From Nocardioides nitrophenolicus (GTDB taxonomy: Bacteria; Actinomycetota; Actinomycetes; Propionibacteriales; Nocardioidaceae), in NCBI RefSeq assembly GCF_016907515.1, contig NZ_JAFBBY010000001.1:2790001-2854000 (forward strand): a DNA stretch of 64,000 bases, written 5' to 3'. The notes beneath the pieces are model-generated. The model was given only the letters and a program-made list of their open reading frames with translations. It had not been told where the DNA came from and searched no databases. The position numbers and the translations under genes were made by a program. This document shows, piece after piece, positions 1-64,000 of the stretch. The stretch's first letter is position 1; every line of letters starts with the position of its first letter.

Positions 1-302
1 CGGGCGCCGGCCTCGAGGGCGCGCAGGATGTCGGACTCGGTGTCGTACGTCGTCAGCACCAGCACCTCCGGCGGCGCCGGCAGTCCTCGCAGTGCCGCGG
101 TCACCTCGGCGCCGCCGGCCTGGCCGGCGCCGAGGCTGAGGTCCATCAGCACGACGTCAGGCTGGTCGAGGGTGACCACCGCGACGGCCTGGTCGAGGCC
201 GGAGGCCTCCCCGACGACGGTCAGGTCGTCCTGGCCCTCGACCAGGGCGCGCAGCCCGGCGCGGACGACGGGGTGGTCGTCGACCAGCACGATCCGGATC
301 AT
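1..302 (-). CDS. NarL/FixJ-type response regulator, C-terminal part outside window
   Basis: N-terminal part of a response regulator, cut by the left window edge. The visible 100 residues form a receiver domain: VDDHP acidic pocket at residues 7-11, putative phospho-acceptor Asp54 in VLMDLSLG, and LTTYD carrying the conserved switch Thr. The effector half is not visible; a LuxR-type HTH is inferred from the receiver type and from the HisKA_3-class kinase next door. Its ATG overlaps the TGA of the upstream kinase gene by 4 bp (299-302), so the two are translationally coupled. Expected role: DNA-binding output of that kinase. Confidence 0.85.
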   Translation of the reverse strand, partial: MIRIVLVDDHPVVRAGLRALVEGQDDLTVVGEASGLDQAVAVVTLDQPDVVLMDLSLGAGQAGGAEVTAALRGLPAPPEVLVLTTYDTESDILRALEAGA

Positions 303-1468
303 CGGCTCTCCTCCTCGGCTCGCACGGGGAACCGGACGGACACGGTGGTGCCTTCGCCGGGCGCGCTCTCGATGTCGGCGTGGCCGCCGAGCGCCACGGC
401 GCGGTCGCGGACGCCGGCCAGGCCGCGGCCGCGGGTGCCGGAGGCGCGGACGGCCGCCGGGTCGAAGCCGCGCCCGTCGTCGCGGACGTCGAGCACCACC
501 TCGTCGGGGTGGTAGGTCACGGTGAGCGCGACCCGGGTGGCGCCGGCGTGCTCGCGGACGTTGGCGAGCGCGCCCCGCGCGGTGCGGACCAGGGCGGCCG
601 CGACGGCGGCGGGGACGACGACCGGGGTGCCGTCGACGCGCACCTCCACCTGCATCCCGCCCGGCGCCGCCTGCGCCGCCGCGGCCCGCAGCGCGTCCGG
701 CAGGGCGGTCGCGGAGGAGGTGAGGTCGACCGGCGCGAGGTCGCGGACGACGCGGCGGACCTCGTCGAGGCCCTCGCGCGCGGTCGCCGCGGCGGTCCGG
801 ACGTGCTCGCGCGCCGTCGCCGGCTGGGCGTCCCAGGACTGCTCGGCCGCCTGGAGGAGCAGGTTGATGCTCGACAGGCCCTGGCCGACCGAGTCGTGGA
901 TCTCCCGCGACAGCCGGGTCCGCTCGGCCAGCGCGCCGACCTCGGCCTGGGCGTGCTGGCGGGCCAGCGACTCCCGGTCCAGGGCGCGGTAGGCGAGCAC
1001 GGTGACCAGCGCGACCCCGATCGGTCCGGCGACCTGGACCGGGTCGAAGCCGTCGGTGATCCGCTGCCAGGCGGCGGTGAGCAGCACGGTCATGGTGACG
1101 ACGGTCCCGACGGCCCAGCCGAACGGCAGCACCTGCAGCACCGCGAACGCCACCGGCACCGCGCACCACGCGAACGACGGCGCCACCGCGGTGAGCGCAC
1201 CCCAGAGCAGCACCATGCCGCTCACCCACGCCGTCGGCCACCAGCTGCGGTCCGCCAGCAGCCCGCGGGTGGCGTAGGCGAGGCCGAGCACCAGCGCACC
1301 GGCCAGGACGGCGGCGCCCGTCGCGTCGAAGGCGTGCCGGTCGACGTACCTCACCGCGCAGGTCGCCAGCAGCACGACCAGCACGGCCAGCAGCCACCGG
1401 TCGAGCCGACCAGCCGGGGCGAGGATGCCGTGCTCGCCGGGGCGGCGGGCGGGAGGGAGGACGGACAT
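299..1468 (-). CDS. Sensor histidine kinase, NarX/DesK-like (HisKA_3)
   Basis: 389-residue membrane kinase partnered with the response regulator downstream. About five or six hydrophobic segments fill residues 25-160. A HisKA_3 dimerisation domain follows, with REIHDSVGQGLS and putative phospho-His191, then a HATPase domain with the DDGRGFD G1 box and a GRGLAGVRDR G2 box near the C-terminus. There is no obvious extracellular sensor domain, so the signal is probably sensed in the membrane. The ATG at 1468 is chosen because the hydrophobic N-terminus starts there; the frame stays open upstream only through GC bias. A TACGCT hexamer lies 9 nt before the ATG, suggesting a very short leader. Confidence 0.88.
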   Translation of the reverse strand: MSVLPPARRPGEHGILAPAGRLDRWLLAVLVVLLATCAVRYVDRHAFDATGAAVLAGALVLGLAYATRGLLADRSWWPTAWVSGMVLLWGALTAVAPSFAWCAVPVAFAVLQVLPFGWAVGTVVTMTVLLTAAWQRITDGFDPVQVAGPIGVALVTVLAYRALDRESLARQHAQAEVGALAERTRLSREIHDSVGQGLSSINLLLQAAEQSWDAQPATAREHVRTAAATAREGLDEVRRVVRDLAPVDLTSSATALPDALRAAAAQAAPGGMQVEVRVDGTPVVVPAAVAAALVRTARGALANVREHAGATRVALTVTYHPDEVVLDVRDDGRGFDPAAVRASGTRGRGLAGVRDRAVALGGHADIESAPGEGTTVSVRFPVRAEEESR

Positions 1469-1579
1469 GGCCCGACCAGCGTAGGGAGCGCGGGCGAGGA
1501 CGGCATCAACCGATTGGCTATCGAGCGGTAGCCGGCCGCCCGACGTCCGGACCCCGCGGACCGACGCACAGTGGTGGAC

Positions 1580-2599
1580 ATGAAGCGCACCCACCTGATC
1601 ACCAGCTCCCTGCTCCTCGCGACGACCGCCACCGCGGGCCTGACCGGGCTCACCGGCGCCACCGGTACGCCGGCCTCCGCCGCGGACGCCGACCACGGCC
1701 GCGCCGCGAGCTACCTGCTCACCGGCGACCCGGTCGACGCGACCAACCCGGCCGGCTCGAAGTTCGAGGGCATCGGCGCCGACGAGAGGCGCGGCCGCTT
1801 CTACGTCAGCGAGGTCACCGGCGGCGAGATCCACCGCGGCAAGGTCGGCACCGCCCGGACCCGCGAGTGGCTCCCCGGCAACGGCACCGACGGCCGCTAC
1901 ACCGCCCGCGGCATCACGGTCGACGCCCAGGGCCGGGTCTACGTCGCCGGCGGCCCGAACGGCATCGGTGCCGACGCCAGCGACAACGGACGGCCCGAGC
2001 TGTGGGTCTACTCCAAGACCGGCAAGCTCCTCGCGGCGCTGCAGACCCCGGGCACTGACGTGTTCCTCAACGACGTCGCGATCGGTCCCGACGGCGCGGC
2101 GTACTTCACCAACTCCAACGACGCGCAGATCTTCCGGGTCGCCAAGGGCAAGCACGGCTGGGGCGTGAGGCTCTGGGCCGACGCCGGCGCCACGATCGCG
2201 CGCCAGACCGGGTTCAACCTCGGCGGCATCGTCGTCACGGCCGACCAGAAGGCGCTCGTCGTCGCCCAGGGCAACACCGGGAGGCTGTGGCGCTTCTCGC
2301 TGAGGAGCGGCAAGGTCAGCCAGGTGCGGACCGGAGGTGCCGACCTGACCGACGCCGACGGCCTGGTGCTGCGGGGCAGCCGGCTCACCGTCGTGCGCAA
2401 CTTCAAGAGGCAGATCGCGACCTTCCGCCTGTCCGCCGACGGCCGCAGGGCGAAGCTGATCCGCCAGCAGGCGTCCTCGCCGGACCGGGTGCTGACCACC
2501 GCCAAGGAGCTGCGCGGCCAGATCCTGTACGTCGACAGCAAGTTCGACGAGGCGGTCGCCTCGGGTCCCTACGAGGTCATCGCGGACCCGACCCGATGA
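1580..2599 (+). CDS. Secreted SMP-30/gluconolactonase-like beta-propeller protein
   Basis: About 339 residues with a Sec signal peptide (KRTH, then a hydrophobic stretch ending near ASAADA). The mature part has propeller-type repeats: FEGIGADERRGRFYVSEVTGG, then GITVDAQGRVYVAGG, FLNDVAIGPDGAAYFTNS, GGIVVTADQKALVVAQGNTG and DGLVLRGSRLTVV. These match the six-bladed SMP-30/LRE-type fold seen in many secreted actinobacterial proteins. No catalytic role can be assigned. GTG1571 would add three residues; ATG1580 is preferred because CACAGT sits 7 nt upstream, as at other leaderless starts here. Its TGA overlaps the next ATG (2596-2599), so it is probably co-transcribed with the ankyrin lipoprotein. 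Confidence 0.75.
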   Translation: MKRTHLITSSLLLATTATAGLTGLTGATGTPASAADADHGRAASYLLTGDPVDATNPAGSKFEGIGADERRGRFYVSEVTGGEIHRGKVGTARTREWLPGNGTDGRYTARGITVDAQGRVYVAGGPNGIGADASDNGRPELWVYSKTGKLLAALQTPGTDVFLNDVAIGPDGAAYFTNSNDAQIFRVAKGKHGWGVRLWADAGATIARQTGFNLGGIVVTADQKALVVAQGNTGRLWRFSLRSGKVSQVRTGGADLTDADGLVLRGSRLTVVRNFKRQIATFRLSADGRRAKLIRQQASSPDRVLTTAKELRGQILYVDSKFDEAVASGPYEVIADPTR

Positions 2600-3843
2600 A
2601 TCCGAGGCTCGTCGTCGCCGCCCTCTCGCTCGCGCTCGTCCTGGGCGGGTGCGGGGGCGGCGACCCCGCCGTACCGGCGGAGCGGCCGGCCGCCGGGGAG
2701 GCGACGACGAGCTCCACGATCGCACCCCCGCCCGCAGCGCCCGTGCCCCAGGCCCGGCTCGACCGGCGGCTGCGGGACGCCGCCTGGGCGAATGACGTAC
2801 GCCGAGCCCGCCGGCTGATCCGGCAGGGCGCCGACGTGAACGCCGAGGACGACACCGAGCAGTCGGCGTACCTGATCGCCACCAGCGAGGGCCACCTCGA
2901 CCTGCTCCGGCTCACCCTGCGTCACGGCGCCGACATCGACGCCAAGGACAGCTGGAACGGGACCGGCCTGATCCGCGCCGCCGAGCGCGGCCACGCCCTG
3001 GTCGTGGGCGAGCTGCTGCGGGCCGGGATCGACCGCGACCACGTGAACCGGATCGGCTACCAGGCGATCCACGAGGCGGTCTGGCTCGGCGCGGACACCT
3101 CGGCGTACGCCACCACCGTGCGGGTGCTCGCCGCCGGCGGCGTCCAACTCGACAAGGTCTCGCCGTCGGCGGGACTGACCCCGTTGCAGATGGCCCGCGA
3201 GCGCGGATACGCCGGTCTGGAGAGGATCCTGAGGACGATGACGAACGCAGCCGAGCAGCCCCCCGACGCGAACGCCGCGCTGCTGCGTGCCGCCCGCGCC
3301 GGGGACGCCGACGCGGTCGCCCTCGCCCTGCGCGCGGGTGCCGACCTCGAGGCCCGCGACGAACACGACCGCACGGCGCTGCTGCTCGCCTCGACGTACG
3401 ACCACGTCGCGGTCGCCGAGGTGCTCGTCGCGATGGGCGCCGACCCCGATGCCCTCGACGACCGTCACGACACCCCGTGGCTGGTCACCGGCGTGACCGG
3501 CAGCGTCGCGATGCTCGAGGCGTTGCTCCCGGCGAATCCCGACCTCACCGTCGTCAACAGATACGGCGGCCTTTCGCCGATCCCCGCCGGCGAGCGCGGT
3601 CACGTCGACTACATCCGCCGGGTCGTGCGGACCGACGTCGACCTCGACCACGTCAACGACCTCGGCTGGACCTCGATGTTGGAGGCGATCATCCTCGGCA
3701 ACGGCAGCGAGCCGTACCAGGAGATCGTGCGCATCCTGCTCGCCGCCGGCGCGGACCCGACCATCGCCGACCGCGACGGGGTCACGCCGCTGGAGCACGC
3801 CGAGCGGCGGGGGTACGAGGAGATCGCGGCGCTGCTGCGCTGA
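2596..3843 (+). CDS. Ankyrin-repeat lipoprotein with internally duplicated halves
   Basis: 415 residues. The signal sequence ends in a lipobox, LGGC, with lipidated Cys19, followed by a Pro/Ala/Thr linker to about residue 54. Residues 55-213 and 226-415 are two copies of one ankyrin module: each starts with xLLRAARAGDAxxV-like text, each has a DHVN(R/D)xG(Y/W) motif (149-155 and 352-358) and each ends with TPLxxAxxRGYxxLxxxLR. The family is generally protein-binding, and anchoring would be on the outer face of the membrane. The ATG overlaps the TGA of the propeller gene by 4 bp. No partner can be inferred with confidence. Confidence 0.8.
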   Translation: MNPRLVVAALSLALVLGGCGGGDPAVPAERPAAGEATTSSTIAPPPAAPVPQARLDRRLRDAAWANDVRRARRLIRQGADVNAEDDTEQSAYLIATSEGHLDLLRLTLRHGADIDAKDSWNGTGLIRAAERGHALVVGELLRAGIDRDHVNRIGYQAIHEAVWLGADTSAYATTVRVLAAGGVQLDKVSPSAGLTPLQMARERGYAGLERILRTMTNAAEQPPDANAALLRAARAGDADAVALALRAGADLEARDEHDRTALLLASTYDHVAVAEVLVAMGADPDALDDRHDTPWLVTGVTGSVAMLEALLPANPDLTVVNRYGGLSPIPAGERGHVDYIRRVVRTDVDLDHVNDLGWTSMLEAIILGNGSEPYQEIVRILLAAGADPTIADRDGVTPLEHAERRGYEEIAALLR

Positions 3844-3858
3844 GTCGAGGGCTCGCCG

Positions 3859-3891
3859 TGACAGGCCGGCGACAGGACGGGTGTCGAGGCT
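3859..3891 (+). promoter_or_regulatory. TGACAGG direct-repeat box with weak -10 (site 1)
   Basis: TGACAGG at 3859-3865 and CGACAGG at 3870-3876 are phased by exactly 11 bp. After 9 bp comes GAGGCT (3886-3891), which fits a degenerate NANNNT -10. A transcript starting near 3898 would have a leader of about 26 nt carrying the AGAAAGG Shine-Dalgarno of the lipoprotein gene at 3924. The same layout recurs at 6029 and 9439. Confidence 0.55.
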
Positions 3892-3923
3892 CGGAGGCGA
3901 CTCCGACCCAGAAAGGCACCATC

Positions 3924-4295
3924 GTGACCTCGCACCGTTCCCTGACCCGGCCGACCCGGCCGACCCGGCCGACCCGGCTGGCCCTCGTGGCCGCCGCGAC
4001 GGCACTCACCCTCACCGCCTGCGGCGGTCCGGACGGTGCGGACGCGCCGAAGGACGCGTCGGTGGACGACTTCTGCAACTCGATCGGGGACTGGGACGGG
4101 TCCGACCCCGGCGGCCTCGTCGACGACATGGTCGAGATCGGCACGCCGGCGGACATCCCCGAGCAGGCCCGGGCCGGCTTCGAGACGATGATCGAGAACG
4201 CGACCGCCGACGACGTCAGCGCGGCCGACCAGGAGAAGGTCAACGCCTTCATCACCTATCTCACCGACACCTGCGTCGGCATCGCGGCGGAGTAG
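3924..4295 (+). CDS. Small secreted lipoprotein, unknown function
   Basis: 123 residues from a GTG start with a good ribosome-binding site (AGAAAGG at 3910-3916). The signal peptide has an arginine-rich N-region built from TRP repeats and ends in a lipobox, LTAC. The mature part is acidic and probably helical, with two cysteines (DDFCNSIGDW and TDTCVG) that may pair. No family is recognised. It lies downstream of a TGACAGG box and 4 bp ahead of the first propeller paralogue, so the two are probably one transcript. Confidence 0.75.
   Translation: MTSHRSLTRPTRPTRPTRLALVAAATALTLTACGGPDGADAPKDASVDDFCNSIGDWDGSDPGGLVDDMVEIGTPADIPEQARAGFETMIENATADDVSAADQEKVNAFITYLTDTCVGIAAE
3944..3979 (+). repeat. 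9-bp tandem repeat (x4) in signal-peptide coding sequence
   Basis: GACCCGGCC is repeated four times (the last copy ends GCT), encoding the Thr-Arg-Pro repeats of the lipoprotein N-region. As the unit is 9 bp, slippage would add or remove TRP units without changing frame. Confidence 0.9.
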
Positions 4296-4299
4296 TCGG

Positions 4300-6003
4300 A
4301 TGCGGATCCGTCTCGGCGCCACCGTGCTGGCGCTCGTCGTCTCCCTCACCGGGCTCGCCACGGGTGGCGACCCGGCGCACGCGCGGCAGCCGTCGCCGAC
4401 GTACTCGACCGCCGATCCGGGCGTCCCGATCGTGCCGCTGGCCGACGCCGACAGCGTCAGCTTCGACGTGAGCCCGATGAGCGCACGGGTCGGGGGCCGG
4501 CTGGTCTTCGCCGGGTACACGGACGCCACCGGGAACGAGCCCTGGGTCAGCGACGGGACGCCGGCCGGCACCCGGATGCTGCGCGACATCGTCCCGGGCG
4601 GCGACGGCTCCTCGCTGACCGGCTTCATCACCTTCCGCGGAGCGGTGTACTTCGGGGCCCGCACGCCGGGGCTCGGGATCGAGCTGTGGGTCACCGACGG
4701 CACCGAGGCCGGGACCCGTCCGCTGGCCGACCTGAACCCCGGAGAGCCCGACTCCCGGCCGAGCGGCTTCACCATCGCCGGCGATCGCCTCTACTTCGCG
4801 GCCGCGCAGGCCGGCCGCGGCGTCGAGCTGTGGAGCACCAACGGCACCGACGGGCTCAACCTGACCGACATCGTGCCCGGCCCGGTCGGCTCCGCGCCGT
4901 ACGGCCTGATGGCCCACGGCGACAAGGTGGTCTTCGGGGGCACCCTGGACGCCGACAAGGCGATCCGGAAGCCCTTCGTCTCCGACGGGACCGTTGCCGG
5001 GACATTCCGTCTGGACCAGATGGACGCTCGGGTCGATCTCAAGGTCGGCAGCTTCGCCCCGCTCGCCGACGGTGGGGTGGTGTTCGCGGCCGGGGACGCG
5101 CGCAGCGGCCAGGAGCTGTGGCGCACCGACGCCGCGCTGACCCGGGCCGACGGGCTGATCGACATCCGGCTGGGCGCGGACGGCAGCGGCCCGCGACGGC
5201 TGACCGCGTGGAACGGGCGGGTCTGGTTCTCGGCCCGGACCGACGACGCGGGCGTGGAGCTGTGGTCGACCGACGGGACCGAGGCGGGCACTCGGCTGTT
5301 CCGTGACTTCCATCCGGGCACGGCCAGCGGCTATCCCGGCGGCTTCGTCCCCGCCGGCGACCGGATGTTCTTCTCCGTCGCCGACCCTGCGGCCGGCGAG
5401 GAACTGTGGGTGCTGTCCGGGGGTACGGCGCGCCTGGTGCACGACGTGCGGCCCGGTCCGGATCCGTCGTACGCCTATCCGGTCGCCCTGGTCGGGGAAC
5501 GGCTCCTGTTCAACGCCGAGGACGCCGCGGGCAACGGCGAGCCGTGGCTGACCAACGGCACCACCACCCTCAAGGTCGCCGACCTGCGCGCCGACGGCGG
5601 GTCCGGGCCGTTCGGCGTCGGGGTGCTGGGCACGACCGTGATCGCCTCCACCGCGGTGGACCGGCTCACCGCACGCCTCGTGGCCTTCGAGCTCGACCGG
5701 GCCCAGCTCCAGGTCACCGCGAAGCGGAGGTACCCGCACAAGGCGGCCGCCAAGCGCCGGATCCGACTGTCCGTGCAGGTCGGCGCCCCGGCGCTGGTCC
5801 CGACCGGCGACGTCGTGGTCACCCGTGGCAGCAAGGTGGTCGGCCGGGCGACGCTGGTGAACGGCACCGCCCGGGTGCGGCTCACGAAGCGGCTCAAGCC
5901 GGGCAGGCACCGGTTGACGGTGCGCTTCCTGGGTGGCTCGGGACTCCGGCCGAGCGAGCCGGTGACGCTCACGATCAAGGTACGCAAGGCGCGTCGGCGC
6001 TGA
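4300..6003 (+). CDS. Secreted ELWxTDGT-repeat propeller with C-terminal Ig-like domain (paralogue 1)
   Basis: 567 residues with a Sec signal peptide (cleavage near AHARQ). Residues 65-460 hold eight repeats of about 48 residues with the core (E)LWxTDGTxAGTxxLxDxxPG; blade four instead reads KPFVSDGT followed by RLDQM. A basic, beta-rich Ig-like domain follows (RRYPHKAAAKRR to TIKVRKARRR), resembling bacterial Ig-like repeats. The repeat count suggests an eight-bladed propeller, but no enzymatic residue set is evident. It starts 4 bp after the lipoprotein gene and is one of three tandem paralogues with identical architecture. Confidence 0.75.
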   Translation: MRIRLGATVLALVVSLTGLATGGDPAHARQPSPTYSTADPGVPIVPLADADSVSFDVSPMSARVGGRLVFAGYTDATGNEPWVSDGTPAGTRMLRDIVPGGDGSSLTGFITFRGAVYFGARTPGLGIELWVTDGTEAGTRPLADLNPGEPDSRPSGFTIAGDRLYFAAAQAGRGVELWSTNGTDGLNLTDIVPGPVGSAPYGLMAHGDKVVFGGTLDADKAIRKPFVSDGTVAGTFRLDQMDARVDLKVGSFAPLADGGVVFAAGDARSGQELWRTDAALTRADGLIDIRLGADGSGPRRLTAWNGRVWFSARTDDAGVELWSTDGTEAGTRLFRDFHPGTASGYPGGFVPAGDRMFFSVADPAAGEELWVLSGGTARLVHDVRPGPDPSYAYPVALVGERLLFNAEDAAGNGEPWLTNGTTTLKVADLRADGGSGPFGVGVLGTTVIASTAVDRLTARLVAFELDRAQLQVTAKRRYPHKAAAKRRIRLSVQVGAPALVPTGDVVVTRGSKVVGRATLVNGTARVRLTKRLKPGRHRLTVRFLGGSGLRPSEPVTLTIKVRKARRR

Positions 6004-6028
6004 AGGTCGGGCGCTGAGGATCGGGTGC

Positions 6029-6061
6029 TGACAGGTCGATGACAGGCCCGACCCGCACGGT
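6029..6061 (+). promoter_or_regulatory. TGACAGG direct-repeat box with weak -10 (site 2)
   Basis: TGACAGG at 6029-6035 and 6040-6046 are perfect copies phased by 11 bp with spacer TCGA. Nine bp later lies CACGGT (6056-6061), and six nt after that the ATG at 6068. The repeat would occupy roughly -39 to -22, where an OmpR/PhoB-type activator replaces the -35 element. The transcript would be leaderless. Confidence 0.6.
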
Positions 6062-6067
6062 GAGGCC

Positions 6068-7756
6068 ATGACACGACTTCCTCGCCTTCTCGGGTCCACC
6101 CTGACCGCCGCCGCGGTCGTCTCCGCACTCGCCGCACCCACATCGGCGACACCGGGGGCGGCCGCGGCGGCCGAGCCGTTCGGCCCGGGACCGGTGCCGC
6201 TGACGGCGGCGACGTACGACGACGGCAACGGGTCGAGCAACGCCGGCGCCGTGCTCGGGGACGGCTACGTGTTCCGTGCCGGCACCGCCGCGACCGGCCA
6301 GGAGCTGTGGGTCACCGACGGCACGCCCGCCGGCACCCGGCTCCTGGCCGACATCTGGCCGGGTGCCTCGTCGGGCTTCCCGGACCGGTTCGCGTCCTTC
6401 CAGGGGCGGGTGTTCTTCGCCGCGACCGACGGGACCCACGGCTACGAGCTGTGGGTGACCGACGGGACCGCGGCGGGCACCCGGATGGTCAAGGACATCA
6501 ATCTCGGTGCGGAGGTCAGCAGCCCGGACGACCTGGTCGTCTCCGGTGGTCGGCTGTTCTTCGCCGCGGCCGACCGCGAGAACGGCAAGGAGCTGTGGGT
6601 CAGCGACGGGACTGCCGCCGGCACGGTCCTCGCCGTCGACGTCAACGGCGGACGCAACAGCTCCGGCCCTCGGCGGATCACTCCGTTCCGCAACGGCGTG
6701 GTGTTCGCGGCGAGCCCCGACACCCTCGGCCGGTACAAGCCGTTCTTCAGCGACGGGACCCAGGGCGGCACCGTCCGGCTCGACCCGCTGCCGCTCGACC
6801 AGAGCGTGAACCCCCTCGAGTTCGTCGAGCTCGGCGGCCGGCTGCTGCTGACCGTCTACACCGAGCAGAGCGGGGTCGACCTGTGGACCTCGAACGGCGC
6901 CGCGGGCGACGGCGTCCTGGTCAAGGACATCAACCCCGGCGGAGACGACGGTGTCGCCCAGCTGACCCGGCTCGGCAACCGGCTGGTACTCACCGCCAAG
7001 ACCGCCGCCGCCGGCTACGAGCTGTGGACCACCGACGGCACCGCCGGCGGCACCCAGCTGCTGCGCGACATCAAGGAGGGACCGCAGTCCGCGACACCGT
7101 CGGGCTACCAGGTCGTCGGCGGCCGGGCCTGGTTCGTCGCCGACGACGGCGTGCACGGCGCCGAGCTGTGGTCGACCGACGGTACGCCGGGCGGCACCGT
7201 CCTGGCCCGCGACGCGACGCCCGGTGCGGCCGGCTCGGAGCCCGACACTCTCGGCTTGGTCGGGGCCCGGGCGCTGTTCTCCTTGAACACCCCCGGCGCG
7301 GGCGACGAGCCCTGGGTGGTCGAGCCGGACGGCACGCTGCGTCCCCTCGGCGACCTCGACCCCGGCGCCACCGGCTCGAACGCGGTGCCGATGGGCTCGC
7401 TCGGCAACACCTGGCTCTTCGCCGCGAGCGGCGTCCCCGGTGGCCAGGTGTTCGCCGCCACCCTGCAGCCGTCGTCGGTGCAGGCGAGCGCGAAGCGCCG
7501 GTACGCCGCCGTCAAGGCCCGCAAGAAGAGGATCCGGGTCAAGGTGGCGGTGAGCCCGGGCGTCACCGGCGGCTTCGTCGAGGTCGTCCGGAAGGGTCGG
7601 GTCGTGGGCCGGGCCGTGGTCGTGAACGGCACCGCCACGGTGCGGATCACCAAGCGGCTGCGCGTCGGCAGGCATCGACTCCGGGCCGTCTACCGCGGAT
7701 CGGTCTGGGCCCAGTCGTCGCCCGTCGACCGCCTCACGATCCGGGTGCGGCGATGA
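6068..7756 (+). CDS. Secreted ELWxTDGT-repeat propeller with C-terminal Ig-like domain (paralogue 2)
   Basis: 562 residues with a Sec signal peptide (cleavage near PTSATPG). There are eight repeats with the ELWVTDGTxAGTRxLxDI core; the fourth is again atypical (KPFFSDGT then RLDPL). The C-terminal Ig-like domain is lysine/arginine-rich. Architecture and length match paralogues 1 and 3. The ATG at 6068 follows CACGGT by 6 nt and has its own TGACAGG box, so this paralogue can be transcribed separately from paralogue 1. It overlaps paralogue 3 by 4 bp and is probably co-transcribed with it. Function unknown; extracellular or surface binding is the cautious reading. Confidence 0.75.
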   Translation: MTRLPRLLGSTLTAAAVVSALAAPTSATPGAAAAAEPFGPGPVPLTAATYDDGNGSSNAGAVLGDGYVFRAGTAATGQELWVTDGTPAGTRLLADIWPGASSGFPDRFASFQGRVFFAATDGTHGYELWVTDGTAAGTRMVKDINLGAEVSSPDDLVVSGGRLFFAAADRENGKELWVSDGTAAGTVLAVDVNGGRNSSGPRRITPFRNGVVFAASPDTLGRYKPFFSDGTQGGTVRLDPLPLDQSVNPLEFVELGGRLLLTVYTEQSGVDLWTSNGAAGDGVLVKDINPGGDDGVAQLTRLGNRLVLTAKTAAAGYELWTTDGTAGGTQLLRDIKEGPQSATPSGYQVVGGRAWFVADDGVHGAELWSTDGTPGGTVLARDATPGAAGSEPDTLGLVGARALFSLNTPGAGDEPWVVEPDGTLRPLGDLDPGATGSNAVPMGSLGNTWLFAASGVPGGQVFAATLQPSSVQASAKRRYAAVKARKKRIRVKVAVSPGVTGGFVEVVRKGRVVGRAVVVNGTATVRITKRLRVGRHRLRAVYRGSVWAQSSPVDRLTIRVRR

Positions 7757-9441
7757 CGCCGCGCGCGGTGGTGGCCGCGCTGCTCACGGTCACGATCCTC
7801 GGTGTCGTACCGCCGACGTCGGCCGAGCCGGGCACTCCGGCGCTCTTCGGGCCGTCTCCTGAGGAGCTTCGCGTCTTCGACAGCATCGACTCCGGTGGGC
7901 GATACGAGCCCGGCAGCGCCGTGGTCGGCGGCCGGATGGTGTTCGCGGCCGACGGGGGTGCCGAGGGCACCGAGGTGTGGGCGACGGACGGTACGCCGGG
8001 CGGCACCCGGCTGCTGCGCGACATCCACCCCGGGCCGATGGACTCCGATCCCATCGACTTCGTCGCCTTCGCGGGACTGGTGTGGTTCAGCGCCTACACG
8101 CCCGACACGGGGGAGGAGTGGTGGGTCACCGACGGCACGCCCGAAGGCACCCGGCTGTTCGCCGACCTGGTGCCGGGCAGCTCCGGCACCGCGCCGGAGA
8201 ACCCGGTGGTGCTGGGCGGGCGGATGTACTTCAAGGGTCAGGCCGTCGGTGCCGGCTTCGAGCTGCTGGTCACCGACGGCACGGTCGCCGGCACCCGGCT
8301 CGCGCTCGACATCTTCGCCGGACCGGAGTCGGGCTTCCCCAACCTGATCACGCGGGTCGGCGACCGCCTGGCCTTCTCGGGGCGGGTGGCCGACGGGGTG
8401 CTGAAGCCCTATGTCACCGACGGTACGCCGGCCGGCACCAGTCGCCTGGACCAGCTGCCACTCACGGTCGACCTGCGCCCCGCGGAGTTCACCGCGGTCG
8501 GGGATCGCGTCTACTTCACCGCGCTCGACCCGGACGCCGGCCGCGAGCTGTGGTCGAGCCGGGGCCTGCCCGGCGACGCGACGATCGTCAGGGACATCGC
8601 CCCGGGCACCGGGGGCAGCTACCCCACCAGCCTGACCGCCTTCCGGGACCGCCTCCTCTTCGCCGCCTACCAGCCGGGCACCGGCGCCGAGCTGTGGTCC
8701 TCGGACGGCACCGCCGGCGGCACCCAGCTGGTCCGCGACATCGAGCCGCCGGGCGGTGTGGGGGTCGCGGAGCTGACCGTCGCGGGCGACGAGCTGTACC
8801 TCGTCGCCGACGACGGGGTGCACGGGAGGGAGCCGTGGGTCAGCGACGGATCGGCCGCCGGGACCAGGCTGCTCGCCGACCTCGACCCCGGGGCGGCCTC
8901 CAGCGGCCCGCGTCCGATGGCCGCCGTCGACGGCCGGCTGCTCCTCAACGCCACCACCGCCGCGGGCGCCGAGCCCTGGATCTCCGACGGCACCGCCGCC
9001 GGCACCCGCCAGCTGGCCGACCTCGTTCCCGGCGCGGGCGGGTCCGACCCGTGGCGGATCGGCGTGCTCGGCAGGACCCTGGTCTTCGCCGGCCTCCTCG
9101 CGCCGGGAGACCGCCGCGAGGTGCTGCGCGCCGTCACCGTGCCCACCTCGACCACGACGGTGCAGGTGCGCAGGAAGTACCGCTGGAAGGCCGCCAGGAA
9201 GCGGCGGATCGTGCTGCCCGTGACCGTCTCGGCGACCGTTCCGCTCTCCGGCACGGTCACGCTGACCCGCAAGGGTGTGGTCGTCGGCGCCGGCGTCGTG
9301 GTGAACGGGCAGGCGCGGGTGCGGATCACCAAGCGGCTCAAGAAGGGCAGGCATCGGATCCTGGTGAGCTACGGCGGCTCGATCGACGCGCAGCCGTCGA
9401 GCACCACGGTGGTCGTCAAGGTCCGCCGCCGCGGCAGGTGA
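7753..9441 (+). CDS. Secreted ELWxTDGT-repeat propeller with C-terminal Ig-like domain (paralogue 3)
   Basis: 562 residues with a signal peptide (cleavage near TSAEPG). Eight TDGT-type repeats are visible; the fourth is KPYVTDGT followed by RLDQLPL, as in both sister genes. The C-terminal Ig-like domain contains RRKYRWKAARKRRI and ends KVRRRGR. The start is the ATG overlapping the previous stop (7753-7756). Its own TGA (9439-9441) is the first three bases of the next TGACAGG box, so the regulatory site of the following gene overlaps this coding end. Confidence 0.75.
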   Translation: MTPRAVVAALLTVTILGVVPPTSAEPGTPALFGPSPEELRVFDSIDSGGRYEPGSAVVGGRMVFAADGGAEGTEVWATDGTPGGTRLLRDIHPGPMDSDPIDFVAFAGLVWFSAYTPDTGEEWWVTDGTPEGTRLFADLVPGSSGTAPENPVVLGGRMYFKGQAVGAGFELLVTDGTVAGTRLALDIFAGPESGFPNLITRVGDRLAFSGRVADGVLKPYVTDGTPAGTSRLDQLPLTVDLRPAEFTAVGDRVYFTALDPDAGRELWSSRGLPGDATIVRDIAPGTGGSYPTSLTAFRDRLLFAAYQPGTGAELWSSDGTAGGTQLVRDIEPPGGVGVAELTVAGDELYLVADDGVHGREPWVSDGSAAGTRLLADLDPGAASSGPRPMAAVDGRLLLNATTAAGAEPWISDGTAAGTRQLADLVPGAGGSDPWRIGVLGRTLVFAGLLAPGDRREVLRAVTVPTSTTTVQVRRKYRWKAARKRRIVLPVTVSATVPLSGTVTLTRKGVVVGAGVVVNGQARVRITKRLKKGRHRILVSYGGSIDAQPSSTTVVVKVRRRGR

Positions 9442-9471
9442 CAGGCCGATGACAGGCCGGCCGAGCAGCGT
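9439..9471 (+). promoter_or_regulatory. TGACAGG direct-repeat box with weak -10 (site 3)
   Basis: TGACAGG at 9439-9445 and 9450-9456, 11 bp apart with spacer CCGA. Nine bp follow, then CAGCGT (9466-9471), six nt, then the ATG at 9478. Spacing is identical to the site at 6029. The first copy overlaps the stop codon of the upstream gene. Confidence 0.6.
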
Positions 9472-9477
9472 GCTGGC

Positions 9478-10941
9478 ATGACAACCACCACCGGCGCGGT
9501 CGACGGCGACCGCACGCCCGGCGCCACGCCGGGCCTGAGCCGCTGGGCGGTGCCGCTGATCTGCGTCGCCCAGCTGATGGCCACCCTCGACGTCACGATC
9601 GTCAACCTGGCGCTTCCGGCGATCGACGGGGCGCTGGGCCTGACCGATGCCGGCCTGGCGTGGGTCATCGACGCGTACACCCTCGCCTACGCGGGCCTGC
9701 TGCTCGTCGGCGGCCGGCTCGGCGACCTGGTCGGGCGCCGTCGCACCCTGATGATCGGCATCGGCCTGTTCACCGGCGCCTCGTTGGTCGCGGGCCTGGC
9801 CCACGACCCCGCGGTGCTGCTGGCGGCCCGCGCCGGCCAGGGGGTCGGCGCCGCCTTCGCCACGCCCACGACGCTGGCGCTGATCACCGCGCTGGTCCCG
9901 GCGGGAGCGGCTCGCGCCCGCGCGATGGTGGCGTACGGCGCGATGGCCGGGCTCGGCATCACGCTGGGCCTGGTCCTCGGCGGCCTGCTGACCGAGTACG
10001 CGTCGTGGCGCTGGGTGTTCCTGGTCAACGTCCCGATCGGCCTCGGCCTGCTGGTCAGCGTGCGACGCGTGCTGCCGGAGTCCCGGGGCGTGCACCGCCG
10101 GGTCGACCTGCTCGGCGCCGGGCTCGGCACGGCCGGCCTGACCGCACTGGTCTACGGGGTGATCCGGGCCGGCAGCCACGACGGGGCCGACCACCGGTCG
10201 GTGGTGGCGCTCGCCGCCGCGACGACGCTGCTCGGGGCGTTCGTCGCGGTGGAGCTGCGCGTCCCCGAGCCCACGCTGCCGCTGCACCTGCTGCGTCACC
10301 GGACCCGGCTCGCGGCGTACCTGATCGCGGGGTTGCTGTTCGCCTGTCTCTACCCGAGCTTCCTGCTGCTCAGCCGGAGCCTGCAGGAGGTCCAGGGCCT
10401 CGGTCCGGTGACCGCGGGGCTGCGCTTCCTGCCCATCGGCGTCGGCGTGCTGGCGTTCGCGATTCTCGCCCGCCGGCTCCTCGCTCGCGTGGGCGCCCGC
10501 CCCCTCGTCCTCGTCGGTACGACAGCCGCCACCGTGGGTGCCGCCGGCCTGGTGGCGCTGGATCGGAACGGCAGCTATGCCCTGGTGCTGCTGCCCTGCC
10601 TGGTCGGCCTCGGCGCCGGTGTCGGCACGACCTTCGTCGCGAACGCGGCGCTGGCGATGACCGACGTGGCGGCCGACGACACGGGCATCGCCTCCGGGCT
10701 GCTCAGCACCTTCCAGGCGGTCGGAGGCACGGTCGGCGTCGCCGCACTGGCGTCGATCGCGTCCTCGAGCACCGCCGACCGGATCGCCGCGAGCGACGGG
10801 CCGCTGTCGGTCGAGGACGTGCGCGCCGCCCTCCTGGCCGGGTTCGGCGACGGCTTCACGCTCGCAGCCGCGCTGGCCGCTGTCGCGACGGCGGTGGCGG
10901 TCGTGCTGGTGCTCACCGGCGCGCGAGGAGGCCGGAGATGA
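9478..10941 (+). CDS. MFS drug/metabolite exporter, DHA2/EmrB type (14 TM)
   Basis: 487 residues, with predicted membrane segments consistent with a 14-TM DHA2 exporter. Typical motifs are LDVTIVNLALPAI in TM1, GGRLGDLVGRRRTLMIG (motif A) after TM2 and the antiporter-type region near GLGITLGLVLGGLLTE. It probably expels a hydrophobic compound using the proton gradient; the substrate is unknown. It starts the transcript driven by the third TGACAGG box and overlaps the lipase ATG by 4 bp, forming an exporter-lipase-AfsR block. Confidence 0.88.
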   Translation: MTTTTGAVDGDRTPGATPGLSRWAVPLICVAQLMATLDVTIVNLALPAIDGALGLTDAGLAWVIDAYTLAYAGLLLVGGRLGDLVGRRRTLMIGIGLFTGASLVAGLAHDPAVLLAARAGQGVGAAFATPTTLALITALVPAGAARARAMVAYGAMAGLGITLGLVLGGLLTEYASWRWVFLVNVPIGLGLLVSVRRVLPESRGVHRRVDLLGAGLGTAGLTALVYGVIRAGSHDGADHRSVVALAAATTLLGAFVAVELRVPEPTLPLHLLRHRTRLAAYLIAGLLFACLYPSFLLLSRSLQEVQGLGPVTAGLRFLPIGVGVLAFAILARRLLARVGARPLVLVGTTAATVGAAGLVALDRNGSYALVLLPCLVGLGAGVGTTFVANAALAMTDVAADDTGIASGLLSTFQAVGGTVGVAALASIASSSTADRIAASDGPLSVEDVRAALLAGFGDGFTLAAALAAVATAVAVVLVLTGARGGRR

Positions 10942-12064
10942 GCGTGCAGCGCACCGGCGTGGGCCGCGGCACGGCCCTCGTCCCGCCGCCGAGCCTGGAC
11001 CCGTTCTACGGCCCGGTCGCCACCGTCCCCGCTCCCGGGACCGTGATCCGCAGCCGGCGTGTGGTCGTGCTGCACGAGGCGGTGGCGGCCGGCTGGCAGC
11101 TCGTCTACGCGTCCACCGGGGCGCGGGGGCAGCGGATCGCGGTGTCCGGAACGGTGCTGTTGCCCTGCCGTAGCTGGCGTGGCCCCGGGGAGCGCCCGCT
11201 GCTCAGCTACGGCGTCGGGGTCCACGGCCTGGATCGGGACGCCGCACCCAGCCATCTGATCGCCCGGGGCGCGGAGCCGGAGCTCGACCTGGTCGCCGGC
11301 GCGCTGGACCGGGGCTGGGCGGTCGCGATCAGCGACGGCGACGGCCTGGGCATGCCCGGTCCGCACACCTACGGCGCCGGGGCGCCGGGCGGTCATGCGC
11401 TGCTCGACATCGTCCGCGCCGCACCCGTCGCGGTGCCCCGCTGGGCGAGCACCCCGCCGACGCTGCTCTGGGGCTACTCCGAGGGTGGTCGCTGCGCGGC
11501 CTGGGCGGCGGAGCTGCAGCCGTCGTACGCGCCCGACGTGGCGCTGGTGGCACTGGCGGCCGGCGGGGTGCCCGCCGACCTGCGGAAGGTCGTCGAGGCG
11601 ATCGACGGCGGTCCGTTCTCGGGGCTGGGCCTCGCGGTCCTCGTCGGTCTGGCCCACGCGCACCAGGACCCGGCCCTGCTGCGGATCCTCAGCACCGACG
11701 GCCGGGCGGCGGCCGAGCGGGCGGCGCTGGCCGACGTCGTCGGGCTGGTCGTCGAGCACCCCCAGCCGATGCGCGAGCACACGGTGCGCGACGAACCCTG
11801 GGAGGAGCCGGTGTGGCGGGCGCTGCTGGACCGGGAGCGCAACGGCGGCCGCGCACCGGCGGTGCCGGCGTACCTGTACACGTGCGCGGCGACCTGCTCG
11901 TCCCCACCGAGGTGGGCCGCCGGCTCGCGCTCGACTACGAGCGGCTCGGCGCGGACGTCACCTGGCGCCCGGTCGAGGCGGCCGACCACCTCTCCGGAGC
12001 GACCGTCGGGAGCGGCCCGGCGCTCACCTGGCTGGCCTCCCGTCTGCCGAGAGCAGAGCGGTGA
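10938..12064 (+). pseudogene. Secretory-lipase-family protein interrupted by a -1 frameshift
   Basis: Resembles the LIP family of secreted alpha/beta-hydrolases (PF03583 type): PGTVIRSRR, the pre-nucleophile region GMPGPHTYGAG and nucleophile elbow GYSEGG. In frame from 10938, the protein runs normally to PAYLY at about 11879 and then becomes nonsense. The +2 frame immediately carries the expected continuation, VRGDLLVPTEVG, later ADHLSGATVG, ending at TGA 12062-12064. One missing C in TACACGTG (expected TACCACGTG, giving YLYHVRGD) explains it. The triad Asp and His lie beyond the break, so the uninterrupted frame cannot make an active enzyme. No strong signal peptide is visible. Sequencing error cannot be excluded. 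Confidence 0.8.
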
Positions 12065-12120
12065 GCCGGAGCGGTACCGATGCACGGCGCGGAGGCGCTG
12101 GACCGTGGTTCGATGACGCG

Positions 12121-15018
12121 GTGGAGTACGGCGTTCTCGGCGAGCTGACCGCGGCGGCGGCCGGCGTGGACCACACCCCTCGGGGCCAGCGGTCGCGTGA
12201 CCTGCTGGCGGTCCTGCTGCTCCGGCCGGGCCGCGCCGTGGGACCCGAGGTGCTGCTCGACCTGGTCTGGGGCGAGGAGGCGACCCGGCTCGACGTGTCG
12301 GTGGTGCACACCCAGGTGGCCCGGCTGCGTCGCGCGCTGGGGGCCGACCAGGTGGTCACCACGCCGACGGGCTACCGGCTCACCGGGTGCCGGACCGACG
12401 CGGACCGGTTCCTCGACCTCGTCGGCGAGGCCCGACGCGCCGACCGGCCCGCGCGCGCGGTCGACCTCCTCGACGCCGCGCGCCGGCTGTGGCGGGGACC
12501 GCGCCCGTTCGCCGATGTCGCCGACACCATCGCCGGGGCCGAGGTGGCGCGTCTGGTCGACGCCCGGCTCGCCGCGGACGAGCTCCTCGTCGAGCTGCTC
12601 CTGACCGCCTCCGAGCGGGACGCGGCGGTCCGAGCGCTCAGCGTCGCGCGCGAGCTGGTGGAGCGGGAGCCGCTGCGCGAGCGGTCCTCCGAGCTCGCGA
12701 TGCTGGCCGCGGCCCGGCTCGACGAGCAGGCGGAGGCGATCGCGACCTACGAGCGAATGCGCCAGGTCCTGCGCGACGAGCTCGGCGTCGACCCGGGCCG
12801 CACCCTCCAGCAGCTCCATGCCCGCGTGCTCGACCAGGACGTCACGCTGCTGCTGCCCCGGCCGTCCGGCTCCGAGGCGCTGACCGAGCGTCGTGGCGGG
12901 GTGCGCGTGTCCGCGCCGCCGGTGCCGGTGAGCCGCCTGGTGGGTCGGTCCGCCGAGCTCGGCACCCTGCTGGACCTGGTGGCCCGGCGCCGGGTGGTCG
13001 CGGTGACGGGGCCCGCCGGCGTGGGCAAGACCCGGCTGGCGCTGGAGGTCGCCGACCAGCTCGCCGGTCAGCGGGAGATCTGCTTCGTCGACCTGGCCGC
13101 CGCGGAGCCCGACAGCCCGGCCGAGGTCACCGAGGCGGTGGCGGCGGCCCTGGGGCTCGCGGCGGAGGACGCCGAGCCGGACCGCGTCGCCGACGCGCTC
13201 GTCGACCGCTCGCTGCTCCTCGTCGTCGACGAGGCGGAGCGCCATCGCGCCGGGGTCGCCGAGCTCGCGGCCGCGGTCGCGCGGCGCTGCCCCCGGGTGA
13301 CCGTGCTGGTGACCTCGCGCGCGGCGCTGGGCGTGATCGGCGAGGTGGACCTGCCGCTGGCGCCGCTCGAGGTGCCGGGACCGTCCGCGACCGGACCGGA
13401 CCTCGCCGCCGTGCCCGCCGTCCAGCTCCTCCTCGAACGACTCCACGACCACAGCCCGACGATGGCGGTCGGGGAGGCGCAGCTGGCTCGGCTGGCGTCG
13501 TACGCGCGCCAGCTCGACGGCCTGCCGCTCGCCCTGGAGCTGGTCGCGGGCTACGCCGGCTCGCGCTCCCTGGCCGACCTCGGCGAGCTGCTGGAGGCCC
13601 CCCTCGACCTCGCCGCCGCCGACGTCGGTCGCTCCCTGCGGCATCGGTCCCTGCGTGACGCCGTGCGCTGGACGGTCGAGCGGCTGCGACCCGAGCAGCG
13701 GATCGTGCTGGGTCGCCTGGCGGTCTTCGTCGGCGGCTTCGACCAGGCCGCGGCCCGTCACGTCGTGGGCGACGACCTGGGCTCGACCACCACGGTCGAC
13801 GGTCTGGTCCACGGCCTGGTGCGTGAGTCGCTGCTGCAGGTGGAGCGCACCGCTGGCGGACTGCGGCTGCGCCTGTTGCGCACCGTGCGCGACTGCGCGC
13901 TCGAGGACGTGGCCGGCGCCGGTGACCTGCGCGCCGCCCGGGCGCGGCACCGCGCCTGGTTCGCCGCGCCACGTGGCGGGTCCGAGGACGGCGTCATCGA
14001 GCACGTCCGGCTCCACTACGACGACCATCTGGCAGCGCTGCGCAGCGCCGTCGACGTCGGCGACGGGGCGGCGGCCGTCGCCCTGCTGCTGCGGCTCGGG
14101 CGCTGGTGGGAGGCCCGCGAGATGGCCGCCGCCGGCCGCCGGTGGACCGGCCGGCTGCTCACCGAGGTGTCCCTCGACCCGTACGACGTGGCCCGGGTCC
14201 GCGCGCTGCGCGGCAACCTGCTCGTCGATCACGACCCCGACGGCGCGCGCGCCGACTTCGCGGCGGCGATCCCGCTCCTGGAGGTCGACGAGGACGGCGA
14301 GAACCTCGTCCTCGCCCTCATCGGCTCCGCCATCGAGCGGTCCATGAGCGGAGCCACCGTCGAGGCGGTGGTGGACGCCGAGGCGGCGGTCTCGGCGGCT
14401 CGCCGGTTGCAGCCCTCCCGACTCCGGCTCGCCCTGAGCGTCCTCGCCGCCATCGCCGTCGAGCTCGATCCCGGTCGCGCCGAGGCGGTCGCCGCCGAGG
14501 CCCTCGAGCTGCTGCTCGCCGGTGAGGTCACCGACGACGTGCCCGGCGTGGCCGCCAACGTCGCCTGGACCCTGTTCTCCTTCGGCCGCGCCGGCGACGC
14601 CCTGGAGATCCTGCTGCGCGTCGCCGGCGAGCTCGACGCGAGTGCGGTGCCGTCGTACCTGCGCATCCACATCGGGTGGGCGCACCTGCTGCTCGGCCAG
14701 GGCACCGCGGCCCTGCACGCCTTCGGTGGCGCATTGGCCGGCGAGGGCCCCGACCTCGGTGCGCGCTGGCACGCCGACGCGCTGGTCGGCGCCGGCTGCG
14801 CTCTCGCCGAGCTGGCCGACCCCGCGGCCGAGGAGCTGCTCAGCGGAGCCGAGGAGCTCTCCGCCCGGACCGGCTACATGCTCTCGGGCTGGCAGAGCGA
14901 GGCGGTGGCTCGCGCCCGCACCTCCCTGGCCGGCCGCCCGGTGCCGTGGGCGGCGGGCCGAGCCGTCGCCGGCCGCCGGCTCTCCCAGCTCCTCGCGGAC
15001 AGCCTGGTGCGGCACTGA
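12121..15018 (+). CDS. SARP/AfsR-like transcriptional regulator (HTH-BTAD-NB-ARC)
   Basis: 965 residues. The N-terminus is an OmpR-like winged-helix DNA-binding domain (YGVLGELTA; VDHTPRGQRSRDLLAVLLL; VVHTQVARLRRALG), then a BTAD domain (to about residue 245, EAIATYERMRQVL, ELGVDPG). A linker leads to an NB-ARC ATPase with Walker A GPAGVGKTR near residue 300 and VDEAE Walker B. The remainder is helical and TPR-like. GTG12121 gives the standard SARP beginning; a GTG at 12061 overlapping the lipase stop would add 20 residues. It probably activates a neighbouring exporter or secondary-metabolism-type operon. Confidence 0.85.
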   Translation: MEYGVLGELTAAAAGVDHTPRGQRSRDLLAVLLLRPGRAVGPEVLLDLVWGEEATRLDVSVVHTQVARLRRALGADQVVTTPTGYRLTGCRTDADRFLDLVGEARRADRPARAVDLLDAARRLWRGPRPFADVADTIAGAEVARLVDARLAADELLVELLLTASERDAAVRALSVARELVEREPLRERSSELAMLAAARLDEQAEAIATYERMRQVLRDELGVDPGRTLQQLHARVLDQDVTLLLPRPSGSEALTERRGGVRVSAPPVPVSRLVGRSAELGTLLDLVARRRVVAVTGPAGVGKTRLALEVADQLAGQREICFVDLAAAEPDSPAEVTEAVAAALGLAAEDAEPDRVADALVDRSLLLVVDEAERHRAGVAELAAAVARRCPRVTVLVTSRAALGVIGEVDLPLAPLEVPGPSATGPDLAAVPAVQLLLERLHDHSPTMAVGEAQLARLASYARQLDGLPLALELVAGYAGSRSLADLGELLEAPLDLAAADVGRSLRHRSLRDAVRWTVERLRPEQRIVLGRLAVFVGGFDQAAARHVVGDDLGSTTTVDGLVHGLVRESLLQVERTAGGLRLRLLRTVRDCALEDVAGAGDLRAARARHRAWFAAPRGGSEDGVIEHVRLHYDDHLAALRSAVDVGDGAAAVALLLRLGRWWEAREMAAAGRRWTGRLLTEVSLDPYDVARVRALRGNLLVDHDPDGARADFAAAIPLLEVDEDGENLVLALIGSAIERSMSGATVEAVVDAEAAVSAARRLQPSRLRLALSVLAAIAVELDPGRAEAVAAEALELLLAGEVTDDVPGVAANVAWTLFSFGRAGDALEILLRVAGELDASAVPSYLRIHIGWAHLLLGQGTAALHAFGGALAGEGPDLGARWHADALVGAGCALAELADPAAEELLSGAEELSARTGYMLSGWQSEAVARARTSLAGRPVPWAAGRAVAGRRLSQLLADSLVRH

Positions 15019-15062
15019 GCGAGGAGGCATGGTCCACCTCGCACCGGGGCAGGGTCTCCCGC

Positions 15063-15443
15063 ATGTGGGAGCAGTACGACGCGCCGGACGAGCGGCCCGG
15101 TGAGAAGCCGGCCGAGCCGGCCCCGGCGCGGGAGCAGCCGCTGCTGGCGCCCGACGAGTTCGGGCCGGTCGGGGCGCGGGGTGGCGGGTCGGCGACCGGG
15201 GTGCTGATCGGGATCCTCGTGGTGATCGCGGTCGTGGTCATCGGCGCGGTGGCGTCCTCGGCCGAGTGGACGGGCAGCGGCGCCGACCACTCCGACTGGT
15301 ACGACTGCATCGCCGAGCAGGAGGCCGACGGCACCGGCCTGCTGTCACCGGCCGAGCTGTGCGACATCGGGCACGAGCGGCCGCCCGGCTATGTCGACAC
15401 CTACGAGTACGACCCGCTCGGCGACGATGGCTACGGTGGCTGA
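15063..15443 (+). CDS. Small single-pass membrane protein, unknown function
   Basis: 126 residues. A charged Pro/Glu-rich cytoplasmic segment (1-45) precedes one strong membrane helix (GVLIGILVVIAVVVIGAV), then an acidic external tail with two cysteines (WYDCIAEQ and AELCDIG). No known domain is recognised. It follows the AfsR-type gene by 45 bp and directly abuts the DUF1905 gene. Reading frame and codon bias look genuine. Confidence 0.6.
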   Translation: MWEQYDAPDERPGEKPAEPAPAREQPLLAPDEFGPVGARGGGSATGVLIGILVVIAVVVIGAVASSAEWTGSGADHSDWYDCIAEQEADGTGLLSPAELCDIGHERPPGYVDTYEYDPLGDDGYGG

Positions 15444-15734
15444 GTGCCCTTCACCTTCTCCGGCGCCGTGATCGAGTGGCGTGGACCCGCACCCTTCGTG
15501 TTCCTGGCGGTGCCCGAGGAGGAGAGCGAGGACATCAAGGAGGCCGCGCGCGGCCAGGAGTACTGGGGGCAGGTCGCGGTCGAGGTGCGGATCGGGGGGA
15601 CCGACTTCCGCACCGCGCTGTTCCCGAAGGACGGTCGCTACCTCGTGCCGCTGAAGGTCGTCGTACGACGGGCGGAGGGGATCGAGGTCGGGCAGCGGCT
15701 CACCGCGTCCCTCGAGCTCGCGGCGCGGTCCTGA
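15444..15734 (+). CDS. DUF1905-family protein
   Basis: 96 residues; the GTG start immediately follows the preceding TGA. The pattern FSGAVIEWRGPAPFVFLAVP, WGQVAVEVRIGGTDFRTALFPKDG, YLVPLKVVVRRAEGI, VGQRLTASLEL matches DUF1905, a small beta-barrel domain of unknown function. A second, divergent DUF1905 protein is encoded at 60786. It lies in a tight run of small genes with the upstream membrane protein and the downstream DUF4184 gene. Confidence 0.8.
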   Translation: MPFTFSGAVIEWRGPAPFVFLAVPEEESEDIKEAARGQEYWGQVAVEVRIGGTDFRTALFPKDGRYLVPLKVVVRRAEGIEVGQRLTASLELAARS

Positions 15735-15735
15735 C

Positions 15736-16470
15736 GTGCCGGTCACCCTGGCCCACCCGGCCGCCGTCCTGCCGCTGCGCGGGCTCGGGCTGCCGCTGTC
15801 GGCGCTGGTGGTCGGGTCGATGGTGCCCGACCTGCCGGTGCTCGCGCAGACCTGGGGCCTGTACGGCTTCAGCCACGGCGCGGCCGGCATCGTCACCCTC
15901 GACCTCGCGCTCACCCTGCTCCTGCTGGCCTTCTGGGACCTGCTGGGACGCGACGCGCTCGTCGACACCGCCCCCGCCGTGGTCCGAGACCGGCTCCCCG
16001 CCCGCGCCCGGATCGGGCGCCGTGCCTGGTTGCTCGCCCCGCTCGCGGCGGTGCTCGGCTCGACCACGCACACGGTGTGGGACGCGTTCACCCACCAGGG
16101 CCGCTGGGGCGTGCGGCACGTCGCCTGGCTGCGGGAGACGCACGGTGGCCTGCCCGGTCAGCAGTGGGCGCAGTTCGCCTCCGGGATCGTCGGCCTGCTC
16201 GTCGTGGGCCTGGCGATCGCCCACCACGTCCGCCGCCTCCGACGCGGCGCACCCCGACCGCGACGGCTGCCGGCGGCGACCCTGCCCGTCGGCCTCGGCG
16301 TCGCCACCGCGATCTCGCTCGCCGGCGGCGTGCGCCATCTCGACGCCGGCCTCCACGCCGCCGCCTTCCATGCCGCCGTCGCCGGCATCCTCGCGCTGGC
16401 GGGGCTGGTCGGCTTCCTCGGGGTGGTGTGGCGGCTGGTGCCGGACGTCAGTGACCGGGTCGGGGCCTGA
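15736..16470 (+). CDS. DUF4184-family membrane protein
   Basis: 244 residues from GTG, one base after the previous stop. The start, PVTLAHPAAVLPLR, and GSMVPDLPV are typical of DUF4184 membrane proteins. Several TM helices are visible, with conserved polar sites GSTTHTVWDAFTHQG (His and Asp residues within the membrane region) that resemble metal-dependent membrane hydrolase motifs. Function unknown. Its end overlaps the convergent thioesterase gene by 23 bp. Confidence 0.8.
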   Translation: MPVTLAHPAAVLPLRGLGLPLSALVVGSMVPDLPVLAQTWGLYGFSHGAAGIVTLDLALTLLLLAFWDLLGRDALVDTAPAVVRDRLPARARIGRRAWLLAPLAAVLGSTTHTVWDAFTHQGRWGVRHVAWLRETHGGLPGQQWAQFASGIVGLLVVGLAIAHHVRRLRRGAPRPRRLPAATLPVGLGVATAISLAGGVRHLDAGLHAAAFHAAVAGILALAGLVGFLGVVWRLVPDVSDRVGA

Positions 16471-16927
16471 GCGCCACCGCCGGCCCGGCGTACGCCGCCA
16501 GCGCGGTCCGCACCGGCTCCGAGATCGTCCACGCCGACCCGGCGGCGGTGTCCCAGAACACCGCGCTCGTCTCGGCGACGACCGCCGGCGGGTGGTCCGG
16601 CGCGACCCGCAGCTCCAGGGACACGGTGAACGACGAGCGCCCCACGTGGCTGACCCAGATCCGCACCAGGAAGGGCTGGTAGGCGACGAAGCGCATCTCG
16701 GAGTGGTAGTCGACCCGCTGCGCGCCGACCAGGTGGGCGATCCCGTCGGGCAGGTCGCGGAGCAGCCCGGGCCGGTCGTCCCCGTCCAGCGGCGCGAACC
16801 GGAAGAACAGCAGCCGCGCCTCGTCGAGCACCCGGATCGCCTCGACGTTGTCGACGTGCCCGCCGAGGTTGACGTCGCGCAGCCGTGCCTGGATCTCGCA
16901 GTCGAAGACGTTGCCCACGGACGGCAT
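16448..16927 (-). CDS. Acyl-CoA thioesterase, hotdog fold (4HBT type)
   Basis: 159 residues with hotdog-fold features: FDCEIQARLRDVNLGGHVDN places an Asp-x-x-x-x-His/Asn pattern on the first strand/helix, and QRVDYHSEMRF and VRIWVSHVGRSSFTV are further strands. It probably hydrolyses an acyl-CoA in the cytosol, with substrate unknown. The ATG at 16927 lies just downstream of kdpE (14 bp gap) on the same strand, so read-through from the kdp operon is possible. Confidence 0.75.
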   Translation of the reverse strand: MPSVGNVFDCEIQARLRDVNLGGHVDNVEAIRVLDEARLLFFRFAPLDGDDRPGLLRDLPDGIAHLVGAQRVDYHSEMRFVAYQPFLVRIWVSHVGRSSFTVSLELRVAPDHPPAVVAETSAVFWDTAAGSAWTISEPVRTALAAYAGPAVALRPRPGH

Positions 16928-16941
16928 CCTCGCAGCCAACC

Positions 16942-17622
16942 TCAGAGCTCGAACCGGTAGCCCATCCCCGGCTCGTTCCTGAGGTGGACCGGGCGGGCGG
17001 GGTCCGGCTCCAGCTTGCGGCGCAGCTGGGCGACGTAGAGCCGCAGGTTGCCGTGGGCGTTCTCGTAGCCGGGGCCCCAGACCTCGGTGAGCAGCTGGCG
17101 CTGGCTGAGGAGCTGGCCGGGATTGCGCAGCAGCACCTCGAGCAGGTGCCACTCGGTCGGGGTGAGCCGGACCTCCTCGCCGCGGACCGTGACCCGGGTG
17201 GCGCCGAGGTCGACGACGACGTCGCCGAAGGTCACGACCGGGGCGGCGCCGTCGGTGGCGGGCGTCGTACGTCGTTCCATCACCCGCAGCCGGGCGAGGA
17301 GCTCGTCCATGCCGAACGGCTTGGTGACGTAGTCGTCGGCACCGGCGTCGAGGGCCTCGACCTTGTCGGCGCTGTCGCTGCGACCGGACAGCACCAGGAT
17401 GGGCACGGCGGAGCGCGCGCGGAGCCGGGCGATCACGTCCACCCCGTCGAGGTCGGGCAGGCCGAGGTCGAGGATCACCAGGTCGGGCGGCGCGATCTCG
17501 GCGACCGCGACCGCCTCGGTGCCGTCGCCGGCGGTGGTGACCTCGTAGCCCCGGGCCCGCAGGTTGATCGACAGCGCGCGCACGATCTGCGGCTCGTCGT
17601 CGACGACCATGATCCGCGTCAT
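16942..17622 (-). CDS. kdpE: Potassium-responsive response regulator KdpE
   Basis: 226 residues: OmpR-class receiver with VVDDEPQ (7-13), phospho-Asp52 in LVILDLGLPD, and Lys in VTKPFG, followed by a winged-helix domain (LTPTEWHLLEVLL; YVAQLRRKLEPDP; GMGYRFEL end). It is the output partner of KdpD, which overlaps it by 4 bp (17619-17622). In the known system it activates kdpFABC at low K+ or turgor. Last gene of the kdp operon. Confidence 0.95.
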   Translation of the reverse strand: MTRIMVVDDEPQIVRALSINLRARGYEVTTAGDGTEAVAVAEIAPPDLVILDLGLPDLDGVDVIARLRARSAVPILVLSGRSDSADKVEALDAGADDYVTKPFGMDELLARLRVMERRTTPATDGAAPVVTFGDVVVDLGATRVTVRGEEVRLTPTEWHLLEVLLRNPGQLLSQRQLLTEVWGPGYENAHGNLRLYVAQLRRKLEPDPARPVHLRNEPGMGYRFEL

Positions 17623-20156
17623 CCCACCCGCTCCCTGATGCCGAGGTCCGGTCCGGCGGGCTCGCCGGCCGCGACGGGCAGCGAGATCACCATGGTCAGC
17701 CCACCACCAGGCGTCTCCTCGGGCTCCAGTGTGCCGCCCATGGCCTCGACCAGGCCGCGGGACAGGGCCAGGCCGAGTCCGACGCCGGTGCTGTTGTCGT
17801 GGTCGCCGAGCCGCTGGAAGGGCAGGAACACCCGCTCGTACTCCGCCGCCGGGATGCCGGGCCCGGTGTCGACCACCCGGATCTCCACGCGGTCGAGCAC
17901 GGCGCTGCCGGTCAGCAGCGGCGGCGTGCCCTCGGGTGAGTAGCGGTGGGCGTTGGTCAGCAGGTTGACCACGACCCGCTCCAGCAGCGCGGCGTCGACC
18001 AGCGCCGGCGGGAGGTCCTCGGCGACGTCGAGGCGGACCGGACCGGCGACGCTGACGTCGTCGAGGGCGCCGGCGATCACGTCCTCGACCAAGGCCGGGG
18101 CGAGGTGGACGGGCAGCGCGCCCGCCTGCAGCCGGCTCAGGTCGAGCAGGCTGTCGACGAGCCCGGCCAGGGTGTCGAGCGCGTCGTCGGCCGTGCGGAG
18201 CAGCTCGCGCCGGTCGCTCTCGGTCAGCGCGACGTCCTCCGCGCGCAGCCCCGACACCACCGCCTTCGCGGCCGCCAGGGGAGTGCGCAGGTCGTGGCCG
18301 ACCGCGGCCAGCAGCGCGGTCCGCACGGTGTTGGCCTCGGCCAGGGTGCCGGCCCGGGCGGCCTCCTCGGCGAGCCGGATCTGGTGCACGGCCTGGCTGG
18401 TGCGCGCCGCGAAAGCCGCGGCCACCCGGGCGTCCTCGGGCGCCAGGCCGCGACCGCGCAGGGCCAGCGAGGTGTCCGGATCCGCGGGTACGACGGTGTC
18501 CGCCGCCTCGGGCGTGGTCGCCGGGTCCGGTCCGGCCGCGCCGAGCAGCCGCCAGGTGCGGTCCTCCTTCTCCAGGAAGGCGACCGACTCCAGCGACAGG
18601 CTCTCGCGGAAGCGCTCCAGCAGCGCGGCCAGGTCGTGGCTGCCGGTCAGCGGCGTCGCCGCCAGGCTGGCGAGCACGTGGGACTCCGCGACCGCCCGCG
18701 CCGCCTGTCGGGTACGTCGTGCGGCCAGGTCGACCACCGAGCTCACCATCAGCGCGACCAGCAGGTAGACGCCCAGCGCCAGCGCGTTGTTGGTGCTCGC
18801 GATGGTCAGCGTGTGCACCGGCTCGGTGAAGAAGTAGTTGAGCAGGAAGGACCCCAGCAGCGCCGCGACGACCGCCGGCCCCACGCCGCCGACGAGGGCG
18901 ACCGCGACGACCAGCAGCAGGAAGAGCAGCACGTCGCTGACCAGGTTGAGGGCATGGTCGACGGGCAGCAGCGCCAGGGTGAGCAGCGCGGGCAGCAGCA
19001 CCGCCAGCACGTACCCGCGCACCCGCCGCCGCGGGCTCAGCGCGCCGCGCCCGACCGGCAGCCGCCGGCCCTGGCCGGCGTGGGTGTGGGACACGATGTG
19101 CACGTCGATGTCGCCCGAGGCGCGGATGGTGCGGGCGCCGATCCCCGGCGGGAGCACGTACGCCGCCCACCGCGACCGCCGGCTGTCTCCGAGCACCAGC
19201 TGGGTCGCGTTCTCCGCGCGGGCGAAGGCGAGCAGGGTCTCGGGGACGTCGTCGCCGAGCAGCTGGTGGTAGCTCCCGCCGAGCGACTCGACGAGCTGGT
19301 GCTGGTGGGTGAGGTGGGTCGGGTCGGCGCCGGTGAGCCCGTCGGAGCGGCTGACGTGGAGGGCCAGCAGGTCGCCGGTGCCGGAGCGGGCGGCGATCCG
19401 GGCGGCCCGCCGGATCAGCTGCTCGCCCTCGGGTCCGCCGGTGAGCCCGACCACCACCCGCTCGCGCGCCTCCCAGGTGCCGGTGATGTCGTGCCTTCGG
19501 CGGTAGCCCTGCAGCGCGTCGTCGACCTTGTCGGCCACCCAGAGCAGCGCCAGCTCGCGCAGCGCGGTGAGATTGCCCTCGCGGAAGTAGTTGGACAGCG
19601 CGGCGTCGACCTTGTCGGGCGCGTAGACGTTGCCGTGGGCGAGCCGTCGGCGCAGCGCCTCGGCCGACATGTCGACCAGCTCGACCTGGTCGGCCGCGCG
19701 GACCACGGAGTCCGGCACCGTCTCCTGCTGCCGCACCCCCGTGATCTTCTCGACCACGTCGTTGACCGACTCGAGATGCTGCACGTTGACCGTGGAGATC
19801 ACGTCGATGCCGGCGTCGAGGATCTCCTGCACGTCCTGCCAGCGCTTGGCGTTGCGCGAGCCCGGCGCGTTGGTGTGCGCCAGCTCGTCCACCAGGACGA
19901 CGCGCGGGCGGCGCCGCAGCACCGCGTCCAGGTCCATCTCCTCGAGCTCGGCGCCGCGATAGTGGGTGGTCCGGCGCGGAACCACCTCCAGGCCCTCGAG
20001 CATCGCCGCGGTGTGGTCGCGGCCGTGGGTCTCGACCAGGCCGACCACCACGTCGGTGCCGCGCTCCAGCCGGCGCCGGGCCTCGCCAAGCATGGCGTAG
20101 GTCTTCCCGACGCCGGGGGCGGCGCCGAGGTAGACCCGCAGCCGGCCTCGCTTCAC
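17619..20156 (-). CDS. kdpD: Potassium sensor histidine kinase KdpD
   Basis: 845 residues in standard KdpD order: N-terminal KdpD domain with Walker A GAAPGVGKT (11-19) and Walker B VVLVDELAH; UspA-like domain at roughly 230-360; four clustered TM helices (DUF4118) at roughly 385-480; GAF-like region; then HisKA (VGHDLRTPLAAAKA) and HATPase (NLLTNAHRYS; VDTGPGIP; GVGLGLALSRGL). It senses K+ limitation and controls KdpE. The gene starts 5 bp after kdpC. Confidence 0.95.
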   Translation of the reverse strand: MKRGRLRVYLGAAPGVGKTYAMLGEARRRLERGTDVVVGLVETHGRDHTAAMLEGLEVVPRRTTHYRGAELEEMDLDAVLRRRPRVVLVDELAHTNAPGSRNAKRWQDVQEILDAGIDVISTVNVQHLESVNDVVEKITGVRQQETVPDSVVRAADQVELVDMSAEALRRRLAHGNVYAPDKVDAALSNYFREGNLTALRELALLWVADKVDDALQGYRRRHDITGTWEARERVVVGLTGGPEGEQLIRRAARIAARSGTGDLLALHVSRSDGLTGADPTHLTHQHQLVESLGGSYHQLLGDDVPETLLAFARAENATQLVLGDSRRSRWAAYVLPPGIGARTIRASGDIDVHIVSHTHAGQGRRLPVGRGALSPRRRVRGYVLAVLLPALLTLALLPVDHALNLVSDVLLFLLLVVAVALVGGVGPAVVAALLGSFLLNYFFTEPVHTLTIASTNNALALGVYLLVALMVSSVVDLAARRTRQAARAVAESHVLASLAATPLTGSHDLAALLERFRESLSLESVAFLEKEDRTWRLLGAAGPDPATTPEAADTVVPADPDTSLALRGRGLAPEDARVAAAFAARTSQAVHQIRLAEEAARAGTLAEANTVRTALLAAVGHDLRTPLAAAKAVVSGLRAEDVALTESDRRELLRTADDALDTLAGLVDSLLDLSRLQAGALPVHLAPALVEDVIAGALDDVSVAGPVRLDVAEDLPPALVDAALLERVVVNLLTNAHRYSPEGTPPLLTGSAVLDRVEIRVVDTGPGIPAAEYERVFLPFQRLGDHDNSTGVGLGLALSRGLVEAMGGTLEPEETPGGGLTMVISLPVAAGEPAGPDLGIRERVG

Positions 20157-20161
20157 GCTGC

Positions 20162-20761
20162 CTATCCTTCCAGCCCGTCGAGCGCGAGGTTGAGCTCCAG
20201 CACGTTCACCCGTGGCTCGCCGAGGAAGCCGAGGGTGCGTCCGCTGGTGCTCTCCGCGACCAGGTCGCGCACGGTGGCGGCCGGGAGGTCACGGGTACGG
20301 GCCACCCGGGCGACCTGCTGGGCGGCGTACTGCGGCGAGATGTGGGGGTCCAGGCCCGACCCGCTGGCCAGCACGGCGTCGGGGGCGACGTCGGCCGGCG
20401 CGACGCCGTCGAAGGCGGCGACCTCCGCGATCCGCTGCCGGACGGTGGCGACCAGCTCGGGGTTCGCGGGCGAGAGGTTAGAGGCGCCGCTGGCGAGCGG
20501 GTCGTAGCCGTCGCCCGCCGCGGACGGACGGGACTGGAAGTAGGCCGGGTCCCCGGCGTACGACTGGCCGATCAGGGCCGAGCCGACCACCTCGCCGTCA
20601 CGCTCGACCAGGGATCCGTCGGACCGTTGGGGTACGACTGTCCTGGCGAAGCCGGTGAGGGCGAGTGGGTAGGCGAGGCCGAGGAGCACGGTGAGCACGC
20701 CGAGGACGCGGGCGGCGGCGAGCTGGGTGAGGCCGCCGCGCAGGGTGGAGGTGACAGACAT
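20162..20761 (-). CDS. kdpC: Potassium-transporting ATPase subunit C KdpC
   Basis: 199 residues: one N-terminal TM helix (ARVLGVLTVLLGLAYPLALTG), then the soluble KdpC domain with GSALIGQSY, YFQSRPSAAGDGYDPLASGASNL, SGSGLDPHISPQYA and VNVLELNLAL. It stabilises the KdpFABC complex and supports ATP binding by KdpB. The gap to kdpB is 15 bp. Confidence 0.96.
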   Translation of the reverse strand: MSVTSTLRGGLTQLAAARVLGVLTVLLGLAYPLALTGFARTVVPQRSDGSLVERDGEVVGSALIGQSYAGDPAYFQSRPSAAGDGYDPLASGASNLSPANPELVATVRQRIAEVAAFDGVAPADVAPDAVLASGSGLDPHISPQYAAQQVARVARTRDLPAATVRDLVAESTSGRTLGFLGEPRVNVLELNLALDGLEG

Positions 20762-20776
20762 GGGTCGCTTCCTTGT

Positions 20777-22812
<2,036 letters not shown>

Positions 22813-22816
<4 letters not shown>

Positions 22817-24471
22817 AGGCCCTCCGCGAGCGGGCCGAGGGCGAGGGCGGGGAAGAAGGTCAGCCCGGCGACGATGAACGTGACGACGACGAGCATCCCG
22901 ACGAAGAGCGGGCCGCGGGTCGGCAGCGTGCCGGCGGTGCGGGGCACCGGGACCTGCCGGGCCAGCGACCCGGCCAGGGCGAGCACCAGCACGATCGGCA
23001 CGAACCGCCCGAGCAGCATCGCCAGGCCGATGGTGATGTTGTAGAACGGCGTGTTCGCGGACAGCCCGGCGAACGCCGAGCCGTTGTTGTTCGCACCCGA
23101 GAGATACGCGTAGAGCACCTCGCTCAGCCCGTGCGGCCCGGTGTTGAGGATCGACTCCCGGGGGCCGCTCAGGGAGAGGGCCAGCGCGGTGAAGCCGAGG
23201 ACGAGCAGCGGCATGGTGAGGATGTTGAGCGCCACCAGCTTGATCTCGCGGGGGGTCAGCTTCTTGCCGAGCAGCTCGGGGGTGCGGCCCACCATCAGGC
23301 CCGCGACGAAGACGGTCAGGATCGCCAGCACCAGCATCCCGTACAGGCCGGTCCCCACCCCGCCCGGCGCCACCTCGCCGAGGCCCATGTTGAGCATCAG
23401 CAGGCCGCCGCCGACCGGCGAGAAGGAGGAGTGGAAGGAGTTCACCGCGCCCGTGCTGGTGCCGGTCGTGGAGACCGCGAACAGCGCCGAGCCGGGGACG
23501 CCGATCCGGGTCTCCTTGCCCTCCATCGCGGCGCCGGCGAGGTCGTACGCCGGGGTCGGGTGAGCCGCCTCGATCGCCCAGACCGCGGCCAGCATGATCA
23601 CCCAGATCACCGCCATCGCGGCGAGCACGGCGTACCCCTGGCGGACGTCGCCGACCATCAGCCCGAGGGTGCGGGTCAGGCAGACCGGGATGAGGAGCAG
23701 CAGGAAGATCTCGAGCAGGTTGCTGACCGGGTTGGGGTTCTCGAAGGGGTGGGCGGAGTTCGCGTTGAAGAAGCCGCCGCCGTTGGTGCCGAGCTCCTTG
23801 ATCGCCTCCTGGGACGCGACCGGCCCGCCCGGGATGGTCTGGTGGCCGCCGGTCAGGGTGGTGGCGTCGACGCCTCCGGACAGGTTCTGCACGACGCCGA
23901 GCAGGATCAGCGCGACCGCCGCCACGACGGCCAGCGGCAGCAGCACCCGGATCGTGCCACGGGTCAGGTCGACCCAGAAGCTGCCGAGTCGCCCGGTGCG
24001 GGAGCGGGTGAAGCTGCGGATCAGCGCGATCGCGACCGCGAGGCCGACGGCGGCGGAGAGGAAGTTCTGCACGGCCAGGCCGGCCATCTGGACCAGATGG
24101 CCCATCGTGGCCTCGCCCGAGTAGGCCTGCCAGTTGGTGTTCGTGACGAACGAGGCAGCGGTGTTGAAGGCCAGGTCCGGCGCGACGTCGGGGAGGCCCA
24201 GCGACCACGGCAGGTGGTCCTGCAGCCGTTGCAGCGCGTAGAGGAGGACCAGCCCGGCGGCGGAGAAGGCGAGCAGCGACAGGGCGTAGGTGCGCCAGGC
24301 CTGGTCCCCACGGGGGTCGATCCCGGCCAGGCGGTAGATCCCGCGCTCCACGCGCAGGTCGCGCTCGTCGGTGAAGACGCGGGCGAGGTAGCCGCCCAGG
24401 GGGCGGTAGCACAGGGCGAGGGCAGCGATCAGCGCGCCGGCCTGGAGCAGGCCGGCCAGGGTGTCGGACAT
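22813..24471 (-). CDS. kdpA: Potassium-transporting ATPase channel-like subunit KdpA
   Basis: 552 residues, the usual KdpA size, almost entirely hydrophobic. Selectivity-filter-type loops are visible: [46 protein letters not shown] and [12 protein letters not shown]. It forms the K+-selective pore of KdpFABC in the cytoplasmic membrane. The ATG lies 2 bp after kdpF. Confidence 0.96.
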
Positions 24472-24473
24472 GT

Positions 24474-24563
24474 CTAGAAACGCTCCGGGAGGATCAGGGC
24501 CAGGACGAGGTAGCCGAGCAGCAGGGCGCTGATGACCAGCGCGACGACGTTCTCGGCGCTCAT
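24474..24563 (-). CDS. kdpF: KdpF, stabilising peptide of the Kdp ATPase
   Basis: 29-residue single-helix peptide: [29 protein letters not shown], stop TAG. This is the canonical KdpF form, a short hydrophobic helix ending in a proline/arginine-rich cytoplasmic tail, and it sits directly before kdpA. Its ATG overlaps the stop of the upstream membrane gene by 4 bp (24560-24563). Confidence 0.93.
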
Positions 24564-24913
24564 GACCCGCTCCTCGCCGCCGCCAGCCCGACCAGCACGA
24601 AGCCCGCCAGCAGGGCGAGATCGGCCGGCGCGAGCGTCAGCTCGCCGTACGCGTGGACGGCGAATCCCTCCGCGAACGCCCAGCCCGCGATGCCGATCCC
24701 GGAGCCGAGCGAGCGGGACAGGGGAAGGGCCGCGACCGCGGTGACCGCGAGCACCACGGCGCTGCCGGGGACGGCGGAGAGGTCGAGGGCGCTGACCAGG
24801 CCGGCGGCCAGGAAGAGTGCGAAGCCGCCGAGACCGAAGCGGACGGCGGGCTCCTCGAGCAGCCGCGGTTCGGGGTGGTGCCCGGCGCGGGGGAGGAGGT
24901 GGACGGAGGTCAT
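24560..24913 (-). CDS. Small four-helix membrane protein leading the kdp operon
   Basis: 117 residues with about four hydrophobic segments: [50 protein letters not shown] and [15 protein letters not shown]. It is translationally coupled to kdpF by an ATGA overlap. Arrangement and size recall the four-TM DUF4118 block of KdpD (inference from topology only), so it might be an accessory sensor or assembly factor. An AAGACT hexamer lies 7 nt upstream of the ATG, indicating the operon promoter and a leaderless mRNA. Confidence 0.65.
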
Positions 24914-24964
24914 GACCCGGAGTCTTCGCCCGGCGCGGCGCGATGGCGCCGGTCCTGACGCGTC

Positions 24965-25012
24965 CCTAACGACCGCCTGACAGGCGCTAACGCGTGTTAG
25001 GAGTCTGTTAGG
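24965..25012. promoter_or_regulatory. Cluster of GTTAG/CTAAC half-sites between the kdp operon and divergent transporter
   Basis: TGTTAGG at 24995-25001 and 25006-25012 are perfect direct repeats phased by 11 bp, the layout expected for an OmpR-family regulator such as KdpE. CTAAC at 24966-24970 and 24987-24991 and one TGACAGG at 24978-24984 accompany them; CTAAC-GCGT-GTTAG (24987-25000) also forms an inverted repeat. The cluster sits between two divergent starts (24913 and 25051), so it could control both. Confidence 0.5.
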
Positions 25013-25050
25013 CGGCGGGTTGTCGGACTTCGGCGCGGTTGACTTGAGTC

Positions 25051-26907
25051 GTGAGTGGGTCGGCGGCCGAGCGTCCGCGTCCGTGGTGGCAGGTGATGTG
25101 CCTGACCGGCGTCGACTACTTCTCCACCCTCGGCTACCAGCCGGGCATCGCCTTCCTCGCGGCCGGCCTGCTCAGCCCGCTGGCGACCGTCGTCCTGGTG
25201 CTGCTGACCCTGTTCGGCGCGCTGCCGGTGTACCGCCGGGTCGCGGCCGAGAGCCCGCACGGGCAGGGCTCGATCGCGATGCTGGAGCGGCTCCTCGTCG
25301 GGTGGCGCGGGAAGCTGTTCGTGCTGGCGCTGCTCGGCTTCGCGCTGACCGACTTCATCATCACCATCACCCTCTCCGCCGCCGACGCGAGCGCGCACGT
25401 CGTCGAGAACCCGCACGTGCCGGCCTTCCTGCACGGCCAGGAGCTGTGGATCACCCTCGGCCTGATCGCCCTGCTGGGCGGCGTCTTCCTCAAGGGCTTC
25501 AGCGAGGCGATCGGGCTCGCCGTCGGCCTGGTCAGCGTCTACCTGCTGCTCAACGCCATCGTCATCGTCGTCAGCGCCGTGCACGTCGTCGAGAACGGCC
25601 ACGTCGTCACCGACTGGACCGGCGCGCTCACCGCCGAGCACGGCAACGTGGTGCTGATGGTCGCGGTCGCGCTGACCCTGTTCCCGAAGCTGGCGCTCGG
25701 CATGTCCGGCTTCGAGACCGGGGTGGCGGTGATGACCCACGTGCAGGGTGCGCCGGACGACGACGCCCGGCGACCCGCCGTACGGATCCGGAACACCAAG
25801 CGGCTGCTGACCACCGCCGCGATCATGATGAGCGGCTACCTGATCTGCTCGAGCCTGGTCACCACGCTGCTCATCCCGGCGAAGGAGTTCGAGGACGGCG
25901 GCAGCGCCAACGGCCGGGCGCTCGCCTATCTCGCCCACCGGTTCCTGGGCGACGGCTTCGGCACCGTCTACGACCTCTCGACCATCCTGATCCTCTGGTT
26001 CGCGGGCGCCTCGGCCATGGCCGGCATGCTCAACCTGATCCCGCGCTACCTGCCGCGCTACGGCATGGCACCCGAGTGGGCGGGCGCCGTCCGGCCGCTA
26101 GTGTGCGTGCTCACCCTGACCGCCTTCCTGATCACCTGGATCTTCGACGCGAACGTCGACGCCCAGGGCGGGGCCTACGCCACCGGCGTCCTGGTGCTGA
26201 TGACCTCCGCGAGCGTCGCGGTCGCCCTCGCCGCCCGCAAGGCACGCGAGCGGGGCTGGACCATCGCCTTCACCCTGATCTCGGTCGTGTTCGTCTACAC
26301 GACGATCGACAACGTCCTCGAGCGCCCCGACGGCGTCAAGATCGGCGCCTGCTTCATCGCCGCGATCGTCGCCGTGTCGCTGCTGTCGCGGATGACCCGG
26401 TCGCTGGAGCTGCGCACCACCGAGATCGAGTACGACGCGAAGGCGGACGCGTTCATCCGCGACTGCGCGCGTCGTACGCTCCGGCTGGTCGCCCACGATC
26501 CCGCCCACCACGACGCCGGCGCCTACCGCGCGAAGGTGCGCAAGATCGTCGAGGCGCACGAGCTCCCCAACGGCGGCGACCTGCTCTTCGTCGAGGTCGT
26601 CGTCGAGGACTACTCCGACTTCGAGAGCCGGGTCCTGGTCACCGGCTCGGTCGCCCACGGCGAGTACCGCGTGCTCACCGTCCACGCCGCCACCATCCCC
26701 AACGCCCTCGCCGCGCTGGTCCTCGACCTGCGCGAGCGGACCGGCGTGCGCCCGCACCTGTACTTCGAGTGGACCGAGGGCAGCCCGGTCCCGCAGATGG
26801 CGAGATTCCTGCTGTTCGGCACTGGCGAGGTCGCCCCGCTCACCCGCGAGGTGGTCCGCCGCGCCGAGCCGGACCCGCGCCGGCGCCCGCACGTGCACGC
26901 GGGGTGA
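25051..26907 (+). CDS. APC-superfamily permease with cytosolic C-terminal domain
   Basis: 618 residues. The N-terminal motif [20 protein letters not shown] begins an APC-type core of about 11-12 TM helices (to residue about 450), followed by a 165-residue soluble domain ([17 protein letters not shown]... to the His-rich end). Many bacterial homologues are annotated only as amino-acid transporters. Its divergence from kdp across a shared putative operator makes a K+ or osmotic role possible, but that is inference from context. GTG25051 follows TTGACT by 6 nt, the same pattern as the MFS start at 38747. Confidence 0.75.
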
Positions 26908-26912
26908 CCGGT

Positions 26913-26936
26913 GGGGTGGGGGCCGGTGGGGTGGGG
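26913..26936 (+). other. G-quadruplex-capable tract upstream of repeat pair A
   Basis: Four runs of four or more G (26913-26916, 26918-26922, 26928-26931, 26933-26936) with loops T, CCGGT and T, directly after the permease stop codon and ending 4 bp before the first 112-bp repeat. The tract is itself a duplication of CCGGTGGGGTGGGG. Quadruplex formation is inferred. Confidence 0.5.
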
Positions 26937-26940
26937 ACCG

Positions 26941-27052
26941 CTGTAACACGGAGTCCGCTGGCCTACCTGACCTGGGACGTCGCCGCGTCGGGTCGGTGCG
27001 GGTCGGGAACAGTGGGCACGGGTCGTGGAGAGCGGCGTACAGCGTGTTACAG
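26941..27052 (+). repeat. 112-bp interspersed element, copy A1
   Basis: Begins CTGTAACACG and ends CGTGTTACAG, a perfect 10-bp terminal inverted repeat. The arms continue to pair imperfectly for about 30 bp, so the element can fold into a long hairpin with a G-rich centre containing GTGCGGGTCGGG. It differs from copy A2 (27127) at 9 of 112 positions and from copy B2 (57662) at about 27. No reading frame is evident. Confidence 0.85.
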
Positions 27053-27126
27053 CCCGGGGCAGGCTCGCTGACGAGCGCGGTGTGGTGCGGGGTGGCTGGG
27101 GTGCGGGGTGGCTGGGGTGGGTGCCG

Positions 27127-27238
27127 CTGTAACACGGAGTCCGCTGGCCTACCTGACCTGGGACGTCGCACAGTCGGGTCCGTGCGGGTCGGGAACAGCG
27201 GGGACGGGTCGCGGAGAGCAGCGAACAGCGTGTTACAG
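27127..27238 (+). repeat. 112-bp interspersed element, copy A2
   Basis: Same length, orientation and terminal inverted repeats as A1, separated from it by a 74-bp G-rich spacer. Both A copies are followed by the same 11 bp (CCCGGGGCAGG), so the duplicated unit extends slightly past the element. Together with A1 and their flanks it explains the gene-free stretch 26908-27313. Confidence 0.85.
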
Positions 27239-27313
27239 CCCGGGGCAGGGCGCACGCGGCGGCGGATGGTCGACGTCGGGCTGTGGCGGGCAACCTGAGC
27301 CGGAGGCACGGCG

Positions 27314-27319
27314 TACCGT
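27314..27319 (+). promoter_or_regulatory. -10 hexamer TACCGT, leaderless start of the pterin dehydratase gene
   Basis: TACCGT fits the actinobacterial TANNNT consensus and lies exactly 6 nt before ATG27326. There is no Shine-Dalgarno, so transcription and translation probably start at the same base. Confidence 0.6.
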
Positions 27320-27325
27320 CGGACC

Positions 27326-27655
27326 ATGGGCTACCAGCAGATCACCGCGGAGGAGTTCGCCCGCGCCGAAGGCGTGGGTGACTGGCGTGTCGTGGGGACA
27401 CATGCGTACGCCGTGTTCCGCACCGGGAGCTTCGCGACCGGCCTGGCGTTGGTCAACGCGATCGGCGAGCTGGCCGAGGCGGCCGACCACCACCCGGACC
27501 TCAAGCTCGGGTACCCCGCGCTCGCGGTGCACCTGACGACCCATGACACCGGGACGCTCACGACCGCCGACCTCGGTCTCGCGCAGCGGATCTCCGCCGC
27601 CGCTCGGGATCTCGGGGTCGCGGGCGACCCGGACGCGGTCGAGGCCTGGGCCTAG
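27326..27655 (+). CDS. 4a-hydroxytetrahydrobiopterin (pterin-4a-carbinolamine) dehydratase
   Basis: 109 residues. It shows the family's signature EAADHHPDLKLGYPALAVHLTTHDTGTLTTAD: the adjacent His-His-Pro supplies active-site residues for dehydration of 4a-hydroxytetrahydropterin. The enzyme recycles pterin cofactor after aromatic hydroxylation, in the cytosol. It is a single gene, convergent with the UvrA-like gene (4 bp gap), with a leaderless-type promoter. Confidence 0.9.
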   Translation: MGYQQITAEEFARAEGVGDWRVVGTHAYAVFRTGSFATGLALVNAIGELAEAADHHPDLKLGYPALAVHLTTHDTGTLTTADLGLAQRISAAARDLGVAGDPDAVEAWA

Positions 27656-27659
27656 CTCC

Positions 27660-30038
<2,379 letters not shown>

Positions 30039-30171
30039 GCGGCCCATCATGACGGATCGCGCCGACAGCCGGGACCCGTCGTCATGCCGCTCGTTGTCGT
30101 GTACGAGAATCGTCCGTCCTGGAGCGGGATTCGGGACGACACCGTGGGGGGAAGCCGTGCTGGAGGGAGCC

Positions 30172-30804
30172 GTGACCGAGGAGGTCACCACGTCACCGAC
30201 GCCGTCGGGGGCGACGACGTACGAGCAGTTCGGGGTCGCCTGGATCCACCGGGTGCTCCACAAGGAGCGGATCCTGCGCACCGTCGACCAGGTGCTCGGC
30301 GACCAGATCGCGCTCGGACCGATCGGCGCCGGGCCGGGCCGGGCGTTCGCGAGCGTGAGCTTCGTCGGGACCTACCGGCCCACCACGGGCGAGCTGGTGC
30401 CGGGCGAGCTGCTGACCTACGCGATCGACCTGCCGATCAGCGTGGTCTTCGAGCTCGGCCTGCCGATGGACCGGCTGACGTTCAACGCGGAGGTCGTCGT
30501 ACCGCTCGTGCTCGTGGTCCACACCGAGGCGCCGCTCAAGCTCCGCCTGGAGCTGCGGACCCCGACCGAGGACCAGATCGGGCTCGAGGTCAAGACCGAC
30601 ACCCGGCGGGGGGCGATGCTGCGCAAGGTCGCCGGCCTCGACGCCGAGCTGCGGCGGTTCCTGCTGAAGGTGCTGGACACCGAGCTGGCCAAGGCCTACG
30701 TGCGCAAGGCCACCCATCTCGACATGGAGGAGCTCATCGACGAGGCCTGGCCGGCCTTCACCGAGCAGTTCCTGCCGCGCGGACCCGAGGACCGGAAGGG
30801 CTGA
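30172..30804 (+). CDS. Conserved hypothetical protein
   Basis: 210 residues, soluble, mixed alpha/beta. GTG30172 has a good ribosome-binding site (GGAGGGA at 30162-30168). The body is beta-rich around YAIDLPISVVFELG and VVVPLVLVVHTEAPLKL, with a helical C-terminus rich in Leu/Arg. Nothing links it to a known function. Divergent from the UvrA-like gene across about 130 bp; convergent with a possible small membrane gene. Confidence 0.7.
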   Translation: MTEEVTTSPTPSGATTYEQFGVAWIHRVLHKERILRTVDQVLGDQIALGPIGAGPGRAFASVSFVGTYRPTTGELVPGELLTYAIDLPISVVFELGLPMDRLTFNAEVVVPLVLVVHTEAPLKLRLELRTPTEDQIGLEVKTDTRRGAMLRKVAGLDAELRRFLLKVLDTELAKAYVRKATHLDMEELIDEAWPAFTEQFLPRGPEDRKG

Positions 30805-31009
30805 CCCGCGCCGGCTCGGTGGTGGTCCGGCGGCGCAGCCGCGCGGGGGCGGCCACGGCGTCGTGCAGCGCGCCGAAGGCCATCGCGGCGAGCGGGATCC
30901 ACAGCGGGATGAGCATGAAGGCGAAGATCGGTACCAGGGTCATCAGGTCACGCAACGCGGGCTCCTCGGGTGGGCGTCTCGACCTCACCGAGTCTGTGAT
31001 GGGCGGCAC
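30758..31009 (-). CDS. Possible small membrane protein
   Basis: Up to 83 residues. The central helix (MTLVPIFAFMLIPLWIPLAAMAFGALHD, given here in parts: MTLVPIFAFM then LIPLWIPLAAMAFGALHD) is convincingly membranous, followed by a basic tail. The true start may be ATG30943 or the TTG at about 30955 rather than 31009. It overlaps the end of the convergent gene by 47 bp. It could be spurious, though the hydrophobic segment argues for a real gene. Confidence 0.4.
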   Translation of the reverse strand: MPPITDSVRSRRPPEEPALRDLMTLVPIFAFMLIPLWIPLAAMAFGALHDAVAAPARLRRRTTTEPARVSPSGPRVRAAGTAR

Positions 31010-31111
31010 GCGGATCGCTCGTGCCCGGCGACAGAGAGCCGCCGGAGTTTTGTGCCCTGGTCACAGTCGGCCGTCGGCGGCATCGGTCAACGCGCGTGTC
31101 ACGATGGGCCG

Positions 31112-31732
31112 GTGACGGACAGCGCGCGACGGTACGGCGGCCGCGCGGCCGGGGAGCGGGTCGCCGAGCGCCGGGCGCGGCTGCTGGCGGCCGGCCTGGA
31201 GCTGATGGGCACCCGCGGCGTCGTCGGCGTGACCGTGCGCGGGGTCGCGGAGGAGTCCGGGCTGGCGGCGCGCTACTTCTACGAGAGCTTCGCGAGCATC
31301 GAGGCGCTCCAGCTCGCGGTCTTCGAGCAGATCGCGGCCGAGGCCGCGCAGCGGGCGCTCGGCGCGCTGGCCACCGCGCCGGACGACCCGGCGGCGCGGA
31401 CCCGGGCGGTGCTGGCGCAGATGGCCGAGCTCTTCCTCGAGGACCCGCGCAAGGGCCGGATCGCCCTGCTGGAGTCGATCACCTCGCCGGTGCTCGGCCC
31501 GCGGGTGCTGGCGGAGTCGCGGCGCTTCGCCGGCATGCTCGCCGCCACCGCCTCCTCCGGGGACCCTGCGCAGCCCGATGCCGCACTCCCGGTCGAGCTG
31601 CGGCTGCGGGCGCGCTTCCTCATCGGTGGGGTGGCGCACGCGCTCAGCGCCGCGCTACAGGGCGACGTCGAGGTCGAGCGGGACCGACTGGTCGACGTCC
31701 TGGTGGACCTCTTCCTCGCCGTCAGGCCGTGA
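31112..31732 (+). CDS. TetR-family transcriptional regulator
   Basis: 206 residues. The N-terminal HTH (RRARLLAAGLELMGTRGVVGVTVRGVAEESGLAARYFYESF) is typical TetR, given here as partial motifs: RGVVGVTVRGVAEESGL then ARYFYESF. The C-terminal ligand domain is helical and ends LVDVLVDLFLAVRP. GTG31112 follows CACGAT by 6 nt. Convergent with the LLM oxidoreductase gene (11-bp overlap). Effector and target are unknown. Confidence 0.85.
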   Translation: MTDSARRYGGRAAGERVAERRARLLAAGLELMGTRGVVGVTVRGVAEESGLAARYFYESFASIEALQLAVFEQIAAEAAQRALGALATAPDDPAARTRAVLAQMAELFLEDPRKGRIALLESITSPVLGPRVLAESRRFAGMLAATASSGDPAQPDAALPVELRLRARFLIGGVAHALSAALQGDVEVERDRLVDVLVDLFLAVRP

Positions 31733-32774
31733 CCGGGGCCTGCGCGAGCAGCTCGCGGACCCGCGGGACCACCTGGGTGCCGTAGAGCTCGATGCTGCGC
31801 AGCAGCTGGGGATGCGGCATCGCACCGTTGCTGTACTTCAGGTCGAAGCGCTGGATCCCGAGGTCGCGTACGGCGGCCGCGATCTTGCGCGCGACCGTCT
31901 CCGGCGAGCCGACGAAGAGCGCGCCGTGGTCGACCTCGGCGTCGTACTGGGCCCGGGTGGCGGGCCCCCAGCCGCGCTCGGCGCCGATCCGGTTGCGGCT
32001 CTCCGTGAAGTGCGGGTAGAGCGCCTCGCGCGCCTCGTCGTCGGTGTCGGCGACGAAGCCGGGGGAGTGGACGGCGATCGGCAGGTCCGGTCGGTCGAAC
32101 TCCTTGAGGGCCCGGCGGTACAGGTCGGTGAAGGGCGCGAACCGGGCCGGCTCGCCGCCGATGATCGCGATCGCCAACGGGAAGCCGTAGGTGGCGGCGC
32201 GCACCACCGACTCCGGTGACCCGCCGACGCCGATCCAGGTCGGGATCGAGCCGCGCTCGGTGGTCGGGAAGATCCGTACGTCGCGCAGCGGCGGCCGCAG
32301 GCTGCCCCGGTCCCAGCTGACCGGCTGCTCGCCCTGGAGCGCGGCCCACAGGTCGATCTTCTCGCTGAACAGCTGGTCGTAGTGGGCCAGGTCGTAGCCG
32401 AACAGCGGGAAGGACTCGGTGAACGAGCCGCGGCCCATGGTGATCTCGGCGCGGCCGTTCGACACCGCGTCGAGGGTCGCGAACCGCTCGTAGAGGCGCA
32501 CCGGGTCGTCGGAGCTGAGCACCGTGACCGCGGTGCCGAGCCCGATCCGCTCGGTGCGCGCGGCGATCGCGGCCAGCACCATCTCGGGACTGGTCACCGC
32601 GAAGTCCGCGCGGTGGTGCTCCCCGATGCCGAACACGTCGACCCCGACCTGGTCGGCCAGCACGCCCTGCTCGACGACATTGCGGATCACCTGGGCATGG
32701 TCCAGGCGCTCCTGGGTCGCGGGATCGAGCGTGACGTCGCCGAAGGTGTCGAGCCCGAAGACCAGCTCGGTCAC
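31722..32774 (-). CDS. LLM-class flavin-dependent oxidoreductase
   Basis: 350 residues with a luciferase-like TIM barrel: LDTFGDVT, QGVLADQVGVDVFGIGEHHRADF, RIGLGTAVTVLSSDDPVRLYERFATLD, GRAEITMGRGSFTESFPLFG, FVGSPETVARKI. It probably uses reduced flavin (FMN or F420) for oxygenation or reduction of an unidentified substrate. The GTG start overlaps the thioredoxin stop by 4 bp, so the two redox genes form an operon. Confidence 0.87.
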   Translation of the reverse strand: MTELVFGLDTFGDVTLDPATQERLDHAQVIRNVVEQGVLADQVGVDVFGIGEHHRADFAVTSPEMVLAAIAARTERIGLGTAVTVLSSDDPVRLYERFATLDAVSNGRAEITMGRGSFTESFPLFGYDLAHYDQLFSEKIDLWAALQGEQPVSWDRGSLRPPLRDVRIFPTTERGSIPTWIGVGGSPESVVRAATYGFPLAIAIIGGEPARFAPFTDLYRRALKEFDRPDLPIAVHSPGFVADTDDEAREALYPHFTESRNRIGAERGWGPATRAQYDAEVDHGALFVGSPETVARKIAAAVRDLGIQRFDLKYSNGAMPHPQLLRSIELYGTQVVPRVRELLAQAPVTA

Positions 32775-33118
32775 TTCGCGGCCTTCGCGGCGTCGACGTC
32801 GAAGTCGCGGACGGCGGCGATGACCTGCGCCAGCGCGGGCGCGGGCAGGGCACCGGCCTGCGAGAAGACCAGCGCGCCCTTCTTGAAGGCCATCAGGGTC
32901 GGGATCGAGGTGACCCGGGCGGCGGAGGCGAGCTGCTGCTCCTCCTCGGTGTTGACCGAGGCGAAGACCAGGTCGCCGTGCTCCTCGGAGGCCGCCTCGT
33001 AGATCGGCGCGAAGTTGCGGCACGGGCCGCACCACGACGCCCAGAAGTCGACGAACACGATCTCGTTGTCGAGGACCGTCTGCTCGAAGTTGCCGGCGGT
33101 GAGGTCGATGGTGGACAT
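32771..33118 (-). CDS. Thioredoxin
   Basis: 115 residues with the WCGPC active site (Cys30 and Cys33), FVDFWASWCGPCRNFAPIYE, and cis-Pro in SIPTLMAFKKG. A dithiol-disulfide reductant in the cytosol. Coupled to the LLM oxidoreductase by a GTGA overlap. No signal peptide. Confidence 0.93.
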   Translation of the reverse strand: MSTIDLTAGNFEQTVLDNEIVFVDFWASWCGPCRNFAPIYEAASEEHGDLVFASVNTEEEQQLASAARVTSIPTLMAFKKGALVFSQAGALPAPALAQVIAAVRDFDVDAAKAAK

Positions 33119-33124
33119 GTCTCC

Positions 33125-33862
33125 TCAACGCATCGGGAGCGGGATTGTTCCCCGGTTGCGGTCGACGCCGCCGGTGACGCCCGGGACCGAGCCGCGGTCG
33201 TCGTACTGCCACACCGCCCAGGCCCGCCCCGGCGTCCGCTCGCCCAGCCGGCGGACCCACTGCGGGTGGTCGGCCAGCTCCCGCGCGAACCCGAAGCGGT
33301 CCTCGAAGTCGGGATAGAGGTAGACCAGGGTGGTCGTGCCCAGCCGGTCGTCGACGGTGGCGAGGAAGGCACGGACCTCGCGCAGCAGGCTCGCGCGGGG
33401 CGGCGGGTCCGCGCAGCTGCCGGCGAGCTCGAGGTCGAGTGCGGGCGGGATCCGGAGGTCCGGGTCGGGGCCGAGGACGTCGAGGAAGTGCTCGGCCTGC
33501 GCCACGCCGTCGCCGCACAGCTGGAAGTAGTGGTAGCCCGCCGCCGCCACGCCCGAGCGCAGAGCCGCGGCCCGGTGCGTCGCGAACCTCGGGTCGGTGA
33601 ACCCGGTGCCCTCCGTCGCCTTGAGGTAGGCGAACCCGATGCCCGCCGCCGCGACCCGGCCCCAGTCGATCGGGCCCTGGTGGTGGGAGACGTCGATGCC
33701 CTCGGCGAGGGCCGGCGCCGGCGTCGGGCTGGGGGTCGGCGTCGGGCTGGGGGTGGGAGTCGGGGTGGGCGTGGGAGTCGGGGCCGGCTCCGGCGGGTCC
33801 CCGCCGCAACCGGCGGCCACCAGCGCCACCAGGGCCACCACGGCGACGACCAGGCTCCTCAC
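33125..33862 (-). CDS. GH25 lysozyme-type muramidase, probably lipid-anchored
   Basis: 245 residues: signal peptide ending VAAGC (a lipobox-like site), a Thr/Pro/Ser-rich linker of about 22 residues, and a GH25 catalytic domain with GIDVSHHQGPIDW, FAYLKATEGTGFTDP, GYHYFQL, PPALDLEL and AWAVWQYDD. Catalytic Asp and Glu of the family are in DVSHHQ and DLEL. It cleaves peptidoglycan outside the cell. GTG33862 is preferred; ATG33907 would run into the divergent gene. TTGGCT lies 7 nt upstream. Confidence 0.85.
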   Translation of the reverse strand: MRSLVVAVVALVALVAAGCGGDPPEPAPTPTPTPTPTPSPTPTPSPTPAPALAEGIDVSHHQGPIDWGRVAAAGIGFAYLKATEGTGFTDPRFATHRAAALRSGVAAAGYHYFQLCGDGVAQAEHFLDVLGPDPDLRIPPALDLELAGSCADPPPRASLLREVRAFLATVDDRLGTTTLVYLYPDFEDRFGFARELADHPQWVRRLGERTPGRAWAVWQYDDRGSVPGVTGGVDRNRGTIPLPMR

Positions 33863-33893
33863 GTCGCCCAGCCAACCACGCCCGCGGCGGGCG

Positions 33894-33899
33894 TAGGGT
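33894..33899 (+). promoter_or_regulatory. -10 hexamer TAGGGT, leaderless start at 33906
   Basis: TAGGGT lies 6 nt before ATG33906 with no Shine-Dalgarno in between. Confidence 0.6.
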
Positions 33900-33905
33900 C
33901 GAGCC

Positions 33906-34424
33906 ATGCGCAGGCTGCTGCTGATCCCGCTCCTGACCCTGCTCGGCGGTGCGCTCGCGCTGCCCGCGCCCGCCGGCGCCGCCGTGAAGGTGATCGACGA
34001 CGGCCCCGACCCGTCACTGCCCGCGCAGATGGACATCCTGCGCGTGAAGATCGACAACCGCGCCGACCGCGTGGTCCTCAAGCTGACCTTCCGCGACCTG
34101 ACCGAGTCCCGCCGCGGTCAGACCAAGGTCTTCATCGGCACCGACCCCTCGAGCGAGGCCGGCTTCATCGCCTACAGCAGCCACCGCCCCGGGTCCGACC
34201 CGGTGACCCAGCTCTGGGAGCCCACGGACCAGGAGTTCGGTGGGATGCCGGTCGAGTGCTCCGGGATCCGGGGCCGGTGGCGCTTCGACGTCGACCGGGT
34301 GCGGATCGTCGTACCCCAGGCGTGCCTGGACAGCACGGCCGCGCGGTACACCTTCAAGGCGGTCGCCGGGTTCTACAAGCTGAAGGGCGACTGGACCGAG
34401 TTCCGCGGCGTGCGCCGCGGCTGA
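33906..34424 (+). CDS. Secreted hypothetical protein
   Basis: 172 residues with a clear Sec signal peptide (RRLLLIPLLTLLGG, cleavage near AGAAVK). The mature domain is beta-rich (DILRVKIDNRADRVVLKLTF; TKVFIGTD; WRFDVDRVRIVVPQACLD) with two cysteines (VECSG, QACLD) likely forming a disulfide. Such small exported proteins are common in Nocardioidaceae, without known function. Confidence 0.75.
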   Translation: MRRLLLIPLLTLLGGALALPAPAGAAVKVIDDGPDPSLPAQMDILRVKIDNRADRVVLKLTFRDLTESRRGQTKVFIGTDPSSEAGFIAYSSHRPGSDPVTQLWEPTDQEFGGMPVECSGIRGRWRFDVDRVRIVVPQACLDSTAARYTFKAVAGFYKLKGDWTEFRGVRRG

Positions 34425-34450
34425 CCGGCCCGGCCGGGAGGGCGGGCGGC

Positions 34451-34456
34451 TAGCCT
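34451..34456 (+). promoter_or_regulatory. -10 hexamer TAGCCT, leaderless start at 34463
   Basis: TAGCCT lies 6 nt before ATG34463; the interval is CCTCCC, with no ribosome-binding site. Confidence 0.6.
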
Positions 34457-34462
34457 CCTCCC

Positions 34463-35020
34463 ATGGAGAGCGCGCGGACCACCCACGTCCTGGTGGACGG
34501 GGAGAACATCGACGCCACCCTCGGTACGTCGATCCTGGGCCGGCGGCCCCGGCCCGAGGAGCGGCCGCGCTGGGAGCGGCTGCTGCAGTTCGTCGAGCGG
34601 CAGTGGGGTCAGCCGACCAACGGCCTGTTCTTCCTGGCGGCCAACAGCGAGCTGCCGATGTCGTTCGTGCAGGCGCTGCTGGCGATCGGCTACCGCCCGA
34701 TCCCGCTGTCGGGCGGGGCCAACCAGAAGGTCGTCGACATCGCCATCCAGCGCACGCTGGAGGAGCTGAAGAGCCGCGAGGCCGATGTCGTCCTGGTCAG
34801 CAACGACGGCGACTTCGTGGAGCAGATCGAGGACGTCCTCGACGGCCGGCGGGTGGGCCTGGTCGGGTTCACCGAGTTCCGCAACAGCGCCTTCGCCCAG
34901 CTGACCTCGCGCGGCCTGGACTTCTTCGACCTCGAGTACGACGTCAACGCGTTCAACGAGCGGCTGCCGCGGGTCCGGATCATCCCGATCGACGAGTTCG
35001 ACCCGACCCAGTTCCTCTGA
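34463..35020 (+). CDS. NYN-domain (PIN-like) protein
   Basis: 185 residues. Acidic residues typical of NYN/PIN-like RNases are present: LVDGENIDATL near the start, KVVDIAIQRTLEEL, and VVLVSNDGDFVEQIE. These could bind one Mg2+ for RNA cleavage. The C-terminus is FNERLPRVRIIPIDEFD. Cytosolic; RNA substrate unknown. Followed by a run of unrelated same-strand genes. Confidence 0.82.
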   Translation: MESARTTHVLVDGENIDATLGTSILGRRPRPEERPRWERLLQFVERQWGQPTNGLFFLAANSELPMSFVQALLAIGYRPIPLSGGANQKVVDIAIQRTLEELKSREADVVLVSNDGDFVEQIEDVLDGRRVGLVGFTEFRNSAFAQLTSRGLDFFDLEYDVNAFNERLPRVRIIPIDEFDPTQFL

Positions 35021-35051
35021 GGAGCCGCCACCCGCAGGGCATGCTGTCCGG

Positions 35052-36020
35052 ATGAGGCTCCTGGTTCTCGGCGGTACCCAGTTCCTGTCCCGCGCGGTCG
35101 CGGCCGAGGCGGTACGCCGGGGGCACGACGTGGTGTGCGCCAACCGTGGCCGGTCCGGGACGGTGCCACCCGGGGCGCGGACGGTGCGCTGGGACCGTGA
35201 CGAGGCGCCGCCGCCCGAGCTCGCCGACGCGGGACCCTACGACGCGGTGGTCGACGTGGCCCGCACCCCTTCCCACGTCCGCCGGGCCCTGGCCGCCGTG
35301 CCCGACGCGCACTGGGTCTTCGTCTCGACCATCTCGGTCTACGCCGACGACGCCGACCCGGCCGGTCCCGGCGCGAGCCGGCTCAAGGAGCCGATCCCCG
35401 AGGACCTGGACCCGACGGCGAGCGTCGAGAGCTACGGCGGGATGAAGGTCGCCTGCGAGCGGCTGGTCCTGGAGGCGGTCCCGGGCGCCGCGGTCGTCCG
35501 CCCGGGCCTGATCGTGGGCCCGGGGGACCCGAGCGGGCGGTTCGCGTACTGGGCCCGGCGCTCGACCGCGACCGGTGCGGTGCTCGCGCCCGGCGACCCG
35601 CGGGACCTGGTGCAGGTGATCGACGTGCGTGACCTCGCGGCCTGGGTCGTCACCCTCGCCGAGGACCGCGCCGGCGGCACCTACGACGCCGTCGGCCCCT
35701 CCCAGCCGATCGCGGACCTGCTGACCGCGGCCCTGCCCGACGCCGCCCTGGTCTGGGTCGACCAGGACTTCCTCGAGGCCGAGGGCGTCGAGCCGTGGTC
35801 GGGGCCGGACGCCGTCCCGCTCTGGCTCCCCCGTCCGGCGTACGACGGCATGCTGGCCCACGACGCCGGTCCCGCGCTGGCGGCGGGCCTGCGGCCCCGG
35901 CCGGTCGAGGCGACGACGCGCGACACCCGGGCCTGGCTGGACGCGGATCCGGCGGCGCGGATCACCGGGATCACCATCGAGCGGGAGGCCGACCTGCTGG
36001 CGCGCTGGGGGGCTCGCTAA
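35052..36020 (+). CDS. NAD-dependent epimerase/dehydratase family protein
   Basis: 322 residues with an N-terminal Rossmann motif (LVLGGTQFLSRAVA) and the SDR-type YxxxK pair in SYGGMKVACE. WVFVSTISVYAD and VRPGLIVGPGDPSGRF are typical of extended SDRs. It probably acts on a nucleotide-sugar-like or small-metabolite substrate. The start is CATGCT-N6-ATG. No partner genes point to a pathway. Confidence 0.82.
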   Translation: MRLLVLGGTQFLSRAVAAEAVRRGHDVVCANRGRSGTVPPGARTVRWDRDEAPPPELADAGPYDAVVDVARTPSHVRRALAAVPDAHWVFVSTISVYADDADPAGPGASRLKEPIPEDLDPTASVESYGGMKVACERLVLEAVPGAAVVRPGLIVGPGDPSGRFAYWARRSTATGAVLAPGDPRDLVQVIDVRDLAAWVVTLAEDRAGGTYDAVGPSQPIADLLTAALPDAALVWVDQDFLEAEGVEPWSGPDAVPLWLPRPAYDGMLAHDAGPALAAGLRPRPVEATTRDTRAWLDADPAARITGITIEREADLLARWGAR

Positions 36021-36023
36021 CGT
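36018..36023 (+). promoter_or_regulatory. -10 hexamer TAACGT ahead of the exonuclease III gene
   Basis: TAACGT overlaps the stop codon of the epimerase gene and lies 7 nt before GTG36031, consistent with a leaderless mRNA. Confidence 0.5.
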
Positions 36024-36030
36024 CCGGTCG

Positions 36031-36903
36031 GTGTTCCGCATCGCCACCGCCAACATCAACGGCATCCGTGCCGCCCACCGCCGGGGCTTCGGTGACTGGC
36101 TGGCGAGCCGCGCGTGCGACGTGGTGACCTTGCAGGAGGTGCGCTGCCCGGTGCCGCTGCTGCCCGACGGCGCGTTCGGCGACTACCAGGTCGCCTACGA
36201 CGCGGGCGAGCTCGCGGGCCGCAACGGCGTGGCCGTGCTGACCCGGGAGCCGGCGGCCGCCGTCCGGACCTGGGCGGTCCCCGCCCCGGACCGGCCGCTG
36301 CCCCGCGCGCTGCGGACCCACGCGAACGAGGGACGCTACGTCGAGGTCGACCTGGCCGACGTACCGCTGACGGTGGCGAGCCTCTACCTGCCCAAGGGCG
36401 GTCTCCCGGCGCACCTGCAGGACCCCAAGCGGATGCGGGAGGCACCGGACGGGGGCGCGAAGTACCAGCGCAAGATGGCCTTCATGGCCGGCTTCGCGCG
36501 CCACCTCGCGGCCTCCCGCAAGGCGGCCGTCGCCGCGGGCCGGGAGTTCCTGCTGACCGGCGACCTCAACGTCGCGCACCAGAGTCTCGACGTGGCGGCC
36601 TACAAGCGCAGCAACCAGACGGAGGGCTTCCTGCCCGAGGAGCGGGCCTGGCTGGCCGCGCAGCTCTCGCCGCGCACGCTCGTCGACGTCGTACGCCGGC
36701 TGCATCCGGACACGCCGGGCCCGTACTCCTGGTGGAGCTGGCTCGGCCGGGCCTACGACGAGGACCGGGGCTGGCGCATCGACTACCACCTGGCGACGCC
36801 CAGGCTGGCCCGCACGGCCGTCTCCGCGGTCGTGGACCGGCACCACCTCGGCGTGCGGATGAGCGACCACGCGCCCGTGGTCGTCGACTACGACCTCAGC
36901 TGA
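36031..36903 (+). CDS. Exodeoxyribonuclease III family (AP endonuclease)
   Basis: 290 residues with EEP-fold catalytic motifs in order: ANINGIR (Asn), LQEVRCP (metal-binding Glu), LTGDLNVAH (Asp/Asn), RIDYHLAT and MSDHAPVV (C-terminal Asp-His pair). It is expected to cut at abasic sites and remove 3' blocks during base excision repair. The last bases (36892-36903) fall in a 29-bp repeat that recurs after the toxin gene, so the 3' end marks the left border of an inserted cassette. Confidence 0.9.
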   Translation: MFRIATANINGIRAAHRRGFGDWLASRACDVVTLQEVRCPVPLLPDGAFGDYQVAYDAGELAGRNGVAVLTREPAAAVRTWAVPAPDRPLPRALRTHANEGRYVEVDLADVPLTVASLYLPKGGLPAHLQDPKRMREAPDGGAKYQRKMAFMAGFARHLAASRKAAVAAGREFLLTGDLNVAHQSLDVAAYKRSNQTEGFLPEERAWLAAQLSPRTLVDVVRRLHPDTPGPYSWWSWLGRAYDEDRGWRIDYHLATPRLARTAVSAVVDRHHLGVRMSDHAPVVVDYDLS

Positions 36904-36920
36904 CCTGGCGCTCCCCGGCG
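36892..36920 (+). repeat. 29-bp direct repeat, left border of TA cassette
   Basis: Starts GACCTCAGCTGACC and ends CTCCCCGGCG; identical to 37499-37527. It includes the last codons and stop of the exonuclease gene and the sequence upstream of the antitoxin -10. Confidence 0.9.
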
Positions 36921-36926
36921 TAGACT
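36921..36926 (+). promoter_or_regulatory. -10 hexamer TAGACT of the TA operon
   Basis: TAGACT begins directly after the left 29-bp repeat and lies 6 nt before ATG36933. A CTGACC within the repeat could serve as a -35 element. Confidence 0.55.
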
Positions 36927-36932
36927 CGCTGC

Positions 36933-37178
36933 ATGTCGGTGAGTGAGTCGGAGCTCTACGAGGCGGGGATGTCCCTGCCGCCACATGTGCGCCGGCACGT
37001 GGCCCTTCGACTGCTCGAGTCCGTGGATCCCGACGAGGCCTTCGACGCCACGGCGGAGTCGTGGCTGCGCACCGTCGCGGCCGATGCGTACGACGCGCAC
37101 GAGGCGAATCCCTCGCGTGCGGTCCCTCTCGACACCGTGCGGGAACGCTTCGAGGCCAAGTGGGCCGCCCGCCCATGA
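36933..37178 (+). CDS. Putative antitoxin of an RelE/ParE-type module
   Basis: 81 residues, acidic and helical, with LPPHVRRHVALRLLESVDPDEAFDATAESWL (key parts: LPPHVRRHVALRLLES, then WLRTVAADAYDAHEAN). This resembles small addiction-module antitoxins. It precedes the toxin with a 4-bp ATGA overlap, the standard antitoxin-first order. Autoregulation by the protein pair would be expected (family knowledge). Confidence 0.75.
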   Translation: MSVSESELYEAGMSLPPHVRRHVALRLLESVDPDEAFDATAESWLRTVAADAYDAHEANPSRAVPLDTVRERFEAKWAARP

Positions 37179-37510
37179 CGGGGCGGGTCCGTCTCACTCC
37201 CGAAGCCGAGCAGCAGCTCAACGATCTCGACGACTGGATCGCGGAGAAGTCCACCGCCGCGATCGCTCGTCGATTCGTGTCCGCCGTCCTCGATCACGTC
37301 GAGGGCATCGCCTCCTTCCCCCTCGCGGGCCGGGCGCGAGACGACATCCGCTCCGGCATGCGGACGACGACGTTCAAGAAACGGACCCTCATCGCCTATG
37401 TGGTCGACCGCTCGTCCGGCGATCCGGTGATCACCGTTCTCGGGCTGTTCCACGGTGGCCAGGACTGGGAGGAGACGCTCGGTTCCCAGCCGGAAGATGA
37501 CCTCAGCTGA
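37175..37510 (+). CDS. RelE/ParE-family toxin
   Basis: 111 residues, basic, with RelE/ParE topology: VRLTPEAEQQLNDLDDWI helix, FPLAGRARDDIRSGMRTTTF, RTLIAYVVDRSSGD and ITVLGLFHGGQDWEE. ATG37175 overlaps the antitoxin stop. Its final residues DDLS and TGA stop are encoded by the right 29-bp repeat, so the insertion supplied the toxin's own end. Whether it targets mRNA or gyrase cannot be told. Confidence 0.8.
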   Translation: MTGRVRLTPEAEQQLNDLDDWIAEKSTAAIARRFVSAVLDHVEGIASFPLAGRARDDIRSGMRTTTFKKRTLIAYVVDRSSGDPVITVLGLFHGGQDWEETLGSQPEDDLS

Positions 37511-37527
37511 CCTGGCGCTCCCCGGCG
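37499..37527 (+). repeat. 29-bp direct repeat, right border of TA cassette
   Basis: Perfect copy of 36892-36920, 607 bp away. It contains the toxin stop codon and, on the other strand, the last codons and stop of the convergent MFS gene. Removing one repeat plus the cassette restores direct exonuclease-MFS convergence. Confidence 0.9.
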
Positions 37528-38747
37528 ACGGGGACGACGAGGACGGCCAGCAGAGGGAGCGCGGCCGCGAGGGCGTACGCCGCGCCGTACCCCCAGGCGG
37601 TGATGGTCAGGCCCGCGACGGGCGGGACGGCGACGGCGGCCAGATGCTGGGCGGTGTTCTGCAGGCCGAGGGCGCGGCCGGACCAGAACGGGCCGGCGCG
37701 CTCGGCGACGGCGGTGAAGGCCAGCCCGTTGTCGGCGACGGTGACGGCGGAGGCGACGACCAGCAGGGCGACGGCGAGGGCGGTCACCAGGGTGGAGCCG
37801 GCGGTGGCGGTGGCGGCCAGGCCGAGCAGGGCCATGGTGGCGGCGGCGAGGAGGGCGACGGCGCGCATCGGTCGCATCCGGCTGCCGACCAGGTCGGAGG
37901 CCCAGCCGGCGCCGATCCGGGCGGCGGCGCCGGCGACCTGGGTGCCGGCGACGACGAGTCCGGCGACGCCGGGCGACCAGCCGAGGTCGTCGACCAGCCA
38001 GGTCAGCCCGAAGGTCCAGACCAGGAACTGGGGGACGACGAGCAGCACGGAGGCGAGGTGGATCCGGGTGAGATAGCTGTCGGCGCGGTACGGGTTGGCG
38101 GCCGCCACCGCGGCGGCGCGGGGCGGGCGGGGCGGGTCGAGGACGACGAGGGCGACGAAGCCGGTCATCAGGATCGCGGCCGCGGTGGGCACCCACAGTC
38201 CCGGGCCGATGCCGTGGTGGTGGGCGATGACCGCGACCGTGCCGGCCGCCAGCCCGACGCCGAGCGGCTGCCCGGTCTGCCGGATCCCCATCGCGATGCC
38301 CCGGCGCTCCGGGGGGAACCAGCCCACGACGACCCGGCCGGAGGCGGAGTTCGTCGCGGCGGCGCCGATGCCGGCGAAGCACAGGGCGGCGGCCATCGGC
38401 CAGGGTGAGGCGAGCAGGGCCGCGACGCCGCCGCCGACGGCGGTCATCAGCAGCCCGGCCAGCAGCGCGAACCGCTCGCCGCGCCGGTCGACGACCAGCC
38501 CCCAGAGCACGAGCGTGAACATCATCCCGGTCATCGAGGCGGCCGCGACCAGGCCGGCCTCGGCCAGGCTCATGCCGTAGCCGCCGTCCGCGACCGGGCG
38601 GTGCAGCTCGGGGATCAGGAAGCTCGGCGCGGTCACCATCGCCGCCGTCGCGGCCTGTGCGCCGGTCCCGGCCGCCAGCATCGCCCAGCGGCGTGCCGGT
38701 GACACCGTCCGCGCCCCGGCGTCGGTCGGGGCAGCGGTCGAGGTCAC
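37503..38747 (-). CDS. MFS transporter, 12 TM, oxalate/nitrate-type sugar-independent
   Basis: 414 residues. TM helices are clear, with the motif-A-like loop LWGLVVDRRGERFALLAG after TM2 and a second after TM8, ASDLVGSRMRPMRAV. The GFPPERRGIAMGIRQTG-type loop (here WFPPERRGIAMGIRQTGQ) recalls nitrate/oxalate-formate antiporter-like MFS proteins; substrate unknown. GTG38747 is chosen because TTGACT lies exactly 6 nt upstream, as at 25051; a TTG at 38759 is an alternative. The last codons lie in the right 29-bp repeat. Confidence 0.82.
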   Translation of the reverse strand: MTSTAAPTDAGARTVSPARRWAMLAAGTGAQAATAAMVTAPSFLIPELHRPVADGGYGMSLAEAGLVAAASMTGMMFTLVLWGLVVDRRGERFALLAGLLMTAVGGGVAALLASPWPMAAALCFAGIGAAATNSASGRVVVGWFPPERRGIAMGIRQTGQPLGVGLAAGTVAVIAHHHGIGPGLWVPTAAAILMTGFVALVVLDPPRPPRAAAVAAANPYRADSYLTRIHLASVLLVVPQFLVWTFGLTWLVDDLGWSPGVAGLVVAGTQVAGAAARIGAGWASDLVGSRMRPMRAVALLAAATMALLGLAATATAGSTLVTALAVALLVVASAVTVADNGLAFTAVAERAGPFWSGRALGLQNTAQHLAAVAVPPVAGLTITAWGYGAAYALAAALPLLAVLVVPVAGERQVS

Positions 38748-38934
38748 CGGCTCAGTCAAGCACAGGTGTCCATTGAATGAGACGTCGATCTTGGAATGTG
38801 AGATCGCGGAATGACGCCGCATACCGAATTCTGGGGACAACTCCCGACCGCGGTCCCCGGGCCCGCTCGCGTCCCCGACCCTGGGTGTCCGGCGCGTTCT
38901 GGGGGGACGCGCCGCCGGACGAGGGGACCACACG

Positions 38935-39813
38935 ATGAACCAGCCGAGCGATCTCAGGGAGCTGGCCGACCTGGTCGGCGCCGCCGTCGAGCGCCCGGTC
39001 CGGCTGCTTCCGCAGTCGGGCCGCCCGGGCGAGAGCCTGCTCCATGCGTACGACGAGCACGCGCGCCGGGTCGCGGTGGTCCGGTGGGCCGAGGACGAGG
39101 CCGCCGCCCGCCGGCTGCTCGACGCGGCCTCCGCGCTGGCCACGGTCGAGGCCCACCACCACGGCAGCCGGCTGGTCGTGCCCCGCCTGCTCGCGCTCAC
39201 CACCTGGGCGGGCCGGCCGCTGCTGGTGCAGGAATGGTGCGCGACGCCGTACCCGGGACGGGTGCCGGCCCGTGGCGCCCGGTACGACGCCGAGCGGGTG
39301 GTCGTCGAGCTCGGCAGCACGGCCGACCTGGACCGCTCGTACGCCGACGGCCTGCGGGCCCGGCTGCGGGACCTGCCGTCCTCGGCGTTCGGCGACCAGC
39401 TCCTCGCCGCGCTCGACCGGCTTGGAGCGCAGCACGACCTCGACGCGCTGCCACGGGGCGCCTGGCACGGGAGCTGGTCGCGCGCGACGGTGGCGGCCGG
39501 GCCGCAGGGCACGGTGCTGGTGCGGGACTGGGACCGCTTCGAGCGGAACCGGCCGATCGGCTTCGACACCCTGCACTTCCGCCTCGACGAGCTGCGCGGC
39601 GAGCAGCGCCGCCCCGCCGCCGGCACGGCCCTGGTCACGGAGGCGCCCCGGCTGCTCGCCCGCTGGCACGGGCGCGTCGTGGGCGAGGCCCGCTGCATCG
39701 CCCGGCTGCTGCTGCTCGAGCTGGCCGCCCGCGAGCTGGCCGAGGTCGGGCCGGGCCGGGCGCCGGTCTCGTGGACGGCGGACTGGATCGCACCCACCCT
39801 GTTCAGCGCCTGA
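38935..39813 (+). CDS. Phosphotransferase-like protein with altered HGD motif
   Basis: 292 residues with aminoglycoside-phosphotransferase-like C-terminal half: GAWHGSWSRATV in place of the usual WHGDWxxxN, then VLVRDWDRFERNRPIGFDTLHF. The metal/catalytic Asp of HGD is replaced by Ser (HGS), so kinase activity is doubtful, although the later DWDRF metal-site motif is kept. RBS GAGGGGA precedes ATG38935. Followed after 48 bp by a two-component system; a functional link is possible but not shown. Confidence 0.65.
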   Translation: MNQPSDLRELADLVGAAVERPVRLLPQSGRPGESLLHAYDEHARRVAVVRWAEDEAAARRLLDAASALATVEAHHHGSRLVVPRLLALTTWAGRPLLVQEWCATPYPGRVPARGARYDAERVVVELGSTADLDRSYADGLRARLRDLPSSAFGDQLLAALDRLGAQHDLDALPRGAWHGSWSRATVAAGPQGTVLVRDWDRFERNRPIGFDTLHFRLDELRGEQRRPAAGTALVTEAPRLLARWHGRVVGEARCIARLLLLELAARELAEVGPGRAPVSWTADWIAPTLFSA

Positions 39814-39861
39814 CGCCTCATCGAGCGCCGGAGCGGATGATCGGGCCCGGATTCGGGCACC

Positions 39862-41094
39862 ATGGCCGGTATGGAGGCCGGTCATCCGCTGACTCGGACC
39901 CTCGAGCTCCTCGCCGAGGGCGTGATCGAGTTCGCCGGCTTCCGGGTGGCCGCGGTCAGCCTGGTGGCCGACGGCGTCCTGCACACCGTGGCCGTGGTCG
40001 GCGACGACGACGCCGCCGCCCAGCTGGTCGACCAGCGCACCCCGGTGGCACTCCTCGAGCGCGAGCTGGCGCCCGCCGAGCAGTGGGGTGCGCTGCGGTT
40101 CCTGCCCGCCGACCGGTCGGGAGGCCACCTCGCCGGCCACCTGTGGACCTCCGGCGCACCACCGCTGGCCGGTGCCGACGCCTGGGATCCGCGCGACCTC
40201 ATCTGCGGCCTGCTCCGCGACTCCGCCGGCCGCCTGCGCGGCGTCCTCTGGGTGGACCTCCCGACCAACGGGCGGCGACCCGACGCCGCCCAGCGGGCCA
40301 CCCTGCAGATGTACGTCCGCCTCGCCGAGCGCGCGCTGGTGACGGCGCTGGAGCGCGACGACCTCGAGGTCCGGGTGGAGCGCGAGCACGCCGTCGCGGA
40401 GTACCGCCGGACCCTCATCGACGTGCTCTCCCACGAGCTGCGCGGCACGGCGGCCGCGATCGCGCACACCGTCGACGCGCTGCGGGCCGAGCCGGAGCTC
40501 GGTGCCGCGGTCGAGGCCGGGCTGGACGTCGTGCACGGCGGGGCCGAACGGCTGCGCTCGGTCGTCGACGACATGAGCGCGCTCGCCAAGCTGGGCCGGG
40601 CCGACGTCCCGCTCCGCGCGCTGCCCGCCGACCTCGCCGCGCTCGCACGGGAGTCGATCGCGCTGCACAGCGCCGAGGCCCACGGCCGCGGGGTCGCCGT
40701 CGACCTGGACGCGACCGGTGAGACCGTCGTCGACGGCGATCCGGAGGACCTCGGCCGGATGATCGACAACCTGGTCTCCAACGCGATCAAGTACTCCGAG
40801 CCCGAGGGCCGGGTGGTGGTGCGGGTCGCCGCGGAGCCGGACGGCGTCGTGCTCAGCGTGAGCGACGTCGGCATCGGCATCGACCCGGCCGACCGCGAGC
40901 ACGTCTTCGAGGAGTTCTTCCGGTCCCGGAGCCTCGCCGTACGCCGCCGCCCCGGCGCCGGCCTCGGCCTCGCCATCGCGCAGCGGGTCGCCACCCTCCA
41001 CGGCGGCGTGATCCGGGTCGACTCCACCCCCGGCGCGGGGACCACCTTCACCGTCGCGCTGCCCCGGCCGGGCGTCGTACGGAGCGTGGGGTGA
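39862..41094 (+). CDS. Soluble sensor histidine kinase with N-terminal GAF-like domain
   Basis: 410 residues, no membrane helices. Residues about 10-165 form a GAF-like sensor. HisKA follows with IDVLSHELRGTAAA (His191), then HATPase: NLVSNAIKYSEPEG (N box), VSDVGIGIDP (G1) and GAGLGLAIAQRVA (G2). The signal would be intracellular. Its stop overlaps the regulator's GTG (41091-41094), so the pair is co-translated. Confidence 0.88.
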   Translation: MAGMEAGHPLTRTLELLAEGVIEFAGFRVAAVSLVADGVLHTVAVVGDDDAAAQLVDQRTPVALLERELAPAEQWGALRFLPADRSGGHLAGHLWTSGAPPLAGADAWDPRDLICGLLRDSAGRLRGVLWVDLPTNGRRPDAAQRATLQMYVRLAERALVTALERDDLEVRVEREHAVAEYRRTLIDVLSHELRGTAAAIAHTVDALRAEPELGAAVEAGLDVVHGGAERLRSVVDDMSALAKLGRADVPLRALPADLAALARESIALHSAEAHGRGVAVDLDATGETVVDGDPEDLGRMIDNLVSNAIKYSEPEGRVVVRVAAEPDGVVLSVSDVGIGIDPADREHVFEEFFRSRSLAVRRRPGAGLGLAIAQRVATLHGGVIRVDSTPGAGTTFTVALPRPGVVRSVG

Positions 41095-41771
41095 GCGCGA
41101 TGCCCGGCCCGACGAGGATCGTGCTGGTCGAGGACCACGCGCTGTTCGCCCAGTCGCTCGACTTCGCGCTCACCCGGGAGGGGCACGACGTCCGGGTGCT
41201 GACGCCCGACGACTACCCCTCGCCGGCGGCGCTGCTCACCCGGGTCCGCGACCTCCACCCGCGCATCGTGCTGGTCGACCTCGACCTCGGGCCGCTCGGC
41301 GACGGCCGACTCCTCATCGGCCCGCTGGCACGGGCCGGTGTCCTGGTGCTGGTGCTGACCGCCACCACCGACCGGGCCCGCTGGGGGGAGTGCCTGGCGC
41401 TCGGGGCGCGGCAGGTGCTCTCGAAGTCGGGCACCCTCGACAGCGTGCTCGGCGCGATCCGGGTGCTGCTGGTCGGAGGCACCCTGCTCCGCGAGGACGA
41501 GCGCGCCGCACTGGTCACCCTGGCCCGCGAGACCGGCCAGGAGAACCGGGAGATCCGGGCCCGGTTCGAGCTGCTGACCCCGCGCGAGGCGACGGTGCTC
41601 GGGTGCCTGATGCGCGGGCAGACCGTGCACGACGTCGCGACCGCGTTCGTGGTGTCGGAGAGCACCGTGCGGACCCAGGTGAAGCGGGTGCTGGCCAAGC
41701 TGGACGTGTCGTCGCAGCTCGAGGCGGTGGGGTTGGCGAACCGGGTGGGGTGGCATCCGCCTGCTGCATGA
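41091..41771 (+). CDS. NarL/LuxR-type response regulator
   Basis: 226 residues: receiver with VLVEDHALF and putative phospho-Asp63 in IVLVDLDLG, Lys in VLSKSGTLD, and a C-terminal LuxR HTH (LTPREATVLGCLMRGQTVHDVATAF then VSESTVRTQVKRVLAKL). Partner of the GAF kinase upstream, an unusual pairing of a HisKA-type kinase with a NarL-type regulator. The gene ends inside a large palindromic terminator. Confidence 0.88.
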   Translation: MSAMPGPTRIVLVEDHALFAQSLDFALTREGHDVRVLTPDDYPSPAALLTRVRDLHPRIVLVDLDLGPLGDGRLLIGPLARAGVLVLVLTATTDRARWGECLALGARQVLSKSGTLDSVLGAIRVLLVGGTLLREDERAALVTLARETGQENREIRARFELLTPREATVLGCLMRGQTVHDVATAFVVSESTVRTQVKRVLAKLDVSSQLEAVGLANRVGWHPPAA

Positions 41772-41875
41772 ATCGCCGGTCGACCGGCGTTTCTGTCACT
41801 TGTCGGGCAGTTCTGTCACTTGTCGGGCGTTGCAACGCCCGACAAGTGCAGGAACAACCGGTCGACCGGTGATTC
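41770..41875. terminator. Large bidirectional palindromic terminator with internal 20-bp duplication
   Basis: Sits between convergent genes. Outer arms start GAATCGCCGGTCGACCGG and mirror as CCGGTCGACCGGTGATTC. The core, 41817-41848, is a perfect 32-bp palindrome (CACTTGTCGGGCGTTG and its complement). The left arm carries TTCTGTCACTTGTCGGGC twice in tandem (20-bp period) and the right arm only once, so one copy must bulge out. Confidence 0.7.
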
Positions 41876-41883
41876 CTGCACCC

Positions 41884-44400
41884 TCACTCCCCGCTCGGCA
41901 CGATCGCCGAGATCACCGTCCCATCAGCCCGCTGGATCCCGGCGGGGTACGGCGGCTCGCCGTCCAGCCGCGGCCCCTGGTGCTCGAGCGGGACCACGAC
42001 CGGGTCGCCCGGGGCGACCTTGACCAGGGTGCCCCGCACCGACAGCGTGACCGGACCGGTCCCCTCCTCGACGAACAGCTCCAGCTCGTCGGCGCGGACC
42101 ACGACCCGCACCCGGGTCCCGTGGAGCGTCAGCCGGTAGGTGAGCGACGGCCACGACGCCGGCAGCCGGGGGTCGAGCTGCCACTGCTGGTCCCCGGCGC
42201 CGGAGCCGCGGTCCCGGAACCCGCCGAAGCCGCCGACGAGGGCGCTCCACACCCCACCGGTGGAGGCGACGTGGACGCCGTCGGCGGTGTTGTTGTGGCG
42301 GTCGGCGAGGTCGACGAAGAGAGCCGAGTGGAAGTAGCGCAGTGCGAGGGAGTGGTAGCCGACCTCGGCGGCCACGATCGACTGCACGACCGCGGACAGC
42401 GTGGAGTCGCCGGTGGTGATCGGGTCGTAGTACTCGAAGTCGGCCTGCTTCTGCTCGGCCGTGAAGTCCTCGCCCTGGAGGTAGAGCGCGAGCACCACGT
42501 CGGCCTGCTTGAGCACCTGGAAGCGGTAGATCACCAGCGGGTGGTAGTGGAGCAGCAGTGGCCGCTTGTCGAGCGGGGTGTTCTCCAGGTCCCACATCTC
42601 GCGCTCCAGGAAGTGCGCGTCCTGCGGGTGGATGCCGAGGAAGGAGTCGAACGGGATGGACATCCCGTCGGCGCACTGCGCCCACTCGTCCGGCTCGTCG
42701 GTGGTGAGCCCGGTGCGGCGCACCAGGTCGTCGTACGCCGCCGGGTCGTCGCGCTGCAGCTCCCACACGGCGCGGGCGGCGCGGCGCAGGTTGAAGCGCG
42801 CGAGCACGTTCGTGTAGAGGTTGTCGTTGACCACGGTGGTGTACTCGTCGGGCCCGGTGACGCCGTGGATGTGGAAGGTGCGGCGGCTCTCGTCGCGCCA
42901 GAAGCCGAGATCGGCCCACAGCCGCGCGGTCTCGACGAAGATGTCGACCGCCTCGCGGGCCAGGAACTCGTCGTCGCCGGTGGCGCCGACGTACTGGCTC
43001 AGGGCGTAGGCGATGTCGGCGTCGATGTGGTACTGCGCGGTGCCGGCCGCGTAGTACGCCGACGCCTCCTGCCCGCTGATCGTGCGCCAGGGGAAGAGCG
43101 CACCCTTCTGGGACAGCTCGCGGGCCCGGGAGCGGGCGCTGTCGAGCAGGTTGTAGCGGAAGCGCAGGGCGTTCCGGGCCGCCCACGGCATGGTGTAGGT
43201 GAGGAACGGCATCACGTAGATCTCGGTGTCCCAGAAGTAGTGGCCGCCGTAGCCGGACCCGCTCACCCCCTTGGCCGCGATGCCCTGGCCCTCCGCGCGG
43301 GCGGAGGCCTGCAGGATCGAGAAGAGGTTCCACCGGATCGCCTGCTGCAGCGCGGGCTGGTCCGGGATCGCGACGTCCGCGCGGGCCCAGAACGCGTCCA
43401 GCCACGCCCGCTGTGCCTCGAACTGGTGCGCCACCCCCTCCTCGCGGGTGCGGGCCAGGGTCCGCTCGCAGCGGTCGATCAGCTCGCGCGGCGGCACCGT
43501 CGCCGCGGTGTGGAAGGACACCAGCTTGGTCAGCCGCACGGGGACGCCCGGCTCGGCCGCGATCCGGTAGATCGCCTTGGCGAGGTCGTCCTCGGCGTGC
43601 ACGTCGAGGGAGTACGGCGCGTCGGTCTCCAGCACGTGGTCCGCGACCACGCCGAGGGTCATCCCGCTCTGCATCGTGCGGTAGCCGAGCTTGAGCCGCC
43701 CGGTCTCGGGGTCGGCCTCGTGGATCCGCGGGTCGAGCACCCGGCGGTCGAAGTCCTCGGCCCGTCGGGGATCCGCGGTCCCGCCGCCACTCTGGTCGAT
43801 CGGCGCCGTCTCGCGCTGCTCGTCCTGCCGGTTGACCAGCTGGGAGGAGATCGCCAGCGAGGCCCGCTGGTCGAGGAGGGTGACCTCGAAGGTCAGCACG
43901 GCGAGATGGCGCTGCTCCAGCGGCACCATCCGGGTGCTGCGGACCCGCACCCGCTTGCCGCCCGGCGTACGCCAGAGCAGGTCGCGGGTGAGCACGCCGG
44001 TGCGGAAGTCGAGGGCACGCTCGTACTCGAGCAGGTCGGCGACCGAGACCTGCAGCGGCTCGTCGTCGACGTAGAGCCGGATCACCTTCGGGTCCGGCAC
44101 GTTGACGATGGTCTGCCCGATCCGCGCGAAGCCGTAGGCCTCCTCGGCGTGGGAGATCGGCCAGGTCTCGTGGAAGCCGTTGATGAAGGTGCCGTCGAGG
44201 TGGGCGTCGCGGCTCTCGGAGTAGTTGCCGCGCAGGCCGAGGTAGCCGTTGCCGACGGTGAACAGCGACTCGGTGGTGCCGAGGTCTGAGCCGTCGAAGC
44301 GGGTCTCGACCAGGCGCCACTCGTCGACGGGGAACCGGCTGCGGTCGAGCGGGTCGCCGGCCGGGGGCGCCTTGTGGGACGGGCCTTCGGGTGCGTTCAT
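41884..44400 (-). CDS. GH65 family glycoside phosphorylase (maltose/trehalose/kojibiose type)
   Basis: 838 residues with full GH65 architecture: N-terminal beta-sandwich, (alpha/alpha)6 barrel and C-terminal beta domain. Catalytic Glu519 lies in HIHGVTGPDEY; GHYFWDTEIYVMPFL and the later basic segment form the phosphate-binding region. These enzymes split an alpha-glucosyl disaccharide with phosphate to give beta-glucose-1-phosphate. The coupled downstream use is explicit: the preceding gene is a beta-phosphoglucomutase, overlapping by 4 bp. Maltose or trehalose specificity cannot be decided from sequence reading alone. Confidence 0.9.
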   Translation of the reverse strand: MNAPEGPSHKAPPAGDPLDRSRFPVDEWRLVETRFDGSDLGTTESLFTVGNGYLGLRGNYSESRDAHLDGTFINGFHETWPISHAEEAYGFARIGQTIVNVPDPKVIRLYVDDEPLQVSVADLLEYERALDFRTGVLTRDLLWRTPGGKRVRVRSTRMVPLEQRHLAVLTFEVTLLDQRASLAISSQLVNRQDEQRETAPIDQSGGGTADPRRAEDFDRRVLDPRIHEADPETGRLKLGYRTMQSGMTLGVVADHVLETDAPYSLDVHAEDDLAKAIYRIAAEPGVPVRLTKLVSFHTAATVPPRELIDRCERTLARTREEGVAHQFEAQRAWLDAFWARADVAIPDQPALQQAIRWNLFSILQASARAEGQGIAAKGVSGSGYGGHYFWDTEIYVMPFLTYTMPWAARNALRFRYNLLDSARSRARELSQKGALFPWRTISGQEASAYYAAGTAQYHIDADIAYALSQYVGATGDDEFLAREAVDIFVETARLWADLGFWRDESRRTFHIHGVTGPDEYTTVVNDNLYTNVLARFNLRRAARAVWELQRDDPAAYDDLVRRTGLTTDEPDEWAQCADGMSIPFDSFLGIHPQDAHFLEREMWDLENTPLDKRPLLLHYHPLVIYRFQVLKQADVVLALYLQGEDFTAEQKQADFEYYDPITTGDSTLSAVVQSIVAAEVGYHSLALRYFHSALFVDLADRHNNTADGVHVASTGGVWSALVGGFGGFRDRGSGAGDQQWQLDPRLPASWPSLTYRLTLHGTRVRVVVRADELELFVEEGTGPVTLSVRGTLVKVAPGDPVVVPLEHQGPRLDGEPPYPAGIQRADGTVISAIVPSGE

Positions 44401-45152
44401 GGCTGCTCCTCCGCGACCAGGTCGGCGAGATCGGGGACGACGACGGTGGCTCCGGCCGCGCGCAGGGCGTCCTCGCCCGCGCCGCGGTCCACGCCGATGA
44501 CCAGCCCGAAGCCGCCGGCGTGGCCCGCGGCGACCCCGTTGATGGCGTCCTCGAGCACGACCGAGCGGGCGTCGGTCGCACCCAGCACCTGGGCCGCGTG
44601 GGAGAAGGTGTCCGGTGCGGGCTTGCCGGGCAGGCCCAGCTCGGCGGCCAGTCCGCCGTGCATCACGAAGTCGAACTCCCCGGACAGCCCGGCTGCCTCC
44701 AGCACTGCCGGTGCGTTGCGCGAGGACGACACCACGGCCAGCGGGATCCCGCGCCGGCGCAGGTCCGCGATCAGCCGCACCGAGCCGGGGTAGGGCGTGA
44801 CCCCGTCCGAGGCCAGGATCTGGTTGAACGCCTCGTTCTTGCGGTTGCCGAGGCCAGCCACCGTGTCCGCCGTCGGCGGGTCCTCCGGCGTGCCCTCCGG
44901 CAGGGTGATCCCGCGGGAGGCGAGGAAGGAGCGGACCCCGTCGTAGCGGGGCTTCCCGTCGACGTAGGCGAAGTAGTCCTGCTCGGTGTACGCCGGGTAG
45001 GCGACGCCGTCCGCCGCCGAGCGCGCGGTCAGGAAGGAGGAGAACATCGCCGACCACGCGTGCATGTGCACCTCGGCCGTCGGGGTGACCACCCCGTCGA
45101 GGTCGAAGAGCACCGCATCCCAGGCATCCCAGTCCACTACTGTCCGAGGCAC
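44397..45152 (-). CDS. Beta-phosphoglucomutase (HAD superfamily)
   Basis: 251 residues with HAD motifs: nucleophile DLDGVVTPTAE, motif II VVSSSRNAP, Lys in GLPGKPAPDTF, and acidic motif SVVLEDAINGVAAG. Converts beta-glucose-1-phosphate from the GH65 enzyme to glucose-6-phosphate, so the two genes make a complete phosphorolytic disaccharide route into glycolysis. GTG45152 is preceded at 6 nt by TAGCCT, a leaderless-type start. Confidence 0.9.
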   Translation of the reverse strand: MPRTVVDWDAWDAVLFDLDGVVTPTAEVHMHAWSAMFSSFLTARSAADGVAYPAYTEQDYFAYVDGKPRYDGVRSFLASRGITLPEGTPEDPPTADTVAGLGNRKNEAFNQILASDGVTPYPGSVRLIADLRRRGIPLAVVSSSRNAPAVLEAAGLSGEFDFVMHGGLAAELGLPGKPAPDTFSHAAQVLGATDARSVVLEDAINGVAAGHAGGFGLVIGVDRGAGEDALRAAGATVVVPDLADLVAEEQP

Positions 45153-45158
45153 GCGCTC

Positions 45159-45164
45159 AGGCTA
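45159..45164 (-). promoter_or_regulatory. -10 hexamer TAGCCT of the phosphoglucomutase-GH65 operon
   Basis: Minus-strand TAGCCT 6 nt before GTG45152; no ribosome-binding site is visible. Confidence 0.6.
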
Positions 45165-45197
45165 ACCGGGGAGACCCCAGGGTCGGGTCAGGGCGCG

Positions 45198-45215
45198 ATC
45201 CGGGTCACACCGGAT
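45198..45215. promoter_or_regulatory. Inverted repeat between phosphoglucomutase and P450 genes
   Basis: ATCCGG and CCGGAT (45198-45203 and 45210-45215) are separated by 6 bp in the divergent region 45153-45249, a possible operator. Weak evidence, since GC-rich DNA produces such short repeats by chance. Confidence 0.3.
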
Positions 45216-45249
45216 TCATCGAGGCGTCTCGTCTGGTGGAATACACCTC

Positions 45250-46566
45250 ATGCGTGTCCCCCTCCTCGGCCCGGTGAAGCAGCGCGTCGGCATCTGGCTG
45301 CTCAACCGGACCATGCGCAACGGCATCGACCTGCGCAAGCTCCGCTTCCTGCCCGACTCGATGACCCTGCCCCTCAAGCGAGACGGCCTCGACCCGCTGC
45401 CCGCGATGGCGCGGGTGCGGGCCGAGGAGCCGGTCAAGAAGCTCGCCGACCTGTTCGGCCGGGGCGTGTGGCTGGTGAGCGGGTACGACGAGTCGCGCGA
45501 GGTGCTCGCCGGTGGCGCCGAGGTCTGGTCCAACGACCTCGGGCAGTTCGTGTCCCAGGAGGGCCGCTCCGACGAGGAGCAGATCGGCGGCCTCGGGATG
45601 ACCGACCCGCCGCTCCACACCGCGCTGCGGCGCTATCTCACCCCCGAGTTCACGATGCGCCGCCTCGCCCGGCTGCAGCCCGGCATCGAGGCGATCGTGC
45701 GCCAGCGGCTGGACGCGATGGCCGAGGCCGGTCGCGACGGGCGGCCGGTCGACATGGTCGAGGAGTTCGCCTTCGCCGTGCCGTTCGACGTGATCTGCGA
45801 CCTGCTCGGCCTGCCGGTCGACGACCGGGCCCGCTTCCTCGAGCTCGGCGTCGCCCGCTTCGACCTCACCGAGGGCGGCGCGGGCGCGTTCGGCGCCGCC
45901 GCCCACACCCGCGAGTTCCTGATCAACGCGGTGCGCGAGCAGCGGGCGAACCCCGGCGACGGCCTGATCGGCGCGCTGCTGAAGGAGCACGGCGACGAGC
46001 TCGACGACGTGACCCTCGGCGGCATCGCCGACGGCGTCTTCCTCGGCGGCTACGAGACCTCCGCGTCGATGCTGGCCCTGGGCGCCTACCTGATCGCCAC
46101 CACGCCGAAGGCCGGCGAGATGCTCCGCTCGGAGGACGCCGAGCAGGTCAACCAGGTCGTCGAGGAGCTGCTGCGCCACCTGTGCGTCGTCCAGCTGGCC
46201 TTCCTGCGCTTCGCCAAGCAGGACGTGGTCATCGGGGGCGTGCAGATCAAGGAGGGCGACGCGGTCGGCGTATCGCTGCTCGCCGCCAACCGCGACCCCC
46301 GGCTCGCGCCGGACCTCGACACCTTCGACCCGAGCCGGGAGCCCACGCGCCACCTCGCCTTCGGCTGGGGCATGCACCGCTGCGTCGGCGCCGAGCTGGC
46401 CCGGATGGAGCTGCGCACCGCGCTGCGGATGCTCGCCGAGCGCTTCCCCGACCTGGCCATGGCCGCGGACATCTCCGAGCTGGAGTTCCGCAAGCTCTCC
46501 GCGGTCTACGGCGTCGAGGCGCTCCCCGTGCTCACCGGCGGCGACCGGGTCGCCGAGCCCGCCTGA
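45250..46566 (+). CDS. Cytochrome P450
   Basis: 438 residues. I-helix oxygen-binding motif GGYETS, ExxR in EELLRH region (EVVEELLRHL) and haem-thiolate loop FGWGMHRCVGAELAR (cysteine near residue 380) are present. It needs external ferredoxin and reductase, none of which is encoded nearby. Substrate unknown. It is followed by a truncated haemoglobin gene. Divergent from the phosphoglucomutase operon. Confidence 0.92.
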   Translation: MRVPLLGPVKQRVGIWLLNRTMRNGIDLRKLRFLPDSMTLPLKRDGLDPLPAMARVRAEEPVKKLADLFGRGVWLVSGYDESREVLAGGAEVWSNDLGQFVSQEGRSDEEQIGGLGMTDPPLHTALRRYLTPEFTMRRLARLQPGIEAIVRQRLDAMAEAGRDGRPVDMVEEFAFAVPFDVICDLLGLPVDDRARFLELGVARFDLTEGGAGAFGAAAHTREFLINAVREQRANPGDGLIGALLKEHGDELDDVTLGGIADGVFLGGYETSASMLALGAYLIATTPKAGEMLRSEDAEQVNQVVEELLRHLCVVQLAFLRFAKQDVVIGGVQIKEGDAVGVSLLAANRDPRLAPDLDTFDPSREPTRHLAFGWGMHRCVGAELARMELRTALRMLAERFPDLAMAADISELEFRKLSAVYGVEALPVLTGGDRVAEPA

Positions 46567-46582
46567 GTAACCGATACTCAGG
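46562..46582 (+). terminator. Hairpin overlapping the P450 stop codon
   Basis: CCTGAGTA and TACTCAGG are perfect 8-bp arms around a 5-nt loop; the TGA stop lies in the left arm. It could be a terminator, or an operator about 40 bp upstream of the haemoglobin start. Confidence 0.45.
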
Positions 46583-46603
46583 CGCCCGACCGGGCGGTCT
46601 CGC

Positions 46604-46609
46604 TAGCGT
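46604..46609 (+). promoter_or_regulatory. -10 hexamer TAGCGT, leaderless start at 46616
   Basis: TAGCGT lies exactly 6 nt before ATG46616. Confidence 0.6.
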
Positions 46610-46615
46610 CACCTC

Positions 46616-46993
46616 ATGAGCACGTACGACGCCCTCGGCGGGGCCGGCGCGGTGCGGGCGGTGGTGGCGGTGTTCTACCAGCGGGTGCTGGACGACCCGG
46701 ACCTGCGGGCCTGGTTCGACGGGATCGACGTCGACCGGCTCAAGGCCCACCAGCGCGCCTTCCTCAGCCACGCGCTCGGCGGTCCCGAGCTGTTCGCCGG
46801 CCGCCCGCTCGCCGCGGCGCACGCCGGGCTGGGCATCACCGACGACGCCTTCGACGCGGTGGCCGAGCACCTGGTGATGACGCTGTACGACCTGGGTGCC
46901 GAGGCCGGCCGGATCGAGGAGGTGCGGGCCGCGCTGGAGGCCCGGCGCGAGGTGGTCGTCAGCGCCGCGCCGCCAGCTCCTGCCGACCGCTGA
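46616..46993 (+). CDS. Truncated haemoglobin, group I-like
   Basis: 125 residues. YDALGGAGAVRAVVAVFYQRVLDDPDL and RLKAHQRAFLSHALGG are typical (partial motifs), with proximal His likely in AAAHAGLGIT. The family binds O2 or NO. Its place after a P450 might be coincidental. Its end overlaps the convergent regulator by 35 bp. Confidence 0.85.
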   Translation: MSTYDALGGAGAVRAVVAVFYQRVLDDPDLRAWFDGIDVDRLKAHQRAFLSHALGGPELFAGRPLAAAHAGLGITDDAFDAVAEHLVMTLYDLGAEAGRIEEVRAALEARREVVVSAAPPAPADR

Positions 46994-49553
46994 TCCCGAG
47001 CTTCGTGTAGACCGACTGCAGGTGGTTGTCGACCGTCCGTGAGGACAGGAAGAGCTGGGCGGCGATCTCCTTGCTGGTCGCGCCGGCCCCGGCGAGGGTC
47101 GCGATCTCCCGCTCCCGGGGCGTGAGCGGGCTGGCGCTCTCGTCGGTGCGGAGCACGGGCAGGTCGAGGCCGTCGCAGCGGCGGCTCAGGTCCTCGGCGC
47201 GGGCCCGGGCGGCGGTGGCGGTGCGGGCGCTGCCCGCGGCCTGGGCGGCCCGGGCGGCGCCGGCGGCCGCGACCGCGGCCAGGCGCAGCCCGTCGCGCTG
47301 CTCCCAGGCCTCGCTGATCTCCAGCAAGCGCGCGGGATCGCGGGCCGCGGCCGCGGCGGCGTGCTCGGCGAGCAGGGCGATGAAGCCGCTGTCGCACCCC
47401 GCGGCCAGCGCGGCCAGCGGGGCGACGGCGGCGTCGGGGCGGTCGATCTCGAGGGCGACCTGCCAGGCCTGGGCGGCGAGGGCGCGGTTGCCGGTCTCGT
47501 GGGCGCGGGTCGCGGCGTCCGCGACGTGGCCGAGCGTCGCCGTCGTGCCGGACGCCATGCCGTCGGACCAGCCGCGCGCCAGTGCCAGCCAGGACACGGG
47601 GACCAGCTCGGCGGAGACCGCGGCGATCGTCGAGCGGGCCCGGTCGAGGTCGCCGGCCGCGCCGTGGACGGCGGTCAGGGTCAACCGGGCCAGTACGGCG
47701 AGCCCCGGCGGGCCGACCGAGGTGGCGCCGCTGATGGTCTCGGCCAGCCACCGCTCGGCGGAGGCGAGATGGCCGGCGTCGGCGGCGATCCGGCCGAGCA
47801 GGAACTCGATGGACCGGCTGAGGATCTCGTCGCCGTTGTCGGCGGCGCTGGTGAGCGCGCGGACCGCGGCGGCCCGGGCGAGCCCGAAGCGGCCGAAGAG
47901 ATGGTGCACCGTGGCGAGCGCGAGCTGGACCTCGCCGTGGCTCAGGCCGAGCACCCGTCCCTCGGTCTCCTCGGCGTACGCGACCGCGCGCTCCGCGGCG
48001 GCGCGGGCGGCCGCCTCGTGGCCCAGGCAGGCCAGCGGTACGGCGTGCGCCAGCGCGATCCGCGCCCGCTCCTGCTCGCCGTCGCCGAACAGCGGGGCGA
48101 TGGCGGTCACGATCGCCTCGGCCTCGGTGGAGCGCCCGGCCGCGACCAGGGCGGCGGCGCGGGTCAGCTCCAGGGCCGGATGCGGCCGGTCGGCGGCGCG
48201 GGCCGCCCGGTCGAGTACGTCGAGCGCCGCGAGCGGGCCCCGGCCGGTGAGCCGGCCGACCGCGACCAGCCGGGCGATCCGGGCGCTCTGCTCGGGGTGG
48301 CGCTCCAGCAGCGCGAGCGACTCGTCGGACCGTCCGGAGCGCAGCAGCGCATCCGCGCGCAGCAGCACCAGCTCGACCCGGCCGGGATCGGTGCGCAGCC
48401 CGGCCTCGGTCAGCCGGATCACCGTGGCGTGGTCCGCGGTCGCGGCGGCGTACTGCGCGGCGGTGGCGATCACCGCCGGGTCGGCGCCGAGGCCGGCCTC
48501 GATCTGCCACAGGGTGACGTGCAGCAGGTCGCTGTCGCGGCCGGCGAGGAGCGCGGCCTGCTCGGTGAGGATGTCCTCGGCCCGGAGCCGGGACAGCGAT
48601 CCGGTGAGCACGGTGCGGTAGACCGGCTGCGCCAGCCCGACGGTGCCGTCGGCGCCGACCCGGACCAGGCCGGCCGCCTCCAGCGCCGTCAGCGCCGGTC
48701 GGACGCTCGCGCCGGGGAGCTGGTCGGGGCGCAGGTCGCCGCAGACGGCCAGCCGCTCCAGCGCGTCGCGGGCCGCGTCGCCGAGCGGAGCCACCCGGGC
48801 CAGCACCAGGTCCCGCAGGGTGGGCGTGCCCGCGGCGTCGCCGGCCAACTGCCAGACCCCGGTGGCGGCGGACAGGCCACCGTCCGCGAGCGCGCCGACC
48901 ACCAGCTCCCGCAGGTACATCGGGTTGCCGCCGCTCGCGGCGTGCAGCGTGGCCGCGGTCCGGTGCGCCACGGCGCCGCCGAGAGCGTCCTCGAGCACCT
49001 CCTGGACGAGGTCCGCCGACAGCGGACCGAGGTCGATCCGGACGTCGCGACCCGCGCTCCAGGCGAGCACGAGCGGGTCGGGCAGCGGGTCGCCGTGGCG
49101 CAGCGCGACGACCAGCCGGAGCCGGCCGGCCGCGGCGAGCTGGGCGACGAGGAGCACCGAGGCCGGGTCGAGCAGGGTGACGTCGTCGACCACCAGCGCG
49201 ATCGGGCGCCCACCGGCATCGGCCGTCAGCGCGGCACCGGCCTCGGTGAACAGGCGGGCCGGGTCGGGCGCGGCGCCGTCGTACGGACGCACGCCGGGGA
49301 GTCGCGCCGACAGTGCGCCGAGGGGTACACCGGCCAGGATCGCGCTGCCGTCCAGCTCGACCACGTGCTGGCCGGCGGTGGCCGCGCGCGCGGCGACCTC
49401 GGCCAGCAGCCGGGTCTTCCCGACGCCGACCGGTCCGTGGACGGTCACGATCCGGGCCGGACCGCCCAGCGCGCCGAGCGCGGTGTCGAGCTCCCGTTCG
49501 CGCCCCAGCAACGGCCACTGCCGCTCGGGCTGCGGGGCGACCGTCGTCGGCAT
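46959..49553 (-). CDS. Large LuxR-family ATPase regulator (LAL type)
   Basis: 864 residues. Walker A VHGPVGVGKTRLL near residue 45, Walker B ALVVDDVTLLD; a long helical TPR-like middle region rich in Ala/Arg; C-terminal LuxR HTH: LTPREREIATLAGAGATSKEI then SSRTVDNHLQSVYTKLGI. Such STAND-type proteins integrate a ligand with ATP binding to activate transcription. TAGGCT lies 7 nt before the ATG. No obvious target beyond the neighbouring ABC operon. Confidence 0.88.
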   Translation of the reverse strand: MPTTVAPQPERQWPLLGRERELDTALGALGGPARIVTVHGPVGVGKTRLLAEVAARAATAGQHVVELDGSAILAGVPLGALSARLPGVRPYDGAAPDPARLFTEAGAALTADAGGRPIALVVDDVTLLDPASVLLVAQLAAAGRLRLVVALRHGDPLPDPLVLAWSAGRDVRIDLGPLSADLVQEVLEDALGGAVAHRTAATLHAASGGNPMYLRELVVGALADGGLSAATGVWQLAGDAAGTPTLRDLVLARVAPLGDAARDALERLAVCGDLRPDQLPGASVRPALTALEAAGLVRVGADGTVGLAQPVYRTVLTGSLSRLRAEDILTEQAALLAGRDSDLLHVTLWQIEAGLGADPAVIATAAQYAAATADHATVIRLTEAGLRTDPGRVELVLLRADALLRSGRSDESLALLERHPEQSARIARLVAVGRLTGRGPLAALDVLDRAARAADRPHPALELTRAAALVAAGRSTEAEAIVTAIAPLFGDGEQERARIALAHAVPLACLGHEAAARAAAERAVAYAEETEGRVLGLSHGEVQLALATVHHLFGRFGLARAAAVRALTSAADNGDEILSRSIEFLLGRIAADAGHLASAERWLAETISGATSVGPPGLAVLARLTLTAVHGAAGDLDRARSTIAAVSAELVPVSWLALARGWSDGMASGTTATLGHVADAATRAHETGNRALAAQAWQVALEIDRPDAAVAPLAALAAGCDSGFIALLAEHAAAAAARDPARLLEISEAWEQRDGLRLAAVAAAGAARAAQAAGSARTATAARARAEDLSRRCDGLDLPVLRTDESASPLTPREREIATLAGAGATSKEIAAQLFLSSRTVDNHLQSVYTKLGISGRQELAARR

Positions 49554-49560
49554 GCGCGGA

Positions 49561-49566
49561 AGCCTA
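49561..49566 (-). promoter_or_regulatory. -10 hexamer TAGGCT of the large LuxR regulator
   Basis: Minus-strand TAGGCT 7 nt before ATG49553. Confidence 0.5.
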
Positions 49567-49639
49567 GTGGTGCCGGAGGTGGGGCGCCGGTTGAAGTGGC
49601 GCGCGAGGGGGAAGAGGTCCCTGCGGGCGCCTCGGACCC

Positions 49640-49683
49640 CTGCGCCGCGCTCACCAGTCGTGGGGACGGTGGGCGCGGCGCAG
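49640..49683 (-). terminator. Stem-loop downstream of the ABC exporter operon
   Basis: Perfect 11-bp arms CTGCGCCGCGC and GCGCGGCGCAG around a loop of about 22 nt, part of which pairs further (TCACC with GGTGG). It lies 6 bp after the permease stop on the minus strand. No T tract, as is common in high-GC actinobacteria. Confidence 0.6.
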
Positions 49684-49688
49684 GCTGC

Positions 49689-50489
49689 TCAGCGGCTGGT
49701 CGTCAGCCGGTACTGGCGCACCGACAGCGGCGCGAACACCGCGATGATCGCGACCACCCAGATCAGCGTGTAGAGGACCGGGTGCTGCAGCGACCACGCG
49801 TCGGAGCCGGGCCCGACGCCGGTGTTGCCGAACAGGTCGCGGCTGGCCTGGGTGACCGCGGAGACCGGGTTCCACTCGACCACCGGCTTGAGCACGCTGT
49901 TGAACGAGCTGGTCGGGACGAAGGCGTTGGAGACGAAGGTCAGCGGCATGATCACGATGAACGAGGCGTTGTTGATCACCTCGACGCTCGGCACCATCAG
50001 GCCGACCCACGCCATCACCCAGCTGATCGCGTAGCCGAAGACCAACAGCAGCGCGAAGCCGGCAAGGGCGTCGAGGACGCCCTCGCGGATCCGCCAGCCG
50101 ACCATCAGGCCGGTCAGCGCCATGATGATCAGCGAGAGCACGTTGTAGACCACGTCGGACGACGTACGCCCGACGAGGACGGCCGAGCTCGACATCGGCA
50201 GCGACCGGAACCGGTCGATGATGCCCTTCTGCATGTCCTCCGCGAGCCCGGCGCCGGTGAACGTCGCGCCGAACACGATGGTCTGGCCGAAGATGCCGGC
50301 GATCAGCCACTCGCGGTAGTTGACGCCCGGGGTCTCGATCGCGCCGCCGAAGACGTAGGCGAACAGCAGCACGAACATGATCGGGCTGACCAGGACGAAG
50401 ACCAGGATCTCGGGGACCCGGACGATCTTGATCAGGTTGCGCTGGGCGACCACCCAGCCGTCGCTGGCGGCCTGGGTCAGGGTGCTCAC
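49689..50489 (-). CDS. ABC-2 type permease, DrrB-like
   Basis: 266 residues with six TM helices and typical DrrB/ABC-2 text: REWLIAGIFGQTIVFGATFTGAGLAEDMQKGIIDRFRSLPMSSSAVLVGR (key parts: GIIDRFRSLPMSS, then FVSNAFVPTSSF). Pairs with the ATPase encoded just upstream; GTG50489 overlaps its stop. Probable export of a drug or lipid. Substrate unknown. Confidence 0.88.
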   Translation of the reverse strand: MSTLTQAASDGWVVAQRNLIKIVRVPEILVFVLVSPIMFVLLFAYVFGGAIETPGVNYREWLIAGIFGQTIVFGATFTGAGLAEDMQKGIIDRFRSLPMSSSAVLVGRTSSDVVYNVLSLIIMALTGLMVGWRIREGVLDALAGFALLLVFGYAISWVMAWVGLMVPSVEVINNASFIVIMPLTFVSNAFVPTSSFNSVLKPVVEWNPVSAVTQASRDLFGNTGVGPGSDAWSLQHPVLYTLIWVVAIIAVFAPLSVRQYRLTTSR

Positions 50490-51463
50490 TGGTCGACCTC
50501 CGTGGTCTGGCTGCTGTCGGTGCTGTCGTGGCCGGTCAGGCTGAGGAAGACGTCGTCGAGGGTGGGGCGGCGCAGCCCGACGTCGAGCACCTTCACCGCG
50601 TCGCGCTCGAAGCCCTGCAGCACCCGCAGCAGGTCGCCCGCCGCCTCGTCGCCGACCGCGGCGGCCAGCTCGCGGCCGGCTCCGGTGACCTGCACCTCGC
50701 CGACCGCGACCTCGTTGAGGATCCGGCCGGCGGCCTCGGCGTCGGCCGCGTTGGTGAGCACGACCTCGATCCGCTGGCCGCCGGTCTGCGCCTTGAGCTC
50801 GTCGGCGGTGCCGTGGGCGATCTCGCGGCCGTGGTCGATCACCACGATGTCGTCGGCCAGCACGTCGGCCTCCTCGAGATACTGCGTCGTGAGCAGCAGG
50901 GTCGCGCCGTCGGCGACCAGCTCGCGGATGACGTCCCACATCAGCTGGCGGCTGCGCGGGTCGAGGCCGGTGGTCGGCTCGTCGAGCACGATCACCGGCG
51001 GCGCCGCGACCAGCGCGCAGGCCAGGTCGAGACGCCGGCGCTGGCCGCCGGAGTAGGTCTTCGTCGGCCGGTTCGCGAACTCGGTGAGGTCGAAGCGCTC
51101 GAGCAGCTCGTGCGCCCGAGCCCGGGCGGGCCCGCGGCCGAGGTGGTAGAGCCGGCCGATCATCACCAGGTTCTCGGCGGCCGTGAGGTGCTCGTCGACG
51201 GCGGCGTACTGGCCCGACAGCCCGATCTTGGCCTTGGCCGCCGCGGGATCGGCGAGGACGTCGATGCCGGCCACCCGCGCGCTGCCCGCGTCGGGCTTGA
51301 GCAGCGTGGTCAGACAGCGCACCGCCGTGGTCTTGCCGGCTCCGTTGGGCCCCAGCAGCGCCAGCACCCTCCCCTCGGGCACGGCCAGGTCGAGGCCCGC
51401 GAGGGCCTCGACGTCCTGGTAGCGCTTGACCAGTCCGGTCGCGCTGATCATCGGATCGCTCAT
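50486..51463 (-). CDS. ABC transporter ATP-binding protein, DrrA-like
   Basis: 325 residues: Walker A LLGPNGAGKTTAV, Q-loop GLSGQYAAVDEHLT, signature YSGGQRRRLDLA, Walker B VIVLDEPTTGLDPRS, and the C-terminal extension of DrrA proteins (LRRPTLDDVFLSLTGH). Powers the ABC-2 permease. ATG51463 is preferred (GGGGCGACG upstream); the frame continues further upstream without family similarity. Confidence 0.9.
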   Translation of the reverse strand: MSDPMISATGLVKRYQDVEALAGLDLAVPEGRVLALLGPNGAGKTTAVRCLTTLLKPDAGSARVAGIDVLADPAAAKAKIGLSGQYAAVDEHLTAAENLVMIGRLYHLGRGPARARAHELLERFDLTEFANRPTKTYSGGQRRRLDLACALVAAPPVIVLDEPTTGLDPRSRQLMWDVIRELVADGATLLLTTQYLEEADVLADDIVVIDHGREIAHGTADELKAQTGGQRIEVVLTNAADAEAAGRILNEVAVGEVQVTGAGRELAAAVGDEAAGDLLRVLQGFERDAVKVLDVGLRRPTLDDVFLSLTGHDSTDSSQTTEVDQ

Positions 51464-51546
51464 CGTCGCCCCTGAAGTCCTTCTCGTGTCGTCGTCCCCG
51501 GCTTCGACACTAGGGACCACCGCCGACAACGGAACTCATCGCGGTG

Positions 51547-51601
51547 AGGCAAGGCTGGGCGTGCGTAGGCAAGGCTTCCTTTTCTGGAATGACTCCAGAA
51601 A
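51547..51601 (+). promoter_or_regulatory. Possible iron/metal-responsive operators upstream of dps
   Basis: AGGCAAGGCT occurs at 51547-51556 and 51567-51576, a 20-bp period; GGCAAGG recurs at 51606. The half-sites loosely resemble DtxR/IdeR/DmdR iron boxes (about 11 of 19 matches, counted by eye). Between them and the gene, TTTCTGGA and TCCAGAAA (51581-51588, 51594-51601) are perfect inverted repeats. Confidence 0.4.
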
Positions 51602-51647
51602 GCGTGGCAAGGTGGAGTCACCGTCATCGATGAAGGGAGCACCACCC

Positions 51648-52181
51648 GTGGCCACCACCGTGACCCGACACCGCTCGTCCCAGCACGTCGCCCACCCCGC
51701 GTTCCGGGCCGACGCCGCCCTGGCCGGCCACCTCCAGCAGGTCCTCGTCGACCTCAACGATCTCGCCCTCCAGGGCAAGCAGGCGCACTGGAACGCGGTC
51801 GGCCCCAACTTCCGCGACCTGCACCTCCAGCTCGACGAGATCGTCGACGCCGCCCGTGAGTTCACCGACGCCGTCGCCGAGCGGATGCGCGCGCTGTACG
51901 TCGTCCCCGACGGCACCTCCGCCCGCACCGCCGCCCAGTCCAGCCTCCCCGCCTTCCCAGGCGGCGAGGTCGCCACCGGCGACGCGATCGACGCGATCGT
52001 CGCCTCGATCTACGCGGTCGCCGGCACCGTGCGCCGGGTCCACGACGACGTCGACGCCGCGGACCCCACCACCGCGGACCTGCTGCACTCGATCCTCGAG
52101 CGGCTCGAGCAGCTGGCCTGGCTGACCGACGCCGAGCGGCGGGCGCCCGAGGGCTCGGTGCCGGAGGCGATCATCGCCTGA
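51648..52181 (+). CDS. dps: Dps-family DNA-binding ferritin-like protein
   Basis: 177 residues. Ferroxidase residues are conserved at the dimer interface: LALQGKQAHWNAVGPNFRDLH and LDEIVDAAREFTDAVAERMRAL (parts: KQAHWNAVGPNFRDLH, then LDEIVDAAREFTDAVAER). It oxidises Fe2+ with H2O2 and protects DNA. GTG51648 has AAGGGAG upstream; ATG51630 would add six residues. Its original terminator has been split by an IS30 insertion 17 bp after the stop. Confidence 0.9.
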   Translation: MATTVTRHRSSQHVAHPAFRADAALAGHLQQVLVDLNDLALQGKQAHWNAVGPNFRDLHLQLDEIVDAAREFTDAVAERMRALYVVPDGTSARTAAQSSLPAFPGGEVATGDAIDAIVASIYAVAGTVRRVHDDVDAADPTTADLLHSILERLEQLAWLTDAERRAPEGSVPEAIIA

Positions 52182-52197
52182 GCCCGGGGTTGCGCGT

Positions 52198-52214
52198 CGT
52201 ATCTGACGAATGGG
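52198..52214 (+). repeat. Left arm of palindrome interrupted by the IS
   Basis: CGTATCTGACGAATGGG, the complement of the right arm at 53559-53575 with one change. These arms match the uninterrupted hairpin at 59361-59417. Confidence 0.8.
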
Positions 52215-52254
52215 TCCCGAATTCGGCGGCTAGGTCAAGCGGTCGAAGCAACTT

Positions 52255-53271
52255 CTAGGCTGCTGCCGGGTTCGACAACAGCGCGTCCAGCGCTTGGGCT
52301 GGTGTCTTCATGTCCAGGGTAGGACGTGGGCGGGCGTTGAGGCTGGCCGCGATCCGGCGTAGGTCGGCTGCGGTGAAGCGGGACAGGTCGCTGCCCTTGG
52401 TGAGCCAGTGGCGTAGCAGCCGGTTGGTGTTCTCGTTCGTGCCGCGTTGCCACGGCGAGTGCGGGTCACAGAAGTAGACCGGCATCGACAGGTCGGTCTG
52501 GATCTTGGCGTAGGCCGCGAGCTCGGTCCCGCGGTCCCAGGTCAACGACCGCCGCAGATGCTCAGGCAGTTGCGACATCTCCCGGATCATCGCCTCAGCC
52601 ACGGACTCGGCGTCATGGCTGCCGGGCAGGTGCAACAAGATCGTGAACCGCGTGGCCCGCTCGACCAGCGTCCCGACCGCGGGACTCCCCGGGCTGCCCA
52701 TGATGAGGTCGCCCTCCCAGTGACCGGGCACCGCCCGGTCCGCGACCTCGGGCGGGCGTTGGCTGATCTTGAACGCCTCCTTGTACGGGCTGTTCGCGCG
52801 CTTGACCCCGCCCTGCGGCTTACGTGCAGCCCGCTTGGTCGACAGCTGCCGGTAGAGGTCCTTGCGCAACCCTCCGCGGGTCTGGACGTAGAGCGCCTGG
52901 TAAATCGTCTCGTGCGACACACGGCCCATGATCGTGTGGGGCGACTCCTCACGCAGCACCCGCGCGATCAACTGCGGGGACCAACCGTCGTCCATCCAGG
53001 CCTCGATCCGCCGGCACAGGCCCGGCTCGGCGACCAGCCGGAACTCCTTGGGCCGTTTGCGCTTCACCACGGCCTGCTGGTGCGCCAGCGCGCCATAGTA
53101 GGAGCCGTCCGGGCCACTGTTGCGAGCGATCTCGCGACCGATCACCGACTTGTGCCGCTCGATCAGCTCACCGATCTGAGCAAGCGTGATCTTCTCGCCC
53201 CGTGCCCGACACTGCAGGCAGGCAGCGATCACAGCCCGGTCCTCACTGGTCAGCATGCGCCGCTGACCCAC
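52255..53271 (-). CDS. IS30 transposase, main part (DDE domain)
   Basis: 338 residues with an internal HTH (ITLAQIGELIERHKSVIGREIARN, parts: LAQIGELIERHKS) and catalytic acidic residues in GHWEGDLIMG, LTWDRGTELA and WQRGTNENTNRLL. The usual IS30 N-terminal HTH is missing from this frame; it is encoded just upstream in another frame (53243-53500). ATG or GTG near 53271 would be an internal start. Confidence 0.88.
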   Translation of the reverse strand: MGQRRMLTSEDRAVIAACLQCRARGEKITLAQIGELIERHKSVIGREIARNSGPDGSYYGALAHQQAVVKRKRPKEFRLVAEPGLCRRIEAWMDDGWSPQLIARVLREESPHTIMGRVSHETIYQALYVQTRGGLRKDLYRQLSTKRAARKPQGGVKRANSPYKEAFKISQRPPEVADRAVPGHWEGDLIMGSPGSPAVGTLVERATRFTILLHLPGSHDAESVAEAMIREMSQLPEHLRRSLTWDRGTELAAYAKIQTDLSMPVYFCDPHSPWQRGTNENTNRLLRHWLTKGSDLSRFTAADLRRIAASLNARPRPTLDMKTPAQALDALLSNPAAA

Positions 53272-53500
53272 CCCGGCCGCCCCGGCCGCCCCGGCCGCTA
53301 AGTCTGGTGCGGGCGCTGTCGATGCCCCCGACTCGGCCTGGCAGAAGCTCCAAGGTCACCGGAGCAGACTTGCGCCACCACTCCCACGCCGACTGCTTCG
53401 CCACGCCGACCTCGCTCGAGGCCTTCGCCAGCGACCAGCCTGTGCACACCAAGCCAAAGAACCGAGCACGGACCTCGTACGGCACACGCTGACGGACCAC
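53243..53500 (-). CDS. IS30 transposase, N-terminal HTH part (different frame)
   Basis: 85 residues. VPYEVRARFFGLVCTGWSLAKASSEVGVAKQSAWEWWRK (parts: FFGLVCTGWSLAKASSEVG, then QSAWEWWRK) is the IS30-type N-terminal HTH, ending in a Gly/Arg repeat. GTG53500 has GGAGG 5-7 nt upstream. The frame shifts by +1 relative to the main part at a 9-bp tandem repeat (53272-53298, GCGGCCGGG-type). Programmed frameshifting or a mutation would join the halves into about 400 residues. Confidence 0.7.
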   Translation of the reverse strand: MVRQRVPYEVRARFFGLVCTGWSLAKASSEVGVAKQSAWEWWRKSAPVTLELLPGRVGGIDSARTRLSGRGGRGGRGGSAAHADQ

Positions 53501-53558
53501 AACACCTCCACGGGATTGGTGTTGCTACGACCACTTGAGCCTGCCGGCTCGTCGTCGA

Positions 53559-53578
53559 CCCATTCGTCAGATGCGACG
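53559..53578 (+). repeat. Right arm of palindrome interrupted by the IS
   Basis: CCCATTCGTCAGATGCGACG, identical to the right arm of the intact hairpin at 59401-59420. Confidence 0.8.
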
Positions 53579-53623
53579 GAAGCAAGGCTAGACAGATCGG
53601 CCGATGTGTCTCAGGGTTGGGGC

Positions 53624-54826
53624 ATGTCGGCTGAGATGTTGCAGGGCTATGTGGCGCGGGGCGGGGTCGCGTGGCGCGACCCGTGGGCGTCCTACGCGTG
53701 GCTGCGCGAGCACGACCCGGTCCACCACGTGGTCCCGGCCGGCCGCCCGGACCGCGACTACTACGTCCTCTCGCGGCACGCCGACGTGCTCGCCGCGGCC
53801 GTCGACACCGCCACCTTCTCCAGCGCGGCCGGGCTCACGGTCGAGTACGACGAGCTCGAGCGGATCGGGCTGGTCGACAACCCGCCGTTCGTGATGACCG
53901 ACCCGCCCGTCCACACCACCTTCCGCCGGCTGGTCGCGCGCGGGTTCACGCCCCGCCAGGTGCGCGAGCTGGGGCCGGCGGTGCGGGCCTTCGTCGTCGA
54001 GCGGCTCGACGCGCTGCGGGCGGCCGGTGGCGGCGACGTCGTGGCCGAGCTGTTCAAGCCGCTGCCGAGCTTCGTCGTCGGCCACTACCTCGGCGTCCCC
54101 GTCGAGGACCAGCCGCGCTTCGACGACTGGAGCGGCGCCATCGTCGCGGCCAACGTCGCGGGTGAGGGCGCCCTCGCCGCGGCGGACGCCGCCGCCGCGA
54201 CCACCGAGCTGATGGCGTACTTCGCCGACCTGGTCGAGCGCCGCCGCCGCGAGCCGGGCGCCGACACCGTCTCCCAGCTGGTCCTGGCCGAGACCGACCT
54301 GCTCGAGATCCTCGCCTTCGTCTTCACCATGGTCGCCGGCGGCAACGACACGTCCACCGGCGCGCTCGGCGGCGCCGTGCAGCTGCTCGCCGCCCACCCC
54401 GACCAGCGCGCCCTCCTGGCCGGGGATCCCGGCCTCGTCCCCGACGCCGTCGAGGAGGTCCTGCGCCTCACCTCGCCGGTGCAGGGCCTGGCCCGCACCA
54501 CCACCCGCGACGTCGAGTTGCACGACACCGTCGTCCCGGCGGGCCGCAAGGTGCTGCTGCTCTACGCCGCCGGCAACCGCGACCCGCGCCGCTACGGCCC
54601 CGACGCCGACCGGCTCGACGTACGCCGGCGCCCGAGCCAGGTGCTCAGCTTCAGCCAGGGACACCACCACTGCCTCGGCGCCGCCGCCGCGCGGCTGCAG
54701 ATCACCGTCGCGCTGGAGGAGCTGCTCGCCCGGATCCCGGACTTCACGGTCGACGAGGACGCGGTGACCTGGGCGCCGGGACCCTACGTCCGGCGGCCGC
54801 TCTCGATGCCGCTGGTGGTCTCGTGA
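53624..54826 (+). CDS. Cytochrome P450
   Basis: 400 residues: ExxR region VEEVLRLTSP, I-helix AGGNDTSTG, haem loop LSFSQGHHHCLGAAAAR. Distinct from the P450 at 45250. CAGGGT lies 6 nt before ATG53624, a leaderless-type start beyond the IS end. It overlaps the downstream TetR gene by 4 bp, which suggests that TetR controls this P450. Confidence 0.92.
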   Translation: MSAEMLQGYVARGGVAWRDPWASYAWLREHDPVHHVVPAGRPDRDYYVLSRHADVLAAAVDTATFSSAAGLTVEYDELERIGLVDNPPFVMTDPPVHTTFRRLVARGFTPRQVRELGPAVRAFVVERLDALRAAGGGDVVAELFKPLPSFVVGHYLGVPVEDQPRFDDWSGAIVAANVAGEGALAAADAAAATTELMAYFADLVERRRREPGADTVSQLVLAETDLLEILAFVFTMVAGGNDTSTGALGGAVQLLAAHPDQRALLAGDPGLVPDAVEEVLRLTSPVQGLARTTTRDVELHDTVVPAGRKVLLLYAAGNRDPRRYGPDADRLDVRRRPSQVLSFSQGHHHCLGAAAARLQITVALEELLARIPDFTVDEDAVTWAPGPYVRRPLSMPLVVS

Positions 54827-55338
54827 GCTGGGTCGACCGTCGTACGCCGGCGGTCGAGCGGATCCTCGACGCCGCGGGCGGGCTGATCGCCGAGCGCGGC
54901 GTCGACGCCGTCGCGATGGGGGAGATCGCACGGGCGGCGGGGTGCTCGCGGGCCACGCTCTACCGCTACTTCCCCGACCGGCTCGCGCTGCAGCGCGCCT
55001 TCGTGCAGCGCGAGGCGGTCCGGGTCGGCGCCCTGGTCGCCGCCGAGGCGCCCGCGACGGTGACCGAGGCCGCCCTCGCGGCGCTGCGCCACGTCCGGGC
55101 CGCGCCCACGCTGGCCGCCTGGTTCCGCGAGGGGGACGCCGGCCGGTCGGCCGGTCTGGCCCACGACTCCGAGGTGGTCGAGGCCCTCGGCCTGAGCCTG
55201 GTGGCCGATCGCGAGGCCGCTGCCTGGCTGGTCCGGGTGATCGTGTCGCTGCTGACCGTGCCCGGTGGCGACGAGGCGGCCGAGCGGCGGCTGGTCGACC
55301 GGTTCGTCGCGCCGGTGATCGCCCTGACCACGCCCTGA
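54823..55338 (+). CDS. TetR-family regulator coupled to P450
   Basis: 171 residues. HTH in ILDAAGGLIAERGVDAVAMGEIARAAGCSRATLYRYFPDRLAL (parts: MGEIARAAGCSRATLYRYF). GTG54823 overlaps the P450 stop. The C-terminal domain is short, with a probable ligand pocket. Probably represses its own operon. Confidence 0.87.
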   Translation: MSWVDRRTPAVERILDAAGGLIAERGVDAVAMGEIARAAGCSRATLYRYFPDRLALQRAFVQREAVRVGALVAAEAPATVTEAALAALRHVRAAPTLAAWFREGDAGRSAGLAHDSEVVEALGLSLVADREAAAWLVRVIVSLLTVPGGDEAAERRLVDRFVAPVIALTTP

Positions 55339-55389
55339 TCCGTCCCTGGTCGGCCCCTGACCCTCCCCGCCCGGGGCCGCCGAGCGCCC

Positions 55390-55395
55390 TACGGT
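55390..55395 (+). promoter_or_regulatory. -10 hexamer TACGGT, leaderless start at 55402
   Basis: TACGGT lies 6 nt before GTG55402. Confidence 0.6.
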
Positions 55396-55401
55396 GAGCA
55401 C

Positions 55402-57363
55402 GTGGGAGTGGTGGAGTGGGTCTACACGGTCGTCACGAGCCTGGTCCTGGCCGCCGGCCTCGGGGCGGTGATCCGCCGGATCCTCGGCGCCCGGGTGGGC
55501 TGGCTGCGCACCCTGCTGGTCGCCTGGACCGCCCTCCTGGTGGGGATTCCCGTGACCGGGAAGCTGGCCGTCGCCGCCGGCGTCGGGACCGAGAGCGGCC
55601 GGCTGACCACGTCCCAGGGCACGGCGGTCGCCTTCCTGCTGGTCAGCTGCCTGTGGGTGTTCGCCGCCGCGCTGGCGGTGGTGATGCTGCTGGAGGTGCT
55701 CCTGCCGTCGGGCACGGTCCCCGGTCCGCGGGAGGCGTTCGGCCGGTTCCGGTCGTGGCTGCGCCGGACCCGCCGGTATCTGCAGATCGGTCGTGCGGCC
55801 ACCGGCTCGGGGCTCGGGGCGGTGCTGCGGGGCGGTCCCGGCTCGGCGTCGTTCGGGCCCGCCCTCGCCTCCGTCTTCAACAGGTCGGGCGTCACCTTCG
55901 TCAAGCTCGGCCAGATCCTCGCCACCCGCGACGACCTGCTGCCCGCCGACACCACCCGCGCGCTCGCGACCCTGCAGTCGGACGCCGACCCGGAGCCGTA
56001 CGACGCCGTGGCGGCCACCATCGAGGCCGACCTCGGCGACCGGCCGGAGGCGCTCTTCGCCGCCTTCGACACCGAGCCGCTGGCCGCGGCCTCCGTCGCC
56101 CAGGTGCACACCGCGACGCTGCACGACGGCCGCGAGGTGGTCGTGAAGGTGCAGCGCAGCAAGGCCCGCCGACAGGTCGAGGTCGACACCGACATCCTGG
56201 TCCGGCTGGCCCGTACCGCCGAGCAGCGCTGGCCATGGGCGCGCGACCTCGGGGTCTCGCGGCTGGCCGCCGGTCTCGCCCAGTCGCTGCGCGAGGAGCT
56301 GGACTACCGGATCGAGGCGGGCAACACGGCGGCCGGCGCGGCCGCGCTGCGCGAGCGGCCCGACCTCGTCGTCCCCGCCGTGGACGCCGCGCTGAGCACC
56401 CGCCGGGTGCTCGTGATGGACCGGCTGCACGGCGTCCCCCTCTCCGCGGGGGAGCCGGCCGTCGCCGGGCTCACCCCGCAGCGCCGGGTCGAGCTCGCCG
56501 ACACCCTCATCGCCGCGCTGCTCGACACGGTGTTCGTCGCGGGCGTCTTCCACGCCGACCTGCACCCCGGCAACATCCTGGTGCTCGACGACGGCCGGAT
56601 CGGGCTGCTCGACTTCGGCGCCGTCGGCGTCCTCGACAGCGAGACCCGCCAGCTGCTCGCCCTGCTGCTGTTCGCGATCCTCAGCGACGACGCGGTCTCG
56701 GCGGTGGACGCGCTCACCCTGGCGTTCGACGTACCGGACGACCTGGACGTGCCGCAGCTGCGCCGGGAGCTCGGCCGCGAGATCGCCGCGCTCCAGCTGC
56801 AGACGACCATCGGCGGCGACACCTTCGCGCGGATCTTCGTGGTCCTGCGCCGGCACCGGATCGGCGTACCGGGGGACGTCGCCGCCGCCTTCCGCACCCT
56901 CACCTCGGTCGAGGCCGCGATCACCCTGCTCGACCCCGGCAGCAGCCTGCTCCGCTCGGCCCGCGCCCAGCTCCCGTCCCTGCTGCGGCGGCTGGCCGAG
57001 CCCAAGCGGGTCGCCGCGCAGGCCGTCAGCCAGGCCGGTGTGGTCGCCGCCATCGCCCGCCGCCTTCCCGAGCGCGTCGAGCACCTCACCAGCGCGCTCG
57101 GCGACGGCACCTTCACGGTCCGCACCCGCGCCTTCGGCGACGCCGAGGACCGGGCCTGGCTGCGCGACCAGGTCAACAACGGCCTGGCCGCCGCCTTCGG
57201 CATCACCGCCTGCATCCTCGCCGTCGTCCTCGGCCTCCACGGCGGCGGACCGCGGCTGACCGACGAGCTCTCCCTCTTCGGCCTGCTGGGGCTCGCGCTC
57301 GGCTTCTGCGGGGTGACCCTGGCGCTGCGCGTGGTCGTGCGACTGTTCCAGCGCCGGGAGTGA
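55402..57363 (+). CDS. UbiB/ABC1-family atypical kinase, membrane-bound
   Basis: 653 residues. N-terminal membrane helices (two to three), then the UbiB kinase-like domain: KLGQILATRDDLLP, VAQVHTATLHDGREVVVKVQ (Ala-rich/Lys motif), VFHADLHPGNILVLDD and GLLDFGAVG. Two helices close the C-terminus. The family acts in quinone/isoprenoid lipid metabolism as an ATPase. The gene ends at a C-rich tract and the second pair of 112-bp repeats. Confidence 0.88.
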   Translation: MGVVEWVYTVVTSLVLAAGLGAVIRRILGARVGWLRTLLVAWTALLVGIPVTGKLAVAAGVGTESGRLTTSQGTAVAFLLVSCLWVFAAALAVVMLLEVLLPSGTVPGPREAFGRFRSWLRRTRRYLQIGRAATGSGLGAVLRGGPGSASFGPALASVFNRSGVTFVKLGQILATRDDLLPADTTRALATLQSDADPEPYDAVAATIEADLGDRPEALFAAFDTEPLAAASVAQVHTATLHDGREVVVKVQRSKARRQVEVDTDILVRLARTAEQRWPWARDLGVSRLAAGLAQSLREELDYRIEAGNTAAGAAALRERPDLVVPAVDAALSTRRVLVMDRLHGVPLSAGEPAVAGLTPQRRVELADTLIAALLDTVFVAGVFHADLHPGNILVLDDGRIGLLDFGAVGVLDSETRQLLALLLFAILSDDAVSAVDALTLAFDVPDDLDVPQLRRELGREIAALQLQTTIGGDTFARIFVVLRRHRIGVPGDVAAAFRTLTSVEAAITLLDPGSSLLRSARAQLPSLLRRLAEPKRVAAQAVSQAGVVAAIARRLPERVEHLTSALGDGTFTVRTRAFGDAEDRAWLRDQVNNGLAAAFGITACILAVVLGLHGGGPRLTDELSLFGLLGLALGFCGVTLALRVVVRLFQRRE

Positions 57364-57388
57364 GGACCGGGAGCGGCTACCGCCCGAT

Positions 57389-57418
57389 CCCCCATCCCCC
57401 CGTCCCCCCATCCCCCCC
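57389..57418 (-). other. C-rich tract able to form a G-quadruplex on the minus strand
   Basis: Four runs of five to seven C (57389-57393, 57396-57401, 57404-57409, 57412-57418) separated by two-base loops AT, GT, AT. Lies 25 bp after the UbiB-like stop and 66 bp before repeat B1. Gene-free region 57364-57788 otherwise holds only repeats B1 and B2 with their spacers. Confidence 0.55.
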
Positions 57419-57483
57419 GCCCGCACGTGATCGTCCGCCGGGTGTGACGAGGCCGGGAGGTGGCTCGGGCTGGCTGGCCGGGC

Positions 57484-57595
57484 TTGTAACACGTTGTCCG
57501 CTGTTCTACGTGACCCCAGACGTCGGCGGAGGGGGTCTGTGCGGGTCGGGTAGGTGGGGTGGGGGTCATGGGGAGCGGCGGACTGCGTGTTACAG
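57484..57595 (+). repeat. 112-bp interspersed element, copy B1
   Basis: Same 112-bp length and terminal repeats as the A copies (first base T instead of C). Identical to B2 at 110 of 112 positions. The arms pair well beyond the 10-bp ends (TTGTCCGCTGTTCTACGTGA against the mirror arm). Confidence 0.85.
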
Positions 57596-57661
57596 CGCCA
57601 ACCGGGGCCGAGCGCTCCGGTCGGACGTCGTGGGGCTGACGCGACGGGCGGCTGGCCGGGC

Positions 57662-57773
57662 CTGTAACACGTTGTCCGCTGTTCTACGTGACCCCAGACG
57701 TCGGCGGAGGGGGTCTGTGCGGGTCGGGTAGGTGGGGTGGGGGTCATGAGGAGCGGCGGACTGCGTGTTACAG
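57662..57773 (+). repeat. 112-bp interspersed element, copy B2
   Basis: Begins CTGTAACACG and ends CGTGTTACAG. Separated from B1 by a 66-bp spacer; both copies are preceded by GGCTGGCCGGGC, so the duplicated unit includes some flank. Confidence 0.85.
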
Positions 57774-57788
57774 CGCCCGGCCCCGGCG

Positions 57789-57794
57789 TAGCGT
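57789..57794 (+). promoter_or_regulatory. -10 hexamer TAGCGT ahead of 57802
   Basis: TAGCGT lies 7 nt before ATG57802 and 15 bp after repeat B2, so any -35 element would lie in or against the repeat. Confidence 0.5.
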
Positions 57795-57801
57795 CGACCC
57801 C

Positions 57802-58302
57802 ATGACCCCTGCCGACCTGCTGACCGATGCCTTCTCCCGCGTCCTCGGCGTCGTCGAGACCGTCCTCGACGGGGCCGACGACGCGCTCCTCGTCCAGCGC
57901 CCGGGGCCGGACGCCAACAGCATCGCGTGGCTGGTCTGGCACCTGACCCGGGTGCAGGACGACCACGTCGCCGACGTCGCCGGGACCGACCAGGTCTGGA
58001 CCGAGGAGTACGCCGACCGGTTCGCCCTGTCGCTCGACCCCCGCGACATCGGGTACGGCCACTCCAGCGCGCAGGTGGCGCAGGTGCGGGCGCCGGCGGG
58101 GCTGCTCATGGACTACTACCGGGCCACCCATGCCCGGACCCTCGACTTCGTCGCCGGCCTCGCCCCGGACCAGCTCGACCGGGTCGTCGACACCCGCTGG
58201 GACCCGCCGGTGACCCTCGGCGTGCGGCTGGTCAGCGTGGTGGACGACTGCGCTCAGCACGCCGGGCAGGCGGCCTACGTGAAGGGGCTGTTGGCCTCCT
58301 AG
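57802..58302 (+). CDS. DinB-family protein (DUF664-type)
   Basis: 166 residues of DinB-type four-helix bundle: SIAWLVWHLTRVQDDHVADV supplies one histidine pair and VVDDCAQHAGQAAYVKGL the other (metal-binding His residues). Actinobacterial relatives include mycothiol-dependent transferases; substrate unknown. Convergent with the nitronate monooxygenase gene (4-bp stop overlap). Confidence 0.82.
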   Translation: MTPADLLTDAFSRVLGVVETVLDGADDALLVQRPGPDANSIAWLVWHLTRVQDDHVADVAGTDQVWTEEYADRFALSLDPRDIGYGHSSAQVAQVRAPAGLLMDYYRATHARTLDFVAGLAPDQLDRVVDTRWDPPVTLGVRLVSVVDDCAQHAGQAAYVKGLLAS

Positions 58303-59333
58303 AGTCCGGCGCTCAGCTCGCGCAGGATCTCGCCGGCCGGTCGCTCCGGGGCGCTGCGCCAGCCGGTGCCGGCCCACAGGTGCAGCCGATGGGGGTCGCC
58401 GGTGCGCGCGGCGGCCCGGCGCAGCTCGCGGGTGAGGTGGTGGAGCTCCGGATAGCCGTACGGCGCGTCCGCGTGGTGTCGTCGCGCGAAGGAGTTGCGC
58501 AGCGCCCGGGCCGGCCGGCCGGTGAAGGCGTGGGTGAGCATCGTGTCGGTGAAGGCGGGGTCGGCGAGCGCGGCGCGGTGGGTGGTCGTCGTACCGGCCT
58601 CGGGGGCGCGCAGCAGCAGGGTGCCGACCGCGACCGCCTCGGCGCCCGCCGCCAGCAGGTCGCGTACGTCGGCCGGCCCGCTCACCCCGCCCGCCGCGAC
58701 CAGCGGCAGCCGGGTCACGCCCGTCACCGCGCGCACCACGTCGGCGGTGGCGGCGTCGGTGATCGCGCGGCGCGGGTCGAAGGTGCCGCTGTGCCCGCCG
58801 GCGCGGGGTCCTTGGACGACCAGGCCGTCGACGCCGGCGTCCTCGGCGGCGCGGGCCTCCTCGGGTGTGGTCACGGTCGCCAGGACCCGCGAGCCCGCGG
58901 CTCGCAGCGCGTCGATGTCGGCCCGCTCGGGGAGCCCGAAGGTCAGCGACACCACCGGCGCCGGGTCGGCCACGAGGAGCGCGACCTTCTCCCGCCAGGC
59001 GTCGTCGTCGTGTCGCGGCTCGACGGGCAGGTCCACACCGAGGGCGTCGGCGTCGGGACGGATCGCCTCGCGGTAGGCGCGAAAGGCCGCGGGGTCGATC
59101 GTACCCGGCTGGGGCACGAACAGGTTGACTCCGAACGGGCTCCCGGTCGCGTGCGCCGCAGTGAGCTCGGCGGCGAAGGCCTCGGCGCTCAGGTAGCCGG
59201 CCGGCACGAAGGCGAAGCATCCGGCGGCGGTGACCGCCGCGGCGAGCGCGGCCGTGGTGGGGCCGCCGGCCATCGGTGCGGCGGCGAGGGGGAGGTCGGA
59301 GTCGAGCAGGGGCACCTCTCCATGGTGGCTCAC
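58299..59333 (-). CDS. Nitronate monooxygenase-like flavoprotein
   Basis: 344 residues. PLAAAPMAGGPTTAALAAAV, FGVNLFVPQPG, GLVVQGPRAGGHSGTFD, PLVAAGGVSGPADV and GAEAVAVGTLLL are typical of the FMN-dependent NMO (2-nitropropane dioxygenase) family. AGGHSG is the FMN/substrate loop with the catalytic His. It oxidises propionate-3-nitronate or a related nitronate. GTG59333; single gene. Confidence 0.85.
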   Translation of the reverse strand: MSHHGEVPLLDSDLPLAAAPMAGGPTTAALAAAVTAAGCFAFVPAGYLSAEAFAAELTAAHATGSPFGVNLFVPQPGTIDPAAFRAYREAIRPDADALGVDLPVEPRHDDDAWREKVALLVADPAPVVSLTFGLPERADIDALRAAGSRVLATVTTPEEARAAEDAGVDGLVVQGPRAGGHSGTFDPRRAITDAATADVVRAVTGVTRLPLVAAGGVSGPADVRDLLAAGAEAVAVGTLLLRAPEAGTTTTHRAALADPAFTDTMLTHAFTGRPARALRNSFARRHHADAPYGYPELHHLTRELRRAAARTGDPHRLHLWAGTGWRSAPERPAGEILRELSAGL

Positions 59334-59360
59334 CGGCCCGCATGGTCAGGTCGTGGGCCG

Positions 59361-59417
59361 CGCATCTGACGAATGGGTTGAGAACGGGGCGGTTCTACAG
59401 CCCATTCGTCAGATGCG
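59361..59417. repeat. Intact 57-bp hairpin repeat (same arms as the IS30 target)
   Basis: Arms CGCATCTGACGAATGGG (59361-59377) and CCCATTCGTCAGATGCG (59401-59417) are perfect 17-bp complements around a 23-nt loop. It contains the stop codon of the MFS gene (59409-59411) and could act as a terminator. The IS30 at 52228 sits inside another copy of this palindrome. Confidence 0.8.
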
Positions 59418-60719
59418 ACGACCGGACCCGACCCCCGACGTGATCCGGTAGCGCACGAACGACGGCACGGCGAGCGCCGCCACGACCACCAGGACGACGA
59501 CCAGTACGCCGCCGCCGGCCGCCGCGGTCGCCGTACCGACCATGGCGGCGCTGGCACCGTGGGCGACATCGGCGATCCGCGGGCCGCCGGCGACGACCAC
59601 CACGAAGATGCCCTGCAGCCGGCCGCGGACCTCGTCGGCGGCCGCGGTCTGCAGCATGGAGGTGCGGAAGGCGGCCGAGGCCATGTCGGCGGCGCCGCCG
59701 ACGACGAGCATGAGGACGGCGACCGCGAGCCAGGTGTGCACCGACCCCGGCAGCGCGTCGGGCAGCGCGTCGGCGCCGAGCACCGCCAGCCCGAAGCCGA
59801 CCATGGCCAGGCCCCAGACGACGATGCACCAGATGACCGCGCGGCCCTGGGCGCTGACCCGGGAGACCCACCCGGAGAAGACGCCGCCGAGGACCGCGCC
59901 GGCCGGGATGCCGGCGAACAGCAGCGCGAAGGCGAGGCCGCCCTCGTCGGGGCCGAGGAAGCTCTCGTGGGCGATCTCGGGGAACAGCGCCCTCGGCATC
60001 CCGAAGACCATCGCGATGATGTCGACGAGGAAGGACATCATCAGCACCGGCTGGCCGCGCAGGTACGCGATCCCCTCGACCACCGAGCGCAGGCCCGGCG
60101 TCCCGGTGACCACGCCCTCGATCGGCAGCGCCGGCAGCCGGACCACCGCCCACAGGGTCGCGAGGAGCGAGACCGCGTCGCCGGCGTAGAGCCAGGCGAA
60201 GCCGGTGAACGGGATCAGGATGCCGGCGATCAGGGGGCCACCGATCGCGCCGGCCTGCATCACCGTCATGTTGAGCGAGTTCGCCGCGGGCAGCACGTCC
60301 TCGTCCAGCAGGCGCGGCAGCACCGCCGAGCGGGTCGGCTGGTTGACGGCGAAGAAGGCCTGCTGGACCGAGAACAGCCCGAGCAGCAGCCAGACGTTGC
60401 TCATCCCGAGCGCGGCCTGCACCCAGAACAGCGCGGCGGTGCCGATCAGGCCGCAGGTGGTGACGAGCAGCATGGTGCGCCGGTCGAAGTGGTCGGCGAG
60501 CGCGCCGCCCCACAGGCCGAACACGACGAGCGGGACCAGGCCGAACACCCCGGTCAGGCCGACGTACGCCGACGAGCCGGTGTCGGCGTAGATCTGGGCC
60601 GGGACGGCGACGACGGTCAGCTGCGCGCCGACGACCGTGACGATGTTGGCCGTCCACAGCCGCCGGAAGTGCGGGTTCCGCAACGGCCGGGTGTCGGCCA
60701 GCATCCCGCGAAGACTCAC
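59409..60719 (-). CDS. MFS transporter, EntS-like family
   Basis: 436 residues with twelve TM helices. Motif A variant GGALADHFDRRTMLL after TM2, NQPTRSAVLPRL between TM4 and TM5, and an EntS-type C-terminal half. Relatives export siderophores or drugs; substrate unknown. GTG60719 is preceded at 6 nt by TAGCCT (60726-60731). It ends in the 57-bp hairpin. Confidence 0.85.
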   Translation of the reverse strand: MSLRGMLADTRPLRNPHFRRLWTANIVTVVGAQLTVVAVPAQIYADTGSSAYVGLTGVFGLVPLVVFGLWGGALADHFDRRTMLLVTTCGLIGTAALFWVQAALGMSNVWLLLGLFSVQQAFFAVNQPTRSAVLPRLLDEDVLPAANSLNMTVMQAGAIGGPLIAGILIPFTGFAWLYAGDAVSLLATLWAVVRLPALPIEGVVTGTPGLRSVVEGIAYLRGQPVLMMSFLVDIIAMVFGMPRALFPEIAHESFLGPDEGGLAFALLFAGIPAGAVLGGVFSGWVSRVSAQGRAVIWCIVVWGLAMVGFGLAVLGADALPDALPGSVHTWLAVAVLMLVVGGAADMASAAFRTSMLQTAAADEVRGRLQGIFVVVVAGGPRIADVAHGASAAMVGTATAAAGGGVLVVVLVVVAALAVPSFVRYRITSGVGSGRRI

Positions 60720-60725
60720 CGGAGC

Positions 60726-60731
60726 AGGCTA
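60726..60731 (-). promoter_or_regulatory. -10 hexamer TAGCCT, leaderless MFS start
   Basis: Minus-strand TAGCCT exactly 6 nt before GTG60719. Confidence 0.6.
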
Positions 60732-60785
60732 CGGAGCCGACGCGCCCGGCGATGAATCGGCCCCGCCGACCCGGTCGACATCTCC

Positions 60786-61085
60786 ATGAGCACCTCCGAG
60801 CACAGCGGCGTCGGTCCGCTCGACATCACCTTCACCGAGACCCTCCGCCGGAGCGAGGCGAAGGGCGGCTGGACGTACGTCGTCTGGCCGGAGTCCGTCG
60901 CGCGCTTCGGCACCCGCGGCCGGGTCAAGGTCCGCGGCACCGTCGACGGCACGCCCTTCGAGACCTCCTTCATGGCCCTCGGCGACGGCACCCACAAGCT
61001 GCCGGTCGCCACCGCGCTCCGGGTCGACTCCGGCAAGGCCGCGGGGGACACCGTCGAGGTGCACCTCACCGAGCGGCTGGCCTGA
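60786..61085 (+). CDS. DUF1905-family protein
   Basis: 99 residues. [47 protein letters not shown] (parts: [17 protein letters not shown], then [19 protein letters not shown]) matches DUF1905. Second DUF1905 member in the window, with a longer N-terminus than the 15444 protein. Confidence 0.8.
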
Positions 61086-61200
61086 GCGCCGCGGAGCGGT
61101 GGAGAATTCTCGTGGGACGCTGTCGTGGCGGGCCTCGCCCGTTCGTGGACAGGGTGAGCGGCACCCGGGACCGCACCCCGACCGATACCAGGAGATTCCG

Positions 61201-61551
61201 ATGACCCAGTACCTGATGGCCGTGCACGGCAGCGACGACGACTACGCGCAGATCACCGCGGAGCAGATGCAGGAGATGTTCGAGGCGACCGACCGCTTCA
61301 ACCAGCAGCTCCGGGCCGACGGGGTCTGGGTGTTCGCCGGCGGCCTGGAGACCGTCGCGTCGGCGTCGGTGGTCGACGGGTCCGGCGAGGCGCCGGTCGT
61401 CACCGACGGGCCCTACCTGGAGACCAAGGAGCACATCGGCGGCTTCTGGATCATCGACGTCCCCGACCACGACACCGCGCTGAAGTACGCCGCGGCGGGC
61501 TCGAAGGCCTGCCAGGGCAAGGTCGAGGTCCGTCCCTTCCAGGCCGAATGA
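61201..61551 (+). CDS. YCII/DGPF-domain protein
   Basis: 116 residues. YLMAVHGSDDDYAQITAEQMQEM, VVTDGPYLETKEHIGGFWII and ACQGKVEVRPF are typical YCII-like features (DGPxxExKE motif). AGGAG lies 6-10 nt upstream of ATG61201. It overlaps the sigma-factor ATG by 4 bp; DGPF proteins are known genomic partners of ECF42-type sigma factors. Confidence 0.88.
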   Translation: MTQYLMAVHGSDDDYAQITAEQMQEMFEATDRFNQQLRADGVWVFAGGLETVASASVVDGSGEAPVVTDGPYLETKEHIGGFWIIDVPDHDTALKYAAAGSKACQGKVEVRPFQAE

Positions 61552-62765
61552 GCCAGGACGCCCGCGCAGCCGTCGAACGGATCTTCCGCGACGAGTACGG
61601 CCGGCTGATCGCCTCCCTGGTCCGGCGCTTCGGTGACATCGACCTCGCCGAGGACGCGGCCGGCGAGGCGCTCGTCACGGCACTCGAGAAGTGGCCGGCG
61701 GACGGCGTTCCGCCCAATCCCGGCGCGTGGCTCACCACCACCGCCGGGAACCGGGCGATCGACCGGATCCGCCGCGAGAAGCTCCGTGATGGCAAGCACC
61801 AGGCAGCCGTCATGATCGCGGACGACACACCCCACGCGCCGACCGGCGTCATCGAGGACGACCGGCTCCGGCTGATCTTCACCTGCTGCCACCCGGCGCT
61901 CGCGCCGGAGGCCCGGATCGCGCTCACCCTGCGCCTGCTCGGCGGCCTCACCGTCGCCGAGATCGCCAGTGCCTTCCTCGTCCAGGAGACGACGATGGCG
62001 CAGCGGATCACCCGCGCCAAGGCCAAGATCAAGGGCGCGAACATCCCGTACCGGGTGCCGGAGAACGAGGACCTGCCCTCGCGGGTCGGCGCCGTGCTCG
62101 CGGTGGTGCTGCTGATCTTCAACGAGGGCTACCTCTCCTCCGGCGACGGCGACCCGATCCGCGCGGAGCTCACCGGCGAGGCGATCCGGCTGGCGCGGAT
62201 CGTCCACCAGCTGCTGCCCACCGACCTCGAGGCGACCGGGCTGCTGGCGCTGCTGCTGCTGACCGAGGCCCGGCGTACCGCCCGGGTCCGGGGCGGCGAG
62301 CTGGTGCCGCTGGAGGAGCAGGACCGCGGCGGCTGGGACCGGGCGCTCATCGCCGAGGGCCATGACCTGGTCCGGGCCTGCCTCGCCGCCAACCGGCCCG
62401 GCCGCTACCAGATCCTGGCCGCGGTCAACGCCGTCCACACCGACGCCCCGACCGCCGCCGCGACCGACTGGTCCCAGGTGGTCGCGCTCTACGACCAGCT
62501 CGCGCGCATCGACCCCTCGCCGATCGTCGCGCTCAACCGTGCGGTCGCGGTCGCCGAGCTCGACGGCCCCGAGGTCGCGCTCGCGATCGTCGAGCGGCTG
62601 CCGCTCGACGGCTACCACGCCTGGCACGCCACCCGGGCCGAGCTGCTGCGCCGGCTCGGCCGCAGCGCCGACGCCCGGGAGCAGTACGACGCCGCGCTGG
62701 CGGTGTGCGACAACCAGGCCGAGCGCGCGTACCTGCTCAGGAAGCGGGGACAGCTGGCCGGCTGA
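61548..62765 (+). CDS. ECF sigma factor with C-terminal TPR-like extension (ECF42 type)
   Basis: 405 residues. Sigma-2 (VERIFRDEYGRLIASLVRRFGDIDLAEDA) and sigma-4 (ALTLRLLGGLTVAEIASAFLVQETTMAQRITRAKAKI) regions are followed by the long DUF6596/TPR-like extension of ECF42 proteins (LPSRVGAVLAVVLLIFNEGY; LNRAVAVAELDGPEVAL). There is no anti-sigma gene, as expected for ECF42. It probably drives the YCII gene. Its end overlaps the convergent kinase gene by 29 bp. Confidence 0.9.
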   Translation: MSQDARAAVERIFRDEYGRLIASLVRRFGDIDLAEDAAGEALVTALEKWPADGVPPNPGAWLTTTAGNRAIDRIRREKLRDGKHQAAVMIADDTPHAPTGVIEDDRLRLIFTCCHPALAPEARIALTLRLLGGLTVAEIASAFLVQETTMAQRITRAKAKIKGANIPYRVPENEDLPSRVGAVLAVVLLIFNEGYLSSGDGDPIRAELTGEAIRLARIVHQLLPTDLEATGLLALLLLTEARRTARVRGGELVPLEEQDRGGWDRALIAEGHDLVRACLAANRPGRYQILAAVNAVHTDAPTAAATDWSQVVALYDQLARIDPSPIVALNRAVAVAELDGPEVALAIVERLPLDGYHAWHATRAELLRRLGRSADAREQYDAALAVCDNQAERAYLLRKRGQLAG

Positions 62766-64000
62766 CCCCGCGGTCGCGCGGCGGGAGCCAGAGCACGAAG
62801 CGGGTGGTGGGGCTGGCCGCGTCGAGGGAGAGGTGGCCGCCGCACACCTCGGCCAGCTCGGCGGCGACCGCCAGGCCGATCCCCTCCGAGCCCGGGCTGC
62901 CGGTGCTCACGCCGCGGCGGAACACCTCGGGACCGAGGTGCGCGGTGCCCTCGTCGCCCACGACGATCTCCAGGTGCGTGCCGGCGTCGCGCACCTCCAC
63001 CGTGATGGCGCCGCTGCCGTGCTTGCGGGCGTTGTCGACGAGGACGTCGAGCACCTGGTCGAGCGGACCGCGCGGCACCCGGGTGCGGGAGCGCCGCCCG
63101 GTCTGCCGTACGACGAGCTCGCGGGACTCGGCCGCGAGGCGGCGCTCCCAGCGAGCCGCGCTCGCGTCGACCACCTCGACCAGGTCGACCGTCTCCTGGG
63201 CGTCGATCCTCCGGCCGCGGGCGAGGTCGAGCAGCTCGTCGATGGCGCCGCTGAGCCGGTCCAGCTCGCGCAGGCCGTGCTCGAGCTCGGTGGCGACGGC
63301 CGGGTCCGTCTCCGGCCACAGGGTGAGGTCCTCGAGGTTGAGCCGGAGCGCCGTGATCGGGGTGCGCAGCTGGTGGGAGGCGTTCGCGGCGAACTCCCGC
63401 TCCCGGCGCACCAGCTCGTCCAGCCGGGTCGCCGCGCCCCGCAGCGATGCCCCGATCTCGTCGGCCTCCGGGACGGCGTACGACGGCACGTCGATGTCGA
63501 ACCGCCCGTCGCCGAGGTCGCGGGAGAAGGCGGCGAGGTCCTGGAACGGCCGCGCCATCCGGGCGGCGATCACGAAGCCCAGCACGGCCGAGCCGAGCGC
63601 GAGCGCGAGGCCGAGCAGGACCAGCGGGAGCAGTGCCTCGCGGATGCTCGTGCCGATCGACTCCCCGGACGCGCTGAGCCGCAGCGTGCTGCCGTCGGCG
63701 AGGCGACGGCTCACCGTGACGCCGTCGGCGTCCTCGTGGGCGGCGCCGACCACGATCGGCGGGCTCGACGGGCGGTCCAGCTCGACCCGGTCGGCGGCGA
63801 CCAGGCCGCCCGCGAGCAGGCTCGCGTCGACCTCGCGGCCCTGGCCGGTGCGCTCCTCGACCAGGTCCGCCAGCACCGCGGCGCTCCCGGTCAGGCTGGT
63901 CCGCGCCTGCTCCCGGACCAGGTCGGCCAGGAAGTAGGCCCGCGGCACGCCGTACAGGCCGATCACGGCGACCGTGAGGCCGACGAAGGCGAGGACCAGC
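62737..64000 (-). CDS. HAMP sensor histidine kinase, N-terminus outside window
   Basis: At least 420 residues visible; the frame runs through the right window edge within the first TM helix (LAFVGLTVAVIGL). A periplasmic segment of about 110 residues, a second TM (LLPLVLLGLALALGSAVLGFVI), HAMP, HisKA (ANASHQLRTPITALRLN) and HATPase follow. The G1 box is unusual: VGDEGTAHLG instead of DxGxG; G2 is GIGLAVAAELAEV. Its regulator should lie beyond 64000. Confidence 0.88.
   Translation of the reverse strand, partial: LVLAFVGLTVAVIGLYGVPRAYFLADLVREQARTSLTGSAAVLADLVEERTGQGREVDASLLAGGLVAADRVELDRPSSPPIVVGAAHEDADGVTVSRRLADGSTLRLSASGESIGTSIREALLPLVLLGLALALGSAVLGFVIAARMARPFQDLAAFSRDLGDGRFDIDVPSYAVPEADEIGASLRGAATRLDELVRREREFAANASHQLRTPITALRLNLEDLTLWPETDPAVATELEHGLRELDRLSGAIDELLDLARGRRIDAQETVDLVEVVDASAARWERRLAAESRELVVRQTGRRSRTRVPRGPLDQVLDVLVDNARKHGSGAITVEVRDAGTHLEIVVGDEGTAHLGPEVFRRGVSTGSPGSEGIGLAVAAELAEVCGGHLSLDAASPTTRFVLWLPPRDRGVSRPAVPAS

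Follow-up and report, generated by a model that had tools for sequence, protein, structure and literature searches.

Dispersed short palindromic elements of a Nocardioides genome and the AbiEi-like gene that they bracket

What multiplies a short palindromic sequence within a bacterial genome and keeps it between genes? We met this question in the window, a 64,000-nucleotide stretch of the Nocardioides nitrophenolicus genome that carries a 112-bp sequence four times, in pairs at two sites. To our knowledge, several families of short palindromic repeats in bacteria lack a known mobiliser. Among the open-access PMC articles listed by our searches, the elements are described in no title or abstract opening; they may have been reported elsewhere.

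All four copies were compared in one orientation. Copy 1 (26941..27052, + strand) has exact ends at 26941 and 27043 and consists of a 110-bp class core (26942-27051) plus an outer C and G; gene scoring places it in an intergenic region with same-strand genes on both sides. Copy 2 (27127..27238, +) follows after 74 bp, matches copy 1 at 103/112 positions and lies about 88 bp from the start of the downstream gene (gene scoring). At the second site, copy 3 (57484..57595, +) and copy 4 (57662..57773, +) are 66 bp apart and 110/112 identical, and the same scoring puts the next gene about 29 bp beyond copy 4. Between the sites, identity is 81-85/112. These measurements bear out the coordinates, the 112-bp lengths, the within-pair identities, the 66-74 bp spacers and the cross-site identity of about 85/112 given in the first-pass annotation, as well as its element ends, CTGTAACACG/CGTGTTACAG, with one left end, that of copy 3, reading TTGTAACACG. 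Its figure of about 30 bp for arm pairing is imprecise: self-complementarity holds at 21-23 of the outer 30 positions. The 10-mer end, allowing at most one mismatch, occurs eight times in the window and every time as an element end, compared to a mean of 1.23 and a maximum of 5 occurrences in the shuffled window.

The family is dispersed through this 5.8-Mb genome of the Nocardioides group, with 78 exact matches against 0 for the reversed control. The search of the genome and its relatives that the annotation had proposed thus yielded many more copies of the interspersed, inverted-repeat-ended element in both genome and genus; we, too, could assign it to no named family, and no known IS or MITE containing the unit turned up. 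That copies always come as a tandem pair holds at both window sites and fails elsewhere, since only 8 of 46 examined places (counting exact-ended copies and joining those within 260 bp) hold more than one. By gene scoring all 46 places are intergenic, 18 of them between convergent genes. The number of elements with one end pattern ranges from 0 to 80 between congeners, and 99 of 109 elements had their nearest neighbor of the same length class at another locus of their own genome (shuffles: mean 30.6, maximum 47), making the repeat sequence species-specific. Presence also differs between species at the window sites themselves. In the relative G100, both neighbors of the second site were matched (91% and 82%) with 38 bp between them and no end motif in that gap; in G108, both neighbors of the first site were matched around 693 bp of other sequence that contains no end motif at up to one mismatch.

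The annotation had found no reading frame attached to the element. An associated gene does exist, 1.2-1.3 Mb from the window, and encodes an AbiEi-like protein. This genome has two strong AbiEi-like homologs, at 4131648-4132709 and 4033099-4034127, and each lies between elements, those of the 110-bp class in one case and of a 109-bp class in the other; in many relatives the gene is likewise bracketed by elements with other ends and lengths. An inverted-repeat word common to both sides of the gene was present at 22 of 29 top loci and at 17 of 37 loci from genomes missed by the end pattern (sampled as 40 of the 62 gene-bearing, pattern-negative genomes), compared to 1 of 198 shuffles. Loci L153 and L155 (short contigs) and L199, L205 and L224 (contig ends) were dropped from this flank test; a separate flank survey used for length labels retained the latter three with their short right flanks. 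The test totals include two positives that we do not count as real, L172, where a contig end makes both flanks one stretch, and L206, which is probably a chance hit. Partner-clade loci in other genera passed in 1 of 7 cases and generic AbiEi-like homologs in 4 of 44, of which only 3 look real.

Across genomes, the partner gene (E<=1e-40) was found in 74 of 85 element-bearing genomes versus 62 of 130 without elements (Fisher p=1.4e-9, a value overstated because the genomes are related). The 11 element-bearing genomes without a strong homolog comprise two with a partial match (G167 and G090), six with a weak one and three with none. Element length follows the protein tree, requiring 8 changes for 7 classes against a shuffled mean of 21.2 (0 of 200 shuffles as low), with 36 of the 46 rows labelled by hand and some from a single flank. 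At 19 of 78 partner loci the flank contains a motif that we take to be of PcrA/UvrD type, and the partner gene is thus in part kept in one place. At one further locus of this genome, L114, another gene also sits between two copies.

The partner proteins bear only the listed names 'AbiEi family antitoxin', 'transcriptional regulator' and 'hypothetical', and most rows are nameless. At E<=0.1, 45 of 46 members have a match to Pfam AbiEi_4, and in all four proteins compared the N-terminal part is covered by PADLOC AbiEi models, to about residue 180-190 and once to 214. The C-terminal half follows an alpha-beta-beta-beta-alpha-beta order in an AlphaFold2 model (pLDDT 91.8) and carries an E...D...ExDGxxK pattern. 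Among the 46 partner sequences E206, D237 and E246 are invariant and K252 is conserved in at least 90%; D237 is no longer invariant once distant members are added. Such a core and pattern, with acidic and lysine residues on strands 2 and 3, are characteristic of PD-(D/E)xK nucleases, and from the secondary-structure order and the motif we regard this half as a probable PD-(D/E)xK domain. Sequence searches with the partner protein returned no nuclease family or PDB relative, with nothing useful from PDB sequences, NCBIfam or PHROGs, and no Y1 transposase is among the 11 Pfam families listed for the 46 members. The association also proved predictive, as the flanks of two distant homologs led to two new dispersed families. 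An 82-bp family has 10 copies in this genome and 39 in total, in 7 of 215 genomes, and a 70-bp family has 18 copies in G311, a member of another bacterial family, and 0 copies in 146 other genomes of that family.

We then weighed readings in which no such partner moves the elements. The annotation had taken the high within-pair identity to suggest tandem duplication or conversion, and the pairs could be segmental duplications that involve no mobile element. Flanks are indeed repeated at L095 and L121; at the first window site 12 bp are shared on the right, and at the second, by eye, about 12/13 bp on the left. At the other six of the eight multi-copy places the elements agree at 101-109/110 positions and yet have different flanks, which leaves L095 and L121 as the only places that plain segmental duplication accounts for. 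Flank identity at those six places otherwise does not exceed 32/60, and it is at most 33/60 once an unlinked inverted pair at 2.869 and 2.983 Mb, 114 kb apart and 106/110 identical, is included; this pair contradicts the duplication reading, and most copies are single besides. The copied unit is the element itself, with near-identical copies mostly in unrelated flanks, and we give the duplication account almost no credence. The elements might instead act as RNA, in the form of hairpin terminators or small RNAs. The 18 places between convergent genes would suit terminators or small RNAs, and on the + strand two window copies form more stable folds than any shuffle (z -6.0 and -7.1), whereas the remaining two reach only z -0.6 and -1.6; one of two copies tested on the - strand gave z -3.3. 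The stem covariation proposed as a check was absent overall: the 35 copies of the 110 class show no excess of arm pairing (the observed level was reached in 1707 of 2000 permutations), and in the 11 copies of the 109 class the whole-arm excess is not significant (225 of 2000), although pairs 10, 11, 31, 33 and 38 covary weakly (z 2.0-2.3). With no Rfam match in the window at the gathering threshold, inconsistent fold scores and no overall covariation, we rejected the RNA reading as very improbable. Integron attC sites, compared by eye through their core sites, were dropped, as the ends of the element do not conform to them.

A classical DDE or tyrosine transposon with the same ends, lost or missed, might have left these sequences as MITEs, and terminal inverted repeats starting TGT...ACA, a short body and dispersed copies all agree with that. 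Among the loci whose ends lie apart from cores, however, none of five inspected (L019, L042, L075, L114 and L121) is a transposon with these ends; the large insert at L121, considered as an autonomous parent, is an insertion sequence that splits a copy and has different ends of its own, and which we take to be IS256-like. GC/GC flanks of the element (50/55 and 51/55) extend the palindrome and are indistinguishable from a 2-bp target duplication, and no target-site duplication could be made out apart from them in 55 elements. Nor would a MITE origin lead one to expect, in many species, an AbiEi-like gene between elements, and we consider it improbable. More serious, if still unlikely, is that the elements are operator or chromosome-organizing sites to which the AbiEi-like protein only binds, for example as a repressor of its own and other genes, the spread of the elements having another cause. 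Known AbiEi proteins are autorepressors that bind inverted repeats, according to PMC7319586, and helical-step spacing and arm symmetry without overall covariation fit a binding site; the convergent-gene positions again speak in favor. Ordinary operators, however, are not near-identical over 110 bp within unrelated flanks and do not vary from 0 to 80 between congeners for one end pattern, and a conserved C-terminal domain with nuclease-like residues would be unneeded.

We therefore favor, as the probable explanation, a system like REPIN/RAYT in which an AbiEi-type winged-helix protein, with a probable PD-(D/E)xK domain, serves as the partner. The 112-bp sequences would be non-autonomous palindromic DNA elements that have multiplied within the genome and are kept between genes, in a pairing with a chromosomal gene, the partner, which has a copy on each side. 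In copy 1 the terminal 9-mer TGTAACACG (26942..26950, +) and its inverted counterpart (27043..27051, -) lie 101 bp apart, start to start. This motif, likely a protein-binding half-site, recurs around cores elsewhere; most spacings are close to multiples of 20 bp, and others are 13, 29/30, 53 and 120-130 bp. Such spacing, together with the lack of overall arm covariation, suggests that the arms act as duplex protein sites, each element then being a duplex array of the end motif (TGTAACACG here) in dyad symmetry, mostly in steps of about 20 bp. The AbiEi-like winged-helix N-terminal half would bind the end motifs, and the C-terminal half may cut DNA at the ends or close to them, driving the copying of elements into new intergenic sites. 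From these features we infer that the partner protein binds, cuts or moves the elements and is their mobiliser. The earlier observation is confirmed in part, and its interpretation is supported in part.

Short length, terminal inverted repeats and many intergenic copies are features shared with MITEs and with ERIC and Correia elements, which are short palindromic repeats; unlike for MITEs, neither a parent transposon (at the five loci inspected) nor a target duplication was found, and a partner gene was identified. The closer likeness is to REPIN/RAYT (RAYT, REP-associated tyrosine transposase) and TIRYT/TIR, where short palindromic elements likewise occupy many intergenic places, the repeat sequence is species-specific, and copies of the repeat flank a chromosomal partner gene that is low in copy number and in part fixed in place. 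In contrast to RAYTs, the partner here is AbiEi-like, with its probable PD-(D/E)xK domain and no match to a Y1 (HUH, IS200/IS605-type) transposase, and the element arms resemble duplex sites that are mostly spaced by 20 bp. For the single-stranded hairpin kept by selection in REPINs, the arms here show no excess pairing in the 110 class and a weak, non-significant one in the 109 class. REPIN palindromes carry a GTAG tag, as described in PMC3733652, whereas TGTAACACG and related ends lack one, and CTAC lies inside the 110-class consensus, not at its ends. With the antitoxins of AbiEi type IV toxin-antitoxin systems the partner shares the AbiEi N-terminal domain and an association with inverted repeats (PMC7319586), and it differs from them in its extra C-terminal nuclease-like domain and in a gene bracketed by dispersed elements.

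An antitoxin-labelled gene flanked by the same palindromes hints at an undescribed route for the spread of small DNA elements, and the partner protein family is tied to the repeats by position, by phylogeny and by the successful prediction of new families. The 20-bp rule offers a simple model for the reading of the ends, and one that can be tested. Tentatively, and with somewhat less confidence than in the system itself, we suggest that in Actinobacteria many of the solitary proteins named 'AbiEi family antitoxin domain' may be DNA-mobilizing nucleases, not antitoxins, forming a new class in which each serves its own duplex palindromic family and whose plan evolved independently of RAYT/REPIN. 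If the protein moves the elements, it would be a second, unrelated type of enzyme for the REPIN/RAYT plan, and a common orphan family would gain a function.

The first-pass annotation had placed four 112-bp copies at two sites (26941-27052 and 27127-27238 at window site 1, 57484-57595 and 57662-57773 at site 2). We found its positions and numbers to be correct and both sites to be intergenic gaps, with element ends in the window far above chance expectation. The further copies it anticipated were found both in the source genome G000, assembled as one 5.8-Mb contig on which the window spans 2790001-2854000, where TGTAACACG-N80..100-CGTGTTACA gave 78 matches compared to 0 in the reversed control and a looser form of the end pattern gave 80, and elsewhere, with 55 of 61 matching stretches (one genome scanned per species) assigned to Nocardioides, Pimelobacter or Nocardioidaceae. 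G000 is treated here as Nocardioides-group because its genus code is also that of G060, in which the N. albidus query protein is encoded at 100% identity. The other six stretches (loci L024, L031, L040, L057, L063 and L066) lay one each in Prevotella, Eubacterium, Planctomycetota and Melainabacteria and two in a single Cloacimonadota genome, and are probably chance matches. Across 215 genomes of the genus, the long spacing (N72-102) was present in 33 and the short spacing (N41-71) in 67, with 0 in the control columns for each and a union of 85. One genome (G020, assembly contamination 7%) held five elements with a different body, and a partner homologue was not found there. Using codon-score gene calls made without annotation and disregarding overlaps of 30 bp or less, we found that all 46 of 46 element places in G000 are intergenic (18 between convergent genes, 5 divergent and 23 same-strand), more than one copy being present at 8 of these; the coding fraction of the window is 93%.

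When comparisons were kept within length class, so that 109- and 110-bp elements were not cross-compared, the nearest neighbour came from the same genome for 99 of the 109 distinct elements (ten genomes), although for 0 of 3 in LHD-245. At six multi-copy places, elements were identical at 101-109 of 110 positions and flanks at no more than 33 of 60, and an unlinked inverted pair 114 kb apart (2869494 and 2983437) gave 106/110 for elements and at most 33/60 for flanks. Because elements are near-identical while their flanks differ, the unit copied is the element itself. Loci L095 and L121, unlike the other multi-copy places, have repeated flanks; at L121 (2304-3815, G000 ~3.539 Mb), an insertion with a 409-aa transposase-like ORF, which we take to be IS256-like, splits copy three of the tandem array. 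Genome G100 has the two genes that adjoin window site 2, only 38 bp apart, and the end motif was absent from this matching gap at up to two mismatches. Both neighbours of site 1 are present in genome G108 with 693 bp of other sequence between them, in which the end motif occurs 0 times at one mismatch and once at two. At ~3.940 Mb of G108 (L276), an element that carries one further end, 40 bp out, precedes the ortholog of the gene at window 57801, beside a different upstream gene. By eye this element has the look of the subfamily found in G108 rather than of the copies in the window, a hint that a single site underwent re-insertion or conversion.

We analysed 55 copies from G000 (50 places among the matches listed, one adjoining and four beside partner genes, few of them beyond 3.54 Mb), of which 44 measure 110 bp and 11 measure 109 bp between outer 9-mer ends; GC adjoins the left end of 50 copies and the right end of 51. 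CTACC stands inside the element at 110-class consensus positions 22-26 in one arm (GTAG on the opposite strand). Stem covariation, which the annotation had proposed to look for, did not emerge overall: with one copy per place and whole right arms shuffled among copies as control, the 110 class (35 copies) gave 711 complementary pairs compared to a shuffled mean of 721.0, and the 109 class (11 copies) gave 264 compared to 254.4, with 225 of 2000 shuffles as high and single pairs 10, 11, 31, 33 and 38 at z of 2.0-2.3. Since arm complementarity does not significantly exceed that of shuffled arms, sequence seems to be conserved more than pairing. Extra 9-mers lie beyond many cores, mostly prolonging the array as >>> core <<<. 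Facing ends were spaced, start to start, at 100/101 (n=115), 80/81 (n=5), 61 (n=3), 41 (n=1), 102 (n=1) and 129/130 (n=3), although the G000 search pattern permitted 89-109. Same-direction ends lay mainly 40 (n=50), 80 (n=10) or 20 (n=6) apart, with others at 29/30 (n=3), 125 (n=4, the L095 duplication) and 13, 41, 53, 120 and 130 (n=1 each); divergent ends showed no such rule. The spacing resembles that of sites which a protein would read from a single side of the helix.

A single gene lies between two elements ~1.35-1.4 kb apart in N. pelophilus, N. caeni and N. albidus. Of the homologues in G000, two are strong, sharing 81% and 57% identity with the N. albidus protein, and are bracketed by 110-class and 109-class elements, respectively; four weaker ones have no such 9-mer within 1.5 kb. 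A different ORF, which ends at 2681 in L114 (2049-2834, G000 ~3.088 Mb), is likewise enclosed by two copies, and bracketing alone is therefore not unique to partner genes. Of the 215 genus genomes, 136 carry the partner family at E<=1e-40, and profile scores among the matches listed for the order separate cleanly into the clade (at least 319 bits) and generic AbiEi-like proteins (at most 210); G167 and G090 have partial matches scoring 220 and 190. A flank test for an inverted-repeat word common to both sides of the gene was positive at 22 of the 29 top loci, at 17 of the 37 taken from genomes negative for the end pattern, at 1 of 7 loci in other genera and, in two sets of generic homologues, at 2 of 31 and at 2 of 13, versus 1 of 198 shuffles; four of the seven top loci that failed (L128, L131, L143 and L154) still have 9-mers on both sides. 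Element length tracks the protein tree, a quick tree in which 36 of the 46 rows carry manually assigned labels and L208 forms a single long branch. A strong homologue is present in 74 of 85 element-bearing genomes versus 62 of 130 without elements, a co-occurrence inflated by relatedness of the genomes; the 11 element-bearing genomes lacking one comprise two with partial matches, six with weak matches and three with none.

The prediction that flanks of distant homologues lead to further dispersed families was borne out. A generic AbiEi-like homologue in G000 (L124, 4396265-4397164) is bracketed by 82-bp palindromes beginning TCATCACGGGAT, a family with 10 copies in G000 and 39 in total in 7 of 215 genomes. 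In G311, from another bacterial family, the homologue at L270 is bracketed by 70-bp palindromes beginning ACTTCACACCCC, with 18 copies in that genome and 0 across the 146 further genomes searched from this family. At L267 (G384), arrays of CGGCACACCCTG with a 20-bp period lie at 472-571 and 1605-1666, either side of an AbiEi-like gene. The element-gene link is therefore wider than one clade; 40 of 44 generic homologues were negative in the flank test, and one of the four positives was an artefact.

Pfam AbiEi_4 matched 45 of 46 partner proteins at E<=0.1, and PADLOC AbiEi models spanned roughly the first 180 residues in the four proteins scanned. Beyond residue 200, the AF2 model, a confident one (pLDDT 91.8, pTM 0.89), runs helix, three strands, helix, strand. 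E206, Q224, D237, E246 and R276 are invariant and K252 is conserved at 90% or more; with distant members added, E206, Q224, E246 and R276 stay invariant and D237, in that alignment, does not. This order and residue pattern are those of PD-(D/E)xK nucleases, and the modelled C-terminal half is probably such a domain; sequence searches gave no confirmation of the assignment. The partner's winged helix would read end motifs in 20-bp steps, its C-terminal domain may cut DNA at them, and repair or joining would then set copies into new intergenic gaps. Two AbiEi proteins reportedly bind inverted repeats, cooperativity being positive in one and negative in the other (PMC7319586). The main rival, which we consider less likely, holds that the protein only binds and that the elements spread through another cause.

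REPIN/RAYT and TIRYT/TIR (PMC3116915, PMC3733652) share the overall plan of elements plus partner gene. However, the Y1 partner and GTAG-tagged end of REPIN/RAYT are absent here; as to a hairpin under selection, pairing in G000 arms does not exceed that of shuffled arms in the 110 class and does so weakly, without significance, in the 109 class. The system therefore appears to work like REPIN/RAYT without being a member, and an open-access literature search of titles and abstract starts returned no report of such an element-partner system. We favour, with reasonable confidence, a REPIN/RAYT-like system whose AbiEi-type winged-helix partner carries a probable PD-(D/E)xK domain. Our confidence is slightly reduced by the weak covariation in the 109 class and by spacings that break the rule, both in this reading and in a broader, tentative one, that many solitary actinobacterial AbiEi-domain proteins could constitute a new class of DNA-mobilising nuclease, each with its own palindrome family.
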